64,000 nt of DNA from a virus. The notes under the pieces are model-generated. The model was not told the DNA's origin and searched no databases. It saw only the letters and a list, made by a program, of their open reading frames with translations. Positions 1 to 64,000 of this stretch are shown here, piece after piece (position 1 is the stretch's first letter; every line of letters starts with the position of its first letter). The position numbers were made by a program, and so were the translations under genes. Where the stretch lies: the IMG/VR virus record IMGVR_UViG_3300036766_002181, positions 1 through 64,000 of that record, one strand, 5' to 3'.

Positions 1-453
1 GTTGTCATTGGAACAAACGGGGGAGATGCCTATGCCTGTTTAGAAATGATGGATGCAATAAAAAGCTGTTCGGTGAAGGTTGCTACCATTGTTGAAGGCA
101 AGGCTTTTTCTGCTGGTGCCTTTTTGTTTTCCTGTGGAGCAGAGGGCCACAGATATATGGCCCCAAATGCAACTCTAATGATTCACCCACTTTCCATGGA
201 AAGTTTTGGATCAATTGGGGCTGTTAAAACCTCTACAGAAGAAGGCGACAGACTTAATGAAAAATTATTTAAGATGTTATCAAAGAATTGCAATAAACCA
301 GAAAGCTACTTTTTTGACAAATTAAAGTCAGACTATTTTAGTGCCGAATGGTACCTGGATCCAAAAGAGGCCGTTCGACACAATCTGACAAATCATATGA
401 AGGTACCCTTCTTTACAGTTGACGTTGGCATGACCTACAAATTTGGTCTATAA
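1..453 (+). CDS. ClpP-like serine protease (5' end missing)
   Basis: The reading frame is open from base 1, so the N-terminus lies outside the window; about 150 residues are visible. It resembles the ClpP/crotonase-fold protease subunit. A glycine-rich TNGGDAY turn is followed by the nucleophile context GKAFSAGAFL (Ser before Ala-Gly-Ala) and then the His context ATLMIHP, in the order and spacing of ClpP. The third catalytic residue (Asp) would lie in the C-terminal half and I cannot assign it with certainty. Large phages use such proteins either as a self-compartmentalised protease or as a prohead protease. With no scaffold or capsid gene visible next to it, I cannot choose. It is on the plus strand, with the next promoter 11 bases after its stop. 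Confidence 0.8.
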   Translation, partial: VVIGTNGGDAYACLEMMDAIKSCSVKVATIVEGKAFSAGAFLFSCGAEGHRYMAPNATLMIHPLSMESFGSIGAVKTSTEEGDRLNEKLFKMLSKNCNKPESYFFDKLKSDYFSAEWYLDPKEAVRHNLTNHMKVPFFTVDVGMTYKFGL

Positions 454-463
454 TCACAGGGGC

Positions 464-492
464 TTGACTATTTGAGCAATATCTGATATGAT
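464..492 (+). promoter_or_regulatory. sigma70-type promoter, near-leaderless
   Basis: TTGACT (464-469), a 17-base spacer and TATGAT (487-492), with a TGn extension just before the -10 box. The expected start point is about base 499, while the GTG start of the phosphatase is at 502, so the mRNA would have only about 2-3 leader bases and no ribosome binding site. Confidence 0.75.
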
Positions 493-501
493 ACAATCAT
501 T

Positions 502-1275
502 GTGAACGACAACAGACCCTATCGGCAGGTTATTGTAGTGGGAGACACTCACGGGTGCTTGGTCGAGCTAAAGGAATTGCTTTATAGGGCAGAATACCGT
601 CCTGATGCTGATTTGGCAATCCTTGTTGGGGATATGACCGACCGTGGCCCGGATCCGGTCGGCATTATGCGATTTGCTCGTGAGAATAATATTAAGTCCG
701 TTCTTGGAAATCACGACAACAAGTACGTGAGATTCCGTAAGCATGAATTTAAGCGAATTGAATCTTCGGATGGGAAGTATAAGAATCCCATGAAGATGAG
801 CGAAAATAAAATGGCTGCCTATTTGCAAATGAATGAAGAAGATCACGTCTGGCTTGCCTCGCTGCCGAGTCGAATTCATCTTGAGGCCATCAATACCCTT
901 GTTGTGCATGCCGGAATTATTCCGAATAGGGATCCCTTTGACCAGGCAGACAACGTTTATCAATATTGCCGATATGTTTCCATGTCAGACAATTCCAAGC
1001 TTGTAAACTTGGGCCCCATGCTCGATCAACCAAAGAACAGTTGCTTTTGGGCAGACCGTTACGAGGGAGCCACGAATATTGTTTATGGCCACAATGTTCA
1101 TGGCATGGAAAATCCATATGTCAGAACCAATAGCCTTGGTGCCAAGACCTTTGGGATTGATACGGGATGTTGTTTTGGTGGACGTTTAACGGGAATTGTT
1201 TTCAAGGACTATCCCAACAGCGACAGACACGAATTTGTTCAGGTTCAGGCAGCCAGAGTCTATTATGGGCGGTGA
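502..1275 (+). CDS. PPP-family metallophosphatase (Ser/Thr phosphatase-like)
   Basis: Calcineurin-like phosphoesterase of 257 residues with the full PPP signature: GDTHG (residues 14-18), GDMTDRG (43-49), GNHD (69-72) and VVHAG (134-138), plus a later YGHNVHG histidine. These residues hold two metal ions and hydrolyse phosphomonoesters. The family includes the lambda-type protein phosphatase and diadenosine tetraphosphatases. The DRG and GNHD spacing favours a protein-phosphatase-like enzyme, but the substrate cannot be read from sequence. Start: GTG at 502 is the only start that keeps the beta strand before GDTHG. It has no Shine-Dalgarno site and lies right behind a strong promoter, so it is probably translated from a leaderless mRNA. 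The 3' end overlaps the convergent gene by 13 bases. Confidence 0.85.
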   Translation: MNDNRPYRQVIVVGDTHGCLVELKELLYRAEYRPDADLAILVGDMTDRGPDPVGIMRFARENNIKSVLGNHDNKYVRFRKHEFKRIESSDGKYKNPMKMSENKMAAYLQMNEEDHVWLASLPSRIHLEAINTLVVHAGIIPNRDPFDQADNVYQYCRYVSMSDNSKLVNLGPMLDQPKNSCFWADRYEGATNIVYGHNVHGMENPYVRTNSLGAKTFGIDTGCCFGGRLTGIVFKDYPNSDRHEFVQVQAARVYYGR

Positions 1276-1823
1276 ACTATTTTCCCGTCAACCAATTCTG
1301 CGTCATTAAATACTTCATCAAAAAACGGAATAACAAATTTGTGTCCGTGATATTCGCTATAGAAGTCCTCTATATTCTTAACATTTGGTAGAACCACCCT
1401 AGAAGTGGCAATTGGTGCCCTGCCATTAAGAGTTATGAAACTGGCCAGCATGCCAGATCTGCTTCCTTCTACCTTCTTCACATAGATCACCGCCTCTTGC
1501 TCATACCCTTTTCCAAGGGCCAGCAAATCCCTTGCCCTAACATTTGGTACAACAAAGGGATGCTCTATATTTCCATAGCGTCCTGTAATTTGATAAAACC
1601 CATAACCCAATTCACGTAGATCCCTAGAGAGCTTAAGATTTCTGGTTCTGTTTTCTTTTGGTGATAATTCTTTGGCATTTGGATTTTCTGCTGTTAAAAT
1701 ACCAACGGAATTAATCTTTGGTTCCATACCGGCGAGGGAACGAATAAGCCTGGAATAACCACTTTCTTTTAATAGATAAGTTTTAATCTCATGCTCTACA
1801 AGAATTTTTAATGTATTTTGCAT
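1263..1823 (-). CDS. Hypothetical protein, DUF3293-like
   Basis: A protein of about 186 residues. The central part reads ITAENPNAK-like, then KENRTRN, DLRELGYGFY and GRYGNIEHPF. This pattern (an 'ENP' turn, an 'ENR' helix, 'LRELGY', then an aromatic and a Gly-rich turn) recalls the DUF3293 family, whose function is unknown to me; this is recognition by eye only. I place the start at ATG 1823 rather than the TTG 12 bases upstream. No Shine-Dalgarno site is visible. It is divergent from the gene at 1848 and shares a 24-base AT-rich spacer with it, and it is convergent with the phosphatase, overlapping its end by 13 bases. Confidence 0.6.
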   Translation of the reverse strand: MQNTLKILVEHEIKTYLLKESGYSRLIRSLAGMEPKINSVGILTAENPNAKELSPKENRTRNLKLSRDLRELGYGFYQITGRYGNIEHPFVVPNVRARDLLALGKGYEQEAVIYVKKVEGSRSGMLASFITLNGRAPIATSRVVLPNVKNIEDFYSEYHGHKFVIPFFDEVFNDAELVDGKIVHRP

Positions 1824-1833
1824 TAATTGCGGC

Positions 1834-1847
1834 AATATTTAAATATT
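1834..1847. promoter_or_regulatory. AT-rich palindrome between divergent starts
   Basis: A perfect 14-base palindrome, AATATTTAAATATT, ends directly before the ATG at 1848 and lies 11 bases from the opposing ATG at 1823. It may be a shared operator or promoter core for both genes, but in AT-rich DNA chance is a real alternative. Confidence 0.3.
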
Positions 1848-2363
1848 ATGATCAAAAGAAGACAGCCGAACAACGATTCTTTAATAGGCAATTTGGTTAA
1901 AATAAAACATAATAATGACAAAAAAGGAATGGATATTGTTATGACCGTGTTTAATGCCCTACCCAATATAAAAGACAAATGGGACAAGGAAGAGGCAGAA
2001 AGGGAAATATCCTCAGAAGAGATTACAAGCGGGATAGCAAGGGATCTTGCCACAATTGTTTATTTTTCAGCAATGCCAATTGATTTAATTAAAGAAGAAG
2101 ACCTGTTTTTTAATGATTTTTCTCGTGGACTAAGTTCAGAAGAATTAGAAAGATTTGAAAATATAAAAAAAGAATCCTATGCCATGATTGTCGGCGGCCC
2201 GATCAAAAAGATTTTACCATTTTTAAATTGGGAAACCGTTTTAAATTCTCTAGAGCAGCAACAACAAGAGAATAATGGGCCTGTTGTTTTTTATAAATTG
2301 CTTTTAAACAATAGGCTATATTGGGTTTGTGATACCTGTTTAATCTTCGATAATTTGAAATAG
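1848..2363 (+). CDS. Small phage protein, possible 'PG-x-L' beta-barrel family member
   Basis: A 171-residue protein of unknown function. It begins near a GNLVKIKHNN segment and ends with a beta-rich tail (FYKLLLNNRLYWV, then CDTCLIF) resembling the C-terminal half of the small 'PG-D/N-L-Y/V' proteins elsewhere in this window, notably the 24328-24732 product (LVWYEVLIENQIYII). A helical, acidic insertion lies between (KDKWDKEEAE and neighbours). The membership is my inference. The ATG at 1848 is preferred over the in-frame TTG at 1827. The 3' end overlaps the deaminase gene on the other strand by 24 bases. Confidence 0.55.
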   Translation: MIKRRQPNNDSLIGNLVKIKHNNDKKGMDIVMTVFNALPNIKDKWDKEEAEREISSEEITSGIARDLATIVYFSAMPIDLIKEEDLFFNDFSRGLSSEELERFENIKKESYAMIVGGPIKKILPFLNWETVLNSLEQQQQENNGPVVFYKLLLNNRLYWVCDTCLIFDNLK

Positions 2364-2837
2364 TTTAATTCCTGTAGAGGATGCAACCAAAAATGGCTCC
2401 CTATCCTCGTGAGCCTTAAGAAAGTAAATTTTCTTAATGCCGGAATTGGCAATAATCTTAAAACAATTCCAACATGGAGAAACCGTAACAAACATTTCTG
2501 CCTTATTGATGCTGGTTCCATTTCTTGCTGCCTGGGCAATGGCATTTTGTTCAGCATGCACGTCCCTGGAATAGGAAGAATTCTTACTCAGTTTATGACC
2601 ATGGGTGTTGCAATGAGGAAGACCTGAAATTGCTCCATTGTATCCTGTAGAAAGAATTGTTTTGTCTCTTACAATGACAGCACCCACTTGAAGCTTAGAG
2701 CAGGTAGATCTGGTAGAAATGACCCTTGCCAGATTCATGAAGTATTTTTCCCAAGAAATTCTCATTGGTGCAGGTGGTGGTGGTGGTGGTGGTGGTTGCT
2801 GCTGTTGAGCCCTTTTCTTTATTTTTGACACATTCAT
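2340..2837 (-). CDS. Deoxycytidylate (dCMP) deaminase-like enzyme
   Basis: Zinc-dependent deaminase of 165 residues. HAEQNAI (His94, catalytic Glu96) and SPCWNCF (Cys122, Cys125) form the catalytic zinc site. LPHCNTHGH followed by SYSRDVHAE is the arrangement typical of dCMP deaminases of the ComEB/T4 cd type, which convert dCMP to dUMP for dTTP synthesis. The usual TPC is SPC here. The first 24 residues are an odd tail with four Gln and eight Pro, coded by a triplet repeat; Met25 (base 2765) is an alternative start that would remove it. Neither start has a clear Shine-Dalgarno site. The gene is divergent from 2882. Confidence 0.85.
   Translation of the reverse strand: MNVSKIKKRAQQQQPPPPPPPPAPMRISWEKYFMNLARVISTRSTCSKLQVGAVIVRDKTILSTGYNGAISGLPHCNTHGHKLSKNSSYSRDVHAEQNAIAQAARNGTSINKAEMFVTVSPCWNCFKIIANSGIKKIYFLKAHEDREPFLVASSTGIKLFQIIED
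2773..2796. repeat. (GGT)8 triplet repeat
   Basis: Eight perfect GGT units on the plus strand encode eight prolines of the deaminase on the minus strand, next to a GCT/GTT stretch coding Gln. This is a slippage-prone microsatellite whose length changes would keep the frame. Confidence 0.85.
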
Positions 2838-2881
2838 ATATTAATATGGGTAAAATATAAAATAAACTGATATTTATATGC

Positions 2882-3424
2882 ATGGCAATAAAAACAAGAA
2901 TCACATCAAAGGGCATAATTCAAGAACATACTTCTGATATTTTATCAGAATTTGATATTGAGGTTAACCAAAAAGAGGGGCAGGCTCTTAGGCGCAGAAC
3001 CCTAGTCATAAGTCATGAAGATTTAACTGCCGATGACACCACCCAAACATTTTCGATGGGCGCGGCGTTCCCGGCGGGGGCGGTGGTTCAAGTCCTCGAT
3101 GTCGATGTAACGGCGGAGATTGTCGGGCTTACTAACCCGCACGTGAGGCTGGGAGTGCTGGGACAGCCGGGCGGCCCTGGCGAGTTTCTTGACTATGTGT
3201 TGGTCACTGACGGCGGCGTATTAGTCCAGCGAAAATCAATGCCGTACGACATTTCCGGGGATCCTCCAGGCAGCTCGAATAATGCTCTTCACGGCAGCAT
3301 CAGCGGCAGAGAGCCGACTGGCACCATCTCCGCCGACAACAACGTCAACAACGCCAGCGCCGGCAGCGTGACGGTGAACATCGTCTACATGCTTGCGGAT
3401 GATGTAACTCAAGACAATGGTTAA
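2882..3424 (+). CDS. Probable virion/adhesin protein with a GC-rich inserted C-terminal domain
   Basis: A 180-residue protein. The first ten residues (MAIKTRITSK) match the start of the 537-residue protein at 8232-9845 (MSIKTRTRIS), suggesting a shared virion-attachment segment. From about base 3050 to 3410 the base composition becomes much more GC-rich than the flanks, with GC-rich codons. The encoded part is rich in Gly, Val, Asp and Asn and looks like an all-beta domain (AFPAGAVVQVLDVDVTA, later GSVTVNIVYML). I know no family for it. It looks like a transferred domain fused to a native phage N-terminus. The ATG at 2882 follows a TATTTATATG box with no Shine-Dalgarno site. Confidence 0.6.
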   Translation: MAIKTRITSKGIIQEHTSDILSEFDIEVNQKEGQALRRRTLVISHEDLTADDTTQTFSMGAAFPAGAVVQVLDVDVTAEIVGLTNPHVRLGVLGQPGGPGEFLDYVLVTDGGVLVQRKSMPYDISGDPPGSSNNALHGSISGREPTGTISADNNVNNASAGSVTVNIVYMLADDVTQDNG

Positions 3425-3637
3425 TTGTCTTCTATCTCTTTAAAAAATCTATCTAAATTGGCTTCAATATAGCTGTCTATATCAAACGTAGACATGCGGC
3501 GGGGATGTATGGCCATCCCCCCGATAAGATCTCTTTTTGGTTTGGTTCAAACCAAGGTATATACAAATGCTTCCATATGGGCGCATTACACCGTTTTTAT
3601 CAATAGAAATATATAAGTTTCCAGGAACCAATGTCAT
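3421..3637 (-). pseudogene. Frameshifted copy of the small 'PGNLY' family
   Basis: Read from ATG 3637 (overlapping the TGA of the upstream paralogue as ATGA), the frame gives TLVPGNLYISIDKNG and CIYLGLNQT, clearly matching the 3634-3879 product (LIPGNLYVAID, CICLYLGIYKD). It then stops after 49 codons at about 3489. The rest of the paralogous match (DSYIEANLDRFFKEI, ending in TAA at 3421) is in the +1 frame. The switch lies between the A-run near 3540 and a run of six G's (minus strand) near 3520. It may be a decayed gene, a sequencing error at the homopolymer, or, less likely, a +1 programmed frameshift. Confidence 0.65.
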
Positions 3638-3879
3638 GGTATTTCCTTAAAGGAAAGATTTAGATTATGTGCAGTATAGCTATCTGTTACAAACTCGGAT
3701 ACATACATTGTCTCAACAACAAGCATCCCATGCACAATTCTGTCATGACGTTGATCTTTATAAATTCCAAGATATAGACAAATGCAGCCCTTTGGTCTAT
3801 TAACATAATATCCAAACCTATCAATGGCAACATAGAGATTTCCAGGGATTAATTTTAAATCATTATTATTCATCGCCAT
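3634..3879 (-). CDS. Small 'PGNLY' family protein A
   Basis: An 81-residue protein of unknown function. Its parts are LIPGNLYVAID near the N-terminus, a hydrophobic strand CICLYLGIY, a second strand GMLVVETMYV and a helical tail ending NLSFKEI. The same order is seen in the next gene upstream (3866-4129) and in the broken copy downstream. The predicted shape is a small beta-barrel (SH3-like) with a short C-terminal helix; this is inference from alternating hydrophobic residues. ATG 3879 follows AAGGAG, so it is the likely start over the ATG two codons later. Genes 4646 to 3421 form one tightly overlapped operon. Confidence 0.65.
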   Translation of the reverse strand: MAMNNNDLKLIPGNLYVAIDRFGYYVNRPKGCICLYLGIYKDQRHDRIVHGMLVVETMYVSEFVTDSYTAHNLNLSFKEIP

Positions 3880-4129
3880 TTATCTCCTTAAAGTATTTAT
3901 CAAGGTTTTTATTTGTTTGGCTGTTTTCAGCAAACTCAGAGATTTTCTGGGATTGGACAAGTAGCATTCTGTGAACAGATCCCTCGTGAAAGGTTAATTC
4001 AATTGGATTATTGAATAATCCAATATACATACAAACCGTTCCCGGAGATCTTCGAAGCATATAACCATGCCCCGCAAGACCGGGATTGGTGGCAGCATAT
4101 AATTTTCCTGGAATGAGTCTTTTAATCAT
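3866..4129 (-). CDS. Small 'PGKLY' family protein B
   Basis: An 87-residue protein of unknown function, paralogous to its downstream neighbour: RLIPGKLYAATN, then VCMYIGLFNN, HRMLLVQSQ and a tail NLDKYFKEINGDE. The ATG overlaps the TGA of the preceding gene (ATGA), so translation is probably coupled. Together with its neighbours it suggests local tandem duplication. Confidence 0.65.
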   Translation of the reverse strand: MIKRLIPGKLYAATNPGLAGHGYMLRRSPGTVCMYIGLFNNPIELTFHEGSVHRMLLVQSQKISEFAENSQTNKNLDKYFKEINGDE

Positions 4130-4371
4130 AACACTTTACTGTAAAATTTAGGAATATCCATTGGCGAAACAACCTTACGAAATGATCTGCCCTTGCAACA
4201 GTCATAAAAAACATATACATGCACAAGGTTGTTGAAATTACTAGGGCCTTTCAAAAGGCAAACTATAGTATTTGCGTTAATGCTTATGGTTTTGCCGTCC
4301 ATAGACCAACCATATAACAAATAATGAGTTCGATATAGATCGCCCTTAACAAGGGCCACTGTGTTTGTCAT
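4126..4371 (-). CDS. Small 'KGDLYR' family protein C
   Basis: An 81-residue protein of unknown function. LVKGDLYRTHYLL replaces the usual PGxLY start. It is followed by strands around TIVCLLKGP and VHVYVFYDCC and a short tail PKFYSKVL. It fits the same small beta-rich family but is more diverged. The start ATG overlaps the stop of the upstream gene (ATGA) and its own stop overlaps the next start, so it is part of a translationally coupled string. Confidence 0.6.
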   Translation of the reverse strand: MTNTVALVKGDLYRTHYLLYGWSMDGKTISINANTIVCLLKGPSNFNNLVHVYVFYDCCKGRSFRKVVSPMDIPKFYSKVL

Positions 4372-4646
4372 AGTGAAATTATCTTGGCATTGTCAATAAG
4401 ATTTTGTTCTAACCAAGAACCTCTTACAACATAGTATATTTCTTTTTTGCCAATCAAATAAATCTTCCAACAACCATTGTGTTCGGTTGAATCAAACTCC
4501 TTGCCCAAAACAATAAAGGGTTCCTGGTTTCTAAACTTGTATCCTGCCGCCTCAGAATCCACAATTGTATAAATCTCACCAAGCTTAAACTTTATGGGAT
4601 TTGGTTGACTTGCGGGGCCTGTTTCAGGACGAAGAACCAAGGCCAT
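4368..4646 (-). CDS. Small 'LGEIY' family protein D
   Basis: A 92-residue protein of unknown function. KFKLGEIYTIVDSE corresponds to the PGxLY start of the family. EPFIVLGKEF and CWKIYLIGKKEIYYVV supply the later strands. The ATG at 4646 lies inside the 3' end of the upstream gene (overlap of 23 bases). Confidence 0.6.
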   Translation of the reverse strand: MALVLRPETGPASQPNPIKFKLGEIYTIVDSEAAGYKFRNQEPFIVLGKEFDSTEHNGCWKIYLIGKKEIYYVVRGSWLEQNLIDNAKIISL

Positions 4647-5664
4647 ATCCCCGTTCCCTTACAATTGCCTTAACCTGTTCAAGATACTCCTCATGAAATG
4701 CCCAGGTCTTTGTTGCAGGATTATAACGACGACCAGAATTGTCGGTAAGATTCTTAAACCTGTTAATCATGCCATACATCGCAGCATCAGGAGCATACCA
4801 GGGACAAAAAACCGTAAACCAGCTTCCAGCACGGGCCCCATAGACAGGAGCCTTGCTTTCAAGCGGCACAGTAAAGGTGGCAATTGGTTCACGACAAGAG
4901 AGAAGACGTTCAGGAGGAGGAGGAGCAGAGGCGGCAACATTGTCTGATAGTCCCTTTGTACGAGCCTCTTCTGCAATGGCCTCTATGTCTCCATCAATGA
5001 AGGGCCAGTAGCGCAAGGCAATCTCAATGAATCTGTCAGCATGCACAACCGAGGCCCTACAGGGCGTCCTGTCGCCACGATACCGGGGAGTGATGATGCC
5101 AGGAATGCTACGACGAAAGGCCCGCCAGCCATCCTTGGAGGACTTGCCAGACAAAACAATGTCGTTTCCTTCAATGGTCAATACGGCAGGAGTCATGCAA
5201 ACATCGCCCTTAAGAACACCGGCAAGGGCAGCATAACCAATGGCTTCGATAATATCGATTGCACGATTCCTAACAATCGTGGAGCAAGGAAAGGAAAGGG
5301 CACGATCAAACCAATCGGCAACAAAGCGCCAATCTCCACCACTAACCATGACACGAGTAATATCAGGATTCCGAGTCTGGGTTCGGGCAAGCTGGTGAAG
5401 AAACTTGATCTTAAGCCCCTCCTCAAATTCTGAGGCAACCTCAGAATGAAAATCTTGTTCAGGATCAAAAGACAAAAGCAGGGCAGCAGCCTTGGTCAGA
5501 TTGGCAGGCATCTGCCGAGCAAAGATTGCATTGTCCTTATGCCTGCAAACTGGACCCACCCCGTTCTCCCTAGAGGCAGCATCCGTCAATTCCTTACGAC
5601 AACGAGAACAGGCCCGGTAAACACTATCAGAAAACCGTCCAGCGGTGTTTTGATGAAAAGTCAT
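4624..5664 (-). CDS. Zinc-finger (DUF6011-like) protein with HARP-like C-terminus
   Basis: A 346-residue protein. Residues 19-42 read CSRCRKELTD...GVGPVC-x-H, the pattern of DUF6011-type zinc fingers found in phages and plasmids. The middle (roughly 100-240) has no family I recognise. The last 30 residues, RRYNPATKTWAFHEEYLEQV, resemble the small HARP-like module ('Y-x-P-x-TK-x-W-x-F') that accompanies SNF2-type annealing helicases, although no helicase is present here. DNA binding is a guess from these two ends. Codon use is more GC-rich than in the small genes around it. Start ATG 5664 has a GAGG about 8 bases upstream. Confidence 0.55.
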   Translation of the reverse strand: MTFHQNTAGRFSDSVYRACSRCRKELTDAASRENGVGPVCRHKDNAIFARQMPANLTKAAALLLSFDPEQDFHSEVASEFEEGLKIKFLHQLARTQTRNPDITRVMVSGGDWRFVADWFDRALSFPCSTIVRNRAIDIIEAIGYAALAGVLKGDVCMTPAVLTIEGNDIVLSGKSSKDGWRAFRRSIPGIITPRYRGDRTPCRASVVHADRFIEIALRYWPFIDGDIEAIAEEARTKGLSDNVAASAPPPPERLLSCREPIATFTVPLESKAPVYGARAGSWFTVFCPWYAPDAAMYGMINRFKNLTDNSGRRYNPATKTWAFHEEYLEQVKAIVRERGYGLGSSS

Positions 5665-5719
5665 TATTTTAACCTCGGATCAAATAAGCAAGGGTCATAG
5701 AGAAGGCTGCCAGGCCAAG

Positions 5720-5833
5720 CTATGGGTTGCAAAGGCCGGCAGCAATACCAACGCCAGTGCCAATCGGCAGGGCAATGACAAGTCCAATCATGTCGTCCGG
5801 CAGAATCAGCTTTTTGCGGCTTTGAGTTGCCAT
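5720..5833 (-). CDS. 37-residue single-span membrane protein
   Basis: A short ORF: a basic N-terminus (MATQSRKK), then a hydrophobic stretch from LILPDDMIGLV through the Gly-rich GTGVGIAAGL, and a stop after CNP. It looks like one membrane span with the basic end on the cytoplasmic side. Support: a clear GAGGG five bases before the ATG, and a strong promoter with an extended -10 box just upstream, which would give a leader of about 20 bases. The function is unknown; a holin-like or membrane-anchoring role is possible. Confidence 0.6.
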   Translation of the reverse strand: MATQSRKKLILPDDMIGLVIALPIGTGVGIAAGLCNP

Positions 5834-5857
5834 GCATCCCTCTTCTTTCTGTCTCTC

Positions 5858-5885
5858 ATTATAGCAAATTCATTTGATTTGGCAA
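5858..5885 (-). promoter_or_regulatory. sigma70-type promoter with extended -10
   Basis: On the minus strand: TTGCCA (5885-5880), a 16-base spacer and TATAAT (5863-5858) preceded by TGC. It is placed to drive the 37-residue membrane protein and the operon down to about 3421. The leader of about 20 bases contains a GAGGG ribosome binding site, unlike the other promoters in this region. Confidence 0.7.
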
Positions 5886-5919
5886 GATAAATCAGACCAT
5901 TTTATGCAAATAAATCTGG

Positions 5920-5937
5920 AAAGTCTGGAGAGACTTT
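5920..5937. terminator. Hairpin at the end of the 5937-6347 gene
   Basis: A perfect 7-base stem (AAAGTCT/AGACTTT) with a 4-base loop overlaps the stop codon of the minus-strand gene. There is no clear U-run after it on either strand, so it would be a weak terminator or an mRNA-stabilising 3' hairpin. Confidence 0.35.
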
Positions 5938-6347
5938 TAAGGCCAATTTTTACCAGACAAACTGTCAGGACAGCCCTCTTCTTTCTCTTCCAACAACTCC
6001 CGAATTTTCTTATATTCCGCAGCATGGTGTTTTTCCCAGGTTCCCTGAAAGGCAAAGGATCTCCGAAGTGTAAGGGGCTTAAAAACGCCAGAAAGCCTGA
6101 CTCTTGCATCCTTGCAAGGAAAAACTGTAAGCTTTTGTAGGCATGGCCTCTTGTCAAGCCCATGAAACCGGGTCATGCCCTCTGTCTGTCCCAACCAGTC
6201 ACAGGGCTCAAGGGACAGCATGACAAGCATGGTACCAAAGGGAATATGCTCCATTTTGGAAAAGTCATCATTTCGGCCGGGAGGCGTATCAAGGATAACC
6301 CCTTGCCTTTTGGCCACAAACAAAAGTGTTCCAGGTACGTTTAACAT
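5937..6347 (-). CDS. Hypothetical protein, possible 'PGTLL' family member
   Basis: A 136-residue protein of unknown function. NVPGTLLFVAKRQ at the N-terminus and HIPFGTMLVMLSLEP in the middle match the 'PG-x-L ... strand' layout of the small beta-rich paralogues, best in the 13805-14149 product. The C-terminal half is longer than in the others (ending KIRELLEEKEEG), with three Cys outside any clear zinc motif. The ATG at 6347 sits only 7 bases after a strong -10 box, so the mRNA should be leaderless. No Shine-Dalgarno site is present. Confidence 0.6.
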   Translation of the reverse strand: MLNVPGTLLFVAKRQGVILDTPPGRNDDFSKMEHIPFGTMLVMLSLEPCDWLGQTEGMTRFHGLDKRPCLQKLTVFPCKDARVRLSGVFKPLTLRRSFAFQGTWEKHHAAEYKKIRELLEEKEEGCPDSLSGKNWP

Positions 6348-6354
6348 GGCAAAG

Positions 6355-6383
6355 AATATAGCATATTCAAATTACTAAGTCAA
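6355..6383 (-). promoter_or_regulatory. sigma70-type promoter, leaderless
   Basis: On the minus strand: TTGACT (6383-6378), a 17-base spacer and TATATT (6360-6355) with TGC just before it. The predicted start point (about 6348) coincides with the ATG at 6347. The rest of the spacer up to 6513 (about 130 bases) holds no gene that I can support. Confidence 0.75.
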
Positions 6384-6513
6384 CAACAAGAAAAATAATA
6401 AAATATAATCGATTTAAGGCTTGACAAGACAAGTCCGTGTCAGGCTACCATTGGCCTGATTGGCTTGGCTCAGAATGGCGCACAGAGGCCGTAACAATGA
6501 AATTTATGAAGAC

Positions 6514-7053
6514 CTAGTGCCTTGTCTTTCGGCGGGTGTTCATTACCCAATCAAACCAGGGAAAGGAAACACACCAATTTTGATTTTGATTTCTTAGACA
6601 ATGATGCTCATAATGCCAGGGCATGAGAAATCCAAACTTATCATTGTTTGCATGGGACAGGGCATGGGCAATATAATAATACCAGGCAATCAGGAGATAG
6701 GCAATTCCAAGATACTTTGAGAAAAACAAGTAGGTAGGCAAGGCAATCAATAGATTTGAACCAAAGACAAGCCATAGCTCTTTTTTGATCATTCTGGAAA
6801 ACCTGCCGGATTTAAGCAATTGTTCATACTCAACATCTACATTGTCTCTTTTGTTTTCCTCTCTTTCTCGGCATCTCTTGTGATGCTCCCAGTGATAGTG
6901 AAAGAAGCTACCTTTTTTTGTGCCCAGCCTATGAAGAACATACTTGTGAAAGAACCATTCAGAGATATTTTGAGAAACAAGGGCAACAACCAATGCCCCC
7001 GAGAACATAATGATTTTATACAAGATCATTAAAGATATAATAAGCAAAGACAT
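6514..7053 (-). CDS. Membrane di-iron hydroxylase (fatty acid hydroxylase/sterol desaturase-like)
   Basis: An integral membrane protein of 179 residues with the eight-plus-histidine signature of the fatty-acid-hydroxylase superfamily: HKYVLH (36-41), HYHWEHH (52-58), HALSH (130-134) and HYEHH (147-151). These bind two irons that activate O2 to hydroxylate a lipid, sterol or carotenoid chain. Hydrophobic spans flank the motifs (about 3-30, 93-128). It is short for the family but has all the His clusters, so it may be active. It ends one base before the small membrane protein upstream and probably shares its mRNA. Such enzymes are unusual in phages; remodelling of host lipids or of a lipid-like virion component is possible, but the substrate is unknown. 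Confidence 0.8.
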   Translation of the reverse strand: MSLLIISLMILYKIIMFSGALVVALVSQNISEWFFHKYVLHRLGTKKGSFFHYHWEHHKRCREREENKRDNVDVEYEQLLKSGRFSRMIKKELWLVFGSNLLIALPTYLFFSKYLGIAYLLIAWYYYIAHALSHANNDKFGFLMPWHYEHHCLRNQNQNWCVSFPWFDWVMNTRRKTRH

Positions 7054-7054
7054 T

Positions 7055-7354
7055 TTATGTTGGATTTCCTCTTTTCATATCACGGCCAATACCTTCCCTT
7101 TTGAGTCTCATAATTCCTTTTATATTCATAGCAAGGGCCCAAACATTAACAATGTTCATAAATAGAAGGGCCATTTGTCCCGGAGCATTAAAGGCAACAA
7201 TAGTTTCGGTTATGAGATAGCCTGTGAAAATTATACAGTTAAGTCTATAGCTTAACCAAAGATTTCCATTTGAATATACCCAAAACTTAAAAAGCTGCAA
7301 GCATACAATGCATGCCGTTAAGATAGAAAGAACAACAGAGGTTTCTATAACCAT
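7055..7354 (-). CDS. Small three-span membrane protein
   Basis: A 99-residue protein with about three hydrophobic spans (near residues 4-26, 37-57 and 62-78) and a basic C-terminal tail (MRLKREGIGRDMKR). I recognise no family. It directly precedes the hydroxylase, with a one-base gap, suggesting a partner or anchor. A TATAAT lies 6 bases before the ATG, but no fitting -35 box is present. Confidence 0.6.
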   Translation of the reverse strand: MVIETSVVLSILTACIVCLQLFKFWVYSNGNLWLSYRLNCIIFTGYLITETIVAFNAPGQMALLFMNIVNVWALAMNIKGIMRLKREGIGRDMKRGNPT

Positions 7355-7384
7355 ATTATTATTATATGATAAAACTTGTTTGGT

Positions 7385-8203
7385 TTATACGAGTTTTTCT
7401 TTTAGGGATTTATAGAAATTTTCAGGGCCAATATCGGAAAGCCCACTCATATTTCCGTCATTAAGTTCGATCAAGATCCAGTCTCCATTTACTTTTCTGG
7501 CCACATCAAAAACCCAAAAACGAATATTCTTCGAAACCCTAGAAATAACTTTATCTATAAATTCTTTTGGCACTTCTTTAAAGGGATCATATTTTCTATC
7601 AAGTTCTTCTGTATGGGAAGACCAATAAAAGCCAGCATCAACAATCTGGCCATCCAAACAAAAAAATCTATATTCTTCAGAAATGGGAAGTTGATTTAAT
7701 CCCTCTGCTAATTTTACAAGCGGCTCGTATTGCCTAATATAAACTTGTTGCCAACCAACATAACCATCCTGAGAAAGTCTATGATAAACCTCTCCTGCCT
7801 CATAACGATCCCTGGCAAAAGCATGGGTATTCCACTGGTGCTTTTTGCTGTTGGTTTGACCCTTAAGAACAAATGGCCCTTCTTGCGGAATTTGGTCCAG
7901 GGCAAACCAGGTTCTTGGGGTTATGTCTTCTACGTCATAATACCAATTGCGGAGATCTGCCACATAACAATGCTCTTTATAGGAATTGATTATTGTGCTT
8001 CCAAGGGCCTCTATATCTTCACATAATTCTTTGTTATAGGGCAGCGCCGAATATCTTGGGATAACAAGTCTATTTGGTGGGATGGCCGTTCGCCTGTCCA
8101 CAACTTCAAAATAGTTTTTTGCTACTTCTCTTTCTTCTTCAAATTCTAAATTTGTAGAATTCCTAAAATATATTATTGGTTCCATAACAAACCAACGTAG
8201 CAT
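7385..8203 (-). CDS. ATP-grasp enzyme (R2K-like phage clade)
   Basis: A 272-residue protein. GPFVLKGQTNSKKHQW carries the ATP-binding lysine after a small beta strand, SEEYRFFCLDGQIVDAGFYW forms the central sheet, and WILIELNDGN near the C-terminus supplies the metal-binding Glu and Asn. That order is the ATP-grasp fold. The compact form with a 'K...R' pair recalls the R2K clade common in phages, thought to ligate amino acids or peptides to proteins or small molecules; the substrate is unknown. Start ATG 8203 or 8185 (MEPIIYF) are both possible and neither has a Shine-Dalgarno site. It lies just upstream of the membrane hydroxylase pair and may work with it. Confidence 0.7.
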   Translation of the reverse strand: MLRWFVMEPIIYFRNSTNLEFEEEREVAKNYFEVVDRRTAIPPNRLVIPRYSALPYNKELCEDIEALGSTIINSYKEHCYVADLRNWYYDVEDITPRTWFALDQIPQEGPFVLKGQTNSKKHQWNTHAFARDRYEAGEVYHRLSQDGYVGWQQVYIRQYEPLVKLAEGLNQLPISEEYRFFCLDGQIVDAGFYWSSHTEELDRKYDPFKEVPKEFIDKVISRVSKNIRFWVFDVARKVNGDWILIELNDGNMSGLSDIGPENFYKSLKEKLV

Positions 8204-8211
8204 AGAACTGG

Positions 8212-8242
8212 TATAAAATCAAGCCTTGTTATTAATCGTCAA
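8212..8242 (-). promoter_or_regulatory. Possible weak promoter for the ATP-grasp gene
   Basis: On the minus strand: TTGACG (8242-8237), a 19-base spacer and TTTATA (8217-8212), 8 bases before ATG 8203. The spacing to the start codon matches the leaderless promoters elsewhere in this window, but the -10 box and spacer length are poor. Confidence 0.3.
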
Positions 8243-9845
8243 AGAAGAAAGCCTTTGCATCATATTGGATATTCAGGGTATGCATATCATTATCAGCCGC
8301 CCCGGAAACCGCAAATGTCAATCCTGTTCCGCCTTCACCAATAGGCTCGATAATGTTAAATGCTTCCGGCGTATTTCCAAAAGAGGTACTAATAACCTGA
8401 ACAGGATTGTTGGCAAACATGTAAATTGTCCCAATAGAATCAAGATTCCCGATAGGGCCAGTAGCATGGGCATTATAATTTATTATTGCACCTTGATAAT
8501 CATCTGCATCAGATGATCCAAATAGCCTATCTGTTTCAAACCAGGCAACCAAGTCAGAACCCTTTACAGATAGGTTCTCACCGCCAGAGAAATTTTTAAT
8601 TTTTCTACCATTAAGATTAAACTTTGTTATATCTCCTTTGGCAGCCCCAACCTTAAAACTTGCCAGGCAATTGCTGCCATCATTGAGAGCCACGTTTCCT
8701 GAAGCCTCAATGGGATCTACCTCAAGGGTGAAATAATTTGGTTTTGTAAGATAATCAAGAGATTTAAAACCCTCTCCGTCAGCACCCATGTCGCCACGAA
8801 GATAAAAATTATTGGCACCACCATTATTAACAAACATCGCAAATATAGATCCGGTATAGGCAACAAGATATTGATTGCTATTTGGACCAAATGCAATGCT
8901 TCCTGTTACAAGGGTTCCAGAGGCATATGGAATTGCCTTAAGATATTCTGTATTTAGAATATTTCCGTTGTCGTATTGATCATCTCCACCATCATCAATA
9001 TTGTTTCGATTATAATCAGCATAAAGATCAAAATCAAAATTTTGATAAAGAGAGGATGTTAACGATGCAATAAGGGCCTCATAGGTTCCAGATAAATAAA
9101 ACTTGCTGGCGACCGATTCAAGATCTGTGTCAATTACAGGAGCCCCTCCATACAAAACATGATCAACATAGCTATGAAAAAATGAGGTTAATTGATCTGT
9201 CGAATAGGGGCTTGCACTTCCGGTTCCATAAAGAACAACATAATGAAATCCCCCTGTTCCTCTAAGACCCTCAATGCTCAGGTCATCTGAATTTGTATCC
9301 TGAGAAATCTTGGCAGGCAGACGCCTTGAATCAAAATACATAAAAAGCTGATTAACACTAGGATCATCGCCCCAGAATCTACAAGAAATCGCATTAACAC
9401 CTCGATACATATGATTGGAATCATTATCACATTCAATGGTTTTAACATCAAAAATTCCACCAATGGATTCATTATCGGCCTTATGAAGGTCTAGTTCATA
9501 TTTTGTGCCATTTTCAGCATTGCTTCTTAGGTTAAAGAAAAACTTTGATAAATCTTTTCCATCGGACGATTCGGCATTAAGTTTAATCTTCTCTATGTTA
9601 AAAAAATCAACACCATCCTGTTCGGGATTTTCTGAATAAACCTCGAATTCAACATTTCCTGTATTTCCTTCGCCAACAAGGCCTTGAGTCCAACTCTCTT
9701 GTTCAAACCCTGTACCGCCTATTTCTTCGCCGTCAATTGTGACAGGGCCCTCGATTTCTAAGATTGGAAGATTTGAACCTTCAGGAACCGTATCTGTAAC
9801 AACTCCACGATTTGCCGATATTCTTGTTCTTGTTTTGATAGACAT
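8232..9845 (-). CDS. Probable virion surface/tail fibre protein
   Basis: A 537-residue beta-rich protein, acidic and rich in Asn, Gly, Ser and Asp, without transmembrane segments. The N-terminus (MSIKTRTRISANRG) resembles that of the 180-residue protein at 2882-3424. The rest (for example GTGFEQESWTQGL, later TGSIAFGPNSNQYLVAY and GEGGTGLTFAVSGA) has the look of a phage fibre or decoration protein, but I recognise no named domain. No Shine-Dalgarno site precedes ATG 9845. The 74-base upstream spacer contains a GAATAT/ATATTC inverted repeat that could be a promoter element. It is remote from the main virion operon, as many host-range genes are. Confidence 0.5.
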   Translation of the reverse strand: MSIKTRTRISANRGVVTDTVPEGSNLPILEIEGPVTIDGEEIGGTGFEQESWTQGLVGEGNTGNVEFEVYSENPEQDGVDFFNIEKIKLNAESSDGKDLSKFFFNLRSNAENGTKYELDLHKADNESIGGIFDVKTIECDNDSNHMYRGVNAISCRFWGDDPSVNQLFMYFDSRRLPAKISQDTNSDDLSIEGLRGTGGFHYVVLYGTGSASPYSTDQLTSFFHSYVDHVLYGGAPVIDTDLESVASKFYLSGTYEALIASLTSSLYQNFDFDLYADYNRNNIDDGGDDQYDNGNILNTEYLKAIPYASGTLVTGSIAFGPNSNQYLVAYTGSIFAMFVNNGGANNFYLRGDMGADGEGFKSLDYLTKPNYFTLEVDPIEASGNVALNDGSNCLASFKVGAAKGDITKFNLNGRKIKNFSGGENLSVKGSDLVAWFETDRLFGSSDADDYQGAIINYNAHATGPIGNLDSIGTIYMFANNPVQVISTSFGNTPEAFNIIEPIGEGGTGLTFAVSGAADNDMHTLNIQYDAKAFFFDD

Positions 9846-9919
9846 TGATTTTTAGTATCCAACTATTGCGAATATACATAAATATTCACAAATTGCGATA
9901 TTCTGAGAATTAAACAAAT

Positions 9920-10246
9920 TTAACTTATTTTAATAAATAATTTGGCCGTTTTATTGGCCTTAACATACCATTTATTGGCTGGCATATTACAAACCTTGCC
10001 ATCAGACAAGTTTAATACCTTTATAAAGTACATGTCTTCAATTCTTCTAACTCCCAAATAAACCAGATAGATAGAAGAAGTGCCATGCTCGCCGGATAAC
10101 AGAGTAACCTTCTCGTTGCCGTAATAGTAATTGTTTAATACCTCTAGATCATCGCCGCAAATCAGAGTTACACGCTCCTGGCTTGGTATTTTATAGATTT
10201 CTCCCAAAACAAGATCTTTAAGAAACCTTGGTTTAAAAAATGTCAT
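9920..10246 (-). CDS. Small 'LGEIY' family protein E
   Basis: A 108-residue protein of unknown function. DLVLGEIYKIPSQ matches the PG-x-L-Y start of the small beta-rich family. Later strands are SSIYLVYLGVRR and MYFIKVLNLSDGKV, and the tail is basic (WYVKANKTAKLFIK). It follows its upstream neighbour by 4 bases. Confidence 0.6.
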   Translation of the reverse strand: MTFFKPRFLKDLVLGEIYKIPSQERVTLICGDDLEVLNNYYYGNEKVTLLSGEHGTSSIYLVYLGVRRIEDMYFIKVLNLSDGKVCNMPANKWYVKANKTAKLFIKIS

Positions 10247-10250
10247 AAAC

Positions 10251-10472
10251 CTATCGGTCTGTTAATCTTGAAAATTGTTCTTTTATGTAGGCCTTGTTTG
10301 TTCTATATTTTGTATTGTTGGCAAAAAAGAGGACATCCTCAAATTTGTTATAAACTCCAATAAAAAGACAAATCTGACCTGCCTTACAGACTACATCAGA
10401 GGAAAACGAATCAATTGCCTCAAGGCCCTCGTAACGAATCAAATCTCCTGGTTTTAGGCTATCATGAATCAT
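10251..10472 (-). CDS. Small 'PGDLIR' family protein F
   Basis: A 73-residue protein of unknown function. SLKPGDLIRYEGLE and CLFIGVYNKFEDVLFF follow the family layout, and the tail is basic (IKEQFSRLTDR). A strong Shine-Dalgarno site (AGGAG) lies upstream of ATG 10472, so it is translated in the normal way, unlike the first genes of the transcription units. Confidence 0.65.
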   Translation of the reverse strand: MIHDSLKPGDLIRYEGLEAIDSFSSDVVCKAGQICLFIGVYNKFEDVLFFANNTKYRTNKAYIKEQFSRLTDR

Positions 10473-10483
10473 TGATTCTTCTC

Positions 10484-10897
10484 CTACAAAATTAGCCAGC
10501 AGTAGGTCAAAACAAGGGTGGCAATATGAATAAATTGATCAAAGCCAATGACCACAAAAAATTCATGACGCCTTTCCTTCTTCCACAGATAGCTTGTCAT
10601 TCTGCTTGTAACATAGTCTGTGGCTGTATGAGCCACGAAGTTAGCGACAAGAAAAGACAACATAACCGAAAAGGCCTTTGGCAGAATCGATGTACCAGAA
10701 AGAACATAAATTGGAAAATTGCATATACAAAGAAGAATTAAAAGCCACACGGTATATGAAATTGTATGAAAAAGAAGCCAGGAGTTTGACTTACTTTTGT
10801 TAATTGCCATCTTATCTGTTTGAAATACAAAGTCAGCAACAGTATGGGCAAAAAGTAACGAAAGAAGTGCTGAAATTCCAATTGTGGTTGTAATCAT
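10484..10897 (-). CDS. DUF3307-like membrane protein
   Basis: A 137-residue membrane protein with about four spans. It matches the DUF3307 pattern: HTVADFVFQTDKMAINK near the N-terminus (His-x3-Asp-Phe-x2-Gln), a second His in LFHTISYTVW, HTATDYVTSRM in the middle and FDQFIHIATLVL near the end. The conserved polar residues inside membrane spans suggest a catalytic or transport role, but the family function is unknown to me. It has a Shine-Dalgarno-like AAGGAAG before ATG 10897 and lies 4 bases after the HNH gene in the same operon. Confidence 0.75.
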   Translation of the reverse strand: MITTTIGISALLSLLFAHTVADFVFQTDKMAINKSKSNSWLLFHTISYTVWLLILLCICNFPIYVLSGTSILPKAFSVMLSFLVANFVAHTATDYVTSRMTSYLWKKERRHEFFVVIGFDQFIHIATLVLTYCWLIL

Positions 10898-10900
10898 GAT

Positions 10901-11455
10901 TTATTCTTCCTTTAGTTCGGCCAGCCAATATAAATAGGACCGCCAGGCATCAGGTGTTTTTGGAAAGTCAAAGTTAAATCTAATATAGGCTTCCTCAGAA
11001 GGAATGTTGGGTTTCTTTAAAAGAACCATCCCCGCCTGCTCTGGTGTTTTTTCGCCTTTTATAAAATTGCAACGGCGGCAACTGGATACAATATTGTGCC
11101 AATGGGTTGTTCCTCCCTGAACCTTGGGAACAACATGATCAAAGGTTAGCTCTTTCATGTTTGGCTTTTCACCACAGTACAGGCAAGAAAACTTGTCTCT
11201 CCTAAAAATGTTTAGACGAGAAAACTTTGGTCTAGATCTATAACCAACATGTTTAAGAAGCCTGATTACGGCAGGACACTTCATTGTAAATGAAATGGAA
11301 TTAAGATCAAAATCATCATATTCTTCCAGGATTTCAACCTTGTCAGAAAACCACATACAGATTGCTCTTTGCCAGGTCACAACCTTGAGGGGCTTAAAGT
11401 TAGAATTCAACAGAAGAGTCTGCTTGTGGTTTTCTAAATCTATAGTAGAAGACAT
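10901..11455 (-). CDS. HNH endonuclease (HNH_5-like)
   Basis: A 184-residue protein in two parts. The N-terminal half (LLLNSNFKPLKVVTWQRAI) is the extension typical of stand-alone HNH_5 proteins of bacteria and phages. The C-terminal nuclease has CLYCGE (Cys91, Cys94), FDHVVP (Asp106-His107), THWHN (His118, Asn121) and CRRCN (Cys126, Cys129): a zinc-braced HNH site that cuts DNA using one metal ion. The role may be free-standing homing, host DNA cutting or packaging help; the last is less likely because the terminase lies elsewhere. The ATG at 11455 is 8 bases from a near-consensus -10 box, so the mRNA should be leaderless; the in-frame TTG upstream lies within that interval. Confidence 0.8.
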   Translation of the reverse strand: MSSTIDLENHKQTLLLNSNFKPLKVVTWQRAICMWFSDKVEILEEYDDFDLNSISFTMKCPAVIRLLKHVGYRSRPKFSRLNIFRRDKFSCLYCGEKPNMKELTFDHVVPKVQGGTTHWHNIVSSCRRCNFIKGEKTPEQAGMVLLKKPNIPSEEAYIRFNFDFPKTPDAWRSYLYWLAELKEE

Positions 11456-11463
11456 TTGTGGCA

Positions 11464-11492
11464 AATATAACTTATTTTTGTTGTATTGTCAA
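11464..11492 (-). promoter_or_regulatory. Near-consensus sigma70-type promoter, leaderless
   Basis: On the minus strand: TTGACA (11492-11487), exactly 17 bases, then TATATT (11469-11464). The ATG at 11455 is 8 bases past the -10 box, at the expected transcription start. It drives the HNH gene and probably the next three genes. Confidence 0.8.
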
Positions 11493-11496
11493 GCTC

Positions 11497-11700
11497 TTAG
11501 CTGTTAAGCAGTATTCCAAACAAACATAAAAACACGGCCACAACACAAAAGCCTGAAGGAAGGAACAGGGCATGAATGTAGGTTTTATAACCAATTGCCG
11601 CAAATATAAGGCCAGCATATATCCAAAACTTTTTCATTAATTTGGGATTTTTAAAATGCCCAAAAAAATCTTCACAAAGTTCTTTTAACGTGTTAATCAT
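11497..11700 (-). CDS. Small two-span membrane protein
   Basis: A 67-residue protein with an acidic amphipathic N-terminus and two hydrophobic spans (about residues 25-40 and 46-66). No family recognised. A good Shine-Dalgarno site (GGAGGAAA) precedes ATG 11700, and the ATG overlaps the TGA of the zinc-ribbon gene upstream (ATGA). It is the last gene before the HNH promoter. Confidence 0.55.
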   Translation of the reverse strand: MINTLKELCEDFFGHFKNPKLMKKFWIYAGLIFAAIGYKTYIHALFLPSGFCVVAVFLCLFGILLNS

Positions 11701-12080
11701 GGATTGTTTCCTCCGTTGCCACCACCGCCACTACCACCATTAGTTAAAAATCCCCAATAGGTAGGAATTCCTCCGTCCAGATCATCGGGATCAGGATCGC
11801 CTGATTTGTCAGGAGGATCTATTGCCAAGGGAATACCATATCCGGTTAACTGTCTACAAAGATCCTCTTCCAACCGCTTTGTTTCTTCTTCTTGAAGTCT
11901 CTTTTTTCTTCGGATTTGATCCTCATATTCAAAGTAGGCTTTTTGCTGTTTCTCTGAAAAAAACTTGCAAGACATGTTTGTGCATTCCACTTCATTAAAG
12001 CCAAAGTAGGCATTTGCGGTTTTGCAAATTGGGCAAGGACCATTTCCTGCCAATTCTATATCCTTGTCTTTTGTTGTCAT
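11697..12080 (-). CDS. Zinc-ribbon coiled-coil protein with Gly-rich tail
   Basis: A 127-residue protein. A zinc ribbon (CPICKTANAYFGF, then CTNMSC, about residues 16-38) is followed by a charged helix (YEDQIRRKKRLQEEETKRL) and a Pro/Asp-rich linker ending in a Gly/Asn-rich tail. Such small zinc-ribbon proteins in phages often bind nucleic acid, but no function can be assigned. Confidence 0.55.
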   Translation of the reverse strand: MTTKDKDIELAGNGPCPICKTANAYFGFNEVECTNMSCKFFSEKQQKAYFEYEDQIRRKKRLQEEETKRLEEDLCRQLTGYGIPLAIDPPDKSGDPDPDDLDGGIPTYWGFLTNGGSGGGGNGGNNP

Positions 12081-12088
12081 TATTATTA

Positions 12089-12631
12089 TTAGGGTAAGAA
12101 AGAGAAGGCTGCCTCTAATGGTTTAATTAGACAGGAAACAAATTTGGCATCAAATCCTTCAATAAGAGGATTTATTTTTAGGGCGGCCTTAAGATCTATG
12201 CTTGGAAGCTGTGGCAGCTTTTTCAGAATGCCAAGAAAAATATCAAACAGGGAAAGAAGAATGCTTAGAACGAAATCTTTGAGGGCCCCGATATTAAACA
12301 ACTTTGGATCTATTGTAATGTCGCCTAGTTTTGCAGTAATTCCACCTATGGAGATTGATATTGCCGGCATGCCCTTGGCCTGCAAATTGAACCCGTCAAG
12401 AATTACGCTTGGCAAATTGGCAATAAGATCTATAATCTTTTTTGGTAACTTTGGACTTTTAAGATCCAAGTCTAGAATAAGGCTTATTGGTCCAAGGGCG
12501 GCACCAATTGCTCCCATAATCACAGGATGGAAGCCCGGATTTCCAATTTCAAAAACAGGAGGATTGATACCAAGACAATCCCCAATTTTTGAACGAGATA
12601 CGAGATCTGCTGGTGTTGGTAAGGCGACCAT
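12089..12631 (-). CDS. Hypothetical hydrophobic protein
   Basis: A 180-residue protein of unknown function, rich in Leu, Ile, Pro and Gly. The repeated amphipathic segments (PKKIIDLIANLPSVIL, DFVLSILLSLFDIFLGILKK) could be membrane-active helices or a packed helical core. The start MVALPTPADLVS is similar in style to small virion or baseplate-associated proteins, but I cannot name a family. A 106-base AT-rich spacer lies upstream, with an inverted repeat and no clear promoter. Confidence 0.5.
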   Translation of the reverse strand: MVALPTPADLVSRSKIGDCLGINPPVFEIGNPGFHPVIMGAIGAALGPISLILDLDLKSPKLPKKIIDLIANLPSVILDGFNLQAKGMPAISISIGGITAKLGDITIDPKLFNIGALKDFVLSILLSLFDIFLGILKKLPQLPSIDLKAALKINPLIEGFDAKFVSCLIKPLEAAFSFLP

Positions 12632-12667
12632 GGGGGGCTACTTTAGCAGTATTTAATTAAACCAATC

Positions 12668-12689
12668 AATTGTTTTGTTTTAAACAATT
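12668..12689. repeat. AT-rich inverted repeat upstream of 12631
   Basis: Two 8-base arms (AATTGTTT/AAACAATT) are separated by 6 bases, about 37 bases before the ATG at 12631. There is no U-run in the direction of the flanking genes, so it is not a good terminator. It could be an operator or chance. The rest of the 12632-12737 spacer shows nothing that I can support. Confidence 0.3.
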
Positions 12690-12737
12690 AGTTTACTTTT
12701 TTAAAATAATGAAATTCAATAATTCGCAAGTTATCAC

Positions 12738-12986
12738 TCATAAATAGACAAACTTGTCTCGTAGGAGAAATTGATACCAATAATAACTTTGCACAATGCC
12801 CTTGCCCGTAAAGATCACAATTTCATCTTTGGGCAGAAACCTTCCACCATTTGGTCCTTTATCAAAGGCTTTATGAGATTTAAAATTGAGGTTATAGCGA
12901 ACATAGGTATCAAGGTCTGAACGTAAGGCATAAGATTTATAAAGTTCTCCCCGAGCAAGATCTTGAATGTTTACACAATCTATCAT
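12738..12986 (-). CDS. Small 'RGELYK' family protein G
   Basis: An 82-residue protein of unknown function. DLARGELYKSYALR corresponds to the PGxLYR start of the small beta-rich family, and DEIVIFTGKGIVQSYYWYQF gives the later strands. It lies 20 bases after its upstream paralogue, without a visible Shine-Dalgarno site. Confidence 0.6.
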   Translation of the reverse strand: MIDCVNIQDLARGELYKSYALRSDLDTYVRYNLNFKSHKAFDKGPNGGRFLPKDEIVIFTGKGIVQSYYWYQFLLRDKFVYL

Positions 12987-13006
12987 TTTAGAGTTTAATA
13001 AACTTT

Positions 13007-13366
13007 TTATATGGAAACCTTAGAAAATTTAAGGCATCTACCCGCACTGGAAGAGTAATTCTCGCCATAATACTCTATATAAATTTTTCTGCCGCACAAC
13101 ATAAATGACATGGAAAAAACTAATTGACCCGTGTAAAGAAAAGTTTCGCTTTGAATATAATATAGTATATTGTTTTCTATTAAAGTATCTGGTACTTTAT
13201 TAAGTAATATTTTTGTATTCTTTACAGAAGCATAATAATAAGCTCCGTAGCTATCCGTTACTTTCTCTGCTCTATATAATTCTCCTGGAATAGGCTCAAC
13301 ACTTTCTGGGATAAAATGCCGAGAATTGTTAGAGGTTTCCAAAGAAAAATTCCTTTTTATCTGCAT
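13007..13366 (-). CDS. Small 'PGELYR' family protein H
   Basis: A 119-residue protein of unknown function. VEPIPGELYRAEKVT is the family signature. LLNKVPDTLI, TFLYTGQLVFSMSFM and KIYIEYYGENY follow as strands. The start is uncertain: ATG 13366 lies 38 bases inside the end of the deaminase gene with GAGG touching it, while a TTG at 13342 has AAGGAA at good spacing. Either way the family motif is kept. Confidence 0.6.
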   Translation of the reverse strand: MQIKRNFSLETSNNSRHFIPESVEPIPGELYRAEKVTDSYGAYYYASVKNTKILLNKVPDTLIENNILYYIQSETFLYTGQLVFSMSFMLCGRKIYIEYYGENYSSSAGRCLKFSKVSI

Positions 13367-13808
13367 CCTCTAGAGAGGCTACACTCATAACCCCAAAGGT
13401 CTGATCATCGATCGTATAGAAGGCCTTCTTGATTCCATAGGAAGAAAGAATTTCTTGGCAAATCTTGCAAGGCCTTGCCAAACCAAGACCTCGACCTCCC
13501 TTGTTTGTGGTAGGAGTGGTAGGAGCCAGAATTCTTGCAATATACATCTTGGAGCCACGGAGATCAGTCTTGGCACGAGCCTGTACAATGGCATCCATTT
13601 CTGCATGGGTGCTAAGGCAGTAGGTTCTGTTTGCTCCACGAACCAAATCCGTATAGTGCTCTACAAAGGCATTTGTGTTTCTCTTATTGAAACCGACAGA
13701 AATAATGCTGCCGCCGCTAACGAGAACCGCACAAAGATGATAATCAAGAAATTCATCATAGTTGTTGGCCAGGGCATTCTTGACAGCAAGCTTAAAATAT
13801 CGATTCAT
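13329..13808 (-). CDS. Cytidine/dCMP deaminase-like enzyme (second copy)
   Basis: A 159-residue zinc deaminase fold: STHAEMDAI (His68, Glu70) and ARPCKICQEI (Cys114, Cys117). It differs from the first deaminase: it lacks the LPHCN/HAEQN arrangement of dCMP deaminases and has a Gly-rich loop (TNKGGRGLGLARP) before the second zinc motif. It could be a cytidine, guanine or modified-base deaminase; the substrate is not readable. The ATG overlaps the TGA of the upstream gene (ATGA). It sits between two small PGxLY proteins. Confidence 0.75.
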   Translation of the reverse strand: MNRYFKLAVKNALANNYDEFLDYHLCAVLVSGGSIISVGFNKRNTNAFVEHYTDLVRGANRTYCLSTHAEMDAIVQARAKTDLRGSKMYIARILAPTTPTTNKGGRGLGLARPCKICQEILSSYGIKKAFYTIDDQTFGVMSVASLEDADKKEFFFGNL

Positions 13809-14149
13809 ATTACATTCTCAAATCCTTCTTTTCGTATCTGTCTATAAAAAACTCTTTTTCTTTCTTTCTCAAGATCCCTATCCACAAAATGAATAAGTCT
13901 TAAAAAATGATTCTGAACCTCTGAAGAGGAAAGAAAATTTTGTATCATGCCATCAGCTATTCTCAGGCAGCATACATTCAAATCATAGTGCTCCTCCTGT
14001 GCTCTCCTGGGCGTTACAGAGACTATCATAAGCAAGTTTTGTGGGATAGACACCCCGGCACTGGCGGCAACATCATTTCGAAAGCGTATCAGGGCTCCAG
14101 GCTTAAGAAGCCCGATGGTTTCCATTGTCTTGTGCCGTTGTCTACTCAT
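13805..14149 (-). CDS. Small 'PGALIR' family protein I
   Basis: A 114-residue protein of unknown function. LLKPGALIRFRND and NLLMIVSVTPRR match the small family, then YDLNVCCLRIADGM, and a basic helical C-terminus (DRDLEKERKRVFYRQIRK). An ORF reaches up to 14203, but the promoter at 14163-14191 lies inside it, so I place the start at ATG 14149, about 7 bases from the predicted transcription start. It is the first gene of the operon that runs to about 12738 or beyond. Confidence 0.6.
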   Translation of the reverse strand: MSRQRHKTMETIGLLKPGALIRFRNDVAASAGVSIPQNLLMIVSVTPRRAQEEHYDLNVCCLRIADGMIQNFLSSSEVQNHFLRLIHFVDRDLEKERKRVFYRQIRKEGFENVI

Positions 14150-14162
14150 TGCAATATTGACC

Positions 14163-14191
14163 ATTATCGCATATTTGTGTCGAGAAGTCAA
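14163..14191 (-). promoter_or_regulatory. sigma70-type promoter, near-leaderless
   Basis: On the minus strand: TTGACT (14191-14186), a 17-base spacer and GATAAT (14168-14163) with TGC before it. The start point is expected near 14156, 7 bases before ATG 14149. No Shine-Dalgarno site fits in the leader. Confidence 0.7.
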
Positions 14192-14201
14192 GCAATTGAA
14201 C

Positions 14202-14223
14202 ATATGGGCTTTTTGGCCTATAT
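14202..14223 (-). terminator. Hairpin after the terminase gene
   Basis: Arms ATATAGGC/GCCCATAT (one mismatch) around a six-base A-rich loop, just after the terminase stop codon and before the next promoter. The position suits termination of the late operon, but no U-run follows. Confidence 0.3.
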
Positions 14224-14230
14224 CAACCGT

Positions 14231-17200
14231 CTAGTCTCGACCAAACATCCATCTAAAAGGATCCCAGACCTGATTGTTGTAGTCGTGAACCTGGCGGCTA
14301 TTAAGCCCCCTGTGGGCCTCTGAGTCAAGATGCTTCCTATACTCGGTTGATCCAGGGGTTGCCCTTGTAACAGGCGAAGGAAGCGAGAAGAAGCCATCTG
14401 AAGTCTTTCCTGTAAGTGGATTTAAAACCCTTGTCTCGACAGACATACCCTTAACGAGAGCCCATTGAGCCTCTGTGTTTTGAAACTGGTTTCTACCAGA
14501 TGCCTCAAACAAGTCGCAGCCGATTGCAAGGCTATTTCCACTCCATACGGCTTTGCCATTTCTTTTTACAAAAAGAGTATGATTTTTATCCAGAATTAAA
14601 CAACCAACCTTTCCAGTATAAAACTGTTTTGTAGCCTGATTTTTTTCATGATGATTTATTCTTGGTTCGTTATGTCTTCGAGATATTGAAACAATATGAG
14701 TTTGATGTTTGCTACGAATTGTTCTTCCATTAATTGTTCCGCCAGTTTGTTTAAGATAGTTTGGGGGCGTAAGAACAATGGAGCTTAATCTAAGCTTTAA
14801 GACAAGCTCGACAACATCTGCTGCCAGGCCTGGGCTTGTTGTAACGTAGTTTGTTAATTCTCCCTTTTTGTTTCTACAACCATCACCTAAAAACAAACCT
14901 AAAAACAATTGTTCTAAAGCCGGGATGTCAAGATCAAGAAATTCTCTTGGTATTCTTTTCGTCGGGGCTATTCCCGGTACAAGGGCCTTTATAAACGTTG
15001 CCAGCCTTGTGTCCATTATTTCAAAACTATTATTTTGTGGCCTATATGCGTAACTGACACCAAGATCGCTTAATCTTTCCAAAAGCTCTTGCATGGGAAT
15101 ATATGCTTTTGATTTATAGCACTGACTTAAAAACAGACGATTTTTATTGCCACTTCCCTCAGATATAAAAAAACCTAAAAGCAACATAAAATCTTTCATT
15201 GGTAGTATTAGGTTTGGTTTTTTTCTTCCATTTTTGGAAGAAAAACCAGGAATTGTTATTGATTCTCTTTTATTACCTTGCCAATTATCTATATTTCTCT
15301 TTAAGCGAAAATGCTTTCCGGTAAGTTTTTCTGCTTCAACAAAGCTCCACGGACGATATGTGTTACCACCGGCACTAACTGAAACAAGCATTCTATGATT
15401 TTCGGTCACAAGCAAATCGACTTGTCTTGTATGGAAATTGATCATCGGCCGATCTACAACAAATTTGTCAACTGTTTCTAAATTGGTTGCCAATTCAAGG
15501 TTTCCAGTTTTTATGTTTAATGAATAAACCATGTCTCCTGACTTTACATCGGAGAAATACTTCCAGCCTTTTTCTGTTAAAACCTCTGTTTCTTGATCGT
15601 AACACATTACAAGATCATCATTTTTTCCTTTGATGGCCTGTGGCTTGTTTCTTTTCCAAATAAAGGTTTGAAGTTCTTCAAAAAGTCTTTTTGAATAAAC
15701 CTTAAGAAAACCATTTCTAAGATTATTTTCAAGCTTTGCCAAGATTTCTTCTCTTGTTCTTTGATTAACTGTTAGGCCAGGAAAATCATTTGGGCCCACC
15801 TCGTTAGAGACATAGGTCATATAAATGTTTTTTTGAAATTTCTCATAAAATAACTTTGGATAGGCGGCCTCTTTAAGTTTTTGGGCGCAGGCAACTCCAA
15901 CGCTGTTAAGTTCCTGACAAATCATGGCCGTGTTATATTGCCTGCCATATTGCATCAAAATTTCTGCAAATTCATCTGGTGGATTTTTTCCTTGAAAGTC
16001 TGCAACAACTTCTTCGGCGGTTGTATCAATAACATGAAATGCAGAAAAATCTTCTCCATCCCCTCTTGCAACGTCTCCAGAAACGATGTACTCGTGTCCT
16101 GGTTCAGGATACTTCCAAATCCACGTTTCATAACGTCCGTGTGCCCTTCTTTCTATTGGTTCCTTTACAGCCAACATAATTTTTTCAAGGGCCTCGCCTT
16201 TTAAAAATGTATCACCTGATGCTTGATAGAGGCAGTTGTGAACTATTAAACTATCTGCAATATAAGAATGATCGTCTTCGACTTCAAGATTATAAACCAT
16301 CTTGCCGCCCGCTTTAAGAGTAGCTTTTTGATATTGAAACCCACCAACAAAATATTCTTTTGGCAAAAGAAAGCTACGAGACGTTGGCCTGTCCAAAAAT
16401 TCTTTTGTATGTACCTGGTCTGTTAGTGTAAAAATATTTCTTTTTTTAGGATCTTTGATTTTTGTTAAACCATCAAATTCAAGATAAGATGGTTCATTAT
16501 TCCAGTAGCCAATTCTAGTGTAATGCCCAAATAACGAAAGAAAAGTTCTAAGCTGATAAAGCATTTTTTCAGACTTGCAAACAACTTTTAACTTATTGTC
16601 AAGATCGTGAAAAAATGGATGATCTCCATCTCCTTCAAAGTGACCAACGATTAGGCCTCGTATAAATTCTTTATTTGTTTTTATAATATTTTCCATATTA
16701 TAATGTTTTGTTCGAGCGTCACCATCATAAATAAAATGTCTTATAAGTGCTCTAGCAAACCTATTGCTACTCAAAATAACATAACATTTCGAATAGGATC
16801 TTTTACAATCAAAATAATTGTAACCAAGATTTGATAAATAATCTCGACAAAACTTACCAAGAGTATCGATTTCTTGGTGGTGGAAAGCCAGGCCGACTAC
16901 GTTATGTCTTACATGGCCTTCTGCGGCGCACAAACCAATAAACCGTCCCAAATTAAAATCAATTGGTATGTATCTTTTTGTTTTTAAACAACTCTTTTGC
17001 CTTGAATATTTTACAAAATTATCTGTTACGGTCTTATTGGCTACGTCGAATTGTGCTAAATCAATATATTTTTTCTTCCTTGAATTGTCTTCTAGTATGT
17101 TTTCAAATTGAAGATGTGGAAAAAGGCATCCGTAGATTACTCTTCGAGTGTGGTTTGTTTCATGCTTCCATAAAAGCAGGTCATCCAAAGATTCAAATTT

Positions 17201-18274
17201 ATTCTCAACCAAAAGATTTTTATGAAGTTTTCTAAAGTGCTTTTTATTGTTTTTTCCCTTTGGGACTTTAAAGGCATAGTTCAAAATTGGATGATTTCCT
17301 GTAATTAAAATATCGTTTTTTCTATTTCCTGGGGTTGAAACAGAATATAGGTTTTCATGTTCGCCAATTTGACGACAATAGGTTTTTTCAACTTTTTTAA
17401 ATCGTCCCTTGTGAGTTAAAACCAGATCCCCAATTTCAATATCCTTTATTTTTTTACAGCCATTTGAAGTTATTATGTTGGTATCTGGTCCCACACATAA
17501 TAATTCCTGCGCCACTCCCATCTCACCTTTTGCCTGGAGAAGGGCTTTTCTTTCTCTTTGAAACCACTTCTCATCTCGTTCAGGATGAACATGCCATGGA
17601 AGCTCAATTGAATGAAAACCATTCTCTCCCTGTTTGGCTCCTATCCATAGATCATAAAACAATCCTTGGGCTCCATTTGGTGTTGAAATAAAAATAACAG
17701 AGCCGCCGTTTGAAAGGGTTGGTTGCAAGCCAAGCCATAGGTCTGAAACGCCCTCAATATGTGCAGCCTCGTCAATAATCATAAGACTTAAGCTTTCAGA
17801 ACGACCTGCATCTGCCGAGGTTGGAATTGCCTTTATCTTTGAACCATTGCTAAAGCTTAAAGATTTTTTTGTATCCTCTGTAAGCTTTGGCATAACAAGC
17901 CAGTCGGGAAGATGATCAAGGGCTGTTCTTACTTTTCTTATGAAGTTCTGGGCCGTGTCTAGCTTGGTAGCAACAACAAGAATGTTTTTCTCTCTCTGAA
18001 ACAGTGCCAACCAGAGGGCATAGGCTGCTGAAGCCGTAGACAATCCAAGTTGTCTGCTTTTATTAACAATTACATACCTGTGTTTTTGAAATGCCTCTAG
18101 GCAGTCTTCCTGATAGGGAAAGGTATGAAACTTAACAAGGCCCTTTTTGGGATGGGATATTTTGACGTATTTGTTTGTGAAATACTTTACGTCAGTACCA
18201 CACTTATAAATCTCTTCGGTTTGTTCTTTCTTATTTGGCCAATAAGAACTTTCTTGGGATTTCAGCTTTGCCAT
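14231..18274 (-). CDS. Terminase large subunit (gp17-like) carrying two inteins
   Basis: The DNA-packaging motor: an ATPase and a headful nuclease. The precursor has 1347 residues; removing inteins 260-680 and 891-1247 leaves 569, close to T4 gp17 (610). ATPase motifs: SRQLGLST Walker A (73-80), SLMIIDEAA Walker B (163-171, Asp168-Glu169) and ISTPNG coupling motif (196-201). RNase-H-like nuclease: VSGDVARGDGEDF (Asp734), ICQELN (Glu788) and KNDDLVM (Asp886). Intein 1 splits the ATPase from the nuclease after QELL; intein 2 lies just after the third nuclease aspartate. Both must splice for a working motor. The first gene upstream has a 24-base spacer. There is no Shine-Dalgarno site before ATG 18274, but there is a TATTTATATG box. 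Confidence 0.93.
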   Translation of the reverse strand: MAKLKSQESSYWPNKKEQTEEIYKCGTDVKYFTNKYVKISHPKKGLVKFHTFPYQEDCLEAFQKHRYVIVNKSRQLGLSTASAAYALWLALFQREKNILVVATKLDTAQNFIRKVRTALDHLPDWLVMPKLTEDTKKSLSFSNGSKIKAIPTSADAGRSESLSLMIIDEAAHIEGVSDLWLGLQPTLSNGGSVIFISTPNGAQGLFYDLWIGAKQGENGFHSIELPWHVHPERDEKWFQRERKALLQAKGEMGVAQELLCVGPDTNIITSNGCKKIKDIEIGDLVLTHKGRFKKVEKTYCRQIGEHENLYSVSTPGNRKNDILITGNHPILNYAFKVPKGKNNKKHFRKLHKNLLVENKFESLDDLLLWKHETNHTRRVIYGCLFPHLQFENILEDNSRKKKYIDLAQFDVANKTVTDNFVKYSRQKSCLKTKRYIPIDFNLGRFIGLCAAEGHVRHNVVGLAFHHQEIDTLGKFCRDYLSNLGYNYFDCKRSYSKCYVILSSNRFARALIRHFIYDGDARTKHYNMENIIKTNKEFIRGLIVGHFEGDGDHPFFHDLDNKLKVVCKSEKMLYQLRTFLSLFGHYTRIGYWNNEPSYLEFDGLTKIKDPKKRNIFTLTDQVHTKEFLDRPTSRSFLLPKEYFVGGFQYQKATLKAGGKMVYNLEVEDDHSYIADSLIVHNCLYQASGDTFLKGEALEKIMLAVKEPIERRAHGRYETWIWKYPEPGHEYIVSGDVARGDGEDFSAFHVIDTTAEEVVADFQGKNPPDEFAEILMQYGRQYNTAMICQELNSVGVACAQKLKEAAYPKLFYEKFQKNIYMTYVSNEVGPNDFPGLTVNQRTREEILAKLENNLRNGFLKVYSKRLFEELQTFIWKRNKPQAIKGKNDDLVMCYDQETEVLTEKGWKYFSDVKSGDMVYSLNIKTGNLELATNLETVDKFVVDRPMINFHTRQVDLLVTENHRMLVSVSAGGNTYRPWSFVEAEKLTGKHFRLKRNIDNWQGNKRESITIPGFSSKNGRKKPNLILPMKDFMLLLGFFISEGSGNKNRLFLSQCYKSKAYIPMQELLERLSDLGVSYAYRPQNNSFEIMDTRLATFIKALVPGIAPTKRIPREFLDLDIPALEQLFLGLFLGDGCRNKKGELTNYVTTSPGLAADVVELVLKLRLSSIVLTPPNYLKQTGGTINGRTIRSKHQTHIVSISRRHNEPRINHHEKNQATKQFYTGKVGCLILDKNHTLFVKRNGKAVWSGNSLAIGCDLFEASGRNQFQNTEAQWALVKGMSVETRVLNPLTGKTSDGFFSLPSPVTRATPGSTEYRKHLDSEAHRGLNSRQVHDYNNQVWDPFRWMFGRD
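14534..15604 (-). other. Intein 2 in terminase, with LAGLIDADG endonuclease
   Basis: Residues 891-1247 (357 residues). Cys891 opens block A (CYDQETEVLTEKG), VTENHRMLV is block B, and LLLGFFISEGSGN and FLGLFLGDGCRN are the two LAGLIDADG helices. HTLFVKRNGKAVWSGN closes it with Asn1247, followed by Ser1248 as the +1 residue. The residue before the last Asn is Gly, not the usual His, as in some phage inteins. It sits right after the catalytic Asp886-Asp887 of the nuclease, a highly conserved and hence typical homing site. Confidence 0.9.
16235..17497 (-). other. Intein 1 in terminase, with LAGLIDADG endonuclease
   Basis: Residues 260-680 of the terminase precursor (421 residues). It starts at Cys260 (CVGPDTNIITSNG, block A) and has ITGNHPIL (block B, ThxH-like). 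Two LAGLIDADG-type helices follow: FIGLCAAEGH near 445 and GLIVGHFEGDGD near 540. It ends with VYNLEVEDDHSYIADSLIVHN-type blocks F and G, where His679-Asn680 are the splice residues, followed by Cys681 as the +1 nucleophile. All splice residues are present, so splicing and homing both look intact. Confidence 0.92.
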
Positions 18275-18298
18275 TACCCATATAAATATCTGAAAATA

Positions 18299-18736
18299 TT
18301 ATTTTATATCAGCAATTAGGCTTAGGCGATAAAACCCTCTCAGGGTTGGTCTGTGGTATGAAAATGAGATATTGCTGCCGGCATGAATAATCTCTATATT
18401 CTCATGCTCTGTTTCTGGCCTTATCTTAAATTCAATAGATTTTTCATCAGGGAAGGTTTCTTTAAAAAGCTTTGCGGCAGCCTTTAGACTTGCCTTAATT
18501 CGTTCGTGTGCCTCTTTGTTATAATCCTTCATAAAAGTTTCTGTAGAGGCCGTGGTAGGAATTGTTACGGCCATTTGAAACTTAATATTTACAAGCTCCT
18601 CGTTAAGAGCAACCAAGTTTACCTTGTGGGTAGTAACAGCAGGAGTATCTCCTGCGCCAGGACCAGGGGTTCCAAAGGTAAAGTTTAAAATCTGGGATAT
18701 CTGTGTAAATCTCTTGTAGTCTTTAACCGCTGCCAT
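18299..18736 (-). CDS. Hypothetical protein upstream of terminase
   Basis: A 145-residue protein of unknown function. The first half has strands (KVNLVALNEELVNIKFQMAVTIP), the middle is a Lys-rich helix (YNKEAHERIKASLKAAAKLF) and the end returns to beta strands (GFYRLSLIADIK). Start ATG 18736 is supported by GAGGG at 8 bases. Its place directly before the terminase large subunit is where many phages keep the small terminase subunit or head-tail connector genes, but I see no helix-turn-helix, so I do not assign one. Confidence 0.5.
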   Translation of the reverse strand: MAAVKDYKRFTQISQILNFTFGTPGPGAGDTPAVTTHKVNLVALNEELVNIKFQMAVTIPTTASTETFMKDYNKEAHERIKASLKAAAKLFKETFPDEKSIEFKIRPETEHENIEIIHAGSNISFSYHRPTLRGFYRLSLIADIK

Positions 18737-18748
18737 TTTTTGCACCCT

Positions 18749-19213
18749 CTATTTTAAATTAAATATGGGTCTGGCAGATATTGCACGTATTAACAGATAT
18801 TCGTGAAAGGATTTGTGCTTTTTAAGTTTTTCGACATTTTTAATAAGCCTTGATTTTTTCCATCTTTTTTCACAGTGTTCGCAGGCTCCAAGACTTCTAT
18901 ATGACATGCTGTCTTCCATTGTCTTCATTGGATATTCGCAAAGGGGACAAAATAGCGGAGTTCTTGTTTTCTCATAATCCTTTGGGGCGATTATAATAAT
19001 TTTCCCGCCTTCCAAAGACGACACCTGTCCGCCGCCGTCAACATCAGAAGAGAGGACTGTCCTTTCAGAAGATTGCTGTTCATCAACGAATATTGCCGGC
19101 ACCAAGGGTTTCAATGTTCGTTTAATGATTCCTTTATATCTTTTTAATCTGAGCTTTTTGCTTCTAAGATGTAGTTTTTTTCGTAGTTTCTTAAACTTGG
19201 TTGTATTGGCCAT
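18749..19213 (-). CDS. Basic zinc-finger protein
   Basis: A 154-residue protein. The N-terminus is very basic (FKKLRKKLHLRSKKLRLKRY). A zinc ribbon follows (CPLCEYPM at about 89-96, CEHCEK at about 110-115), then a basic helix. It probably binds nucleic acid; its role next to the packaging genes is unknown. It overlaps the upstream gene by 23 bases. Confidence 0.55.
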   Translation of the reverse strand: MANTTKFKKLRKKLHLRSKKLRLKRYKGIIKRTLKPLVPAIFVDEQQSSERTVLSSDVDGGGQVSSLEGGKIIIIAPKDYEKTRTPLFCPLCEYPMKTMEDSMSYRSLGACEHCEKRWKKSRLIKNVEKLKKHKSFHEYLLIRAISARPIFNLK

Positions 19214-19496
19214 TGGATTCTTCAGACAAAATATAGGACATTGTATTTTCTATATCATCACCTTCTAAAGCCAGAGTATAGCTATCTCTCCATAGATCCT
19301 CTAAAACTTTCAGGCTTTGCAAGGAAATCCTTTTTCTAATCTTAGAAACCTCCTCGTTTATTCTAAGAAAGTTGTCATGAGAATAGTTTGCATTCTCTAG
19401 CAGCCTAGAGATTTTGCCCAGTGACCTTTTTACAAGCATCAAGGTTGGTGCCGTTGTTATAGAGGGCATTGTGGTGGTATTATTTGATTTTGCCAT
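19191..19496 (-). CDS. Small helical protein
   Basis: A 101-residue, mostly helical protein with a Thr/Ser-rich N-terminus and then helices such as LMLVKRSLGKISRLLENA and VSKIRKRISLQSLKVLEDL. Size, helicity and position two genes before the terminase would suit a small terminase subunit, but there is no sequence proof. Confidence 0.45.
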   Translation of the reverse strand: MAKSNNTTTMPSITTAPTLMLVKRSLGKISRLLENANYSHDNFLRINEEVSKIRKRISLQSLKVLEDLWRDSYTLALEGDDIENTMSYILSEESNGQYNQV

Positions 19497-19501
19497 GATG
19501 A

Positions 19502-20065
19502 TTATAGTTTTACTCCATTTATTGTTAAGCTATCAAAAAGTATTTCACAAAAAACCTCTCTTGGTTGTTCTCGTAGCCCAAAGGTTATTTGGCCAAGGTC
19601 TATTGCCTTAATTCTTGCTCCTGCAAACTTCCATCTACTTTTAACCCTACCTTCTAACCTATCCTGTTTAAAGGCAATTTCAAAATTAAACTTTGGTTTT
19701 TTGGCTAGTTTTAATAAATTCTCACAACACTCGCCTATGTCGAACAGGCAAACAAAAAGATTTGTTTGCTCGTTTTTTGCATTGTTTGTTCCAAGACCAT
19801 TAAAGGCTGTTTTTGGCAACTCTATAAACTTAACATGTTTTGTGCTTATAAGATTGCCTTCAACCTTTAAGGCAAAGTTATCTCTAAAACGGGGCACATC
19901 CTCCATGCCTCCGTCCTCTTCGTTTGCGGCCTCAAATGCAAGGCGATCCTCTTCGTCCATAATTTTTTCTTTTATTAAATTTAATGCTGCTGGGTCGTCT
20001 TCCTCTGACTGCTGCTCAGAGGAATCTTTCTTTGCAAGAATTATACTTGGTCTTTTAACACTCAT
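19502..20065 (-). CDS. Hypothetical protein, possibly tail-tube-like
   Basis: A 187-residue protein. An acidic, disordered N-terminus (about 1-60, EQQSEEDDPA and EEDGGMEDVP) precedes a beta-rich core that ends CEILFDSLTINGVKL. That ending and the WKFAGARIKAIDLGQ strand faintly recall contractile-phage tail-tube or related beta-barrel proteins. This is weak, and I give it only as a hint. The 3' neighbour is a small helical protein; the 5' end overlaps the SbcCD fusion stop by 4 bases. Confidence 0.45.
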   Translation of the reverse strand: MSVKRPSIILAKKDSSEQQSEEDDPAALNLIKEKIMDEEDRLAFEAANEEDGGMEDVPRFRDNFALKVEGNLISTKHVKFIELPKTAFNGLGTNNAKNEQTNLFVCLFDIGECCENLLKLAKKPKFNFEIAFKQDRLEGRVKSRWKFAGARIKAIDLGQITFGLREQPREVFCEILFDSLTINGVKL

Positions 20066-23000
20066 AGTGATATAGAACTTTCTATTCCATTGTTCTTAAC
20101 CTCGATAATCTTATCGACAGCTTCTTTTATTACAGAGGAATGTGTTATAACAAAAATTGATTTGAAGTATTCTCTAAACATTGTTAACATCTTAATTCCT
20201 TTTTGAAGATTTTCATCATCCAAGAATCCAAAGGACTCGTCTAGAACAAAGATATCTGGTCTGGGCATTGATGAAAGATTACCAAGGGCAACTCTTATGG
20301 CCAGGCTACAAATGGTCTTTTCCATACCTGAACCAAGCTCGACTAGGCGCTTGCCCTTTCCATCATCAAGATAAATGTCCATAACATTGCCAGTCGTATC
20401 TGTTTCTAAAGAAATAGAGAAATCAACAAGGTTTCCTAAAATATTAGCAATTTCTGCATTTATGGCAGGCAACTGAGTTTTAAGCACCATAGCAGGGATG
20501 CCGTTCTTAGAAAAGGCAGATTGAATGCTATCAATAATTTTAAGCTTAGAAATTAAATCACGATTGTCTTCTTCTTGCTTGACAAGTTTTTGAAGAGTTT
20601 CCTTTCTTCTGCCAAACAAAACCAGACTATCATTTTTTTCTGCTGTCAATGCCGATAGGTCTATAACAATAGAAGCAAGCTGCCCCTGCTTCTTTTGGAA
20701 CTCCTCTCCTGCCACAAAATCAATAGAATCCTGAAGGGATTCTGTTTTGTTTGTTTTTTCTTTGATCTCTCTTTTAAGTGCATCAATTTTTGCTACCGTT
20801 TGTTCTATTGCTGATTTTAATTCTGAAATGGCAGATTTTTTAATAACGATGTTCATCGTTGTTTTTGTCTGTTCAGCCAATTGTTTTTCTATCTCTTCTG
20901 CAAAGTATTTCTTAAGAATCACATAATTTCCCTCATAGTCTGAAACGAGTTTGCCGACAAGTTCCTTTTGTATCTCAATGGTTTCTTTTGCCTTGTGACC
21001 ATCGATAATATAGGGACATTTAGGATATTCGTCACCGCAGGGGATTATTGTTAATTTTTTAACCGATCTTTCTTGAGACTTTAATTCTGATTTTTCCCTT
21101 TCTAGGGAAACCCGCAATTCTCCTACCGTGCTCTCAAGTTCCTTCATTTTTAGCTTATTATTGGTCAACTCGTCTATGTCAAATTTCTTTAATGCCTTTT
21201 CTAACAAACCAAGTTCTGAGATTTCATTTTTTAATTTGTCTTTCAAGTCTTTAAGTCTAACTTCAGCATCTTCCCACTCTCTTTGTGCTGTAAAGATATT
21301 CTGTCTTAACTCGTCTAGGTTTTTTAACTCAACCAAGTTTCCCTGCTGCTCATGGGAACGAAGCCAGACATTGAGGTCGTCTCTTTTGGTATTTAATAAG
21401 CCTAACTTCAATTCTAGCTTTTCTAGAGTTGCCTCTATCTTTGCAATTTCATTTTTGGTTCGTTCGGTTTCAGAGGTCCAATCATCAAGATCAAAGCCCT
21501 CATTTCTTCCATTTAACTTTGCAAAATCATCCTTTGCAAAATCATAAAGCTTGTCAAAGGCATCCAACTCAAGAAAACGATTAAGGGTTTCCTTTCTCTT
21601 TGTGGCCTTATTTTCAATAAACCTATTTAGATTTCCCTGAGAAGAAAAGGCCGTAAGAAGAAAGTCTTCGCCGGTGCCTATCATTTTCTTTATAATTTCA
21701 TCTGTTTCGTCTTTGGTAATCCCATTGATAGAAATCTTTAGCTCTGCTCCAACCTCATCCTTTTTTATTTTCCACAAATTTACCGAGGTAACAGACTTTT
21801 CCTTATCTTTCTTGTCTCTTTCGGTTCTTCGCTCAATCTCATAGTCTGCTCCGCCAACACTTATTCTCACAGCACCAGTGCAATAATCCTTATCTCTATT
21901 AATAATAAGAGCATTTTTAATCGATCCCCTGTCAGTCATATTAAAAAGCACATAGAGAATACCGGCGATTACTGAGCTTTTTCCCACCCTATTAGGACCA
22001 AGAATGCCAATAATACCACTAATCTTGCCGAAATCTAATTCGTTGTTCTCTCCATAGCCATAAAGATTATCAAATTTATAATCCTTAAGCGACCAAACAA
22101 CATTCTTTGCACTAGAGTTCTCTGGCGTTCTAAGAAGCTGCTGTAGATATTCGTGAATAAGTCTTGTGGCCTCAAGATATTGTTCCTCAGAAAGGCTATA
22201 AGAATCTCTGTTCTCGGCAACATAATCCAAGTATAGGCTAATAAGAGTATCAGGATCCTTCACCAGACTCTTTTTAAGAATCTTTATACCACCAGCATCA
22301 AAGAATTCCATCTTTGATGAAACGTCTGTTTTAAATGTAACTTCCGCAGCACCATTTTTTACAAGCTCCAGGGTGAGATTCTTTGCTTCGATCTGAGGAA
22401 TAAATTCTTTGGATATAATTCTAAATCTGGCTCCCTCAACAAATGATGTTTCTTTGTTATGCCAAATCTTTTTATATTCATCTATAGTTTCTTCTACAGA
22501 GCCCTTCCAATCAACCGAAACGAAAGGAGCAAAGTTTGGAATTTGCTTAAAAGTCACATCCCAATCATCTTTGGCTCTTAGATCCCATGTCAAATACCCC
22601 TTCTCTATAGACTCTCCATGATTCTGTTGAATTGTCGAGCCAACAAATCCAATCCAGGGCTTTTCTATTTTGTTTTTGTCAGGTCGATATCCCAAAAATT
22701 GTTTTTTATGGATATCGCCAAGTATGGTAAAGTCATAATCTTTAAAATAATCAACGCTTCTTTCTTCTTTTCCAAAACGCCAGTTTCCATCTGTTTCGCA
22801 ACCCGCCACAGGTCCATGATAAAGGGCTATATTGATTCGATTACTATTTTTATCTGGTTTAATGTCGTCCCAGGTTTCCTTGTCTAACAGGGAATAGGCA
22901 TAAAGATTGGTATTGCAAAAATCAATTTCATAAAGACCACTCTTTTCCATAAGAACCAGATTTGGATTCTTAAGAAGCCTGTGTACAGAAGAAACAAGGC

Positions 23001-23298
23001 TCTCTCTTGTTAAATTTCCAACAGAAATATCATGATTTCCTAAAAGTGTATAACAGGGAGCAATTTTTGCAAACTCCTCAAACATCCAGGCAAGTTCTTT
23101 GATGGACTCTGGCGTGATCCCCGCCATTTTGGTATGCCAAACATCACCACCATTGATTATTAGATCTGGCTTAACCTCTTCTCTTAGCTCTTGAAAAAGA
23201 TATTCAAAGGTTTTTCTGTATTCTCCATGACGAGCAATGCCACGCCAATGGATGTCGCTGATGTTGCAAATTTTTGGTCCCCTGTTGTTTTTAATCAT
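20062..23298 (-). CDS. SbcD-SbcC (Mre11-Rad50/gp47-gp46) single-chain fusion
   Basis: A 1078-residue protein joining two subunits normally encoded separately. Residues 1-390 are the Mre11/SbcD nuclease: SDIHWRG (14-20), GGDVWH (50-55), GNHD (87-90), LYHGP (159-163) and GDIHKK (194-199). Residues 400-1078 are the Rad50/SbcC ATPase: GPNRVGKSS Walker A (434-442), FSSQGN Q-loop (551-556), coiled coils about 610-750 and 770-920, an apex with Cys754-x6-Cys761 (zinc-hook position, normally CxxC), ELGSGMEKT signature (987-995), DIFVLDES Walker B (1015-1022) and THS switch (1052-1054). In T4 the pair resects DNA ends for recombination-dependent replication. The frame is continuous. It overlaps the downstream gene by 4 bases. 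Confidence 0.92.
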   Translation of the reverse strand: MIKNNRGPKICNISDIHWRGIARHGEYRKTFEYLFQELREEVKPDLIINGGDVWHTKMAGITPESIKELAWMFEEFAKIAPCYTLLGNHDISVGNLTRESLVSSVHRLLKNPNLVLMEKSGLYEIDFCNTNLYAYSLLDKETWDDIKPDKNSNRINIALYHGPVAGCETDGNWRFGKEERSVDYFKDYDFTILGDIHKKQFLGYRPDKNKIEKPWIGFVGSTIQQNHGESIEKGYLTWDLRAKDDWDVTFKQIPNFAPFVSVDWKGSVEETIDEYKKIWHNKETSFVEGARFRIISKEFIPQIEAKNLTLELVKNGAAEVTFKTDVSSKMEFFDAGGIKILKKSLVKDPDTLISLYLDYVAENRDSYSLSEEQYLEATRLIHEYLQQLLRTPENSSAKNVVWSLKDYKFDNLYGYGENNELDFGKISGIIGILGPNRVGKSSVIAGILYVLFNMTDRGSIKNALIINRDKDYCTGAVRISVGGADYEIERRTERDKKDKEKSVTSVNLWKIKKDEVGAELKISINGITKDETDEIIKKMIGTGEDFLLTAFSSQGNLNRFIENKATKRKETLNRFLELDAFDKLYDFAKDDFAKLNGRNEGFDLDDWTSETERTKNEIAKIEATLEKLELKLGLLNTKRDDLNVWLRSHEQQGNLVELKNLDELRQNIFTAQREWEDAEVRLKDLKDKLKNEISELGLLEKALKKFDIDELTNNKLKMKELESTVGELRVSLEREKSELKSQERSVKKLTIIPCGDEYPKCPYIIDGHKAKETIEIQKELVGKLVSDYEGNYVILKKYFAEEIEKQLAEQTKTTMNIVIKKSAISELKSAIEQTVAKIDALKREIKEKTNKTESLQDSIDFVAGEEFQKKQGQLASIVIDLSALTAEKNDSLVLFGRRKETLQKLVKQEEDNRDLISKLKIIDSIQSAFSKNGIPAMVLKTQLPAINAEIANILGNLVDFSISLETDTTGNVMDIYLDDGKGKRLVELGSGMEKTICSLAIRVALGNLSSMPRPDIFVLDESFGFLDDENLQKGIKMLTMFREYFKSIFVITHSSVIKEAVDKIIEVKNNGIESSISL

Positions 23299-23309
23299 TT
23301 ATTCTTTTT

Positions 23310-24353
23310 TTAAACAATTCCGTTTATTTGATTTTTCAGGAACCAGTCTTGATTGTAAACGATAGCATCCTTCAATAGGTTATTAAACTCAGTTTGATCC
23401 CTAAGACTTCCAATGTCTTTTTGATCATTACCAAGAAAAATTATCTTAACCGAAACTCCATTCTCAAAAAATTTCTTTGCAAGCCTGAAGGTACTTTTTT
23501 TGGCATCAGGATCCAGGGCAAGGACAACAGGAGTCTTGTTTGTTACAATTTCTTGAAAAAGTTTAAAATGAGTAGGCAACTCACAGCCAAGCAGGCAGGT
23601 GGCATTATCGGGGCATTTAAGAAGATCAAAGACGCCTTCTACAAGAATCAATTCTTCTTTCCAGTTTATGTTTAATTCATTAAAAACAATGTCATCTCTC
23701 CTAATATGAGGATTTTCATATTTGGGAGAAAGATTATCGCTAATTGCCCTGGCACTGTAGTAGTTAACTCGTCCCAGTTTGTCCAAGGAAGGCACGATTA
23801 CGCGCCCTGGGAGCCCTTCTGAGGCATTTGAGATGCCCAGCCGCCATCTCCATAGGGTTGACTCCTGGCTGGCTCCACGGTCTTTTAAATAATTCAGCGC
23901 AAAATCAACCCTTGGACTGTTTCTATCTGCCGTTGCCAATAAAATAAAGTCATCTGGCAGCTTAACAAACTGATCGCCCAACTGGGCTTCCTTGTCTTTG
24001 TTTCCGTTTATTAAGAGAATATCCTGCTCCAGAAAAGTCTTGGTATAGTGTACCAGAAATTCAGGCTTGTACTTCTTTATGAGAAATTTAAGATTCTTTC
24101 CTGAAAGACCACAAACCCAGCAATGAGAAACCTGAGAATCAATCATTATAGACAATTTCTTCTTAAAGTAAAAGTTTCCCTTTTCCTCCTTGCAGGCAGG
24201 ACAAACAACCTCTATATTCTTTCCGCCAGAAGTAAGTTTATAATCGCCAAAAACCTGATAGCAAAAATCAAGAAATTGACTTTCTGTATAGAGCGTTTGA
24301 TTATTAAATTTTTTGTTGTTATATGGCTTAGATACTATTGTTGTCATCGACAA
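23310..24353 (-). CDS. DNA primase (DnaG/gp61-like)
   Basis: A 347-residue primase that makes RNA primers for lagging-strand synthesis. CPACKEEKG (Cys51, Cys54) and HCWVCG (Cys78, Cys81) form the zinc ribbon. ASEGLPGRVIVPSLDKLG begins the RNA polymerase core. ILVEGVFDLL (Glu239) and LALDPDAKKS (Asp281, Asp283) are the TOPRIM metal residues. It is about the size of T4 gp61 and has no helicase domain. It follows the small protein at 24328-24732 with an overlap of 26 bases and lies 11 bases before the SbcCD fusion. Confidence 0.9.
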   Translation of the reverse strand: MSMTTIVSKPYNNKKFNNQTLYTESQFLDFCYQVFGDYKLTSGGKNIEVVCPACKEEKGNFYFKKKLSIMIDSQVSHCWVCGLSGKNLKFLIKKYKPEFLVHYTKTFLEQDILLINGNKDKEAQLGDQFVKLPDDFILLATADRNSPRVDFALNYLKDRGASQESTLWRWRLGISNASEGLPGRVIVPSLDKLGRVNYYSARAISDNLSPKYENPHIRRDDIVFNELNINWKEELILVEGVFDLLKCPDNATCLLGCELPTHFKLFQEIVTNKTPVVLALDPDAKKSTFRLAKKFFENGVSVKIIFLGNDQKDIGSLRDQTEFNNLLKDAIVYNQDWFLKNQINGIV

Positions 24354-24732
24354 TATCCGAAATTTGACCTATATGAATTATATAAATCTGATTTTCAATT
24401 AAAACCTCATACCAAACAAGGCCTGGTCTTTTTTTCCACCGGCCCAAAAGCATTCCAATCTTTGATGGTTCGAAAATTCTAAGAGCCTCAATTCGTTGGT
24501 AATAGTTTGGAAGACTGGCATCATCAACGGCACCAAGAGAAGAAGAAACAGGGCTGGCCGGTAAAGCGGCACCAACAAGAACCTCCTTCCAAACAAGAAA
24601 GCCTTCTAAGCCCGAAGACATGCTACCAGAAAGTAATGATGGCGAGGATAGTGAATCTTTGGTTTCCGGTTCATAGCCTACCCTTACCAGATCTCCTGGC
24701 TTCCATTTGATATTAAAAACGTCGTTATTCAT
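24328..24732 (-). CDS. Small 'PGDLVR' family protein J
   Basis: A 134-residue protein of unknown function and the clearest member of the small beta-rich family outside the accessory region. KWKPGDLVRVGYEP is followed by a low-complexity Ser/Leu-rich insert (about 27-70), then SKIGMLLGRWKKR and LVWYEVLIENQIYIIHIGQI. The pattern of strand, GMLLG turn, W-Y-x-V-L-x-(E/D)-(N/G) turn and strand looks like an SH3/KOW-type barrel. It sits between the primase and resolvase genes, overlapping both, which ties the family to the replication block. Confidence 0.65.
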   Translation of the reverse strand: MNNDVFNIKWKPGDLVRVGYEPETKDSLSSPSLLSGSMSSGLEGFLVWKEVLVGAALPASPVSSSLGAVDDASLPNYYQRIEALRIFEPSKIGMLLGRWKKRPGLVWYEVLIENQIYIIHIGQISDIVDDNNSI

Positions 24733-25330
24733 GTTTCTGTTTTAACATCTTTATTGTGGCAGCAGCAATCACCCAGGAATCGCATCTGTCTTCGTTGATT
24801 TTTGTTAGTCTTCTTGATTCTCCTTCTCCTTTATAAATCCATGGAAACTCTGGGTGTAAATTAACAACATGGTCAAGAACCTTCTGCTTGGTTCCCTTTG
24901 ACTTGTCTTTATAGTTTATCTTTATACCAAGTTGAGCCCTGGCAGACCTTACATTAATATAAGTTGGTTCTATGCCAAACTTAAGATACATAATATAGCA
25001 TAAAATGCCATTAAACTTGGCGAGGGTAAGAATTGTATCTGCGCTAGAAAGGCCAGGAGCAAATCTTTTTGCATTCTCTTCTACGGCAACAGTTTGTATC
25101 TGCCACAAATCATTAGTACAAACTCTTTCAAGGGCACTGCTCATATGATCTATTTTAGACCAAAAGCTTGGAAACTTCTTTTTGTTGTTCATTAATTCAT
25201 GGTGCATAACCAAAAGTTCTCCAGTATCGGCATCAACAACACATACCCCCGTGCATGTCGTCGAAATATCGAGCGAAACTAGTACGGGAGTTCTGCTTTT
25301 GCTTTTGTTTTCTTGTTGCTCTTGTGACAT
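24725..25330 (-). CDS. RuvC-like Holliday junction resolvase
   Basis: A 201-residue RNase-H-fold nuclease. SLDISTTCTGVCVV gives the first catalytic Asp (about residue 21), VAVEENAKRF the Glu (84 or 85), and NEDRCDSWVIAAA the final acidic pair (Asp181, Asp184), as in RuvC-type resolvases. It should cut branched DNA to clear replication and recombination intermediates before packaging. Its ORF begins inside the upstream gp4-like gene (52-base overlap). T4 uses the unrelated endonuclease VII for this job, so this may be its functional replacement. Confidence 0.82.
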   Translation of the reverse strand: MSQEQQENKSKSRTPVLVSLDISTTCTGVCVVDADTGELLVMHHELMNNKKKFPSFWSKIDHMSSALERVCTNDLWQIQTVAVEENAKRFAPGLSSADTILTLAKFNGILCYIMYLKFGIEPTYINVRSARAQLGIKINYKDKSKGTKQKVLDHVVNLHPEFPWIYKGEGESRRLTKINEDRCDSWVIAAATIKMLKQKHE

Positions 25331-25758
25331 TTTTCTCTAATTTTCTCAATTCCTTGAAGAGTTTTTATAATAGAATCTGTCCAAAATTCATAACTGGTAT
25401 TTTCCTGTTTGCTTGCCCATTCTCTTGCTGCTGTTGCTTTTTTAATTACCTTTTCTTGGTTTAGTGCAGAGGCTCTTTTTACTTCAATTAAAAGCTTCTT
25501 TCCGTTTTTGTAGGCAACCAAAAAATCTGGTATGTAGTTTCTTATTTTACCACTTCGAATATTTGATATATACGGAATTTTAAATGGCTCATAATAATAA
25601 CAGGCAACCTCGTTGTCAGAGTCTAGGAACCGTAAAACAGTCAATTCCCAGCTAGAGCGATATTTGATTGGCGAATTTAAACACTTATCACTTTTATGAA
25701 TACCAGTGATATACCCGCTCCGTCTCCTTCGTTTTCTTCTTCGTTTTTTTATAGCCAT
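25279..25758 (-). CDS. Head-completion nuclease (T4 gp4/TnsA-like PD-(D/E)XK)
   Basis: A 159-residue protein. A highly basic N-terminus (MAIKKRRRKRRRRSG) precedes a PD-(D/E)XK core: RSSWELTVLRFLD (Glu38), YEPFKIPY, NYIPDFLVAY (Asp78) and LLIEVKR (Glu92, Lys94). This order is the pattern of phage head-completion proteins related to T4 gp4 and of TnsA-like nucleases. It probably trims or protects the DNA end after packaging. It lies 4 bases after the large LamG protein and upstream of the resolvase. Confidence 0.78.
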   Translation of the reverse strand: MAIKKRRRKRRRRSGYITGIHKSDKCLNSPIKYRSSWELTVLRFLDSDNEVACYYYEPFKIPYISNIRSGKIRNYIPDFLVAYKNGKKLLIEVKRASALNQEKVIKKATAAREWASKQENTSYEFWTDSIIKTLQGIEKIREKCHKSNKKTKAKAELPY

Positions 25759-25762
25759 AAAA

Positions 25763-28213
25763 TCAAAAATCTATGCGTGTTTTAAACACAATCTTGTCTC
25801 CGCTGCGTTTCAAAACAGGCTGAGCAAGATTGCTTTTCATTATTACATTCATATTCTCATCGTGTATCAGAATTGATGAAATGTAGACAAATCTTTGATC
25901 CTGTTCGTTCTTTAAATCTGAATTTGCCTCAAGTGCCTCGTCAAAGGTTGGGTTTGAGGAAGAAACCAATTGTTGTGGTCTTGCATAAGCACTTATCGTA
26001 TATACGTGTATATTTTGAACCCCTCTAAAAGAAATATCAAAGCCTTCTTCACCAAAGAAGGATAGATTTGGGTGTTTAATCAAAACCAGGCCTTCATTAT
26101 AAAAGACATTGCCAACAGATGCCCAGGTTGCATGATCCTTATCAAGAGAATCTGCCCTATATAGATTTCCCATGCCATCATCCTTAAGGACCATCCCAAA
26201 CTTGTTGTCTGAACCTGACAAAATAGGATCTGTTAAAACAAGTGAGCCGGGCTTAATTTGTTTGCCATAAAAAAGATTGCTTATATCAAAAACAACAACC
26301 TGGTTAGAGGAGTTGTCTCTAAGTCTATGAAGAAGGGTTAAGGCCCCTGTAAATCCACGATTAAAATCTTCCGGGCTGGTTCCAAAAACATCATTTGTAA
26401 TATCGCTATTTTCAGATTGAATTGTTAGGGCAGAGGATACAAGGTTTCTTAAACTGACAAGCCCAAGAGAAGGATTGCCAAGATCATTTGAATATCTTCC
26501 ATTAAATGCCCCTGACATTTCTTCAAGAAACCCAAAATTTGGGATCCAGTTGCCGTGGTCACATGGAAGAACAGAATAAAGTCTTTTTTTGTTATTGCCG
26601 GCACATGAACTTGAGGTATATAGAAATTCATTTGCTGATGCCAACACAGAGTTTCCAGGAGAAAGCGTAGAACCTGTTAGGGCATATAGTCTAGGATAGT
26701 TCCCTGTAGCAAAGTCCCTAACATAATTCTCCAGGTTTGGATAAAGGCCGCCTACGCCAAAGGCCATATCTGCCGCATAGGGAGTCTCTGTGGAGCCATC
26801 TCTTTCTTCAAAGGGAGTAACAAACTCTCCACCATTTGAGCCAACGAAAGCCCTATAGGGAGACTCTGTTGTAAAGAAGGGAGGAATATATAACTTTAAG
26901 CCATCCAGGCTTGCGGGTGCCTTTTTGTTTAAAGAGGATATATCTTCAGAGGTTAAATATTTGTTATAGATTTTAAGATCATGAATCTCTGCATTAAGGG
27001 GATGATTAAAGGAAAAGCCAGTTGGTTCATCTGTATCGTCTGTCAGTTGCAATACTCCATCCCTGAGAGATGAATCTGGATTAAAGAATAGGTTTAACTC
27101 GTTATCTCCCTCAAAGAAGTTGCCAACACAAAGGGCAAAAGGCTCTAGAGTCTTTCCACTATCATAAAGTGCAAATCCAGGATCTGCCACAAAAAAGGTT
27201 CCTGCCCTCTGTCCATTTATGATAAAGGATCCAGAGCCATGGTTATAATCTGATCCGCCATAGCACAGGGCAACATGGTTCCATTCGTTTCGTTTTAAGG
27301 ATACACCAGCATCATCAGATGACAAAAAGACCCCGCTTAAAAGGTTCTCAGACAAGGGAAGCCTGCTTGGTCCCTTGCCAAGGGAGCCTGAACCAAGCTG
27401 AAGCATAATCCTAAATCTATCAGGCTTTCCATTTTCATCCTTTTGGGAACCGGAAACGACTGATATGGCATAGGCAGAAGAGAGATGAAGAACCGTGCCG
27501 GCCTTATATGGAACCTCTGAATATTTTGGATTTATCCAGAAATCAAAGGAAAAAGCCTCTCCTGACTTAAAGCCATAATTTGAATCATATTGCCCTGTTC
27601 CAACCTGTGAACCAGAAGGGTTGGGATAAACCAAGACAGAATCATTGGGTGTGGGAAAAGAGGTATCGGAGGTTGAGGCAGAAGAAAAGAAATGAAGAGA
27701 ATGATAGTTGGTATAGGCAAACTGTGCAGACAAGGGATAAGAGGTTCTATAGTAGGGTAAAAGATGGTCTACAACAAGATTCTTTCTTATCGTGTTTGAG
27801 GTAAAATTAAAGGTAGGAACAAATCGAATAATCTCTTGCTTTTTTTGCTTTCTTAGGCTTTCACTTGTATTTGTTACGGCAAGAAGGTAGGATTCAATTG
27901 GCGATTCTATATCTGTCAGGCTGGCGCTTAGATTAAGAATATTCTGTCTAAACTGTTCAAAGCCATGGTCTTCAAAAGCCGTTCTGTTTGTCGGCCCAAG
28001 AGGGTAGGTTTCTTTTTCAAATGGAGATCTTATGGCAAATACATTAACGGATCCTGTATTATCAAGAACCGCTTCAGGATTGCCAAAGGTTCCTGTGAAA
28101 TAAATCTTGGCACCAGAGCCGTCTCTTCTTGGTCTTGAAGAATAGGATCGAGAAGGATTTGTTTCTATTGAAAAAAATTCGGTGTTATCTGATGTTATTC
28201 TTTGAATGCTCAT
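25763..28213 (-). CDS. Virion protein with LamG/concanavalin-like domain
   Basis: An 816-residue beta-rich protein. Residues about 215-420 resemble a LamG/ConA jelly-roll: EAFSFDFWINPKY, GTVLHLSSAYAISVV, NEWNHVALCYGG, FIINGQRAGTFFV and a closing LNAEIHDLKIYNKYL. Such domains bind glycans or pack into virion surfaces. The last 80 residues (YISSILIHDENMNV, then QPVLKRSGDKIVFKTRIDF) match the C-terminus of the 28305-29495 product, suggesting a shared assembly tail. It is probably a baseplate or fibre component. ATG 28213 has no Shine-Dalgarno site; the 91-base upstream spacer contains an AATATTTAAATG box and no gene. Confidence 0.65.
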   Translation of the reverse strand: MSIQRITSDNTEFFSIETNPSRSYSSRPRRDGSGAKIYFTGTFGNPEAVLDNTGSVNVFAIRSPFEKETYPLGPTNRTAFEDHGFEQFRQNILNLSASLTDIESPIESYLLAVTNTSESLRKQKKQEIIRFVPTFNFTSNTIRKNLVVDHLLPYYRTSYPLSAQFAYTNYHSLHFFSSASTSDTSFPTPNDSVLVYPNPSGSQVGTGQYDSNYGFKSGEAFSFDFWINPKYSEVPYKAGTVLHLSSAYAISVVSGSQKDENGKPDRFRIMLQLGSGSLGKGPSRLPLSENLLSGVFLSSDDAGVSLKRNEWNHVALCYGGSDYNHGSGSFIINGQRAGTFFVADPGFALYDSGKTLEPFALCVGNFFEGDNELNLFFNPDSSLRDGVLQLTDDTDEPTGFSFNHPLNAEIHDLKIYNKYLTSEDISSLNKKAPASLDGLKLYIPPFFTTESPYRAFVGSNGGEFVTPFEERDGSTETPYAADMAFGVGGLYPNLENYVRDFATGNYPRLYALTGSTLSPGNSVLASANEFLYTSSSCAGNNKKRLYSVLPCDHGNWIPNFGFLEEMSGAFNGRYSNDLGNPSLGLVSLRNLVSSALTIQSENSDITNDVFGTSPEDFNRGFTGALTLLHRLRDNSSNQVVVFDISNLFYGKQIKPGSLVLTDPILSGSDNKFGMVLKDDGMGNLYRADSLDKDHATWASVGNVFYNEGLVLIKHPNLSFFGEEGFDISFRGVQNIHVYTISAYARPQQLVSSSNPTFDEALEANSDLKNEQDQRFVYISSILIHDENMNVIMKSNLAQPVLKRSGDKIVFKTRIDF

Positions 28214-28304
28214 GATCTATGCCAGAATAACATTTAAATATTTTCATTGCCAAATTTCTATAGACACCAAATTCAAATACAAACACATGAAATCATTTGG
28301 ATTT

Positions 28305-29495
28305 TTAAAAATCAAGACGAAGTTTTAGCGTGGTTTCACGATCATTTGCTTTCAAAATTGGTCGAGAAACCTTGGCCACGGCAAGCAGGTTATCATTGGC
28401 ATCATAAAGGCCAATTGAGGTAACAAAGGTAAAGGACTGCTGGGTTTCCTCTTGTCCCTCGTCAATAACAACAATTCTATTATCTGCATCTGTGTAGGTG
28501 GGATTACTTGAGTAGTTGAATTCGTCGGCTCCCAATCGAGCAAAGTAAATTGTTGAATTGATATTTGTAATATTTTGAAAGGTTATTGCCGTCTCGTCGC
28601 CTGAACCAGAGAATCTTGTTGAGGCCACATGGTCAACGATATCGTCAATGGAGGCAGAAACTAAAAGACTTCTAAAGGATCCTGTAAAATTTGGTTCAAA
28701 GCCATCGGCATTGACCGCATCGATAACCCCAGAAAGAGGCCCCTCAAAGTCAAGGCTTCTTGACATGTCAAGAACCAGGATTCCTCGATCAATAAATAAA
28801 AGACCAAGAGGGCTTGTAGTGTCGGCACTATTAACAACCGTCGAAACTTGCCCGCCAAAAGTATATAGCTTATTTGTGCTTGAGTTAATATCAGTTATAA
28901 TTTTGGTTGCAGGATCACCAAGAACGGCCAGGTTGCCACCTGTTGGACTGGCGCTGGCGCTTGGATTAAATCTAAGGGCAAAGGTTTCCCTCTTTATCTG
29001 ATCTCTTGCAAAGAGTCTCTTGAAACAAATAAATGCCGCTTCTTTAATTGGAAAGGTTGTTGAGTTATTGTTGGTGCTAAACACTTCATCGGCATCTCCC
29101 AGAAGATTTTGTGCCATCATGCGGTAGATATCCATCTTTTCGCGCATCATTAAGGTTTCTTGTGAAAAGAGATACTTTCCATTGGCATCAATTGTTGGAT
29201 TTTCTGCCGTGACAACCGAGCTTGAGGGAGACAGACCGACAGTCATATCAAAAACAGCATTTGCGGTTTGTAGTGTAAAGTCTTGATCAAAGACGGTTTG
29301 GAACAACGAGGATGTAACTCCGGGTCCAAGGCCGCCTGTTACAAAGACTTGATATTTTCTTCTGGAGGTTGATGAAGATATGTCTGTGTTAACAATATCA
29401 ATAAGCTGGTTTAGATAAGACTTACCTGTTTTAATGTCCTGTCCAGAAAATTCTTTAAATACGGACGTATTGTTACCCTGTCTTTCTTTTTTTAT
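28305..29495 (-). CDS. Virion protein with apparent ATA start
   Basis: A protein of about 396 residues. The frame is open upstream of a TTG at 29306 and continues with plausible protein (KKERQGNNTSVFKEFSG, then SYLNQLIDIVNTDI, VTGGLGPGVTS) back to an ATA at 29495. The ATA overlaps the stop of the preceding gene as ATAA. There is no ATG, GTG or TTG in that stretch and an in-frame stop follows upstream, so ATA is the best start candidate; a sequence error (ATG to ATA) is the alternative. The C-terminus (TSIGLYDANDNLL, SRPILKANDRETTLKLRLDF) matches that of the 25763-28213 product. No named family. Confidence 0.6.
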   Translation of the reverse strand: MKKERQGNNTSVFKEFSGQDIKTGKSYLNQLIDIVNTDISSSTSRRKYQVFVTGGLGPGVTSSLFQTVFDQDFTLQTANAVFDMTVGLSPSSSVVTAENPTIDANGKYLFSQETLMMREKMDIYRMMAQNLLGDADEVFSTNNNSTTFPIKEAAFICFKRLFARDQIKRETFALRFNPSASASPTGGNLAVLGDPATKIITDINSSTNKLYTFGGQVSTVVNSADTTSPLGLLFIDRGILVLDMSRSLDFEGPLSGVIDAVNADGFEPNFTGSFRSLLVSASIDDIVDHVASTRFSGSGDETAITFQNITNINSTIYFARLGADEFNYSSNPTYTDADNRIVVIDEGQEETQQSFTFVTSIGLYDANDNLLAVAKVSRPILKANDRETTLKLRLDF

Positions 29496-30205
29496 GCCGT
29501 TTGATCTATTGTAACCTGAAACTCAATAACCGCTCCGCTTTGCACTCCCGAGACACGAACAAAGGTATTAATCTTTGATTTGTCTGCCACGGAACCATAT
29601 ATGCTAAATTGAGACTGTGAAATTGCCTTTGTTGCTATTGAAAAGGTTAGCTGAGAACCGCCATTGCTGGTTTCTGCCGAGTCTCTAATAAGAATATAGG
29701 TTGCCCTTTGTTGCCCATCAACGGAGTCTGGATGGGCCTGGCCAATAACCGAAAGAAACATGTTTGACATTTCAACAATGAAGGCTTGATCCCTAAGCTC
29801 AGGATCAATGGGTCCGCCATTGTTTTGAATTTCCTGAGAAAGCGTAAGTTGTCTTTGTCTAACCGTGGTATTTCCTATTGAAACCACATTGTTTGTTATA
29901 CCTGAACCGGCAAGGGTAAGAGAGGGCAAACGAATTAGACTTTGATCAGACACGCTAATAAGGCGATATTTTTGGCTAAGAGATCCATTGGTAAGGGCCT
30001 CAAAAATTGGAGTGTTTTTTTCGATCTTCTCCTTGCCCACGGTTCTGCCAAACTTTTGAATTATAGTATAATCGACCTCATCATCTCCAGGAGCAAACTT
30101 TACAATGGAAAAGCTTCCATCATTCTTTGCAAGTAACTGCCTGCCCTTATCTGTCAAAACGCAGTCTAAAATTATTGAATTTGTGTCATTTTGAAGGAAT
30201 GCCAA
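29492..30205 (-). CDS. Virion protein with 'LTDKGR' N-terminal domain
   Basis: A 237-residue protein. The first 50 residues (SIILDCVLTDKGRQLLA, FSIVKFAPGDDEVDY) form a domain repeated in the 38414-39361 product (TILTQEGRSQLSKG) and seen in many large myovirus structural proteins. The remainder is beta-rich (TLSQEIQNNGG, FQVTIDQTA). The exact virion role is unknown. The start is TTG at 30205: an in-frame stop lies three codons upstream and there is no other start. The purine-rich leader (AGGAAGACAAGAAAGAG) may replace a standard ribosome site. Confidence 0.65.
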   Translation of the reverse strand: MAFLQNDTNSIILDCVLTDKGRQLLAKNDGSFSIVKFAPGDDEVDYTIIQKFGRTVGKEKIEKNTPIFEALTNGSLSQKYRLISVSDQSLIRLPSLTLAGSGITNNVVSIGNTTVRQRQLTLSQEIQNNGGPIDPELRDQAFIVEMSNMFLSVIGQAHPDSVDGQQRATYILIRDSAETSNGGSQLTFSIATKAISQSQFSIYGSVADKSKINTFVRVSGVQSGAVIEFQVTIDQTA

Positions 30206-30285
30206 TTTGTCTTATTCTCTTTCTTGTCTTCCTTGCTAAATATTTGGTTCATTTAAATTATTGGCCATGACTCTTTTATTGTATA

Positions 30286-32193
30286 TTATTTTCTCAGTCT
30301 AAATCGGCCGGCCTTGCTTTCAAGTCTGGTCTTAAACCTTGAAAGGGTTCTGTTTTGTAAAAGCTTGTTTTCTGTTCTATTCTCCTGGTCTATGTCCTGG
30401 CTAAATCTTTGTTCCACTAGATTTATTGATATATTCTGTTGTTCTTGCAAGTCTATGTTTATAACGTTTATTTGATAATCGGCATTATCCTTTGTCTTTA
30501 AAAGCTCCAAATCATTCTGGCTGGAGTCCACAACCCTCAAATATTCTGGATTAAAGACCACCCTGAGCCTGTTGTGGCCCGAATCTCTGATGGTGTCTAC
30601 AAAGGTATCCTGCTGAAGAAAGAAGTTAGGATAGGCTTTGGGAGCCCCTGAAAGGGATACCAGGGTCTTCTTTAGGATGTTTTTATATCGATCAAACTCT
30701 ACTTCAAACTGTGTACTATAGTTTGAGGACAATCCTCTCGCATCAGTTGAACAAACCGCATAAATACATTTTTTATCTTTATTAAAAGCATAGTCTAAAT
30801 AATAGCTTTTTGGAGAAGTCAGAGTTTCAATTAAAAAGCTTTCTGGAGCCTCAGATCCTTGATCCTTTTCTTTTATAATGCTGTCATCAAAATCATAAAC
30901 CTGAACAAGCTCAAACGGCTCATTAATTGAATTTCTCTTAAAAATTTGAAAGCCCTTAATATCCCTCTGCTTGTTTACGGGAAAATTCCATTCCAACATG
31001 GCGGCCCTTTCTTTTCCATGCCAACGAATATTAAAATCAGCAGGTGGAGGTGGAGGAATGGTTTCTATGCACTTGACCCTTGAAGCCGGGGAGGGTTTTG
31101 AGGTAACAAGGTATCTTAACAGTATCGAAAGGTTTCCTCTTTCTTTATCATGGGCAAAGGTTTTTGTTTCGAACATGGCTACAGATCTTATCGTGTACTG
31201 ATATACCGATCCATATTTGACCCTAAGATCTACAAACGAATCCCTTTTTGCTGATTCAAAAATTATTGGCTCATGAACAATCTCTTGCCCATTAGATGAT
31301 ATTTCTGTCTTCTCTATATAATAACCAAGAACCTTAAACTTTGGATCATAGGCAGTTGATGGATTTATCTCAGAATAACCAACATAGTCTTCAATATCCA
31401 ATTCATATTCTTTGCTATTGATTATAGAAGAATTGCTAGATCTTTTGGCCGATTGTTCTATTTCTTTCACCTGTCCGACAAGATCATTAATTTCATCAGC
31501 AAAGGCAGTAAAACTGTTTTCTTTTAAAGTAGAAAGACACTTGGTTAAAAACTTGTTATTAATCTGTGTATAAAACTTTGTTGAAGAAAGCCCCTCAAGA
31601 AGAGAAGGATTTTTTATTAGCTTTTCACCCTCTGTAAAAACAAACCCCTGATTATTTGAGTTAATTAATATCTCGGCCAACAGGGCAGAAGAAATCTCTC
31701 CCTCGCTATTATCTTCATTTTTTATAAGCTCCTTTGTTAGATCCATTAAAGAACCATTTTGATTAATTGAAGAGCCTACACCTGCTGATAAAAGCTTATT
31801 AACTGCATGGGTTAATTTGCCGTCTAGACCAGTGTCCTGAAACACAACCCCTGTAAAATCATCACTAACAAAGTCTTCTTCTTCATAAAGCTTTTCTATG
31901 TTATTGGCAATTTTAAAACTGGGATAACTGAAATTTTTCCCAAGTTCAAAAACTGGCGACCAGGAGATTCTGATATACCTGGATGTAAATCTGTTAAATT
32001 CGTCGGTTGTCGAAAATGGTACATCTAATCCTTCAGAAGATGATTTTTTTTGTATAAACTTGGCAGAAGGCACCCCAGAATCATTTGTCCTTTCGTCTGG
32101 TTGAAAAAAGTTATAAACAAACTCTGCATGAAGATTTTTTACTTCAGGCACGTCTGCTATTATTGTTTTTTTTGATGGTAAGGAAAGCGCCAT
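30286..32193 (-). CDS. Virion protein with fibronectin-III-like domain
   Basis: A 635-residue protein. Around residues 385-500 PPPPPADFNIRWHG leads into AAMLEWNFPVNKQRDIKGFQIFKR and later KKCIYAVCSTDARGLSSNYS: the Trp, Tyr and 'S-x-x-S' pattern of a fibronectin type III domain. The C-terminal about 130 residues are charged with a final basic tail (RFKTRLESKAGRFRLRK). The N-terminal third is unknown. It is probably a baseplate or tail accessory protein. It is separated from the next gene by 9 bases. Confidence 0.6.
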   Translation of the reverse strand: MALSLPSKKTIIADVPEVKNLHAEFVYNFFQPDERTNDSGVPSAKFIQKKSSSEGLDVPFSTTDEFNRFTSRYIRISWSPVFELGKNFSYPSFKIANNIEKLYEEEDFVSDDFTGVVFQDTGLDGKLTHAVNKLLSAGVGSSINQNGSLMDLTKELIKNEDNSEGEISSALLAEILINSNNQGFVFTEGEKLIKNPSLLEGLSSTKFYTQINNKFLTKCLSTLKENSFTAFADEINDLVGQVKEIEQSAKRSSNSSIINSKEYELDIEDYVGYSEINPSTAYDPKFKVLGYYIEKTEISSNGQEIVHEPIIFESAKRDSFVDLRVKYGSVYQYTIRSVAMFETKTFAHDKERGNLSILLRYLVTSKPSPASRVKCIETIPPPPPADFNIRWHGKERAAMLEWNFPVNKQRDIKGFQIFKRNSINEPFELVQVYDFDDSIIKEKDQGSEAPESFLIETLTSPKSYYLDYAFNKDKKCIYAVCSTDARGLSSNYSTQFEVEFDRYKNILKKTLVSLSGAPKAYPNFFLQQDTFVDTIRDSGHNRLRVVFNPEYLRVVDSSQNDLELLKTKDNADYQINVINIDLQEQQNISINLVEQRFSQDIDQENRTENKLLQNRTLSRFKTRLESKAGRFRLRK

Positions 32194-32202
32194 GATGAGT
32201 TG

Positions 32203-35200
32203 CTATTTTCTATTTTCTATTGTTATAAAAAACTGTTCAAACAAAATGTTTCTGTCGGTTCTTGGTTTAAAGAAAACTGCCCCATCTATCTTTCTTGTTT
32301 CCAATACGTCCCTATAGGTATAGGCATCAGTCGTAGATTGGTTTATCTCAAAACCATCAACATCAAGTGGTATATGAAAGACTCTATCGAAGATTTTTGG
32401 GCTTAGAATCTTATCCTTTAGATAGTTGGGCGCAAAAATAACATTGCCAGACTTAAAGTCAAAAATAAGGTCTTTGATGCTTTGCTTTGTGTTTGGACTA
32501 GCAAGAATCTCTTCTAGGGCTTGGTTTCCGGGAATATTTTCTTTTAATATTTTTCTTATGTAAGAAATCAAAAGCCTATCTAATCTGGGATCTGTTGCCC
32601 TTGTAATCCTTGTTTCTTCATTGACAATAAAGGTTTCTTCGTTTATTTTCATTCCTGTAGAAAGCCTAATATAGTTTTCTAACAAAAAACTAACAACGTG
32701 ATTTGAAAAGAGATGTTGTTTTTCTGAAGAGGCTAAGAAAGCATATTTCTCTTGCGACACCAGTTGGGATTTGGTATATTTTATTGGATTATTGGAATTT
32801 GCATAATCTACAAGAACATCTTGCTTTAAGATATCATTCCAGTCCTCTTCAGCATCTAGGTTTTTTACCATTTCAGATTCAAGCTGATATAGGCTTAAGT
32901 CAAAGATATATTTTCTTGGTTTAAAATTAATCCCCTCATAGGCAAGATTTTTTCTATATACATTTATGGTAATTACATCGGTTTCTTTTTGATTAAATGC
33001 ATTTGTTTGATTCTTTTCTGCCTCAGACAAGGAAACCCTGTCTAGTAGGTTTCTTGAAAATCCGGTAGGCAAACCGACTGAAAGAACCTTTACTCTTGTT
33101 TCTGCCTCATTTGCCGTCTGATACTTTGGCTCCATTAATAGGGTATAAAGAGCTTTTTTAACCTTTGCATGAACGGCATTTGTGATAAAGATATTCTCTT
33201 TTTTAATCTCTTTTGAGCTTATATCAAGTGCCGATCTGTTTAGGGTATTGGCAACCTTCCATCTAACATCCCTTAAGGCAACCTGGCTGTTTCTTATCTG
33301 AGATTCGTTTTTAAGAATTCTAAGATCATTTATGGTATGTTGATCTTCCAAAAAGGCCTGTAGAGTATTTGGATTATATGCATTTAAAGCCTTTGATTTT
33401 GCCTGCATTAGGCCCTCTTTAATTTTTGACAAAGAAAACAAGATGTTTTCTACTATGTGCCGTTCTTCAGATAGCTTTTTAGCAATCGAAACCAGATCTT
33501 CTACTATGGATTTTTGTGCAGCATTGTCCCCAATAGAGGCTATTGTTTTTTCTGGGGTTCTATTAATATGGCCTACAATTACCTCTCTTTCTTCCTTTTT
33601 TGATTTTTTGTTATTATCATCCTTGCCATTGTCAAGTTCGTCTACCCAGGATATAGAACCTATCATTTCATCAATGGCGCTATCCACCAACTCTGTATTT
33701 TTTATATTTGTTTTAATCGTTATGTTACCCTTTTCAGTATGAAATTCTGAAAAGGTAAAAGCCTTGGTTAGGCTTGTAAAAATTTCAAACATAATCAAAA
33801 GTTGTGTACTCGTGCTTAACAGATTAAATCTTGTTCTACCAGAATCATCATTAAGCAAATAATTTCTTTCGCCTGAAGATGAGGCAAGATTAGAAATCTT
33901 ATTAACAAAAAGAATATATTCCTCAATTAAATTGGTCTTGGTATCAGTTAGGGTTCCATTTACAATCTTTGTTAACACGGTTTTAATAAGAGAATCTGGA
34001 ATAAAGTGCTGAACCAACTCGCCCTGAACAACTTGTCTCAACGAGGATAGTGGTCCATTTTTAGCATCATCAATAATTTTTTTAGCATTTTTATCAGGCA
34101 AAAGAAGAATCTTTACTCTTAAATCTATTGCATCGATAACTTGTGAAATTACAGGCTTAACAATCCTTGCCGGATTCTTTCCAAAAATAGGAGAAAAGAC
34201 TTCAGACAAATCTCCACCAACCTGTCTAACAAAGGTTTTGATTGCTGGAAATTCTTCCAAGGATTTAAGTTCCTTTACAAGATCTGACCAAACGTTATTG
34301 TCGCCGTCTGAATTTAAGGTGATCCCCACCAATAAACAATATTGAAAAAGTAAACTTTTTAATTCTAAATCTTTATTTGCCAATTTTAATAGAGCAGCGG
34401 CCAAGACTTGTTCGGCTTCCATTTTTTTAATCTTAGTCTTGTTTATATTTTTAATTGAAACACTTTTATTATTATCCAAAACAGAAGATACTGTTGTCTT
34501 GAAAAGAGAACTCATTGTTCTAAAATAAAGCAAGTCAGAATCCAAAGAGTGCATTTTGGCATTCTTTCCCTTGGACAAGCTAAAAAATTCATAGGCAGAG
34601 TCTAATTTTGTAAAAGAATCAGAAAAAGAATTAACGTATTGCACAAGGGGGCCCGTATTAAAATCTTGTCTGTTTCCTTGTTGCTGTGTTCCTACTGTGG
34701 ACAAGTCAAATATCGTGTTAATATAATAGGATTTTCCAGGAATAAAGATTCTTCTACCGTTCTTGTCATTAACGGTATCGTCTATATGCTTGGATTCAAA
34801 GGGCAAAACTGTTAAATTAAAACTACGATTTTGGGCATCAGGTATATTTGGAATGCCGCCAACAATGGGCTGATGAATTAATCTCGCAAAAGAATTTTCT
34901 CCCTTAACCGGAATGAAAATAGAATTGCCAATAACTCCTATGAGATTGTCAAATGGAGTTCCAAAGGCGTCTTGTATGTCGAAGTTGTCTTGCAAGAAGC
35001 CAATAGTGTCCTTGGTCCCAAGCGCATTTGAGATTTTGTATTCTTTGCCTATAAGATTGAACAACAGCTTTAATCTGTTCTTCGCATTTCCTGGAAGGGA
35101 GTTTTGGAAGGAGTTGAAAAAGTCACGTTGTAGCGCATTTTTCGGAGCCTGAGTTGATCGAATTTTATCCACTTTAAATGTAAACCCATCTCTAAGGGTA

Positions 35201-35934
35201 TAGGTTGTATCTATGCCGGATGCGCTTTTATCACTTTTTCTATCAGAATCAATCAGGTCTAAAAGCTGAAAAGAGTAATTTTCACTTATGTTTTTAAAAT
35301 CTGTTAAAAGCTGTAAAAGAATTTTGCTATCTGTAAAAAGATTATATTGGGCCTCTGTGTAACCCATATATCTGATGAAAACGTCTTTTAGTGACAGATG
35401 GTTTGTTTTATCGCTTCTGCCGGCGGGGATATTCTTAATATTGAAAAATGAATTAATTTCACCAATATTGAATAGGGCGTTTTCATAAAAGCCAACCGTG
35501 CTAGAAGCCTCATCTAAAGACTTTGCAAAATTCTTTCTTATATGCTCAAACTCGGCCAAGGCCTGTCCCCTGTCTTCGGCCGCTTCTAATATATTTTTAA
35601 AGACAGTAGTAAGGGTTTCTTGTCTAATCAAAGAAGCCTGATGGGAAACTTCTATAAATTTTCCAGTAGAAGTGAAATCCTTTCTTTTTGGATCACCTGA
35701 AAAAATTGGACTAAAGCCTGTTATTGCAATAATCTCTGGTCTTGAAATGGATATGTCTGATATGGGCTCTGGTTGAAAATTTTTGTTTATTAATTCGTTG
35801 GTGGTCAGATCTAAAACATCATCAGAGTAAGCTGGGGTCTTTGCTTTCTTTTTTTTGTTTTGTTTTAATCTAAAGGCAGTCTTTTGAAGAGACTCTGTTA
35901 TGTCTTTAAGACCTGGAATCGTGATCAATGGCAT
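32203..35934 (-). CDS. Large structural protein (1243 residues)
   Basis: The longest intein-free protein of the window. It has mixed helical content with long helices (for example ALAEFEHIRKNFAKSLDEA, LLFNLIGKEYKI, DLVSIAKKLSEERHIVENIL), is strongly charged, and has no signal peptide or membrane span. Its place in the virion operon and its size suggest a baseplate wedge or tail protein of the scale of T4 gp7 (about 1030 residues), but I see no diagnostic motif, and the alternative is an internal virion protein. The gap to the upstream gene is 5 bases. Confidence 0.5.
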   Translation of the reverse strand: MPLITIPGLKDITESLQKTAFRLKQNKKKKAKTPAYSDDVLDLTTNELINKNFQPEPISDISISRPEIIAITGFSPIFSGDPKRKDFTSTGKFIEVSHQASLIRQETLTTVFKNILEAAEDRGQALAEFEHIRKNFAKSLDEASSTVGFYENALFNIGEINSFFNIKNIPAGRSDKTNHLSLKDVFIRYMGYTEAQYNLFTDSKILLQLLTDFKNISENYSFQLLDLIDSDRKSDKSASGIDTTYTLRDGFTFKVDKIRSTQAPKNALQRDFFNSFQNSLPGNAKNRLKLLFNLIGKEYKISNALGTKDTIGFLQDNFDIQDAFGTPFDNLIGVIGNSIFIPVKGENSFARLIHQPIVGGIPNIPDAQNRSFNLTVLPFESKHIDDTVNDKNGRRIFIPGKSYYINTIFDLSTVGTQQQGNRQDFNTGPLVQYVNSFSDSFTKLDSAYEFFSLSKGKNAKMHSLDSDLLYFRTMSSLFKTTVSSVLDNNKSVSIKNINKTKIKKMEAEQVLAAALLKLANKDLELKSLLFQYCLLVGITLNSDGDNNVWSDLVKELKSLEEFPAIKTFVRQVGGDLSEVFSPIFGKNPARIVKPVISQVIDAIDLRVKILLLPDKNAKKIIDDAKNGPLSSLRQVVQGELVQHFIPDSLIKTVLTKIVNGTLTDTKTNLIEEYILFVNKISNLASSSGERNYLLNDDSGRTRFNLLSTSTQLLIMFEIFTSLTKAFTFSEFHTEKGNITIKTNIKNTELVDSAIDEMIGSISWVDELDNGKDDNNKKSKKEEREVIVGHINRTPEKTIASIGDNAAQKSIVEDLVSIAKKLSEERHIVENILFSLSKIKEGLMQAKSKALNAYNPNTLQAFLEDQHTINDLRILKNESQIRNSQVALRDVRWKVANTLNRSALDISSKEIKKENIFITNAVHAKVKKALYTLLMEPKYQTANEAETRVKVLSVGLPTGFSRNLLDRVSLSEAEKNQTNAFNQKETDVITINVYRKNLAYEGINFKPRKYIFDLSLYQLESEMVKNLDAEEDWNDILKQDVLVDYANSNNPIKYTKSQLVSQEKYAFLASSEKQHLFSNHVVSFLLENYIRLSTGMKINEETFIVNEETRITRATDPRLDRLLISYIRKILKENIPGNQALEEILASPNTKQSIKDLIFDFKSGNVIFAPNYLKDKILSPKIFDRVFHIPLDVDGFEINQSTTDAYTYRDVLETRKIDGAVFFKPRTDRNILFEQFFITIENRK

Positions 35935-35939
35935 GGCTT

Positions 35940-38417
35940 TTAGATAACTATCGGGGCAGCAGCTTCTTCGGGCCCTCTATTAAAATCATAAAATACTGGT
36001 ATTACGACGTACTTTAATTGGCCATGTTCACCATTGTCCAAAGTGTCAATAAACTTAAACTCGTTTGTTTCGCCTATGGCATGTGTTTTGCCAACAATCG
36101 TTCTCATTCCATTTATTTCCAAAAGAATCAAAAAATGATCAATTTTAGTAGAATTCCCTATAACCTTCCATTTGATAAGAATTGATTTTTCATTTAAGGA
36201 TCTGGCCCTTACTTCGCCTAGAACAGGAATGGATTTATTGAACTTAACATCCAGATATTTGATATCAGAAACCGCTCCCATTGTAAAAATAGAATTGGCG
36301 TGATTTCTCAATAGAGATTCATCTGACACAATGTTTCCTTCAGAAAGCGTAATTGGATGAAGAAACTTAGATGGTTTTAGTGTATAGGTTTGATTAAGAC
36401 CAGCTTGTACTTCTCTGGTTACAGTCGAAATCATCGACTCCGCAGTTCTGGCATAGGCGGTAATTGCGTATTTATAAGACGAGCCCGATCTCAGAGAAAG
36501 AACATTTTTTACAGCTCCCAAAGTCTTATCTGAAAAGCTCGTTCCATCTATTACTCCAAAATCTTCTATATCGCCAGACAACAGGTTAAACCTAAGAACT
36601 CTTATAAAGAATAGACTCTGTAGAAGCTCCTTGTTGTCTTTTATGTCGTCATCGTATTCCGTAATACCCTGAGAGGCTAAAACAGACTTAACAATATCCA
36701 AATCCCCAAGGGCAACGTTCTTAACAATATCAAAGGTTACATCTGGATTTTCTGAACCATTTTCATTTATTATCAGATTTTTAATCTCAATAGAGACGAC
36801 ATTTTTTATTATAGGAGTATATTCCACATGCAAGACGTTTCCGGCCGAGGACTTCGAGCCGTCTGCATATAAAAGCTCGCACCTATACTCGTAAATTCTT
36901 CTGGGTTTAACCAGGGTATCCACCACCTCCAAGGGCCGCTCTGTTGCAGATTTTAACAGAATTGTCTTTCCGCCAATTAGATCAAAACTCGATTGCCCAA
37001 TTGTCAAGTCTCTTTTTAAGATATCTAAACCAATTGGTCCATTTGGAAGATTATCAACAAATAGAACAACTCCATTTTCTCTAATTTCGTAAGATAGAGT
37101 CAAATAGCTTTGTCTTTTTAGATAGTTTCCACCAAGGGCCAATTTTTTATTGTTTCCACCAGAGATAACTGTTCCAGAAAAACATCCACCAAGCTCTCCA
37201 TCGGTTCCGACAGGAATGACCCTATAGAGCGTAGAGATGGCACTTGAGCCAAAATCTTCATATCTTGTTTCAGGATCTCCTGCCGAGGCATTAAGGGAGG
37301 CTACAAACTCATAGGGTGTGTCTAAAGAAAAAACACCTGATTTAATCTTCTTTCTATAAAGATCTAGCTTATGGGCATTTAAGTCTTCTTGCTTTAATTT
37401 GATTATATTTTTTCCAAACTCAGCAAAGGAAGCGCCTGAAATTCTTGGTGGCCTATTTGGTATTTTAAAGGCAGAAGAAATTTCTGCATGATTAACCAGC
37501 AGCTTTAAAATCTGAACCGTAAGACCTTGAAGATTCTTAAGCCTTAATTCTATATCAAAAACCGTTTGTCCTCTAAGCGTATCAACAGGAATTAGCAAGT
37601 CTTCGGATATTTCTATGAAAAGAGTCTGCTCTTTTACCGGAGCATTAATATAATGGATTGATTCATTTAAGTCTTGTTGACTCGTTGGTGCCTTCCCCGT
37701 CAGAAGAGATTTTCTTAGCACAACAGAATACTTGTCTTCTCGATCGGGTGTTGGTGCCCCTGATATGACTCCTGCAAATTGTTTCTTGGCAGGGACAATT
37801 GTATTACTTAAACTCCCGACAAATTCGCCAGGATCTATTCCTTCTAAAAACAAAAGATCCAAGGCAGCCTTTTGTAGGTCTTTGTCATCAGAACTTACTT
37901 CGTTTTCTTGTATTTTGTTATTGTTGATTTCAAAAACAGAGGCCACTCCATCTATTTCATTTATAGGCACGGCCTTAACGGTTATGGTTGTATTTGTTCC
38001 GGCGAGACTGGCCACGGAAGAATTAAATCCAGACTGTCTTGCCAGAGTCGAGGCCGCTTCATTCGAAATCTTTTTGGTTATATCGGAATTCTTTCTAAGA
38101 ATTAAATCATTTTCTTTTTTGTTTATTATGGCCTGTTCATTTTTTGCTCTATTAAGAATGTTTTCAACGACTTGCTCAGGTTGCTGTGAGGCTTCTTTAT
38201 CAAATATCTTGGCTTCTGTTTCTCTTGAGTTGCTCTTGAACACGGCAATTTCAACTTGTGTTCCGCCAAGATTTTTATCAAATATTTTTGCCAAGTTAGC
38301 CAAATACTTTAATCGATAATGAAATCTATGGCCTTTATTATCAATAAAAGATAGGCCAATAAAATTGGCCGGATCAACACTAATGGCATCTGAAGTTTTT
38401 GCCAAAACAACCTTCAT
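35940..38417 (-). CDS. Virion protein with fibronectin-like modules
   Basis: An 825-residue protein. The last 100 residues read ARSLNEKSILIKWKVIGN, then HFLILLEINGMRTIVGKT and LKYVVIPVFYDFN, the pattern of a fibronectin type III domain. Another candidate lies around 590-690 (SYKYAITAYARTAESM). The N-terminal 150 residues contain an amphipathic helix-rich stretch (NRAKNEQAIINKKENDLIL). It is related in style to the 30286-32193 product. The stop overlaps the start of the preceding gene's product by 4 bases. Confidence 0.55.
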   Translation of the reverse strand: MKVVLAKTSDAISVDPANFIGLSFIDNKGHRFHYRLKYLANLAKIFDKNLGGTQVEIAVFKSNSRETEAKIFDKEASQQPEQVVENILNRAKNEQAIINKKENDLILRKNSDITKKISNEAASTLARQSGFNSSVASLAGTNTTITVKAVPINEIDGVASVFEINNNKIQENEVSSDDKDLQKAALDLLFLEGIDPGEFVGSLSNTIVPAKKQFAGVISGAPTPDREDKYSVVLRKSLLTGKAPTSQQDLNESIHYINAPVKEQTLFIEISEDLLIPVDTLRGQTVFDIELRLKNLQGLTVQILKLLVNHAEISSAFKIPNRPPRISGASFAEFGKNIIKLKQEDLNAHKLDLYRKKIKSGVFSLDTPYEFVASLNASAGDPETRYEDFGSSAISTLYRVIPVGTDGELGGCFSGTVISGGNNKKLALGGNYLKRQSYLTLSYEIRENGVVLFVDNLPNGPIGLDILKRDLTIGQSSFDLIGGKTILLKSATERPLEVVDTLVKPRRIYEYRCELLYADGSKSSAGNVLHVEYTPIIKNVVSIEIKNLIINENGSENPDVTFDIVKNVALGDLDIVKSVLASQGITEYDDDIKDNKELLQSLFFIRVLRFNLLSGDIEDFGVIDGTSFSDKTLGAVKNVLSLRSGSSYKYAITAYARTAESMISTVTREVQAGLNQTYTLKPSKFLHPITLSEGNIVSDESLLRNHANSIFTMGAVSDIKYLDVKFNKSIPVLGEVRARSLNEKSILIKWKVIGNSTKIDHFLILLEINGMRTIVGKTHAIGETNEFKFIDTLDNGEHGQLKYVVIPVFYDFNRGPEEAAAPIVI

Positions 38418-39361
38418 GTGCCCGTTCCATTTTCAAAAATCAAAGTAAACATGTTAACGAACGTTGGCTGGCTAAAGCCGTCTACAAAAACCTTGCCAAC
38501 AAAAAAGATATGTTTGGTAAATCCTGTTTTCTTTTCTGTAAAGTTGCCAAAATCTATAACATCTAGCTTTTTCAACGAATCATCTGCCTTCTCAAAAAAC
38601 TGACACATAACATTGTTTTGATTAGAGGTTTCTGTAAAAAGTACAGTTTTGGATTCGAACAGACTCAATTCTTTTTCGAGGTCTTCTAAGTTTTGAATTG
38701 GGGCCTGATTAAAGTTCACGTAGTTCCCAAGTTGAGTTCGCTCGGTTGCTCCGGCTTTTGCCCTGTTCACTGGTGGCAAGAACTTAAAGTTTGGAATGTG
38801 GCCTAATCTCTTATCCTGATAAAAGCTTTCAATATGATCAATTTTTGCCGTGCTTATTTCTTTCTTAGACAGTGGTTTATTATCATTAGTTGTAAATTCT
38901 ATTTCAGATCGATCCAGAATAAACTCTCTTGACTTATTATCAATTGGATCTGGGCTTTTTAAGATATACTGATTTTTAAAGGCATCTATAGAGTTGCTTA
39001 AAATTGTACCAGCAAGACTATTAAACTGAGAAGAAAGCATGGCGTTGCCTTCTGCATCAAATATCTTTCCATTTAAAACAACAATGTTTTGTGAATTTGT
39101 TCCACCAAAAAAGCCAACAAGCTTTCCGCTATCGTCTGCCTTAAAGGTAATTTGATCTTGCGGCAGATTGCCAGCCTCTAGCATGATTCGATATGTTGAA
39201 TCCAACCCGCCAGAAATAATGGTATCTTCATTATAAATCATTCCAAGGTCTGAAAATGAATAATAGGCAGCCTTAAGCTTTCCCTTTGAAAGCTGGCTTC
39301 TACCCTCTTGTGTAAGAATGGTGTCAAATATACGTGATTTAGATGAAAGTATGCCACTCAT
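38414..39361 (-). CDS. Virion protein with 'LTQEGR' N-terminal domain
   Basis: A 315-residue protein. FDTILTQEGRSQLSKGK, then AAYYSFSDLGMIYNEDT, is the same domain as in the 29492-30205 product. The rest is unknown; near the end HIFFVGKVFVDGFSQPTFVN forms strands. The two copies of this N-terminal domain in one operon suggest a shared docking site in the virion. A SEIEFTTNDNKP region and many Asn/Gln suggest an assembly-competent structural protein. Confidence 0.6.
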   Translation of the reverse strand: MSGILSSKSRIFDTILTQEGRSQLSKGKLKAAYYSFSDLGMIYNEDTIISGGLDSTYRIMLEAGNLPQDQITFKADDSGKLVGFFGGTNSQNIVVLNGKIFDAEGNAMLSSQFNSLAGTILSNSIDAFKNQYILKSPDPIDNKSREFILDRSEIEFTTNDNKPLSKKEISTAKIDHIESFYQDKRLGHIPNFKFLPPVNRAKAGATERTQLGNYVNFNQAPIQNLEDLEKELSLFESKTVLFTETSNQNNVMCQFFEKADDSLKKLDVIDFGNFTEKKTGFTKHIFFVGKVFVDGFSQPTFVNMFTLIFENGTGT

Positions 39362-39367
39362 ATTATT

Positions 39368-40996
39368 TTAGTCTTCATTTGTCCTATCGTTAAACGGCTT
39401 GCCAGATTTGCCTTCAAAGTCATAAATACCAGAATCATTAACGTTTAATAGATAGTTGGAGGCCGTTACGTGGGCCTGTGTGCCAGAGACGAAGGTTATA
39501 CTCACTGGTGTATAAGATCCGGCAGGTTCATTTAAATTTGGCTTTTCTATGTAAAATTTAGAAATTGGTCGCTGCTCAAGCATGTCTCTGAATTGACCAA
39601 ATTTAGATCTTCTCCAACAACAGAAGGAATAAGATGGATCGGCGTGGTAAACGCCATATTTCCATCCACTTGTTCTCAAAAAGAAATTATTAAAATCTAT
39701 AACCGCATATTGACTAACCGTGGCAGTAATCTTGTCGTCAACAGAAGAAAATAGTTCTACTCCACCATCTGGTGCAAAGCCATTACATGTAGGATGGACG
39801 GGAAATTTTCCACCATTTAATAATTGATTTTCTGGGAAAAATCTACCAAAACCATTATGCTTTAATTTTCTTGTTACGTTTGCAAACTCGCTTCCAGTAA
39901 AACCGGCAGAGGAACTTGGCGTTGTTCCTTCGGTTATGGAATCTCCTGGCAAGCCTGTTGACCATGGCGCAACCCCTTCCCCGTCAATACTAAGCATATA
40001 GGGGGGCGAGGCTCCTAGCTCTTTATAAAATCCATAAAATCCTTTATAAATAAAAGAAATATCTGGATAAAGATTGTTGTATATTGGTTTAAAAATACCA
40101 TTAGATGCAGAGGTTGGTGTTTTTAATAATGTTATATGTCTTTTGCGATTTGGCCATGGTTCCTTTATTCCTTTTGTGGCAAAGCAATATTGCAAGGTAT
40201 ACATTGAAGACTTAAAAGGAGAAGGATGATTAATACAAGACAGATCTAATCCACCAGAGGTTACAAACGCTACGCCTTCTGAGCCAGTTAAACTTTGAGA
40301 TAGGGCAATTATATATTTTTTATCAAACGAGGGCTTAAACAGCGGCGAAAGATGCCTATATTTTGATTCAAAGGGGAACGAATATGCCCAAACATCATCG
40401 GAAACTGCCAGGCCATCATCGCTGCTTGTTAGCGAACATTCGTGGCTGCCAAGCGTTAGGTTAAACATTCTTGGTTGCCTTTCAACTGCGCCAGATACAG
40501 GCGTTACTTCAAAAAATGAACCAACAAAGCTAAGCTGTTGCCCGTTTGGATATAAAAATTCGCCTATGCCTTCAGAAAACCTGGCTCCATTAACTCTCGA
40601 AATATCGGGCGGGCGAGGCAAAACCGTATCTGCAAACCTTTCTGTTGGGGAGAAAAGTTTTAATAATAAATTTTTAGAGGGTGAGGGTATGTTTTCTGGC
40701 AGCAGTATATGACTTCCTATAACTTCTGCAAAAACATTTACATTATTTATCGCATCTCTATAATTTATATCCGTTAATCCAATATGCAACCCCCTTCCAA
40801 ACAAAGGAGCCAAGTAGGTTAATGAGCCAAGCTTAAAGCCATTTTTAAAACTAGAAGTGACAGCAGGACTTGCATTGGACATAAAAATATTTCGGGTACC
40901 ATCAAAAATGCTTCCTGGCGTGAAAATGCCATCTGTATAAGAGCCCGAGTAATTATCTAAAGCTTCTACTTCAAATTGATCTGAAACATAAACCAT
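39368..40996 (-). CDS. Putative virion protein (542 residues)
   Basis: A beta-rich, aromatic-rich and Pro/Gly-rich protein with no domain I recognise (for example LTYLAPLFGRGLHIG, SYSFCCWRRSKFGQ). It has no membrane spans and an acidic tail (NDRTNED). It lies in the string of large virion genes with a 3-base gap to its upstream neighbour, so a structural role is inferred from context only. Confidence 0.5.
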   Translation of the reverse strand: MVYVSDQFEVEALDNYSGSYTDGIFTPGSIFDGTRNIFMSNASPAVTSSFKNGFKLGSLTYLAPLFGRGLHIGLTDINYRDAINNVNVFAEVIGSHILLPENIPSPSKNLLLKLFSPTERFADTVLPRPPDISRVNGARFSEGIGEFLYPNGQQLSFVGSFFEVTPVSGAVERQPRMFNLTLGSHECSLTSSDDGLAVSDDVWAYSFPFESKYRHLSPLFKPSFDKKYIIALSQSLTGSEGVAFVTSGGLDLSCINHPSPFKSSMYTLQYCFATKGIKEPWPNRKRHITLLKTPTSASNGIFKPIYNNLYPDISFIYKGFYGFYKELGASPPYMLSIDGEGVAPWSTGLPGDSITEGTTPSSSAGFTGSEFANVTRKLKHNGFGRFFPENQLLNGGKFPVHPTCNGFAPDGGVELFSSVDDKITATVSQYAVIDFNNFFLRTSGWKYGVYHADPSYSFCCWRRSKFGQFRDMLEQRPISKFYIEKPNLNEPAGSYTPVSITFVSGTQAHVTASNYLLNVNDSGIYDFEGKSGKPFNDRTNED

Positions 40997-40999
40997 AAA

Positions 41000-43009
41000 C
41001 TAGGTCTCGTCCTCTTCAGAAATGCTTCTGTTTGTAATAGAATCAGCGCCCTCAATTGCTTCGCCAACATTAATGCTCGTTAGCAATTGATTTAGAGTAT
41101 CGTGTTTTTCTTTCCCCTCTACTAAAATAGAGCCATAAAGTGTAAGTCTGGCAGGGGCAGCAGGAAAACTAAGCTCTGGTCCTTTTCCGGCATACACATT
41201 TTCAGAACCACTATTAACAAAGATCATAGAATCCAAACCCAAGTCTAATGGCACCTGCCACCCAAGAATCAAATTGTCTGTTGGTAATAGCAAATAGGGA
41301 TTATCTTTTGAATGACTTATTGGCAATACAAAAGTATCTCCAGGAACAAGGGCATTGTCTATACTTGAACTGATCCCAGGATTTCCATATGGATTAACAT
41401 AGTTTCTGCCATTTGAAATATCAAAGCCATTTCTTCCAAATGCATTTATTTTTGTTTTAACAAAAGTACGAACACCGGAAGTTAGGACGCCGGCTGGATC
41501 TGTATTTCCTCCAGCGGCCACATGAAACATGCTATAGTTGTCAACTCCATAAAGAGACTTTGCCGTAGCGGCCATAGTAAAATTGCCACGCCATATAGAC
41601 TCATTTGGCATCAGGGCTTCATCGACAACGACAAACCCCTCTCTACCAACCATTGTTTCTTTAAGATATTCGAAGACAAGCTCTGGCTGATAATCAAATA
41701 TACTAGTGTATGCCGGCCTTATTTCTGTAAATAAATTTATTGCAGCAATTTGCATATAGGTTAAAAGATCTCGACTATCTGACTTTCTCAAAGAACTACT
41801 TGGGATACTAAAACCAACATTATAATCAAAAAGAGTTGGCCCGTCAGTTTGAGAAGAGTGGTCTTCTATTGCCGAAACTGTCTGTTTAATTTCTCTGTTA
41901 AATGGGCCTCTTTGATTAAGAATAAAAAAAGTTGCTATATTTGTAAGAGTGCCATATTCGGGAGGTCTATTGCTGATAGATTGATTTAGGTTACATCCAC
42001 AGCTAACTTCAAGAACTGCCTTCTCAAAAAGAAAGGGTCTATCAATTAGGTCGCACATTGAAATCATATTTGAAGAAGAGGCATGAAACTTTTCGTGATA
42101 AGGAAAACCAAAAGTCGTTGTTGGTCTGGCAAATTGAGTTATGTTGTATCTTGTTGAATCAAATTCCAAAAGCTCAAAGCTGGCTCCTGCATCCATAGAT
42201 TTGCCAAAACCAATTGGCAGGTTATCCAGCATTGCCCTTAAAACCTTTTCTCTTTTTGGGGTGCCACCTGAGCCAAAAATTGTTTGATAATAATCGCCAA
42301 AGTTTATCCCGGACCCAACTCCTTCAAATCTCTTGGTTTCTTTGTTCCAATATGCCATTGGATAGTTTTGGTTGTCTGTTGGTGTGCCTTCATCTCCATA
42401 AACATAAAAAGAATGGGCCTCTGCTGGCGTTAGGTCGATTTCTATTTTTGTTTTTGCCCAAACTGGTTCATCTAAAAACTCGCCAAATTCTTCTGGCCTG
42501 CTTCCTGTTGCAAAAAATCTTGTAAGCTTATTTTTTTGTACGGCCTCAAGATGAGGAAACATTGTAAAAATATTTGTTAGGTCCAATGTGGGCTCTTCTA
42601 CGATCTCTCTGCTCTTTCCCATTGCGGCAGGCTGATGATGATCCCTGAAGGCCCCCAGAGGCTGTCTTGGCGAGACAATGGACACGAACTCGTCTACAAC
42701 TCCCTTGACAGACCTGGCTCCCAGGGAAGAGGAAAGACCAGTTATTATGTCGGCTCCCAACTCCTGATAGGCAAGAGATGAAGTAAGTGAATTTGGCACA
42801 TTTGCCCCCAAAATCACTTGTTCATTTCCATCCTCTGCAAAAAATGGAATTGAATTTAAATCATCAAAAAAAACAGGATATTTGCCTGTTCTTCCATCTG
42901 AGGCAATTCTGCTTATTGTTGGAAGAGATCCCCCCTTATCGCCCTTTATTCCCAACAATACCCTTGGTGGCAGTCCACGGATCCTGGTTTTCTTATTTTG
43001 TCTTGGCAT
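41000..43009 (-). CDS. Putative virion protein (669 residues)
   Basis: An unknown protein with a basic N-terminus (MPRQNKKTRIRGLPPR) and acidic tail (SISEEDET). It is rich in Ser, Pro, Phe and Gly. The central part includes CGCNLNQS and a helix LVFEYLKETMVGREG. A structural role is inferred from its place between other virion genes with 3- and 8-base gaps. The basic start and acidic end may help ordered assembly with neighbours. Confidence 0.5.
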   Translation of the reverse strand: MPRQNKKTRIRGLPPRVLLGIKGDKGGSLPTISRIASDGRTGKYPVFFDDLNSIPFFAEDGNEQVILGANVPNSLTSSLAYQELGADIITGLSSSLGARSVKGVVDEFVSIVSPRQPLGAFRDHHQPAAMGKSREIVEEPTLDLTNIFTMFPHLEAVQKNKLTRFFATGSRPEEFGEFLDEPVWAKTKIEIDLTPAEAHSFYVYGDEGTPTDNQNYPMAYWNKETKRFEGVGSGINFGDYYQTIFGSGGTPKREKVLRAMLDNLPIGFGKSMDAGASFELLEFDSTRYNITQFARPTTTFGFPYHEKFHASSSNMISMCDLIDRPFLFEKAVLEVSCGCNLNQSISNRPPEYGTLTNIATFFILNQRGPFNREIKQTVSAIEDHSSQTDGPTLFDYNVGFSIPSSSLRKSDSRDLLTYMQIAAINLFTEIRPAYTSIFDYQPELVFEYLKETMVGREGFVVVDEALMPNESIWRGNFTMAATAKSLYGVDNYSMFHVAAGGNTDPAGVLTSGVRTFVKTKINAFGRNGFDISNGRNYVNPYGNPGISSSIDNALVPGDTFVLPISHSKDNPYLLLPTDNLILGWQVPLDLGLDSMIFVNSGSENVYAGKGPELSFPAAPARLTLYGSILVEGKEKHDTLNQLLTSINVGEAIEGADSITNRSISEEDET

Positions 43010-43017
43010 GTTTTTGT

Positions 43018-43911
43018 TTATCCGCCACGAACAATTCCGAGATATGCCAGGCTGTCTGTTCCATATATTCTTTGATTTGGTCCATAAGAATCCCAGCCTG
43101 CCGGCATAGAGGCAATCTCGTTAATTTCTCTTATGTCTTCATCAAGATTAAAAGACAAAGAAACCCTTGCCAGACTTAATAAAGTATTGTTTGTTGTTTG
43201 AATTTTGCTTATTATTTTTTCATTTCCAAGATCATCATATGGAGGAATTGTTGATATTCCTTCATTTAAAAACCCTGGAGTTATAATATCGTTCAAAATG
43301 CTGCCGTTGCCAATATAGGAAACCCCATCATCTAAAAAGGGAACAAAGTCTCGCTTGTCTCTAAAGTTAATAAATTGACTTATTCTGTCTGAATGTCCGC
43401 CAAGAAACCTCGTGTCCTGATTTCCCTCTTCCAGGGAAGCCCTTATATCATGAGCCGACTCCAAGTCTGTGCTTCTTTCCAGGAAGGGGATACTAAGCGG
43501 CCTGACAATGGCTTCTTGAGCCTGCGAAGGACCGTCATTAAACACAATTGGAAAGTTATAATTTTCTCCAAGCTCTATAAAGGCAACGGGATTAAACTTG
43601 TCATTTTCTTCCCAGGCCATACTATTTTCAAATTCTGTAAATGAAACAGGCTGGCCATATGTTATAACCCTGGTAATTCCCTTAAGCTGCCCAGACCAAA
43701 TCTTGTATAGGCCCTTAAATCTATAAGATTGCGTTGATATTTCAACACCTTGCCTAAATTGATCAACTTCTGATGTATTAATGGCTGGATTGCCAAGGGA
43801 CAATTCACTGTCTGTGGCTGCCTTGGATAGAGAAGAGCTTTTGGAGTCATCAAAAGGAAAGAACTCTGAGCTATCTGCGGTTGAAGCCTCGTCTAGAATT
43901 GAAACGGCCAT
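43018..43911 (-). CDS. Putative virion protein (297 residues)
   Basis: An unknown acidic, Ser-rich protein. The first 45 residues look disordered (ADSSEFFPFDDSKSSSL). A central part (GLYKIWSGQLKGITRVITY, NFPIVFNDGPSQAQ) and C-terminal strands (LARVSLSFNLDEDI) suggest a small structural adaptor. A 46-base spacer lies before it, the largest gap in this part of the virion operon, with no promoter that I can support. Confidence 0.5.
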   Translation of the reverse strand: MAVSILDEASTADSSEFFPFDDSKSSSLSKAATDSELSLGNPAINTSEVDQFRQGVEISTQSYRFKGLYKIWSGQLKGITRVITYGQPVSFTEFENSMAWEENDKFNPVAFIELGENYNFPIVFNDGPSQAQEAIVRPLSIPFLERSTDLESAHDIRASLEEGNQDTRFLGGHSDRISQFINFRDKRDFVPFLDDGVSYIGNGSILNDIITPGFLNEGISTIPPYDDLGNEKIISKIQTTNNTLLSLARVSLSFNLDEDIREINEIASMPAGWDSYGPNQRIYGTDSLAYLGIVRGG

Positions 43912-43957
43912 GTTGCTAAATATAATTGAACAACAATATGGGAATTTGTCTTATTTG

Positions 43958-46900
43958 TTAATATCGATTGAAATGGCCTTCAATCAATTGGAGAAGCAGG
44001 CTGTCTCGCAATCCGCTTCTTATATCTTCTCCAAGATATATGTCTTCAAACTTATAATCATATTTTGCCCTTTCGCAGATTGAGCTTTCTATAATATAGT
44101 TGCAGCCCAAAAATCTGGTCTTTCTTGGAATAAGTTGTGCAACAAAGGTTCCCATGTTTGTGTCGAACCACTTGTAAAACTCAAAGAAGCCCTTTAAATT
44201 AATTTTATCTTTAAGTTTGTTAAAATAAAGGTCACGAATTATATCAAGTTCTTTATATCCACAGGCAAACTGAAGTTCTGGATTTCCCAGAACATTGTTT
44301 AGTTCGTCAAGACTAGAAAATATTGTAATAATGTCCTGATCAAGACTATCAACAATAGAAAAGTCTATCGATAGCTTTGGACTGTCGGTTGCCTCTTCAT
44401 TTGGATTTATCTCATAAACTGGAGATGTTTCAATCCAGGGAGAAAGAGCTTGGGTAATCGTATCAAGGGATTGAAGGCCTCTAATGCGAACCTTGTTTTC
44501 TGTTGTTCCTTCATCAATTTTCGGAGACAAATAAGAGAAATAAAAATGCTCTGGCAAAATAGTCTCTTGACTTATTGGAAATCCTGTGCCAGATAGATGA
44601 AATTCATTTTGTGAGAAATCAGTAATTTCTATGCTGCCTGAAGAGTCTGAACTTAACACTATCTGGTCGGTTGAGGCATCTATACGAAGCCTTTCATAAG
44701 ATCCTGATACATCTACTGAGGCAAAGTTAAAATTCTTCTTGGGATCCCTTACGCCAACCGATCTATAGTTTAAGACATGCTCTAACCAGTCTTCTTCTGT
44801 AAGATACTTGGACCAAAATCTTATTTGTCCAATTCTGCCCTTAAAACTTCTCGTTTGCTCATCAGAGCCAGAGAGATGATCAGAAGGTGCCAGGGTAAGG
44901 CTAGAAGAACCCACGACCAACATGGGGCCAACTATTGAGCCTGTGGCATTTTGCCACCTAGAAGTAGATGGAAAATCTGCAAAATAAGAAGAGGTGGTAT
45001 ATGCCTCAAGTATTTCTCCATTATTCTGCTTTGCAGCCCGTAGAAAGTAGGACGAAGAAACATCTGAGTTTAGGCCAGGATAATCATTTCTTTGACGACC
45101 AAAAGAAATGTGCCATTGTTTTCCATCAAAAATATCTACCCCTGTTATTGGGAGCATGAAGGTTCTTGCTGCTGAAGAATCAGGGGCCGTATAAAGCTTT
45201 ATAGAAGAATCCTCAGAAGATGCAACAAGATTTGCCAGAATGTTTATTCCCGAGCTGCTGCTTAATTCTAGTCTGGCAAGACTTTGAGATGCAGGATATT
45301 CCATACTTGGAATAAAGCGATAAATTCCCTCTACAGAAAAAGAACCAGAGGTTAAAAGCGCATTGCTTGCCTGCGATGGACCAGCCAGAGGAACACCCGG
45401 CTCTACTCTGGAAGAAGATAGATATGGAGAGGTTATAAGCCCGCCCGAAACAAAATCCAACATGGTAGATACTTCAAATCTGTGCTCTCTATTAAAGCTT
45501 AGTGGTCTTTTTGTCGGGCCGCCATATTCTCTTATTCTGAAGTTTGAATCGGGATCTATGCCGGCAGAACGAATAAATGATTTGATCGAATGGATTGTTC
45601 CTTTTGACTTAAGAACATCTTGTAAATTAATCAAAATTCTGCGCCAGATTTGATTTTGAATATTTTGTAGACCAAGGATATTTGTCGAAAACCCTGTATC
45701 TAAATTTTCACCTTCAATGAATTGCTCAATGGTTGTTCCAACAAACAAAGATGGCAATTGAATTCCTTCCCTTCTTGCAAAGGCACTTAAAAAATCATTG
45801 GGTACTGTATCTGTTTCATCATATCCAATTTTGTTTAAGAACCCAAAATTTTGTATATAAAGCTTCATTTCATCAAAGAATTTTGCCCAGGTATAAAGCA
45901 GGGAAAGAAGAACCTGGGTAGAGCCCATCGTCGTATTTCTTGGCTCACTACCTGACATTGTTGTTACAATTTCTCCTTCTTCGGTAGATAGGCTATCCTG
46001 ATATTGACCTTCTTCAAGGTAGTGTCTAGGAATTAGCTTAGAAATCAAATTGGGATTGGCTTCGTCATAAATTGAGGCGCTTAATAAAAGATTTTCTCGC
46101 AAAGCCGCATTTCCTTCTACCCCTAAGAACAAAACAGGAGAAAACTCCAGGCGCTCAAGAAACATGGGAGTATCTCCTGAAGCAGAAAGAATCTCTCTAA
46201 CCCCAAGAGTCAATGCCCTGGTATTCAATCTTCCATGCAAAGAATTTTTTGAATAATCTAAAACAAGATTCGTATTACTACCAGAAGGCTCATTAAATCT
46301 GTAGTAAAGCTTTAAATTATCATCTGCAAAAATTGATTTTGTTTTAAATTCTTCTATTTGCTTTTTTGTTCTTAGACTGTGCCATATACGCAACTCGTCA
46401 ATTGAGCCAGAAAATGTACTATTCGGAGTATAAAGGGCTCCTAGCGAGCTTCCGCTGCCAATCAACATATCGCTTTGACCAGTTCCAAGCGAGCCAAACT
46501 CTATGGGCATCGAACTTGAAGTTTCTAACTTGCCATTTAAATAGCCATAAACAGTATGGGTTCCGGGAGATCTATCCCATGCCCAATGAATGTGATTCCA
46601 GGCTTCCCTTTCCAGATTTAACGTTACCTTGTCTTCATAGGCACCAGAGACGGCCAAAAAAGAAACTCCTGCCAGACTTGATCCTGTTAGTGATTCCAAG
46701 ACAACCGCAAATCCATTGTTTGATCCTGATTGTTTTGTTATAATTGATTGAGAAAGATTGCCGAGAGATTGACTTGGCACATATAGCTGCATCTCTATAG
46801 TCATTGAAGATAGCCCCGGATCTAGAACGGTTTCTCCTGTTTTTAATCTTGAGAGTTCTAAAAACTGACTGCCAGCAGAATCCTTAACAACAACCATGGT

Positions 46901-47344
46901 TCCGTCATCAGAGCCGACACCAGGAGCTGAACCTGAAAAAAATAAATATCCTTTGTTTTTTAAGAATTGATCATAAACGTATTTTTCAAAGCCCGTTAAT
47001 CCACCAAAGAATAACTCGTGTTCATTTTTTGTTCCATCAAATGGAAAATTATTGACTATCTTGTCAAAGGCAACATTGGTTTTTACTTGAGCACTATTAA
47101 AAAAGGTATGATTTGAAAACTCGCCGTAATTGACATTTAGCTGTTGAGTAGACTGTAGTCCTGTTCCTTGAATATTATATTTAAAGGAGCCTGTAGATCC
47201 TATCGATAGACCTTCCTCTTGGCTTGAATCTGAAAAATTAAGTCCTGGACTTTCTTCTATCTCCTGCTGTCCTCTAACGACGGTTGGTATAAAAAGCGGA
47301 GGTCTAAGCGTTCTAAGCCTTTCTATATTGCTACCAAAAGCCAT
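43958..47344 (-). CDS. Large virion protein with two LamG-like domains
   Basis: A 1128-residue protein. A first LamG/ConA domain lies at about residues 160-330: SSMTIEMQLYVPSQ, AWNHIHWAWDRSPG, TVYGYLNGKLETS, GSIDELRIWHSLRTKKQIEE. A second, more degenerate one lies at about 690-880, ending KGRIGQIRFWSKYLTEEDW. The N-terminal 100 residues and the C-terminal 150 (YKELDIIRDLYFNKLKDKIN) are unknown. Size and place after the gp6-like gene would suit a baseplate wedge or side-fibre protein that has picked up glycan-binding domains. It has no signal peptide. Confidence 0.65.
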   Translation of the reverse strand: MAFGSNIERLRTLRPPLFIPTVVRGQQEIEESPGLNFSDSSQEEGLSIGSTGSFKYNIQGTGLQSTQQLNVNYGEFSNHTFFNSAQVKTNVAFDKIVNNFPFDGTKNEHELFFGGLTGFEKYVYDQFLKNKGYLFFSGSAPGVGSDDGTMVVVKDSAGSQFLELSRLKTGETVLDPGLSSMTIEMQLYVPSQSLGNLSQSIITKQSGSNNGFAVVLESLTGSSLAGVSFLAVSGAYEDKVTLNLEREAWNHIHWAWDRSPGTHTVYGYLNGKLETSSSMPIEFGSLGTGQSDMLIGSGSSLGALYTPNSTFSGSIDELRIWHSLRTKKQIEEFKTKSIFADDNLKLYYRFNEPSGSNTNLVLDYSKNSLHGRLNTRALTLGVREILSASGDTPMFLERLEFSPVLFLGVEGNAALRENLLLSASIYDEANPNLISKLIPRHYLEEGQYQDSLSTEEGEIVTTMSGSEPRNTTMGSTQVLLSLLYTWAKFFDEMKLYIQNFGFLNKIGYDETDTVPNDFLSAFARREGIQLPSLFVGTTIEQFIEGENLDTGFSTNILGLQNIQNQIWRRILINLQDVLKSKGTIHSIKSFIRSAGIDPDSNFRIREYGGPTKRPLSFNREHRFEVSTMLDFVSGGLITSPYLSSSRVEPGVPLAGPSQASNALLTSGSFSVEGIYRFIPSMEYPASQSLARLELSSSSGINILANLVASSEDSSIKLYTAPDSSAARTFMLPITGVDIFDGKQWHISFGRQRNDYPGLNSDVSSSYFLRAAKQNNGEILEAYTTSSYFADFPSTSRWQNATGSIVGPMLVVGSSSLTLAPSDHLSGSDEQTRSFKGRIGQIRFWSKYLTEEDWLEHVLNYRSVGVRDPKKNFNFASVDVSGSYERLRIDASTDQIVLSSDSSGSIEITDFSQNEFHLSGTGFPISQETILPEHFYFSYLSPKIDEGTTENKVRIRGLQSLDTITQALSPWIETSPVYEINPNEEATDSPKLSIDFSIVDSLDQDIITIFSSLDELNNVLGNPELQFACGYKELDIIRDLYFNKLKDKINLKGFFEFYKWFDTNMGTFVAQLIPRKTRFLGCNYIIESSICERAKYDYKFEDIYLGEDIRSGLRDSLLLQLIEGHFNRY

Positions 47345-47349
47345 TGATA

Positions 47350-48900
47350 CTATTTGGTTACCTTAAAAATAAAGCCCTTATTGTTAACGACAAAATCTTT
47401 TCCTTGATCATTTTTGATAATAAACTCTAGCTCATAAACTTCATTAATGTCTAGATCGCACGGAAATAGATCAAAATACATGCCATCGGAGTCTGTTGAT
47501 AGCCTTGTGTTTATAGAGAATGGAATAACTTCTTCATGCTTGGAATATGCCTTAATCAATCTCCATCTCATGTCTGGAACAATTAGTGGCCTTGTTGGTA
47601 CAGGATATCTTGTTGCAACCTGGCTTAAATCTCTGTCTTGCGCAAAAACTCTAATTCTTGCCTGCTCTTCCTTCTTATAGGATTGTTTAAGGTTGGTCGC
47701 ATTTACAACGTAGTTTTTTTCAAACGAGTTATTGTAGCCACCAAGAAGTTTTTTAAACTTAAAATAGTTTGTCGCAAGCGTCACCAGCCCAGAGGCATTC
47801 TTCCAGGTTCCTTTTAACTCGACTTCATTTCTGTTGGCGATGAAATTGTTAAGTTCAGAATCCGTTGTGGGGTCTAATATAAAATTTGAATAGTAAATAC
47901 CCATATCTAGTAATGAGCCAGAAAAGGATTGAGAGTAATAAACAACGCTTCTTGTAAGATGGTTTATACTTGCACTAAAGTTTGGCTGAAAACTGGAGGT
48001 CATAAATTCGATGCTTTTACTAGCGGCAAATTCAAGCTCAACACAATTTGCTCCTGTTATATCTGCGCCGCCAGAAACAAAGTTAATAAGATTTCCTTGA
48101 ACCTGGTTATAAACGAAAAAACTTTGACTTAAAGAAAATCTTGGATCACCAGAAGTGTCTGCAAGTCTGTCATCATCAAACTCGACAACAAGTCTTGGTC
48201 TTAGTGTGGAATTCATTGCCTGCCGTGAGCCAAATCTTTTAACAAATCTTGTTATTCCGTCTTGCTCTTGAGAATCTATAAAAGAAATTCTAAATCCATT
48301 GTTATCAACGATTCCAACAATCGAAGCAGAGACAAGCTTGGTTACATTGAAAAAGGCATCTTCATCGCCACGTTCAAATTGTTGAACAATGCCGAGACTT
48401 TCTGACCCAAATCCAAGATCACCAGAAACAAATATATCAATATTAGAATCTCCTATGTTTCCTTGGGCAGATGCTCCAGAAAGGCTCCAGGCAACGCCAT
48501 AGCTGGCAGATTCAAAATTTGCCGTATCTAAGTCTCTATAGGCTACAACATCAAATCCCCTGCCTTCGTCAAATGCTTTTGCTAGTGGATAGGCCACTAA
48601 GTCATAGTTTGAAGGAACGGTTTGCCCACCGTATACATCCTTCAATCTCAAAGAAGCCGTAAAGCTTGGATGAGAAACTCTCTCTATTGTTAAAAAATCT
48701 TCAGGATAATCGAATTTAAGCAAAAGTCTTGACAACTCTACGACAGGACCAGAAGAACCTGACAATGTAGACTCGTTATAAAGTTTATAGGCATCTAAGG
48801 TTCCAGCCTGGCCCGTATTGCTTGTAGAGGCTCGTTTGCCTGCAATAATTTTGTCTTGCAAATATGCGTCTTTAGAGGCACTTAAAAGTCTGTAGGTCAT
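47350..48900 (-). CDS. Putative virion protein, DNRLRE-like N-terminus
   Basis: A 516-residue protein. The first 250 residues (DAYLQDKIIAGKRAST, then SRLLLKFDYPEDF, TASLRLKDVYGG, YDLVAYPLAKAFDEG and FNVTKLVSA) resemble the DNRLRE beta-sandwich seen in extracellular carbohydrate-associated proteins. The match is by eye and weak. It directly follows the gp6-like gene (2-base gap), where T4 has wedge protein gp7. Confidence 0.5.
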   Translation of the reverse strand: MTYRLLSASKDAYLQDKIIAGKRASTSNTGQAGTLDAYKLYNESTLSGSSGPVVELSRLLLKFDYPEDFLTIERVSHPSFTASLRLKDVYGGQTVPSNYDLVAYPLAKAFDEGRGFDVVAYRDLDTANFESASYGVAWSLSGASAQGNIGDSNIDIFVSGDLGFGSESLGIVQQFERGDEDAFFNVTKLVSASIVGIVDNNGFRISFIDSQEQDGITRFVKRFGSRQAMNSTLRPRLVVEFDDDRLADTSGDPRFSLSQSFFVYNQVQGNLINFVSGGADITGANCVELEFAASKSIEFMTSSFQPNFSASINHLTRSVVYYSQSFSGSLLDMGIYYSNFILDPTTDSELNNFIANRNEVELKGTWKNASGLVTLATNYFKFKKLLGGYNNSFEKNYVVNATNLKQSYKKEEQARIRVFAQDRDLSQVATRYPVPTRPLIVPDMRWRLIKAYSKHEEVIPFSINTRLSTDSDGMYFDLFPCDLDINEVYELEFIIKNDQGKDFVVNNKGFIFKVTK

Positions 48901-48902
48901 TG

Positions 48903-50795
48903 TTAAATGATTGATCCCTTTATATCAAATTCTGGGAATCTAAGTTCAAAAATTCCACCAGGAGGGGTAAACAGAATTCTGTTTTCTGTATTTGTTTTAA
49001 TATCATACTGCACATCGGAGTACATTCTTATTGCCGCATTCTTTTCATCGCCGGCAGAAGATATTTGTCCATAAATGTTTTCGATTCTTAAATCAGAAAT
49101 AGTAGCAACTCCTGCCGTATTGAAGATAATGTTTTCAATATCATTTAGGTAAACCGGCTGATCAATCTCGAAATTCTTGATATTAAAATACGTTTTTAGT
49201 TTGCTTATGATATTTTGCTTAACAAGGTTTTTGTTTAATCCAGGTTGGGCTGTTATTGAAAAATAAACAACAAAATTAATAACCCTTGCATCTAAAATAT
49301 CGATAGCATCATTTGACATTCTATATTTGTTCAAATAGGTAGAAAGGTTCTTTTTTAAACTGTCAGGCGAAACAATCAATTGACTATTTCTATTTCTAGA
49401 GATAATAAAAACATTTGAAGCCAATGGGTTATTGGCACTTGGTCTGACGCTGGCTCTGAAAACTCTGCCAAAATTGGCCGGCATCGTATAGATCCTTGCC
49501 AAGAGATCCTCTCTTGAGGCAATTCTAGACTGTGCTGCCTTTACGGCAGGAATACGAAGTTTTAGCTCATCTGAAGAAGGGGCATCTTCCCCGCCTGAAG
49601 ATTCCGTTTGATTAACAGTATCTATAGAAGCCCTGATAAACTGTGAAACTTCAGCAGTAGGATTCCCTGGAAAGCTCATTAAGAGAGTTGAAATATTTCT
49701 TATTGTTCGGGGGCCAACATTGTGTGTCAGACCGCCGCCGTGACGGAAGGCAACCGTTATTAAACTATTTGGAGCAATTACACCAAGGGTTGTTGAGCGA
49801 AGAAGATTGTTTGGGTTTAACGTAAATCTGGAGAAGTTTCTTTTTCCATAAAGCGGAATTGCAAATTCGCTTGGATCAGGAACAATATCATCATCTAGGG
49901 ATTGCGCCGAGCCACCACCGAATGTTAAGATTGTCAATCTGGTATTAAGCTGCATCTCAGAAATAAATCTATAGGGAGCTGGTACTATAGCCAAGGAATC
50001 CTTAACCAGCTCATTGTCTTCGTTTTTGTTTAAAATTGCCTGAAATATAGAATCTTGCGTAAGGTGGCCGACCTGATAATATTCGTTACCAAGGTTATCA
50101 TTTACTGAAATAATCTCTGTTACATTTTCTCTGCCAAGAGTATGGCGTTTAAATTGTTCAAAAGAACCAACAGAGATAGACTCTTCGGTTCTAAAACCAG
50201 AAATGCAAATACCTTTATTTAATTCTGGAGGATTAGAAAGAATAAACGTGGTTGGCTCACTATTTGCATTTGTTCTGCCTACGGCAATATTGCAAACAAG
50301 TTTGCCTGCTTTGTTTGTTTCTGAAAAATCAATATCCTCAACAAGCTCAAACTGGGTACCATTGCCAGATTGAACAACCGATCCTGCAAGAACAACTGGT
50401 AGGGCAACTGGACTTGGTACTAACTCTCCTGTTAGTACGTCTCTTGCTGCAGGAATCTCTACGTAGAAGGTTTGTTCCACAACCGCAGGAGAAGCACCAA
50501 CAATATCAACACCTGCCTGGCGTAAATGATTTTCTATATTTGCTACCTCTCTGGCCGTTTCAGGATTAAGTTCATGAAACATATGATCAAGGTAAAAAGA
50601 ATCTACATCCCCAACATAGGCAGCAAAGTCCAAAAGAAGGCCGCCGAGGCTTGTTTCTGAAAAGTCTTTTATATTGTTTGGAAAATGGATTCTTGCATAC
50701 TCTAAAAGGTCTGCCCTAAATCCATCGAAGTCTTTGTTAAGGTACTTTCTTTGTCTAACAGACTTTAAAATATCCTTCTTTGATGCAGTGCTCAT
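48903..50795 (-). CDS. Baseplate wedge protein (T4 gp6/J-like)
   Basis: A 630-residue protein. The N-terminus matches the gp6 family well: KYLNKDFDGFRADLLEYAR, FPNNIKDFSETSLGGLLLD, AAYVGDVDSFYLDHMF and ELNPETAREVANIE. The rest includes the J-like region (AAQSRIASREDLLARIYTMP) and a C-terminal domain (ARVINFVVYFSITAQPG). gp6 joins neighbouring wedges into the ring of the contractile baseplate. The start ATG overlaps the stop of the gp25-like gene (ATGA type), the same gene pair seen in many contractile tails. Confidence 0.9.
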   Translation of the reverse strand: MSTASKKDILKSVRQRKYLNKDFDGFRADLLEYARIHFPNNIKDFSETSLGGLLLDFAAYVGDVDSFYLDHMFHELNPETAREVANIENHLRQAGVDIVGASPAVVEQTFYVEIPAARDVLTGELVPSPVALPVVLAGSVVQSGNGTQFELVEDIDFSETNKAGKLVCNIAVGRTNANSEPTTFILSNPPELNKGICISGFRTEESISVGSFEQFKRHTLGRENVTEIISVNDNLGNEYYQVGHLTQDSIFQAILNKNEDNELVKDSLAIVPAPYRFISEMQLNTRLTILTFGGGSAQSLDDDIVPDPSEFAIPLYGKRNFSRFTLNPNNLLRSTTLGVIAPNSLITVAFRHGGGLTHNVGPRTIRNISTLLMSFPGNPTAEVSQFIRASIDTVNQTESSGGEDAPSSDELKLRIPAVKAAQSRIASREDLLARIYTMPANFGRVFRASVRPSANNPLASNVFIISRNRNSQLIVSPDSLKKNLSTYLNKYRMSNDAIDILDARVINFVVYFSITAQPGLNKNLVKQNIISKLKTYFNIKNFEIDQPVYLNDIENIIFNTAGVATISDLRIENIYGQISSAGDEKNAAIRMYSDVQYDIKTNTENRILFTPPGGIFELRFPEFDIKGSII

Positions 50796-51271
50796 AATAC
50801 TGTTAGTACCAATTCTATTTGGTCCCTTTCGATATTTAGAGACTGAGAAGCATAAACAACTAGAATTTTAATTCTTCTCAGGGCGCTAAGATCCTCTTGT
50901 TTATCTAGAGTTGAATCAAACTCAAGTGGAACAACATAGGGCATAAACTTTGAAATTGCCGTATTAATCCTAATCATTGCCTCGGCATCAAAGTCATCCT
51001 TGTTGTTGTATTCTGCCATAAGTGGCAAAAGGTTTGCCCCAAGGTCAAATTGATTAATTCTTTCCCCATGATTTGTTAAAAGAAGATTTTTGATATTGTC
51101 CTTAATTTCGTCCTTGACGTTGTAATGCATTGTGAATATTTCTTTTTCAGTAGAATCAAGTGCCAATGGAGTCTTTATTCCTATTGGGGTTAGGGATTGG
51201 TTCTTTGTAATAACATCGTTTCTTCTAGAGTCTTCTCTTATGCCCACATTTTTAAAGCTAAGGGTTGTCAT
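50792..51271 (-). CDS. Baseplate wedge protein (T4 gp25-like)
   Basis: A 159-residue protein with the gp25/lysozyme-like fold of contractile tail baseplates: KDNIKNLLLTNHGERINQF and DLGANLLPLMAEYN, then IRINTAISKFMPYVV and IKILVVYASQSL. The usual EPR-type core is NHGERIN here. It starts sheath assembly at the baseplate and pairs with the gp6-like protein encoded directly downstream (4-base overlap). A 66-base AT-rich spacer lies upstream with no gene in it. Confidence 0.88.
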   Translation of the reverse strand: MTTLSFKNVGIREDSRRNDVITKNQSLTPIGIKTPLALDSTEKEIFTMHYNVKDEIKDNIKNLLLTNHGERINQFDLGANLLPLMAEYNNKDDFDAEAMIRINTAISKFMPYVVPLEFDSTLDKQEDLSALRRIKILVVYASQSLNIERDQIELVLTVL

Positions 51272-51337
51272 ATATATGATTAATGTTAATTAGAAATCTC
51301 TCAGATATTTGAATATAAGAAATTGGCGAATAGTTGA

Positions 51338-52939
51338 CTAGGTTCCAAAAATCTTCGTACTGCGCGAATCTAGGACGCTTGTAGACGTTTGTTCTTTAAG
51401 GGCATCCAAGGGCTTTAGATTCTTGGGAACGGCCTGTAGAGGTGCCAGGGCAGCCAGAAGGCTAGGAATGGGGGCTCCCAGATTTCCCCTTGCATTGCTA
51501 AAGGCAACATGTACGGTTTCGCTGGCAAGCTTGGTTAATTGATCTCTTAATAGGTCTATTTGATCCTGAAGTTTTTGAACCGTTGCCTGAAATTTGGTCC
51601 ACCTTATATAGGGTTCAATTTCCCCTGTGCTTTTGCCCAAATAGATCTTTTTGCTTTCGATTTGTATTAGGCCATTTTCGTCTATAAAAAAGTAACCAAG
51701 ATCCTCGTCGGGATCTCCTTCTCGAACAAGAAGAACGGTTCCCTTTATCCCAAATTCAGAATCTCTTCTGGCAATGAGACGAATATGATCAGATTTTTCA
51801 ACAATATGGGCCTTATTAAAGGTACCTGTTTTTCCGTCAACTGCTGGCAAAGAAAGGGAATCTTCCGGGTTAAGTTTTAGGTTAAAGTTCTTGTCTCCCT
51901 CTGTTTGCATTGAAACATAGATTCTTGAGGCATCATTTTCAAAGTCAGGATCTCCTTCTTTTGGGTTATCCTTTTTCGAGAATCCTTTGCGATGAGGCGA
52001 TTTATCTGTTTCTAGGTCGCCTCTTGTATTTTTTGCAATTCGTGGATCTGTTCTTTCAGGAGCGGAGTTGCCTTCTGTTTCCTTAAGTGGAGCCTTTCTG
52101 CTTCTACCAACAACGCAGTCTACTGTTCCGGCCTTTCCCTTGGCATCGTTTGGGTTACTAACCTGTCCGGTTCTATCTTCGCCTAGTGAAATAAGAGTAT
52201 TGTTTTTTCCTTGAATAACGAAATCTTGCGGGCGCTTCTTCCACCTTGGAACAGATTCTTGAGTTGTTAGAGGATAAGCTTTAGAGTTTTTCTTTATTTG
52301 CTCGTAGGGTTCAATTTTTTGAGCAGTATCTTGATCAAAATTTAATGTTAGGGTCTGCTTGGTATTGCCACCATTTGGAAAGCTCGGAGCCGGAACGTCC
52401 TTGCCGCCATTGGCTTCTATTTTTGCCCTTTCTTCAGTTGAATAGTTTCCAGGATTGATAGAAGGATCATATCTTCTATCAAAATGTGTGTAATTAACAT
52501 CCTCAATTGTTCTTTGGCTTGCTATTCTCGTAAACCAAAAACCCTGTGGACCATTGGTTTCCTGGTATGCCTCGTAGATTACATAAACAGTTTCACCAGG
52601 AGTTATTGGTAACATTATGTGACTTGAGAAAAAAGGAAACAATATTGTATTGTTTAGTGGACTTGTTCCACCTGCCTGACTAACAATTCTGGCGATTATA
52701 GAATTAATCGGCATTACGTCAACAATGTCGGCGTTGTCTACGGTGGAGGCAATTGCATCTAATTCTTCGTCTGTTAAAAGACCCGGATCTGAAATCACAT
52801 CTAAAACAACTGCTCGTTGAAGAGTTGGGATTTGGTTTCCGCCAAACTGCCTTACCTTCTCTAGGTCGTCACTAATATGGTTTGATGCCCTGCCTCCAAG
52901 AAGACTTCTCTGAACATTTTCTCCGATTCTTCTTGCCAT
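51338..52939 (-). CDS. Baseplate hub/spike protein (T4 gp5 N-domain-like)
   Basis: A 533-residue protein. Around residues 75-150 an OB-fold region (INSIIARIVSQAG, ILFPFFSSHIMLPITPGETVYVIYE, FWFTRI) resembles the gp5/VgrG-type hub entry domain of phage baseplates. The middle is Lys/Asp-rich and low in structure (FSKKDNPKEGDPDFEND). A C-terminal helix (KFQATVQKLQDQIDLLRDQL) may trimerise. I see no lysozyme catalytic domain and no clear triple-beta-helix repeat. The gp5 identity rests on the OB-like stretch and the neighbours gp25 and gp6. Confidence 0.65.
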   Translation of the reverse strand: MARRIGENVQRSLLGGRASNHISDDLEKVRQFGGNQIPTLQRAVVLDVISDPGLLTDEELDAIASTVDNADIVDVMPINSIIARIVSQAGGTSPLNNTILFPFFSSHIMLPITPGETVYVIYEAYQETNGPQGFWFTRIASQRTIEDVNYTHFDRRYDPSINPGNYSTEERAKIEANGGKDVPAPSFPNGGNTKQTLTLNFDQDTAQKIEPYEQIKKNSKAYPLTTQESVPRWKKRPQDFVIQGKNNTLISLGEDRTGQVSNPNDAKGKAGTVDCVVGRSRKAPLKETEGNSAPERTDPRIAKNTRGDLETDKSPHRKGFSKKDNPKEGDPDFENDASRIYVSMQTEGDKNFNLKLNPEDSLSLPAVDGKTGTFNKAHIVEKSDHIRLIARRDSEFGIKGTVLLVREGDPDEDLGYFFIDENGLIQIESKKIYLGKSTGEIEPYIRWTKFQATVQKLQDQIDLLRDQLTKLASETVHVAFSNARGNLGAPIPSLLAALAPLQAVPKNLKPLDALKEQTSTSVLDSRSTKIFGT

Positions 52940-52945
52940 GTTTTT

Positions 52946-53470
52946 TTACTTATCTAGATTATCTATATTGCCCGTGATGTAATCTTCCTCTTCCTCTTCT
53001 TCCCCTTTGCTTTCGTCTTCTTTTGATTCTTCGTCGTCGTCTTCGATAACGGCACTAGAGGCCTCTATATCTTCCCTAACCAGATCATTCATTTTTTCTA
53101 GACGTTCATACATGCTTCCTTCGCTTGTTAATTCATTCTCGTCCTGTGAAACGGCCTCATCTAGAATGTTGGCCAACTGAATCAGTTGTTCATTTGACTT
53201 ATTAAGTCTTTCAAGATATTTCGCAAGAGTCGTTCCGTGGATTGCATGCTCTGTTGGATTTCCATGAACCTTTTCATATAGGTCATAAAACATAATGTAG
53301 GCATTTCTTCGATCAATTACAGAATTTTCATAAATCTGTTGCCAAAGCTGTTTCTTCTTGTCATGAAGGCTTGAAAGGCTATTTAAAACGCTATTAAATG
53401 CCCTGATTTTTTCCTTTGTTTCCTTGTCAAGATTTTTTACGTCATATTCATTGTTTTCTTTTTGTGCCAT
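52946..53470 (-). CDS. Coiled-coil protein with acidic tail
   Basis: A 174-residue helical protein (KIRAFNSVLNSLSSLHDKKK, AKYLERLNKSNEQLIQLANI) ending in a very acidic tail (DDDEESKEDESKGEEEEEED). The function is unknown. It could be a tail assembly chaperone or scaffold-like factor from size, charge and position between the hub gene and the nucleotidyltransferase, but nothing in the sequence proves it. The start overlaps the stop of the nucleotidyltransferase gene by one base. Confidence 0.5.
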   Translation of the reverse strand: MAQKENNEYDVKNLDKETKEKIRAFNSVLNSLSSLHDKKKQLWQQIYENSVIDRRNAYIMFYDLYEKVHGNPTEHAIHGTTLAKYLERLNKSNEQLIQLANILDEAVSQDENELTSEGSMYERLEKMNDLVREDIEASSAVIEDDDEESKEDESKGEEEEEEDYITGNIDNLDK

Positions 53471-54780
53471 TAGTATTTCTCGCTTGTTAGTTTTAAGTTA
53501 ATTTTATTCTCGGCTTCTTCTTTTGTTATATTCGGGTTATTGTACCAAAGCTCTTTTTGATAAATAAGAAGCTTGCCAAGTATTGGTCCTGGCTTAAGGC
53601 CATACTTTGCCATCAATTCTTCAGAAGAAAAATGAATAATGGGTCCGATAGAGAAAAAAGACTCTAATTCAGAAACCCTGCTGTTCAGTGGCTTTAAAAG
53701 ATCTATGTATCGTTTGTTATTGGATCTAAAAAGATCGGTTCCTGCCCTAAGAATGCTGGTATCAGAATAACTTTCTTTTTTAATTCTTTGAATTGCAATA
53801 ACAATTGCTCTTATTACCCCAAGCTCCTCGTTTGAGAATTTCAATTTAGAACCAATTTTTGATATACCTGTTATGGGATCTAAATGCTCAAACATTAAGG
53901 CCAATTTGCCAAGGTAGTCTTTTCCGGCATTAACTGCCAGTAAAGTACCCTGTTTGTCATTGGCGATTTGTGGAATCACATACGGCATCAATCCAAGATC
54001 ATAAAGATATGACATGCCAACCTCTGGATTTTTGCCTGTTAAAATCTTTTCCAGTTCTTCACGAATTCTTTCTCCTGAAATCAATTGCAGTTCTTTGGCA
54101 TTTTTCTTAATTGAGTCTTTCATAAAATCAGGAACAAAGTAGTTGTATCTTCCTGCAAATCTAGCGGCTCTAAGAAGACGAAGAGGATCCTCTTTAAAAA
54201 TCTTGTCTGGATCTGAAGGAGTCCTGATAATGCCGTTTGCTATGTCTTCTTTTCCATGGCCCGTAAGATCAAGTATCTCACCAGACATAAGATCCATCAA
54301 TAATGCGTTGATTGAAAGATCTCTTCTGGCCACATCACTAAAAATTGATCCAAATTTTGTTGTAGGCTTTCTGGAGCCAGGGTCATACTCCTCCTCTCGG
54401 GTATTGACCACTTCTATATCCACGCCGTCTAGTTTTATTCCGTTATGAACAACTTTATCCAAAGATACCTTTGCCGTTCCAAATTTGGGAAAGATTACAG
54501 GATTTGAATTGGGTCTATAAATTCCTAGATTTCTGGCAAGAAACTCTGCAAACTTAATGCCTCCATCCTCTAACTCAACAACCACATCTACATCCTTTGG
54601 GTCAACTCCCATAACCATGTCTCTAACCGCACCACCGGCCAAATATACCTTGCCAGCAAAAAGCTTGCTGTTTTTAACCGTTTTCTTTAAAAGATCAAGC
54701 GTTGCTGTAATCTGTTCTTTTGTCGGATCTTTGCCGGGTTGGCCTTCCTGAAGCAGAATTACGTCTTTCCAAATGCTCAT
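53470..54780 (-). CDS. CCA-adding/poly(A) polymerase-type nucleotidyltransferase
   Basis: A 436-residue class II nucleotidyltransferase. YLAGGAVRDMVMG (motif A, about 46-58) and KDVDVVVE with Asp63 and Asp65 bind the catalytic metals. RRDLSINALLMD is motif B, DPLRLLRAARFAGRY is motif D, and GERIREELEKILTG is motif E. The NTP-binding helices are all present, so the enzyme should add CCA to tRNA 3' ends or an A-tail to RNA. The C-terminal 150 residues are less conserved. It lies between the sigma-like and baseplate genes in the late operon, and no tRNA gene is visible in this window. Confidence 0.88.
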   Translation of the reverse strand: MSIWKDVILLQEGQPGKDPTKEQITATLDLLKKTVKNSKLFAGKVYLAGGAVRDMVMGVDPKDVDVVVELEDGGIKFAEFLARNLGIYRPNSNPVIFPKFGTAKVSLDKVVHNGIKLDGVDIEVVNTREEEYDPGSRKPTTKFGSIFSDVARRDLSINALLMDLMSGEILDLTGHGKEDIANGIIRTPSDPDKIFKEDPLRLLRAARFAGRYNYFVPDFMKDSIKKNAKELQLISGERIREELEKILTGKNPEVGMSYLYDLGLMPYVIPQIANDKQGTLLAVNAGKDYLGKLALMFEHLDPITGISKIGSKLKFSNEELGVIRAIVIAIQRIKKESYSDTSILRAGTDLFRSNNKRYIDLLKPLNSRVSELESFFSIGPIIHFSSEELMAKYGLKPGPILGKLLIYQKELWYNNPNITKEEAENKINLKLTSEKY

Positions 54781-54843
54781 ACTTCACATTAAATATTGCC
54801 GCATTGTATCTATTTTGAGGGCGGGCTTTGTTAAGAGTTTTTT

Positions 54844-55953
54844 CTAGTGGAGTTCTTTGGACTTTTTAATGTCTTTGTAGTGTTTTTTCAAACTTGACAA
54901 ACAAGTCGAAAGTTGCTTCCCGCTCAGGCCGCTGAGTTCTTTAATATATATCAAAATTGCCCTTTTATTAAGCAAATCAATATTGTCCAAATTGTCTGCA
55001 ATTTGTTTTATTGCACCTACACACAGAATCTCATTCTCTGTTTTAACCTTATGCGTAAGCTCGCCAATAACCTCATGAAGAAGTTTGTTTTGTTCGACCT
55101 TTGCAAGCATGTCCTCATAAGAAGGCACGACATTAAATGATTCAAACTGGTCTATATCATTTTTGGAAAAGGATTCTCTGTCGTCTGCGCTTATATAGGT
55201 CTTAATTCTTTTAACGTTTTGTTTGGATTTTATGGTTAACCAGTTTTTGCCAACAACATTAAAATAGGAAAAGGCCTTTGTTCCCTTTGTTGCATCAAAC
55301 TTATTAACCGTTGTATAGAGAAACTCAAGACATTCTGCCTTAAGATTTTTCTTTGATTCATAAAGAACCTTAAAGCCATAAACGTTTATTAGATTTTCTA
55401 CAAGAGAATCAAAGGCAGGGAGAATGTGCTTGACATATAACTCTTCTTTTTTTGCAGGGGTTTCTGCTTTTTGGTATTCAACTATATGCTCCTGGGTTTG
55501 CATATCGAAATAATTGTTTGACTTGGTGCCCGGCTTTCTTTTTATTATTCTTCTTTCTTTTTTATTATTGGCCACGCCCACCAGGACAGTTGGGCCTGCT
55601 GGCACAACGACGCTGTGTGCCATCGATAAGGATGCCTCTATGACTGGTAGTGGCGGCGTGGATTGTGCCTTGGAAGAAGCTTTAATTTTTTTGTTAGTAA
55701 TAGTGACAGTAGGCTTGCTTGTTTTTGTTTCTTGCCTAACAAGCTTAAAAGAAGAAGAGGGAGAGGAATGTGCTCTCTTTTTTGTGGCTTGTTTTTTGCT
55801 TGATAACCTTTTTGTTAATCTCTTTTTAACGGCCTTGATCTGATGATGGTGGCGGCGGCGGCGTTGTCTTGATTGATGCCTCTTGCCTTTTCCGGCACTT
55901 CTGGTGCCAGTCGTGTTGCTGTTGCCTTTTTTATTATTGGTTTTTTTCAACAC
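54844..55953 (-). CDS. Late transcription sigma factor (gp55-like) with basic N-terminal extension
   Basis: The C-terminal about 200 residues resemble T4-type late sigma factors: LKAECLEFLYTTVNKFDA, KAFSYFNVVGKNWLTIKSK (the core-binding and -10-recognition-like segment) and the helices after it. It should direct host RNA polymerase to late promoters. The N-terminal about 150 residues are low-complexity and rich in Lys, Arg, Ser and Thr (KRHQSRQRRRRHHHQ), unusual for gp55. Start: I prefer GTG 55953, which has a GGCGG-like site and overlaps the upstream gene by 20 bases. A TTG at 56034 or an internal ATG (MAHSVVV) are alternatives. A 63-base spacer follows it. Confidence 0.7.
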   Translation of the reverse strand: MLKKTNNKKGNSNTTGTRSAGKGKRHQSRQRRRRHHHQIKAVKKRLTKRLSSKKQATKKRAHSSPSSSFKLVRQETKTSKPTVTITNKKIKASSKAQSTPPLPVIEASLSMAHSVVVPAGPTVLVGVANNKKERRIIKRKPGTKSNNYFDMQTQEHIVEYQKAETPAKKEELYVKHILPAFDSLVENLINVYGFKVLYESKKNLKAECLEFLYTTVNKFDATKGTKAFSYFNVVGKNWLTIKSKQNVKRIKTYISADDRESFSKNDIDQFESFNVVPSYEDMLAKVEQNKLLHEVIGELTHKVKTENEILCVGAIKQIADNLDNIDLLNKRAILIYIKELSGLSGKQLSTCLSSLKKHYKDIKKSKELH

Positions 55954-56413
55954 TATTGCCGCCTTTTTCTTTTTCTCTGTCCTCTGCCTGTTTGCGTAAC
56001 ATGGCCAGCTCTTCCTGCTCTTCGTCCTCTTCAATTATAATGTATTTCTGCTTGCTTCTATCAACAAACTTTTTGATCATGGTATTAAGATCAAATTTGG
56101 CCATTCTAACAGAATCCATAACCCCTCTGACAAGGTGCTGAACTTCTGGGGTATCGAAGAACATTTTCATCTCCAAGACTCCATTAACAGAATTCTCTAC
56201 ATTATTAAGGGAGTCAATAACCTGAGAAAAGTCATCTTCCAATATCATGATAATCATAACGAATCTATATAGATAAAAACAAGCCACGCCAAGTAGTGAT
56301 AGCAATACAACGATGGTTGCGATTAGGGGATAAAAATAAAATGAAAAGCCAAGTAGTCCAAGACAAAAGGTGGTTGAGGCAAAATAAAGAACATAATCAA
56401 AAAATCGTTTCAT
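55934..56413 (-). CDS. Membrane protein with charged C-terminal helix
   Basis: A 159-residue protein. Two N-terminal membrane spans (about 7-28 and 32-55: FASTTFCLGLLGFSFYFYP, IVVLLSLLGVACFYLYRFV) are followed by a long helix (FSQVIDSLNNVENSVNGVL) and an acidic-basic tail (EEDEEQEELAMLRKQ). No family recognised. It could be a holin-like or membrane-tethered factor. It overlaps the sigma-like gene start by 20 bases. Confidence 0.55.
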   Translation of the reverse strand: MKRFFDYVLYFASTTFCLGLLGFSFYFYPLIATIVVLLSLLGVACFYLYRFVMIIMILEDDFSQVIDSLNNVENSVNGVLEMKMFFDTPEVQHLVRGVMDSVRMAKFDLNTMIKKFVDRSKQKYIIIEEDEEQEELAMLRKQAEDREKEKGGNSVEKNQ

Positions 56414-56427
56414 AAAATCCGATTGGC

Positions 56428-57633
56428 CTATTCTTTGGCAATCAATTCATTAAAGAAATCATTATATTGTTTTTCAATTGCTTCTGGGCTATGAGAAATG
56501 AGAAGTTTCTCTTTTAATTCTTTTGCCCATCCTGCCGGTACAGAAGGGCTTTCAAAGAATTTTCTCATTTTTCTCTTGGCATCTGCCTCTACCGGATAGG
56601 CCCATCTTGCATCTTTAATAAAGATACTGTTGTCAATTCTACTTTGATGAATTGGTTTTAATTCGTAATCAACCTTAATATACTTTCCCTGCCTAAGAAA
56701 TTCTGTCTGGGCAGACCAATCTGTAACGATTACAGGCAAGCCACAGGTTGCTGCCTCTAGAGTTGGAAGTGAAAAACCTTCTCCGCGAGTAAGGTTTAAA
56801 AGGGCCTTTATCTTTGGATTGGTGTATAAGCTTACGACCTCTGTATCTTCCATGTGGCCATGAAGAAGATATACTTTTGCCTTGCTTTGAATCAATTTCT
56901 GACACTCTGCCACAATGGCGGCCAGGGTTCTCACAGAGGCGGCCTTGTCTGCCGTTGTGTTACGACCGAAGTTTGTTTTAACAACAAGTCCAACGGAAGG
57001 ATTATCCTTAAACTCTTCTAGGAACCACTTGATGGTATATGCAATATTTTTTCTATCATTTTCAGGATTGTTTCCTGTAAATTGAGAAACTACCAAAAAA
57101 TTAAAATCTGCCTCTGTTAAAAGGGATGTTAATTCTTGATTTTCTTTGGTTTCTGAGCCTGCTCGACAAGCCTCAAACCAGGATTCAGGAATAACCTTTA
57201 GAGGCACTTTAATTTGGCCAGAATTTTCAAGAGTTCTTTTTATGTGTTCTGAAGGCACAAGAACGGCACTCATTCTATTAATGCAATCAATCCACACGGG
57301 ATTGCATCTGTCTGTTTCAACCGCAGCAGTCAGACCAATATTGGCCTTTGCCAAAAATGGATCCCATTCATTTGGAAGCTGCAATTGAAAACTATAATCA
57401 TATATCGCATCTTTATTTTTGTTGCTATTTTGAATAATCTGACCAATTAAGCCATTACAGGCCTTTGGATCGACGAACCAGGGAGTTGTTCCCCAGGGAA
57501 CCGGATCAAAGACAACCTGAATATCTCGCTCTTGATTTTCTTGTCTATTTAAAAACCATCTAGCAATCTGTCGGGCGTGAACCCCATAACCTGCACCTGT
57601 GAGCACTGGTGCTCTGAAAATTATAGTTTTCAC
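56428..57633 (-). CDS. GT-B glycosyltransferase (GT4-like)
   Basis: A 401-residue GT-B fold enzyme that transfers a sugar from a nucleotide-sugar donor. The N-terminal acceptor domain starts RAPVLTGAGYGVHARQIA. The C-terminal donor domain has FNFLVVSQFTGNNPENDRKN, then NLTRGEGFSLPTLEAATCGLPVIV, the E-x7-E motif of GT4-type enzymes. Acceptor and sugar are not readable. The start ATG overlaps the stop of the next GT gene upstream by 4 bases (57630-57633), so the pair is cotranslated. Confidence 0.85.
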   Translation of the reverse strand: MKTIIFRAPVLTGAGYGVHARQIARWFLNRQENQERDIQVVFDPVPWGTTPWFVDPKACNGLIGQIIQNSNKNKDAIYDYSFQLQLPNEWDPFLAKANIGLTAAVETDRCNPVWIDCINRMSAVLVPSEHIKRTLENSGQIKVPLKVIPESWFEACRAGSETKENQELTSLLTEADFNFLVVSQFTGNNPENDRKNIAYTIKWFLEEFKDNPSVGLVVKTNFGRNTTADKAASVRTLAAIVAECQKLIQSKAKVYLLHGHMEDTEVVSLYTNPKIKALLNLTRGEGFSLPTLEAATCGLPVIVTDWSAQTEFLRQGKYIKVDYELKPIHQSRIDNSIFIKDARWAYPVEADAKRKMRKFFESPSVPAGWAKELKEKLLISHSPEAIEKQYNDFFNELIAKE

Positions 57634-59036
57634 TTATGTTGCTCCCCTTCTTCGATGGCCTTTAGATTTATGGGAGTCAAAGTCCAATTGCCTCTCCCGG
57701 CCTTTTTCTTTTCTTTAAAGTCACCAATGCAGCCATCAAGAGTCTTGTCCCAATCTTTAATCATATTGTCATAGTTGAAGGCATAGTCGGCATAGTCTAT
57801 AACCTTGTTTTTCATTTTTTCTTTTTCTTCAAAAGTCATTTCAAACAGCCTCAAAAGTCCATTGGCAACGTCTTCGTCTGCTGCAAAGTCCTCGTAAATG
57901 TAAGGCACCAATTGCGAACCCACGAGAGATCTCTTAACAGGCTTAAGGGCAACTCCATTTTCAGAGCCATCTCTTGGATCAATTGCCTTGCTTGTTTCTC
58001 CGCCCGTGCAAAGAGCAACTACTGGCTTTCCACACTGTAATGCTATCAGGCCCTGAAGTCCATAACCCTCTGCCTTAGAAATGTTAATTGTTGCATCAAC
58101 CGAGTTTTGTAAAAGATTCATTTTGTCAAACTGAAGCTTCTCTGTAGAGAACCAAACGGTATCCTGAAGACCAAGAAGTTCGGTTATTGCAAATAGATTT
58201 GGGCCTTCTTTATCCTTTGGGTCTGTATGCATAATCAACAATGCGTTGTTATGTCCGTGCTTTGCCTGAAGCTTTTCTAAAAACTTCTTCCAGCATACAA
58301 GCAAGTCTCCTGGCATTTTTCTATGAGCATTTCTATTAACCCACAAAACCTTAAACCAATCTTTTTTATCTTCACCAAAATTTTCTGCCTTTGTCCTATC
58401 AAGATCTTCTGGTGGAATTGGAAAATAAACATTTTTTGGAAAGGTATGAGGAATATAGTGAGTTTTATCTGGAAAGTTTGGCTTAATAAGATCATAGGTT
58501 TTCTGTGCCAAGCAATTGATTAAATCAGTTGCCTCATACCAGGGATTATTAAATGCAGGATAGGGATCGTTATCCCAGACATGCCAATATGCAATAGGAC
58601 AAACCTGATGAATTTCGTCTTCCATTTCCCACAGCCAAACAAACTGTCTGGGATCTGTAAATATAACAATTGCATCTGGTCTTTCTGTAACCAACAGGCT
58701 TCTTAAAAGCTCCTTGGACCCAAAGCCATCAACAGGCTTTATTATAAAATCAGGATTGATGGCAACCGTATCATATTTTTCATGTTTTATTGCCCCGCCC
58801 AAACAACGAAAGGTATATCTTCCTGTTTTGATTAAGCCCTCAATAAGAAACCTAGACTGTACGCCAACCCCAGAAACACAAACCTGCATATCGGATATAA
58901 AGATGATTTTGTGTTTTTTTATTGGTCTAATAAACAAGTCATCATCATCATTGTCTTTTAAGATTGTATGCTGAGTATTTGATGTAATCAAAAGAGGTAA
59001 CTCGCCGCCGCTGTCTTCTGCCGGTGATATGGTCAT
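57630..59036 (-). CDS. GT-B glycosyltransferase (GT4-like)
   Basis: A 468-residue enzyme. KIIFISDMQVCVSGVGVQSR forms the first Rossmann strand and loop. WFKVLWVNRNAHRKMPGDLL starts the donor domain. NISKAEGYGLQGLIALQCGKPVVA is the E-x7-E-like donor site (Glu...Gln variant). It belongs to the GT-B superfamily, close in layout to its downstream neighbour but with low identity. An N-terminal 30-residue Asp-rich extension (LKDNDDDDLF) is unusual. Confidence 0.82.
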   Translation of the reverse strand: MTISPAEDSGGELPLLITSNTQHTILKDNDDDDLFIRPIKKHKIIFISDMQVCVSGVGVQSRFLIEGLIKTGRYTFRCLGGAIKHEKYDTVAINPDFIIKPVDGFGSKELLRSLLVTERPDAIVIFTDPRQFVWLWEMEDEIHQVCPIAYWHVWDNDPYPAFNNPWYEATDLINCLAQKTYDLIKPNFPDKTHYIPHTFPKNVYFPIPPEDLDRTKAENFGEDKKDWFKVLWVNRNAHRKMPGDLLVCWKKFLEKLQAKHGHNNALLIMHTDPKDKEGPNLFAITELLGLQDTVWFSTEKLQFDKMNLLQNSVDATINISKAEGYGLQGLIALQCGKPVVALCTGGETSKAIDPRDGSENGVALKPVKRSLVGSQLVPYIYEDFAADEDVANGLLRLFEMTFEEKEKMKNKVIDYADYAFNYDNMIKDWDKTLDGCIGDFKEKKKAGRGNWTLTPINLKAIEEGEQHK

Positions 59037-59091
59037 TATTTATCTCTCGCCCTTTATAATATGCTTTTTAAACTTGAAATTGTTTGCCTTT

Positions 59092-60246
59092 TTACCAGCG
59101 CTGCTCCCAAAAAGAATCTCCTGAGAGATTGTTTAATCTCTCCTTCTCTAAAACCTCTCGATAAATTCTTTCTATCTTGTTAATATTGGTTTCCAAGGAA
59201 AGATATTCGTTATATCTTTTTTTGGCATTAACACTTAATTCTTCTCTATACTCTGGGCTGTTTTTTAGCCTTAACATTTCAGCAATATAGTCTCCTTCTG
59301 TTTCCACAACATTACCGGCATTGCCAATAGTCTCTTTATGGCCCATTGCCGGGGCTACGTGGCTGATTACGGGCAGGCCGTGGTACATGGCCTCTGCTAT
59401 GGCCAACCCCATTGTCTCGCCGTCAGAACGCCCGTGGGCGAAGACATCGAGGGTTTCTAGAAAATCATTTTGGTCCTTCTCGTCGCCGGAATGAGAAATA
59501 TGATGAAAATTCTTTAAACCAAGCTCTTGTGCCTGTTTTTGATATTTGTCTCCCCCGCCCATTAAGACAAAGTGGGTATCTTCATTTTCGATTTTGCCAT
59601 AAGCCTGCAATGGAACAGGAGACATAATTCCATCATCTGCCCTTTGGTGCATCCCATAAACAAAGTCTGTTTTTGATATACCAAGTTTTTCTCTAAAACT
59701 TGATGCCTTATCAATTTCAGGAACCTCAGAACATATGGGAACAATTTCTATAAGACTAGAATTGCCGCCTGCCCTTACCCAAGAGTCTGCCTGCCACTGG
59801 CTTATATGAATTGATTTCTTTATAAGGGGATTTTTGTCTGCCATTCCTGGCAGGGTAATAATATCAATAATTGGAGTTTTCTTTATTTCGGTAAAGGGAT
59901 ATTCGGGATGACCAGCACGGCCTGTTTGGATTATGTCGTAATCCTCTTCTTTAAAAAGCGACCAAAAATTTGTATTAATCCAAGGATGGTGAGGCTTTGT
60001 TATATCCTTGGCTTCCAAATCAAACTTAACAAGTTTAACATTAGAATTTTCAACATAGGCCTTTCTGAAGGAATCCGTGTCAGGATGTTTCCAACTTGAT
60101 CCAACATAGGGGACAGAATCGCAATAAAAACAGGTTACATCGAAGTCCTCTTTTTTCTTGGCTAGATTTACGGCAATAGTCTGAAGAAACCTTTCTGTGC
60201 CGCCAGTGGCAAGAGCACAAAATTTCACTACTGCAACTTTAATCAT
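59092..60246 (-). CDS. GT-B glycosyltransferase (GT4-like)
   Basis: A 384-residue enzyme. KFCALATGGTERFLQTIAV is the GT4 'GGTER' acceptor-side motif. VYGMHQRADDGIMSP begins the donor domain, and GRSDGETMGLAIAEAMYHGLPVIS contains the E-x7-E donor site. It is a retaining GT4-type transferase of unknown acceptor. It is separated from the downstream GT by a 55-base spacer and lies divergent from the sulfotransferase on the plus strand. Confidence 0.87.
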   Translation of the reverse strand: MIKVAVVKFCALATGGTERFLQTIAVNLAKKKEDFDVTCFYCDSVPYVGSSWKHPDTDSFRKAYVENSNVKLVKFDLEAKDITKPHHPWINTNFWSLFKEEDYDIIQTGRAGHPEYPFTEIKKTPIIDIITLPGMADKNPLIKKSIHISQWQADSWVRAGGNSSLIEIVPICSEVPEIDKASSFREKLGISKTDFVYGMHQRADDGIMSPVPLQAYGKIENEDTHFVLMGGGDKYQKQAQELGLKNFHHISHSGDEKDQNDFLETLDVFAHGRSDGETMGLAIAEAMYHGLPVISHVAPAMGHKETIGNAGNVVETEGDYIAEMLRLKNSPEYREELSVNAKKRYNEYLSLETNINKIERIYREVLEKERLNNLSGDSFWEQRW

Positions 60247-60314
60247 TGTTGGCCACCATCACCAAATTGCTGAATAAAATCAATTTTGTATAACTTATAT
60301 CTATATTTATTTTT

Positions 60315-61019
60315 ATGAACATTTTGGTTGCCGGAATGATGAGATCAGGAAGCACTTTGCTTTTTAACATGATTGTAAAAATCTATAAAACACAAATGCC
60401 AGCCAAGAAACTTCATATAAAAAGATTTGAGTGGCTAAAACAAAAGGCTGCCTCTGAGCCGACGAACGATATCGTTTGTACAAAGACGCACATGCCAAGT
60501 GAGCCTGGATTAAAATGGGCAAATCTTATATTCACAACAAAAAGAGATATTAGAGATTCTTGTGCCTCTGGTTGGCGAAGGCGAGAAAATGATTATAAAA
60601 AAAGAAAAACAAGAACTCTGGGTAAAAAAGATGAAGTTTTACAAACGCTATGCAAGCAAAATATAGCCTATTTTAATGAATGGAAAAAACATACAAGCTA
60701 TGAACTTGTTTATGAAAGATATATGACCGAGCCATTAGTGGTAATTGAAGAGGTTTCAAAAGTGCTTAATCTACCAATTAATGATCCGATAGCGCTTAAA
60801 TCAATTTATGATTATTTAGAATTCCTACCAACTGATAAAAATTTAAATGACAAAAAAGAACATCCTGAAACCTTATTATCAAAGGATCATAAAACAAACA
60901 ATGGAGAAATTGGTGGCTATAAAAAAACTCTAAACAAACAAGAAATAAAAGACTTACAGGCTCTTTGCAAAGATTGGCTTATAGAAAATGGCTATCCTCC
61001 TTCAGAAGACAATTCTTGA
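60315..61019 (+). CDS. Sulfotransferase-like enzyme
   Basis: A 234-residue P-loop protein. GMMRSGSTLLFNMI (residues 7-20) matches the 5'-PAPS-binding loop. KRDIRDSCASGWRRR matches the 3'-phosphate loop with Arg and Ser. HPETLLSKDHKTNNGEIGGYKK near the end matches the final PAPS-contact loop. It would transfer sulfate to a sugar hydroxyl. It is the only plus-strand gene in the glycosyltransferase island and has its own AT-rich upstream region (TATTTATTTTTATG at the start). It overlaps the convergent GT gene by 28 bases. Confidence 0.8.
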   Translation: MNILVAGMMRSGSTLLFNMIVKIYKTQMPAKKLHIKRFEWLKQKAASEPTNDIVCTKTHMPSEPGLKWANLIFTTKRDIRDSCASGWRRRENDYKKRKTRTLGKKDEVLQTLCKQNIAYFNEWKKHTSYELVYERYMTEPLVVIEEVSKVLNLPINDPIALKSIYDYLEFLPTDKNLNDKKEHPETLLSKDHKTNNGEIGGYKKTLNKQEIKDLQALCKDWLIENGYPPSEDNS

Positions 61020-61900
61020 ATTTCTAAAATATGCCAGATCTGAAGACCTTTGAACTTTTCTACTCCGTGCTGTTTAATCATTTTTCTTATTTCTTGTAAG
61101 TGCCAATTATTCTTTCGATGATCTTCATAAAGATTTAAACTCGGAAGACAATTGGATTTTGACCGCCATTCTTCAGGTATGGCGGTCACTAGAGCATTCG
61201 GATCCTCCATGGTAATCTTATATGTTTGATTTATCGAATCATCCGACTTGTTGCTCAGGGTTTTTTCTATACATCTATACCAGGCTTGTTTTATTTGAAA
61301 GGATTTCCAATCAGAAAATTGATAATGAAATACTGCTCCATATTTTGGATTTAGGCGTATCAGCATATCTTCAGAATTGTTTCCTGGGGTTCTTCCTTTA
61401 TGGATTAGTCCCTCTTCTGCGGAAATTTTTCCATCATCACAAACAATAAAGTCTTTAAAATTGTTGCTCCATACACTTTTGTCATCTCTATAATGGTCCA
61501 GAGACTTCCACATGGCCAGCCATTGCATTGTTATTTTTTGTCCTGGCAAAAGAGTTTCCATAACCTTTTTTGCCTTGAGATGAAAATTGGCAGTAAAGGC
61601 CTCATCTGCATCAAGACAAACAAAGTGCGTTCCATTCCTCTGTCTTCCAAGCTCTAGGAGTTTTTGTCTAAGTTTCTCAACAGGATAATCTTTCTTTTCT
61701 GCGATTCCTGGACTTATAAGGATTGGAATTTTAAACTCTCTGCTTGCCTTTTCTAAAACTTCTACACTTCTATCTGTAGAAAAATCATCAATCGCAACAA
61801 TCTCGTCAACGACGCCTGTCAAAGAAGAAACAAGTGATTTAAGAAATTTCTCTTCATTTTTGAAGGCAAATAACGCAACTGGTCTAAATTTGTTCATCAT
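60992..61900 (-). CDS. GT-A glycosyltransferase (GT2-like)
   Basis: A 302-residue enzyme. VALFAFKNEEKFLKSLVSSL and DEIVAIDDFSTDRSVEVL are the GT2 nucleotide-sugar strands, and THFVCLDADEAFT holds the DxD metal site. The C-terminal part is acceptor-specific (HYQFSDWKSFQIKQAWYRC). Starts at ATG 61900 or 61897 follow GGAA; the TTG at 61915 is less likely. It follows the small protein gene by 11 bases. Confidence 0.83.
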   Translation of the reverse strand: MMNKFRPVALFAFKNEEKFLKSLVSSLTGVVDEIVAIDDFSTDRSVEVLEKASREFKIPILISPGIAEKKDYPVEKLRQKLLELGRQRNGTHFVCLDADEAFTANFHLKAKKVMETLLPGQKITMQWLAMWKSLDHYRDDKSVWSNNFKDFIVCDDGKISAEEGLIHKGRTPGNNSEDMLIRLNPKYGAVFHYQFSDWKSFQIKQAWYRCIEKTLSNKSDDSINQTYKITMEDPNALVTAIPEEWRSKSNCLPSLNLYEDHRKNNWHLQEIRKMIKQHGVEKFKGLQIWHILEIQELSSEGG

Positions 61901-61911
61901 TTCCAATTTTG

Positions 61912-62103
61912 TCAAGTATAAGGGGTGACTTTAACATCAACATCAGAAACGCACTGTAGAGGTGCTACCACCGATATCAAATAACATTTAGAATCACACG
62001 ATTGAATATAGTTTACAGCATCTTCTTTTGATTCATATGAAGTTGAATAAAGATCCTCGCTCTCGGTTAGCTCAATAACAACAAATTCGCCACCAACCCT
62101 CAA
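61912..62103 (-). CDS. Small acidic protein (TTG start)
   Basis: A 63-residue protein of unknown function (LTESEDLYSTSYESKED, then CYLISVVAPLQCVSDVD). It is supported by a strong AGGAGG about 10 bases before the TTG at 62103; there is no ATG or GTG nearby. It lies between two GT genes. Confidence 0.5.
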   Translation of the reverse strand: MRVGGEFVVIELTESEDLYSTSYESKEDAVNYIQSCDSKCYLISVVAPLQCVSDVDVKVTPYT

Positions 62104-62105
62104 AC

Positions 62106-62927
62106 CTAACCAACCTCCTTTGCATCACCAAAATTTATCATATGCCTTACATCATATCCTCTCTCTGCGACAGAAGCCACATATTGTTGAGATATTTTGT
62201 CTAAAATATTATATCTCAGTTCAATCATTGTTCTTTCAATGGGCTGAACACCATCTCCCCTGGTACTTAAGCCTTTTTGTTCATCAAGATAATATCCTAA
62301 AATTCCTGGGACCATTCCTATTTTATAGTTTTTTGCAAGTCTAATGGCAAAATCAAAGTCTGCTCCTGATTTTAGTTGCTCATCAAAATAACCAATTTTA
62401 TTAATTACTTCTTTTTTAAACATAAAAAATGGACCAAGATGCATTCCTCTTTCAAGCTCTTTTGGATTTTCAATTGTAAAAGAATGGTCTACAAGCTTGC
62501 CGGTTTTCAATCCTGGCTTATTCACGATAACAAAATTTCCATGAACCACATCATAATCCCTTTTATTAAACAAAAATTCTATTTGTTTAAAAATGCTATC
62601 AGGGGTTCTTAAATCATCCACATTCCAAATAGCCAAATATTCGCCTGAAGCCTCTTGAATACACCTATTCATAGAAACCCCAATTGGGTCCACAGGAGAT
62701 GCTATAATATGTCTGATTCTATTTGGATATTTTTCTTGAAATTCTTTAACCAACAAAATTTCTTCTTCAGAGGGTTCATTGTGATCAAGAACGACTTCTA
62801 GGTATTCGAAACAATGTTGCCTTGGAAGCTCTTCTAAGAAGAGCTTAAGATAATTCTTCATTTTATAACAGGGCGTAATTGTGCTTACTTTTATTCCCCT
62901 GTTATCATCTATTAAAACTTGTGTCAT
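62106..62927 (-). CDS. GT-A glycosyltransferase (GT2-like)
   Basis: A 273-residue enzyme. VSTITPCYKMKNYLKLFLEE is the GT2 first strand and loop, SMNRCIQEASGEYLAIWNVDDL carries the DD metal site, and NPKELERGMHLGPFFMFKKE and SGADFDFAIRLAKNY follow the GT2 C-terminal pattern. The start is ATG 62927 (MTQVLIDD), 13 bases after AAGGAGG; an ATG at 62957 lies further into the epimerase gene. It overlaps that gene by 23 bases. Confidence 0.85.
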   Translation of the reverse strand: MTQVLIDDNRGIKVSTITPCYKMKNYLKLFLEELPRQHCFEYLEVVLDHNEPSEEEILLVKEFQEKYPNRIRHIIASPVDPIGVSMNRCIQEASGEYLAIWNVDDLRTPDSIFKQIEFLFNKRDYDVVHGNFVIVNKPGLKTGKLVDHSFTIENPKELERGMHLGPFFMFKKEVINKIGYFDEQLKSGADFDFAIRLAKNYKIGMVPGILGYYLDEQKGLSTRGDGVQPIERTMIELRYNILDKISQQYVASVAERGYDVRHMINFGDAKEVG

Positions 62928-63813
62928 AATATGATAAGGCCTCCTTAACTCCAACATCTAAAGATATGGTTGGTTTCCAGTCTGTAAAGGCCTTAAGGGC
63001 AAACCCCGGCTCTATCTTGGCATCCTTTTGAACTCTGTCTTTCTTTTGTGCAAATATCAGCTTGCACTTTGTTGCCTTTTCAAACATTTTAGCAAGGTCT
63101 TTTATTTTAACCCATTCTCCTGAAGAAATCTCAAAGGCTGATAAGTTGTTTGTTTTTAACCAGGTTTTTACATGCCTCTGCTTGTTGGCAAGTCTGATTA
63201 AGGCAGAGCAGGCATCTTTAACGTGCAAAAACTGTCTAGACTCTTCTCCGTCGGTTCTCGTTTCTATTTTGCCATTTTTTAAAGCAGAGATTGCAAAATC
63301 ATTCATAACATGATTTTTTTCTTTCTCATCAGGATGTTTATAGTTTATTCCATAAATGTTCCAAAATTGAACAGAGATCCCATCAACAGAGCCAACATAT
63401 CTTTCTCCAAGCAGTTTTAAAAGACCGTATGTTGACTTTGGAATTTTTGTCATCATGGTAGAAGTAAAAATAACAAGCTTATTTTGTTTCTTAATTTCAG
63501 CAAAAACGTTTTTCATTATTGAAATATTGTTTTCAATAAAGGCATATTCGTGTTCGTGCTTCTCAAGATAGTTTGCCCCGCCTACATCAAAGGCCAAGAA
63601 ATAAACCACGTCTGACTTTTTCATTAGACTTCGTAGAAGTTTTTTTGATGATTCCTTGGAAAGGTCTTGCCTAGTTTTATTATTTCTAATATCAAACTCA
63701 TGTACATTAAAGCCTTTTAGCCCAAGTTCCTGAACCAGATGTGAGCCAATTAGACCTTCGGAACCCAGGACAAGGGCAGAAGGTTTTTTTACTTTGTTTC
63801 TTTTGTGCTTCAT
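62905..63813 (-). CDS. NAD-dependent epimerase/dehydratase (extended SDR)
   Basis: A 302-residue enzyme. ALVLGSEGLIGSHLVQEL is the GxxGxxG NAD-binding loop, FLAFDVGGANYL follows the cofactor strand, IFTSTMMTK and YGLLKLLGERYV give the Ser/Thr and Tyr-x3-Lys active site, and FWNIYGINY is the 'N-x-YG' segment. It probably makes or changes a nucleotide-sugar for the glycosyltransferases. The start ATG overlaps the stop of the partial gene upstream (ATGA). Confidence 0.85.
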   Translation of the reverse strand: MKHKRNKVKKPSALVLGSEGLIGSHLVQELGLKGFNVHEFDIRNNKTRQDLSKESSKKLLRSLMKKSDVVYFLAFDVGGANYLEKHEHEYAFIENNISIMKNVFAEIKKQNKLVIFTSTMMTKIPKSTYGLLKLLGERYVGSVDGISVQFWNIYGINYKHPDEKEKNHVMNDFAISALKNGKIETRTDGEESRQFLHVKDACSALIRLANKQRHVKTWLKTNNLSAFEISSGEWVKIKDLAKMFEKATKCKLIFAQKKDRVQKDAKIEPGFALKAFTDWKPTISLDVGVKEALSYYDTSFNR

Positions 63814-64000
63814 GACTCTTTTGACAAGATGTTAAGGTAATTTTCAGCGCCCTGTTTTAGGGTATGATTCTTTAAAATATAGTCTCTTGGAGAATATGTT
63901 TTTAAATTTGATAAAAAGAAGTCAAATTTTTCTTGCCGAAAAGAGGAGCGAATTGGTTCTTCGTCAAAAACATAGCCACAAAATTTATCGTCAAAATAGG
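63810..64000 (-). CDS. C-terminal fragment, probable glycosyltransferase (cut by window edge)
   Basis: The minus-strand frame enters from the right edge and ends at TGA 63812-63810. The 62 visible residues contain SPRDYILKNHTLKQGAENYL, a helix typical of the end of GT4-type enzymes. The identity is weak, because the catalytic part lies outside the window. It is coupled to the epimerase by the ATGA overlap. Confidence 0.5.
   Translation of the reverse strand, partial: YFDDKFCGYVFDEEPIRSSFRQEKFDFFLSNLKTYSPRDYILKNHTLKQGAENYLNILSKES

Follow-up and report, generated by a model that had tools for sequence, protein, structure and literature searches.

A family of small proteins, previously undescribed, was found in about 56-60 diverged copies across the 244,715-bp record of a large uncultured T4-like phage, the first 64 kb of which make up the window (the whole stretch of DNA that was analysed). 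Judged from their sequences, these copies almost certainly represent a single family of one phage protein module, typically of ~75-120 aa, and an expansion to ~60 copies is unusually large by phage standards. Some 50 members lie outside the window, i.e. the bulk of the family was beyond the sight of the first-pass annotation. In phages it is rare for one tiny module to be expanded in a lineage-specific manner, and a large share of the unknown genes of this phage would, with ~60 copies of one module, become one question instead of many.

Census and sequence conservation of the family

Stretches examined in detail amounted to ~119 kb in all, window included, and members located elsewhere rest on one search of the record. 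Members are arranged in small tandem packs, among them those at 66-75, 181-187, 194-200 and 206-221 kb of the record. The motif [PK]Gx[LI][YI][RKMTSCV] was present in 32 of 586 ORFs (~103 kb of the phage), as against 0.68 expected from shuffled sequences. The family consensus reads LIPGxLYR - variable - xILMFI - variable - FLyNGKlVy, with three conserved segments: PGxLY[RK], an ILMFI-like strand and an F[L]xNGKxV hairpin. In the family alignment the conserved residues included G (41/41), L (40/41), Y (38/41) and F (37/41); conserved positions correspond to a hydrophobic core and to Gly/Pro, and a catalytic pattern is not obvious.

Upstream-motif searches of members returned A-rich and purine-rich 8-mers only, with nothing shared. 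Sigma-70-like sites, scanned for with regard to early transcription, were not above shuffles, sigma-70 being possibly not the promoter type of this phage, and a terminator scan gave no excess.

Profile test of the window genes

Thirteen ORFs of the window had been listed by the first-pass annotation as one family, with a profile search proposed as a check; all 13 exist, the one at 1848 on the plus strand and the other 12 on the minus strand. An HMM was built from 49 members located outside the window only, and was used to score the 316 ORFs of the window and 6,320 shuffled decoys; a model from the alignment of all members was not used for this purpose, as that alignment includes the tested genes. 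Ranks 1-7 of 316 were occupied by genes 13007 (E-value 1.3e-6), 4126 (1.2e-5), 3634 (1.3e-4), 3866 (1.8e-4), 10251 (6.8e-4), 12738 (3.3e-3) and the 3421 pseudogene (0.016), and no decoy scored as high. Gene 4368 ranked 8th (E-value 0.11, 0.15 false hits expected) and is considered on this basis as a probable member. Significant similarity was thus obtained among a core of 7-8 of the 13 genes (4368 being borderline), whereas 9920 (rank 14), 1848 (rank 17), 13805 (rank 41), 24328 (rank 146) and 5937 (rank 147) were at background level; the sequence comparison does not support these five as members, and they share the N-terminal motif at most.

The intact core genes, all on the minus strand, are located at 3634..3879 (81 aa, LIPGNLYVAID...CICLYLG; hhalign probability 90), 3866..4129 (87 aa; BLAST 3e-17 to 3634), 4126..4371 (81 aa, LVKGDLYRTHY...IVCLLKG...YVFYD), 10251..10472 (73 aa, LKPGDLIRYEG...ICLFIG), 12738..12986 (82 aa, LARGELYKSY...EIVIFTG...FLLRDKFVYL) and 13007..13366 (119 aa, PIPGELYRAEK...ILYYIQSETFLYTGQLVF; hhalign probability 94), and the probable member at 4368..4646 (92 aa, KLGEIYTIV) is on the same strand. 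The gene annotated at 3421 proved to be a frameshifted pseudogene, as had been suspected: it spans 3421..3637 (minus strand) and combines an N-terminal ORF (3482-3637), reading PGNLYISIDK...SICIYLG in one frame, with a C-terminal remnant in a second frame, ...SYIEANLDRFFKEIEDN. Over 39 aa it shares 46% identity with 3634. The tandem overlaps previously noticed were also recovered, with 4 nt connecting 3866 to 4126, 4126 to 4368, and 3634 to the pseudogene.

Candidates of background level on the minus strand comprise 9920..10246 (108 aa, VLGEIYKIP), 13805..14203 (132 aa, LKPGALIRF; weak BLAST match of 0.009 to 10251) and gene 24328, described below. The ORFs at 1848..2363 (plus strand, 171 aa) and 5937..6347 (minus strand, 136 aa) are unsupported as members.

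Relation to known families

Searches of Pfam, PHROGs, PADLOC and PDB sequences returned no family covering the members, in agreement with the earlier statement that no described system matches this array. Matches to PADLOC and PHROG models were isolated, concerned single members (E ~0.01 or worse) and gave no link to defence or counter-defence. No match to the family was found in 46 other phage records, and the family alignment offered no segment of sufficient conservation for locating related loci. Single-protein searches were likewise without relatives in IMG/VR (3634), INPHARED phages (3866, 13007 and 71276) and bacterial genomes (13007), and no close relative of the source phage was found using its FA-hydroxylase-like and SbcCD-like genes as bait. 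Related uncultured jumbo phages carry arrays of their own (loci L121, L122 and L123), and, if the modules bind different host proteins, comparison of such arrays could reveal the hosts or defences that drive the growth of jumbo-phage genomes.

The closest precedent in kind is the zinc-ribbon expansion of Bacillus phage G, with ~35 copies, termed unprecedented in a review of jumbo phages (PMC7824862). There, too, one tiny module has expanded within a particular jumbo-phage lineage, but the fold is unrelated and the family described here is larger.

Predicted fold and membrane helices

One member from outside the window was modelled with AlphaFold2, using an alignment that included window members (pLDDT 78, pTM 0.70). 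In the model, beta1 is separated from beta2 by a long loop and beta2 from beta3 by another loop; a tight turn leads from beta3 to beta4, and a short helix precedes beta5. This order of five strands is that of an SH3-like barrel. PGxLYR would form the first strand, ILMFI the second and FLxNGKxVY the tight hairpin. A small SH3-like barrel is therefore the likely fold, but the evidence is moderate, since Foldseek searches against the PDB gave no significant match (best E-value 0.47, small-barrel TM-scores ~0.3-0.45). Chromo-barrel, Tudor and PsaE-type small barrels appear among these PDB hits, none of them significant; against small uncharacterised phage proteins the Foldseek probability was often 0.8-0.99, with E-values of at least 0.05.

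Compared with the small SH3-like barrels of KOW, Tudor, chromo-barrel and PsaE type, the family is similar in predicted strand order and size, and weakly resembles the MSL3 chromo-barrel, Papi Tudor and PsaE in Foldseek. It differs by the lack of any significant structural or sequence match to them, by its long variable loops and by its copy number in one genome. Loop length is variable after beta1 (13-50 residues) and after beta2 (3-30 residues), whereas the turn between beta3 and beta4 hardly changes. A proline that seemed conserved in the first loop (34/35 aligned) is not counted as conserved, some proline being expected in a 25-residue loop and picked out by the aligner. The idea of a diversifying, beta-rich SH3/KOW-like set consequently holds for the core members with regard to profile homology, predicted strand order and variable loops; neither KOW nor SH3 families were among the Pfam matches.

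Two members, at 66956-67330 and 67327-67713, have an N-terminal predicted transmembrane helix, followed by a basic stretch and then by the module.

Proposed role and alternative explanations

The paralogues fill accessory parts of the genome of this T4-like jumbo phage. Ancient tandem duplications, the scattering of small packs and the death of some genes may have shaped the set, with two long loops left free to vary. Most likely the modules would grip different host proteins, and the family may serve host takeover or anti-defence as a diversified set of SH3-like binders, a proposal that we regard as evenly balanced. Some of the modules would be held at the inner membrane through the added predicted helix. 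If the modules do bind different host proteins, they would constitute a natural library of binders and inhibitors of bacterial proteins. A more specific version is tentative: one SH3-like scaffold, used ~60 times, would carry two hypervariable loops as exchangeable binding surfaces, some copies being tethered to the membrane, and analogous repertoires would have been built independently in related jumbo phages. If true, the array would parallel, in a phage, the effector repertoires known from other parasites.

That the modules are instead nucleic-acid-binding small barrels (in the style of KOW, MotB or Sso7d), coating or remodelling host or phage DNA or RNA, with copies providing dose or varied sequence preference, is considered rather unlikely. 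Nucleic-acid binding is common among small SH3-like barrels. Some jumbo phages encode a small SH3-fold protein beside the DNA polymerase (PMC7824862). MotB of T4, an early host-takeover protein for which a KOW/SH3-like domain is predicted, binds DNA and changes the binding of H-NS (PMC7827196); like the present proteins it is small, is predicted to contain an SH3-like barrel and is encoded in an accessory genome region (PMC7827196), but it is a single conserved gene with a second, OB-fold domain, and no link between MotB and the family was seen in Pfam or PHROGs. The median pI of 7.7, with 11 of 41 members below 6, argues against a uniformly basic binder; basic conservation is limited to an R/K that follows PGxLY and a K/R within the hairpin, with no wider basic patch, and the two putative membrane-anchored members also speak against this explanation.

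A largely non-adaptive expansion, in which accessory small genes duplicate and decay in a roomy genome with few copies individually important, is judged unlikely. It would account for the frameshifted or truncated copies (3421-3637, 195961 and 212441), for one short internal tandem duplication and for the slightly higher similarity of neighbouring copies compared with random pairs (0.235 vs 0.217, p 0.009). However, ~50 copies retain full ORFs at ~21% mutual identity, and dN was lower than dS between neighbouring paralogues wherever dS was estimable, dN/dS being a weak guide with dS near saturation; the copies thus appear to be kept under constraint over a long divergence. Similar arrays are also kept in other jumbo phages, and dN/dS was ~0.36-0.51 in the tandem set of one related phage.

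Virion components, e.g. decoration or internal head proteins, are a very improbable identity for the family. T4-like phages do have many small virion and internal proteins, but the significant profile matches of the window all lie within 3.4-13.4 kb, with none in the structural block, and members elsewhere in the record adjoin an RNA ligase gene and, as seen by eye, genes for polynucleotide kinase, deformylase and glycosyltransferases.

Chance or convergent occurrence of a short PGxLY motif in unrelated small proteins may hold for the five listed genes that match at the motif at most, but is rejected for the core with near certainty, given the excess of motif-bearing ORFs, the out-of-window HMM with no decoy scoring as high, the three separate conserved segments and the 46 other phage records without a match.

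Gene 24328 and the replication operon

A family member had been reported inside the replication operon. The position was confirmed: the ORF at 24328..24732 (minus strand, 134 aa, WKPGDLVRV) has a primase gene on one side (PHROG 1e-30) and that of a RuvC-like resolvase on the other (PHROG 2.8e-12). Membership did not find sequence support, as the profiles of the family and of the 24328 group, when compared, had nothing in common past the PG motif. An AlphaFold2 model of 24328 with its positional counterparts was uninformative (pLDDT 35). Like the small SH3-fold proteins encoded beside DNA polymerase in some jumbo phages (PMC7824862), the gene lies in a replication neighbourhood, but it has a different neighbour and could be tied neither to the family nor to a fold. 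The same slot holds small PG/KPGD-type or similar genes in loci L009/L010, L011 and L127.

Family extent and membership

The PGxLYR family of small phage proteins (conserved PGxLYR, an ILMFI-like strand and an NGK-type hairpin) is almost certainly real, and its size is put at about 56-60 loci, a few of them fragments or remnants. Direct pairwise comparison of the genes listed in the first-pass annotation, named here by window start coordinate, tied together only 3634, 3866, pseudogene 3421-3637 and 10251, so that the family would pass for a small cluster. When 3634 was used as query against the rest of the virus record, a match was obtained at 209.8 kb; the region at 205-215 kb is a dense array with more PGxLYR genes, and others lie at 193-205, 215-226 and 68-74 kb. 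Over about 103 kb of the record, the pattern [PK]Gx[LI][YI][RKMTSCV] was found in 32/586 ORFs, vs 0.68 in shuffled proteins. An iterated profile search converged at 43 members, and at 56 once three further stretches were added; the family alignment used as search profile (A3) gave 53 matches (E <= 0.013) in six frames of the whole record, 33 of these already in A3.

Window genes were searched using a profile from 49 members outside the window, in order to avoid circularity, on 316 window ORFs of at least 40 aa, each with 20 shuffled decoys (6,320 decoys). The first-pass annotation had placed 13 window genes in one family: seven (in rank order 13007, 4126, 3634, 3866, 10251, 12738 and pseudogene 3421-3637) scored above all 6,320 decoys and 4368, at rank 8, was borderline (0.15 false hits expected at that score), but 9920, 1848, 13805, 24328 and 5937 were not above background. 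An earlier profile from 36 outside members put the identical eight genes on top. Significant matches to the out-of-window profile were confined to 3.4-13.4 kb of the window, and its structural block contained none.

Gene 24328 had been highlighted as a family member inside the replication operon, a membership that its background-level score does not support; its AlphaFold2 (AF2) model is uninformative (pLDDT 35). The slot between RuvC and primase holds small beta-rich genes in the stretches L009/L010, L011 and L127 of other relatives, vs a methyltransferase or nothing in most others. Immediately upstream of the RuvC-like gene lies a gene for a protein with a TnsA-like endonuclease N-terminal domain (25279-25758, -), which most relatives also have in this region.

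Module structure and predicted fold

The full-set consensus is M..K.NKLIPGELYRIKK...(13-50 residues)...KKNSILMFIKK...(3-30)...LIFLYNGKLVYSS...(helix)...L..I. In the family alignment, the Gly of PG is conserved in 41/41 members, Leu in 40/41, Tyr in 38/41 and the hairpin Phe in 37/41; conservation falls on hydrophobic core and turn residues, with no obvious catalytic pattern among them.

The AF2 model of member 71276-71572, produced with 33 aligned members (pLDDT 78.4, pTM 0.70), has strands at 10-13, 43-51, 61-66, 69-73 and 88-90 and a helix at 78-85. This is the SH3 order of elements (beta1, RT-type loop, beta2, n-Src-type loop, beta3, tight distal turn, beta4, helix, beta5), which agrees with the SH3/KOW-like fold suggested at first pass, but Foldseek against the PDB gave no significant match (best E 0.47), chromo-barrel, Tudor and PsaE small barrels being listed among others. 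Against viral models, many small uncharacterised phage proteins were retrieved with high probability but weak E. On the model, an SH3-like small barrel is likely, though not proven.

A 259-aa protein (G000:205266-206045 of the whole record; L012:267-1046 of its stretch starting at about 205 kb) resembles this module interrupted by a long insertion (IGSLWRV ... LKILIEGRSLII) and matches the profile weakly (E 0.17).

Arrangement and divergence

Members occur in small packs amid unrelated genes, frequently with 4-nt overlaps (for example the triplets at 75.0-75.6 kb and 181.3-182.1 kb). Identity over aligned positions has a median of 21% and a maximum of 43%, and adjacent copies resemble each other only a little more than random pairs do (p 0.009). 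For neighbouring paralogues, dN is 0.50-0.76 and dS, where estimable at all, is 1.1-1.5, near saturation. Broken copies are 3421-3637, 195961 and 212441. From these sequences, the family history looks like old birth-and-death under constraint rather than recent amplification. In the decaying copy G000:212158-212605 (L012:7159-7606), a short internal piece of the coding sequence is duplicated in tandem, with DFFYCSAEEDGKR present twice in different frames.

Members 66956-67330 and 67327-67713 have a predicted transmembrane helix at the N-terminus and a basic segment between it and the module; under the positive-inside rule of membrane-protein topology, their module would thus lie at the membrane on the cytoplasmic side.

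Putative function

Small barrels of the SH3-like type use their loops and one face of a sheet to bind proteins or nucleic acids; in T4-like phages, genes for host takeover are kept in accessory regions. In the present family the core is kept and two loops are widely variable, the median pI is 7.7 and members are not all basic, some copies have predicted membrane anchors, and copies appear to be retained under constraint. This combination is best fitted by a repertoire of modules that would bind proteins and be directed at a variety of targets in the host, some copies being putatively anchored in the membrane. As a whole, this reading is given about an even chance; protein binding by the modules, taken by itself, is put a little below even. 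Nucleic-acid-binding small barrels, a role open to this fold, are rated improbable beside the mixed pI, and non-adaptive duplication, set against the apparent constraint, slightly less probable. A precedent for a small phage protein with a predicted SH3-like domain acting on the host is T4 MotB, an early protein whose predicted domain is of the SH3-like KOW type and which acts on a host nucleoid factor (PMC7827196).

Novelty and related arrays

The family is new and undescribed, its fold class being already known. Searches of Pfam, PHROGs, PADLOC and PDB sequences gave no convincing match to any member, in line with the first-pass statement that no described system matches, and queried members had no match in INPHARED phages and bacterial genomes. 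Tiny-module expansions are known from jumbo phages, though rare: a survey singles out one, of about 35 copies, as unprecedented (PMC7824862), relative to which about 56-60 loci is an unusual scale. Since the A3 profile gave five weak matches, in four of 25 related records, and none in 46 further records, this phage alone showed so large an expansion among the records searched, many of them fragments.

Around weak matches, stretches of three related jumbo phages (L121 of G001, L122 of G011 and L123 of G002) each contain a separate array of small xGxL[YVWI] genes. Array genes from all three stretches made up the top four of 756 ORFs with the family profile (E 5e-5 to 4e-3; best decoy 0.14). A looser motif was observed 13 times vs 5.4 expected in L121 and 17 vs 7.2 in L123, less clearly in L122 (9 vs 5.5); control regions also showed a slight excess (25 vs 17.1), so the profile result outweighs the motif count. 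The L122 array (G011:76000-86500) comprises five tandem xGKLY/TGELY-type genes, of which the four compared are 49-72% identical with dN/dS of about 0.36-0.51; it is a fresher, more recent array than that of this phage and lends itself to selection tests. A relative (34% identity) of the fatty-acid-hydroxylase-like membrane protein (window 6514-7053, -) lies inside the G001 small-gene array (L121:8507-9046), so the neighbourhood is partly shared.

Phage context

The record is 244,715 bp long, its bases 1-64,000 forming the window. Genes in the window for a terminase of T4 type and a T4-like baseplate wedge protein, together with those for a primase, a RuvC-like resolvase and an SbcCD-like fused nuclease, identify the phage as large and T4-like. 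Judged by a conserved 237-aa gene (29492-30205), it is closest to uncultured IMG/VR contigs (<=70% identity, many >100 kb); the only isolates matched, both weakly, were Flavobacterium phage immuto and Microcystis phage Mel-JY01. Two intein-like insertions, bearing Hint and LAGLIDADG signatures, lie in the T4-type terminase large subunit (1347 aa; 14231-18274, -). An R2K-clade ATP-grasp protein (7385-8203, -; Pfam 1.3e-22) adjoins the array, and two dCMP/cytidine-deaminase-like genes are present (2340-2837 and 13329-13808, -). A DUF3293 protein (1263-1835, -) weakly matches S-adenosylmethionine lyase, and may possibly have an anti-restriction function.
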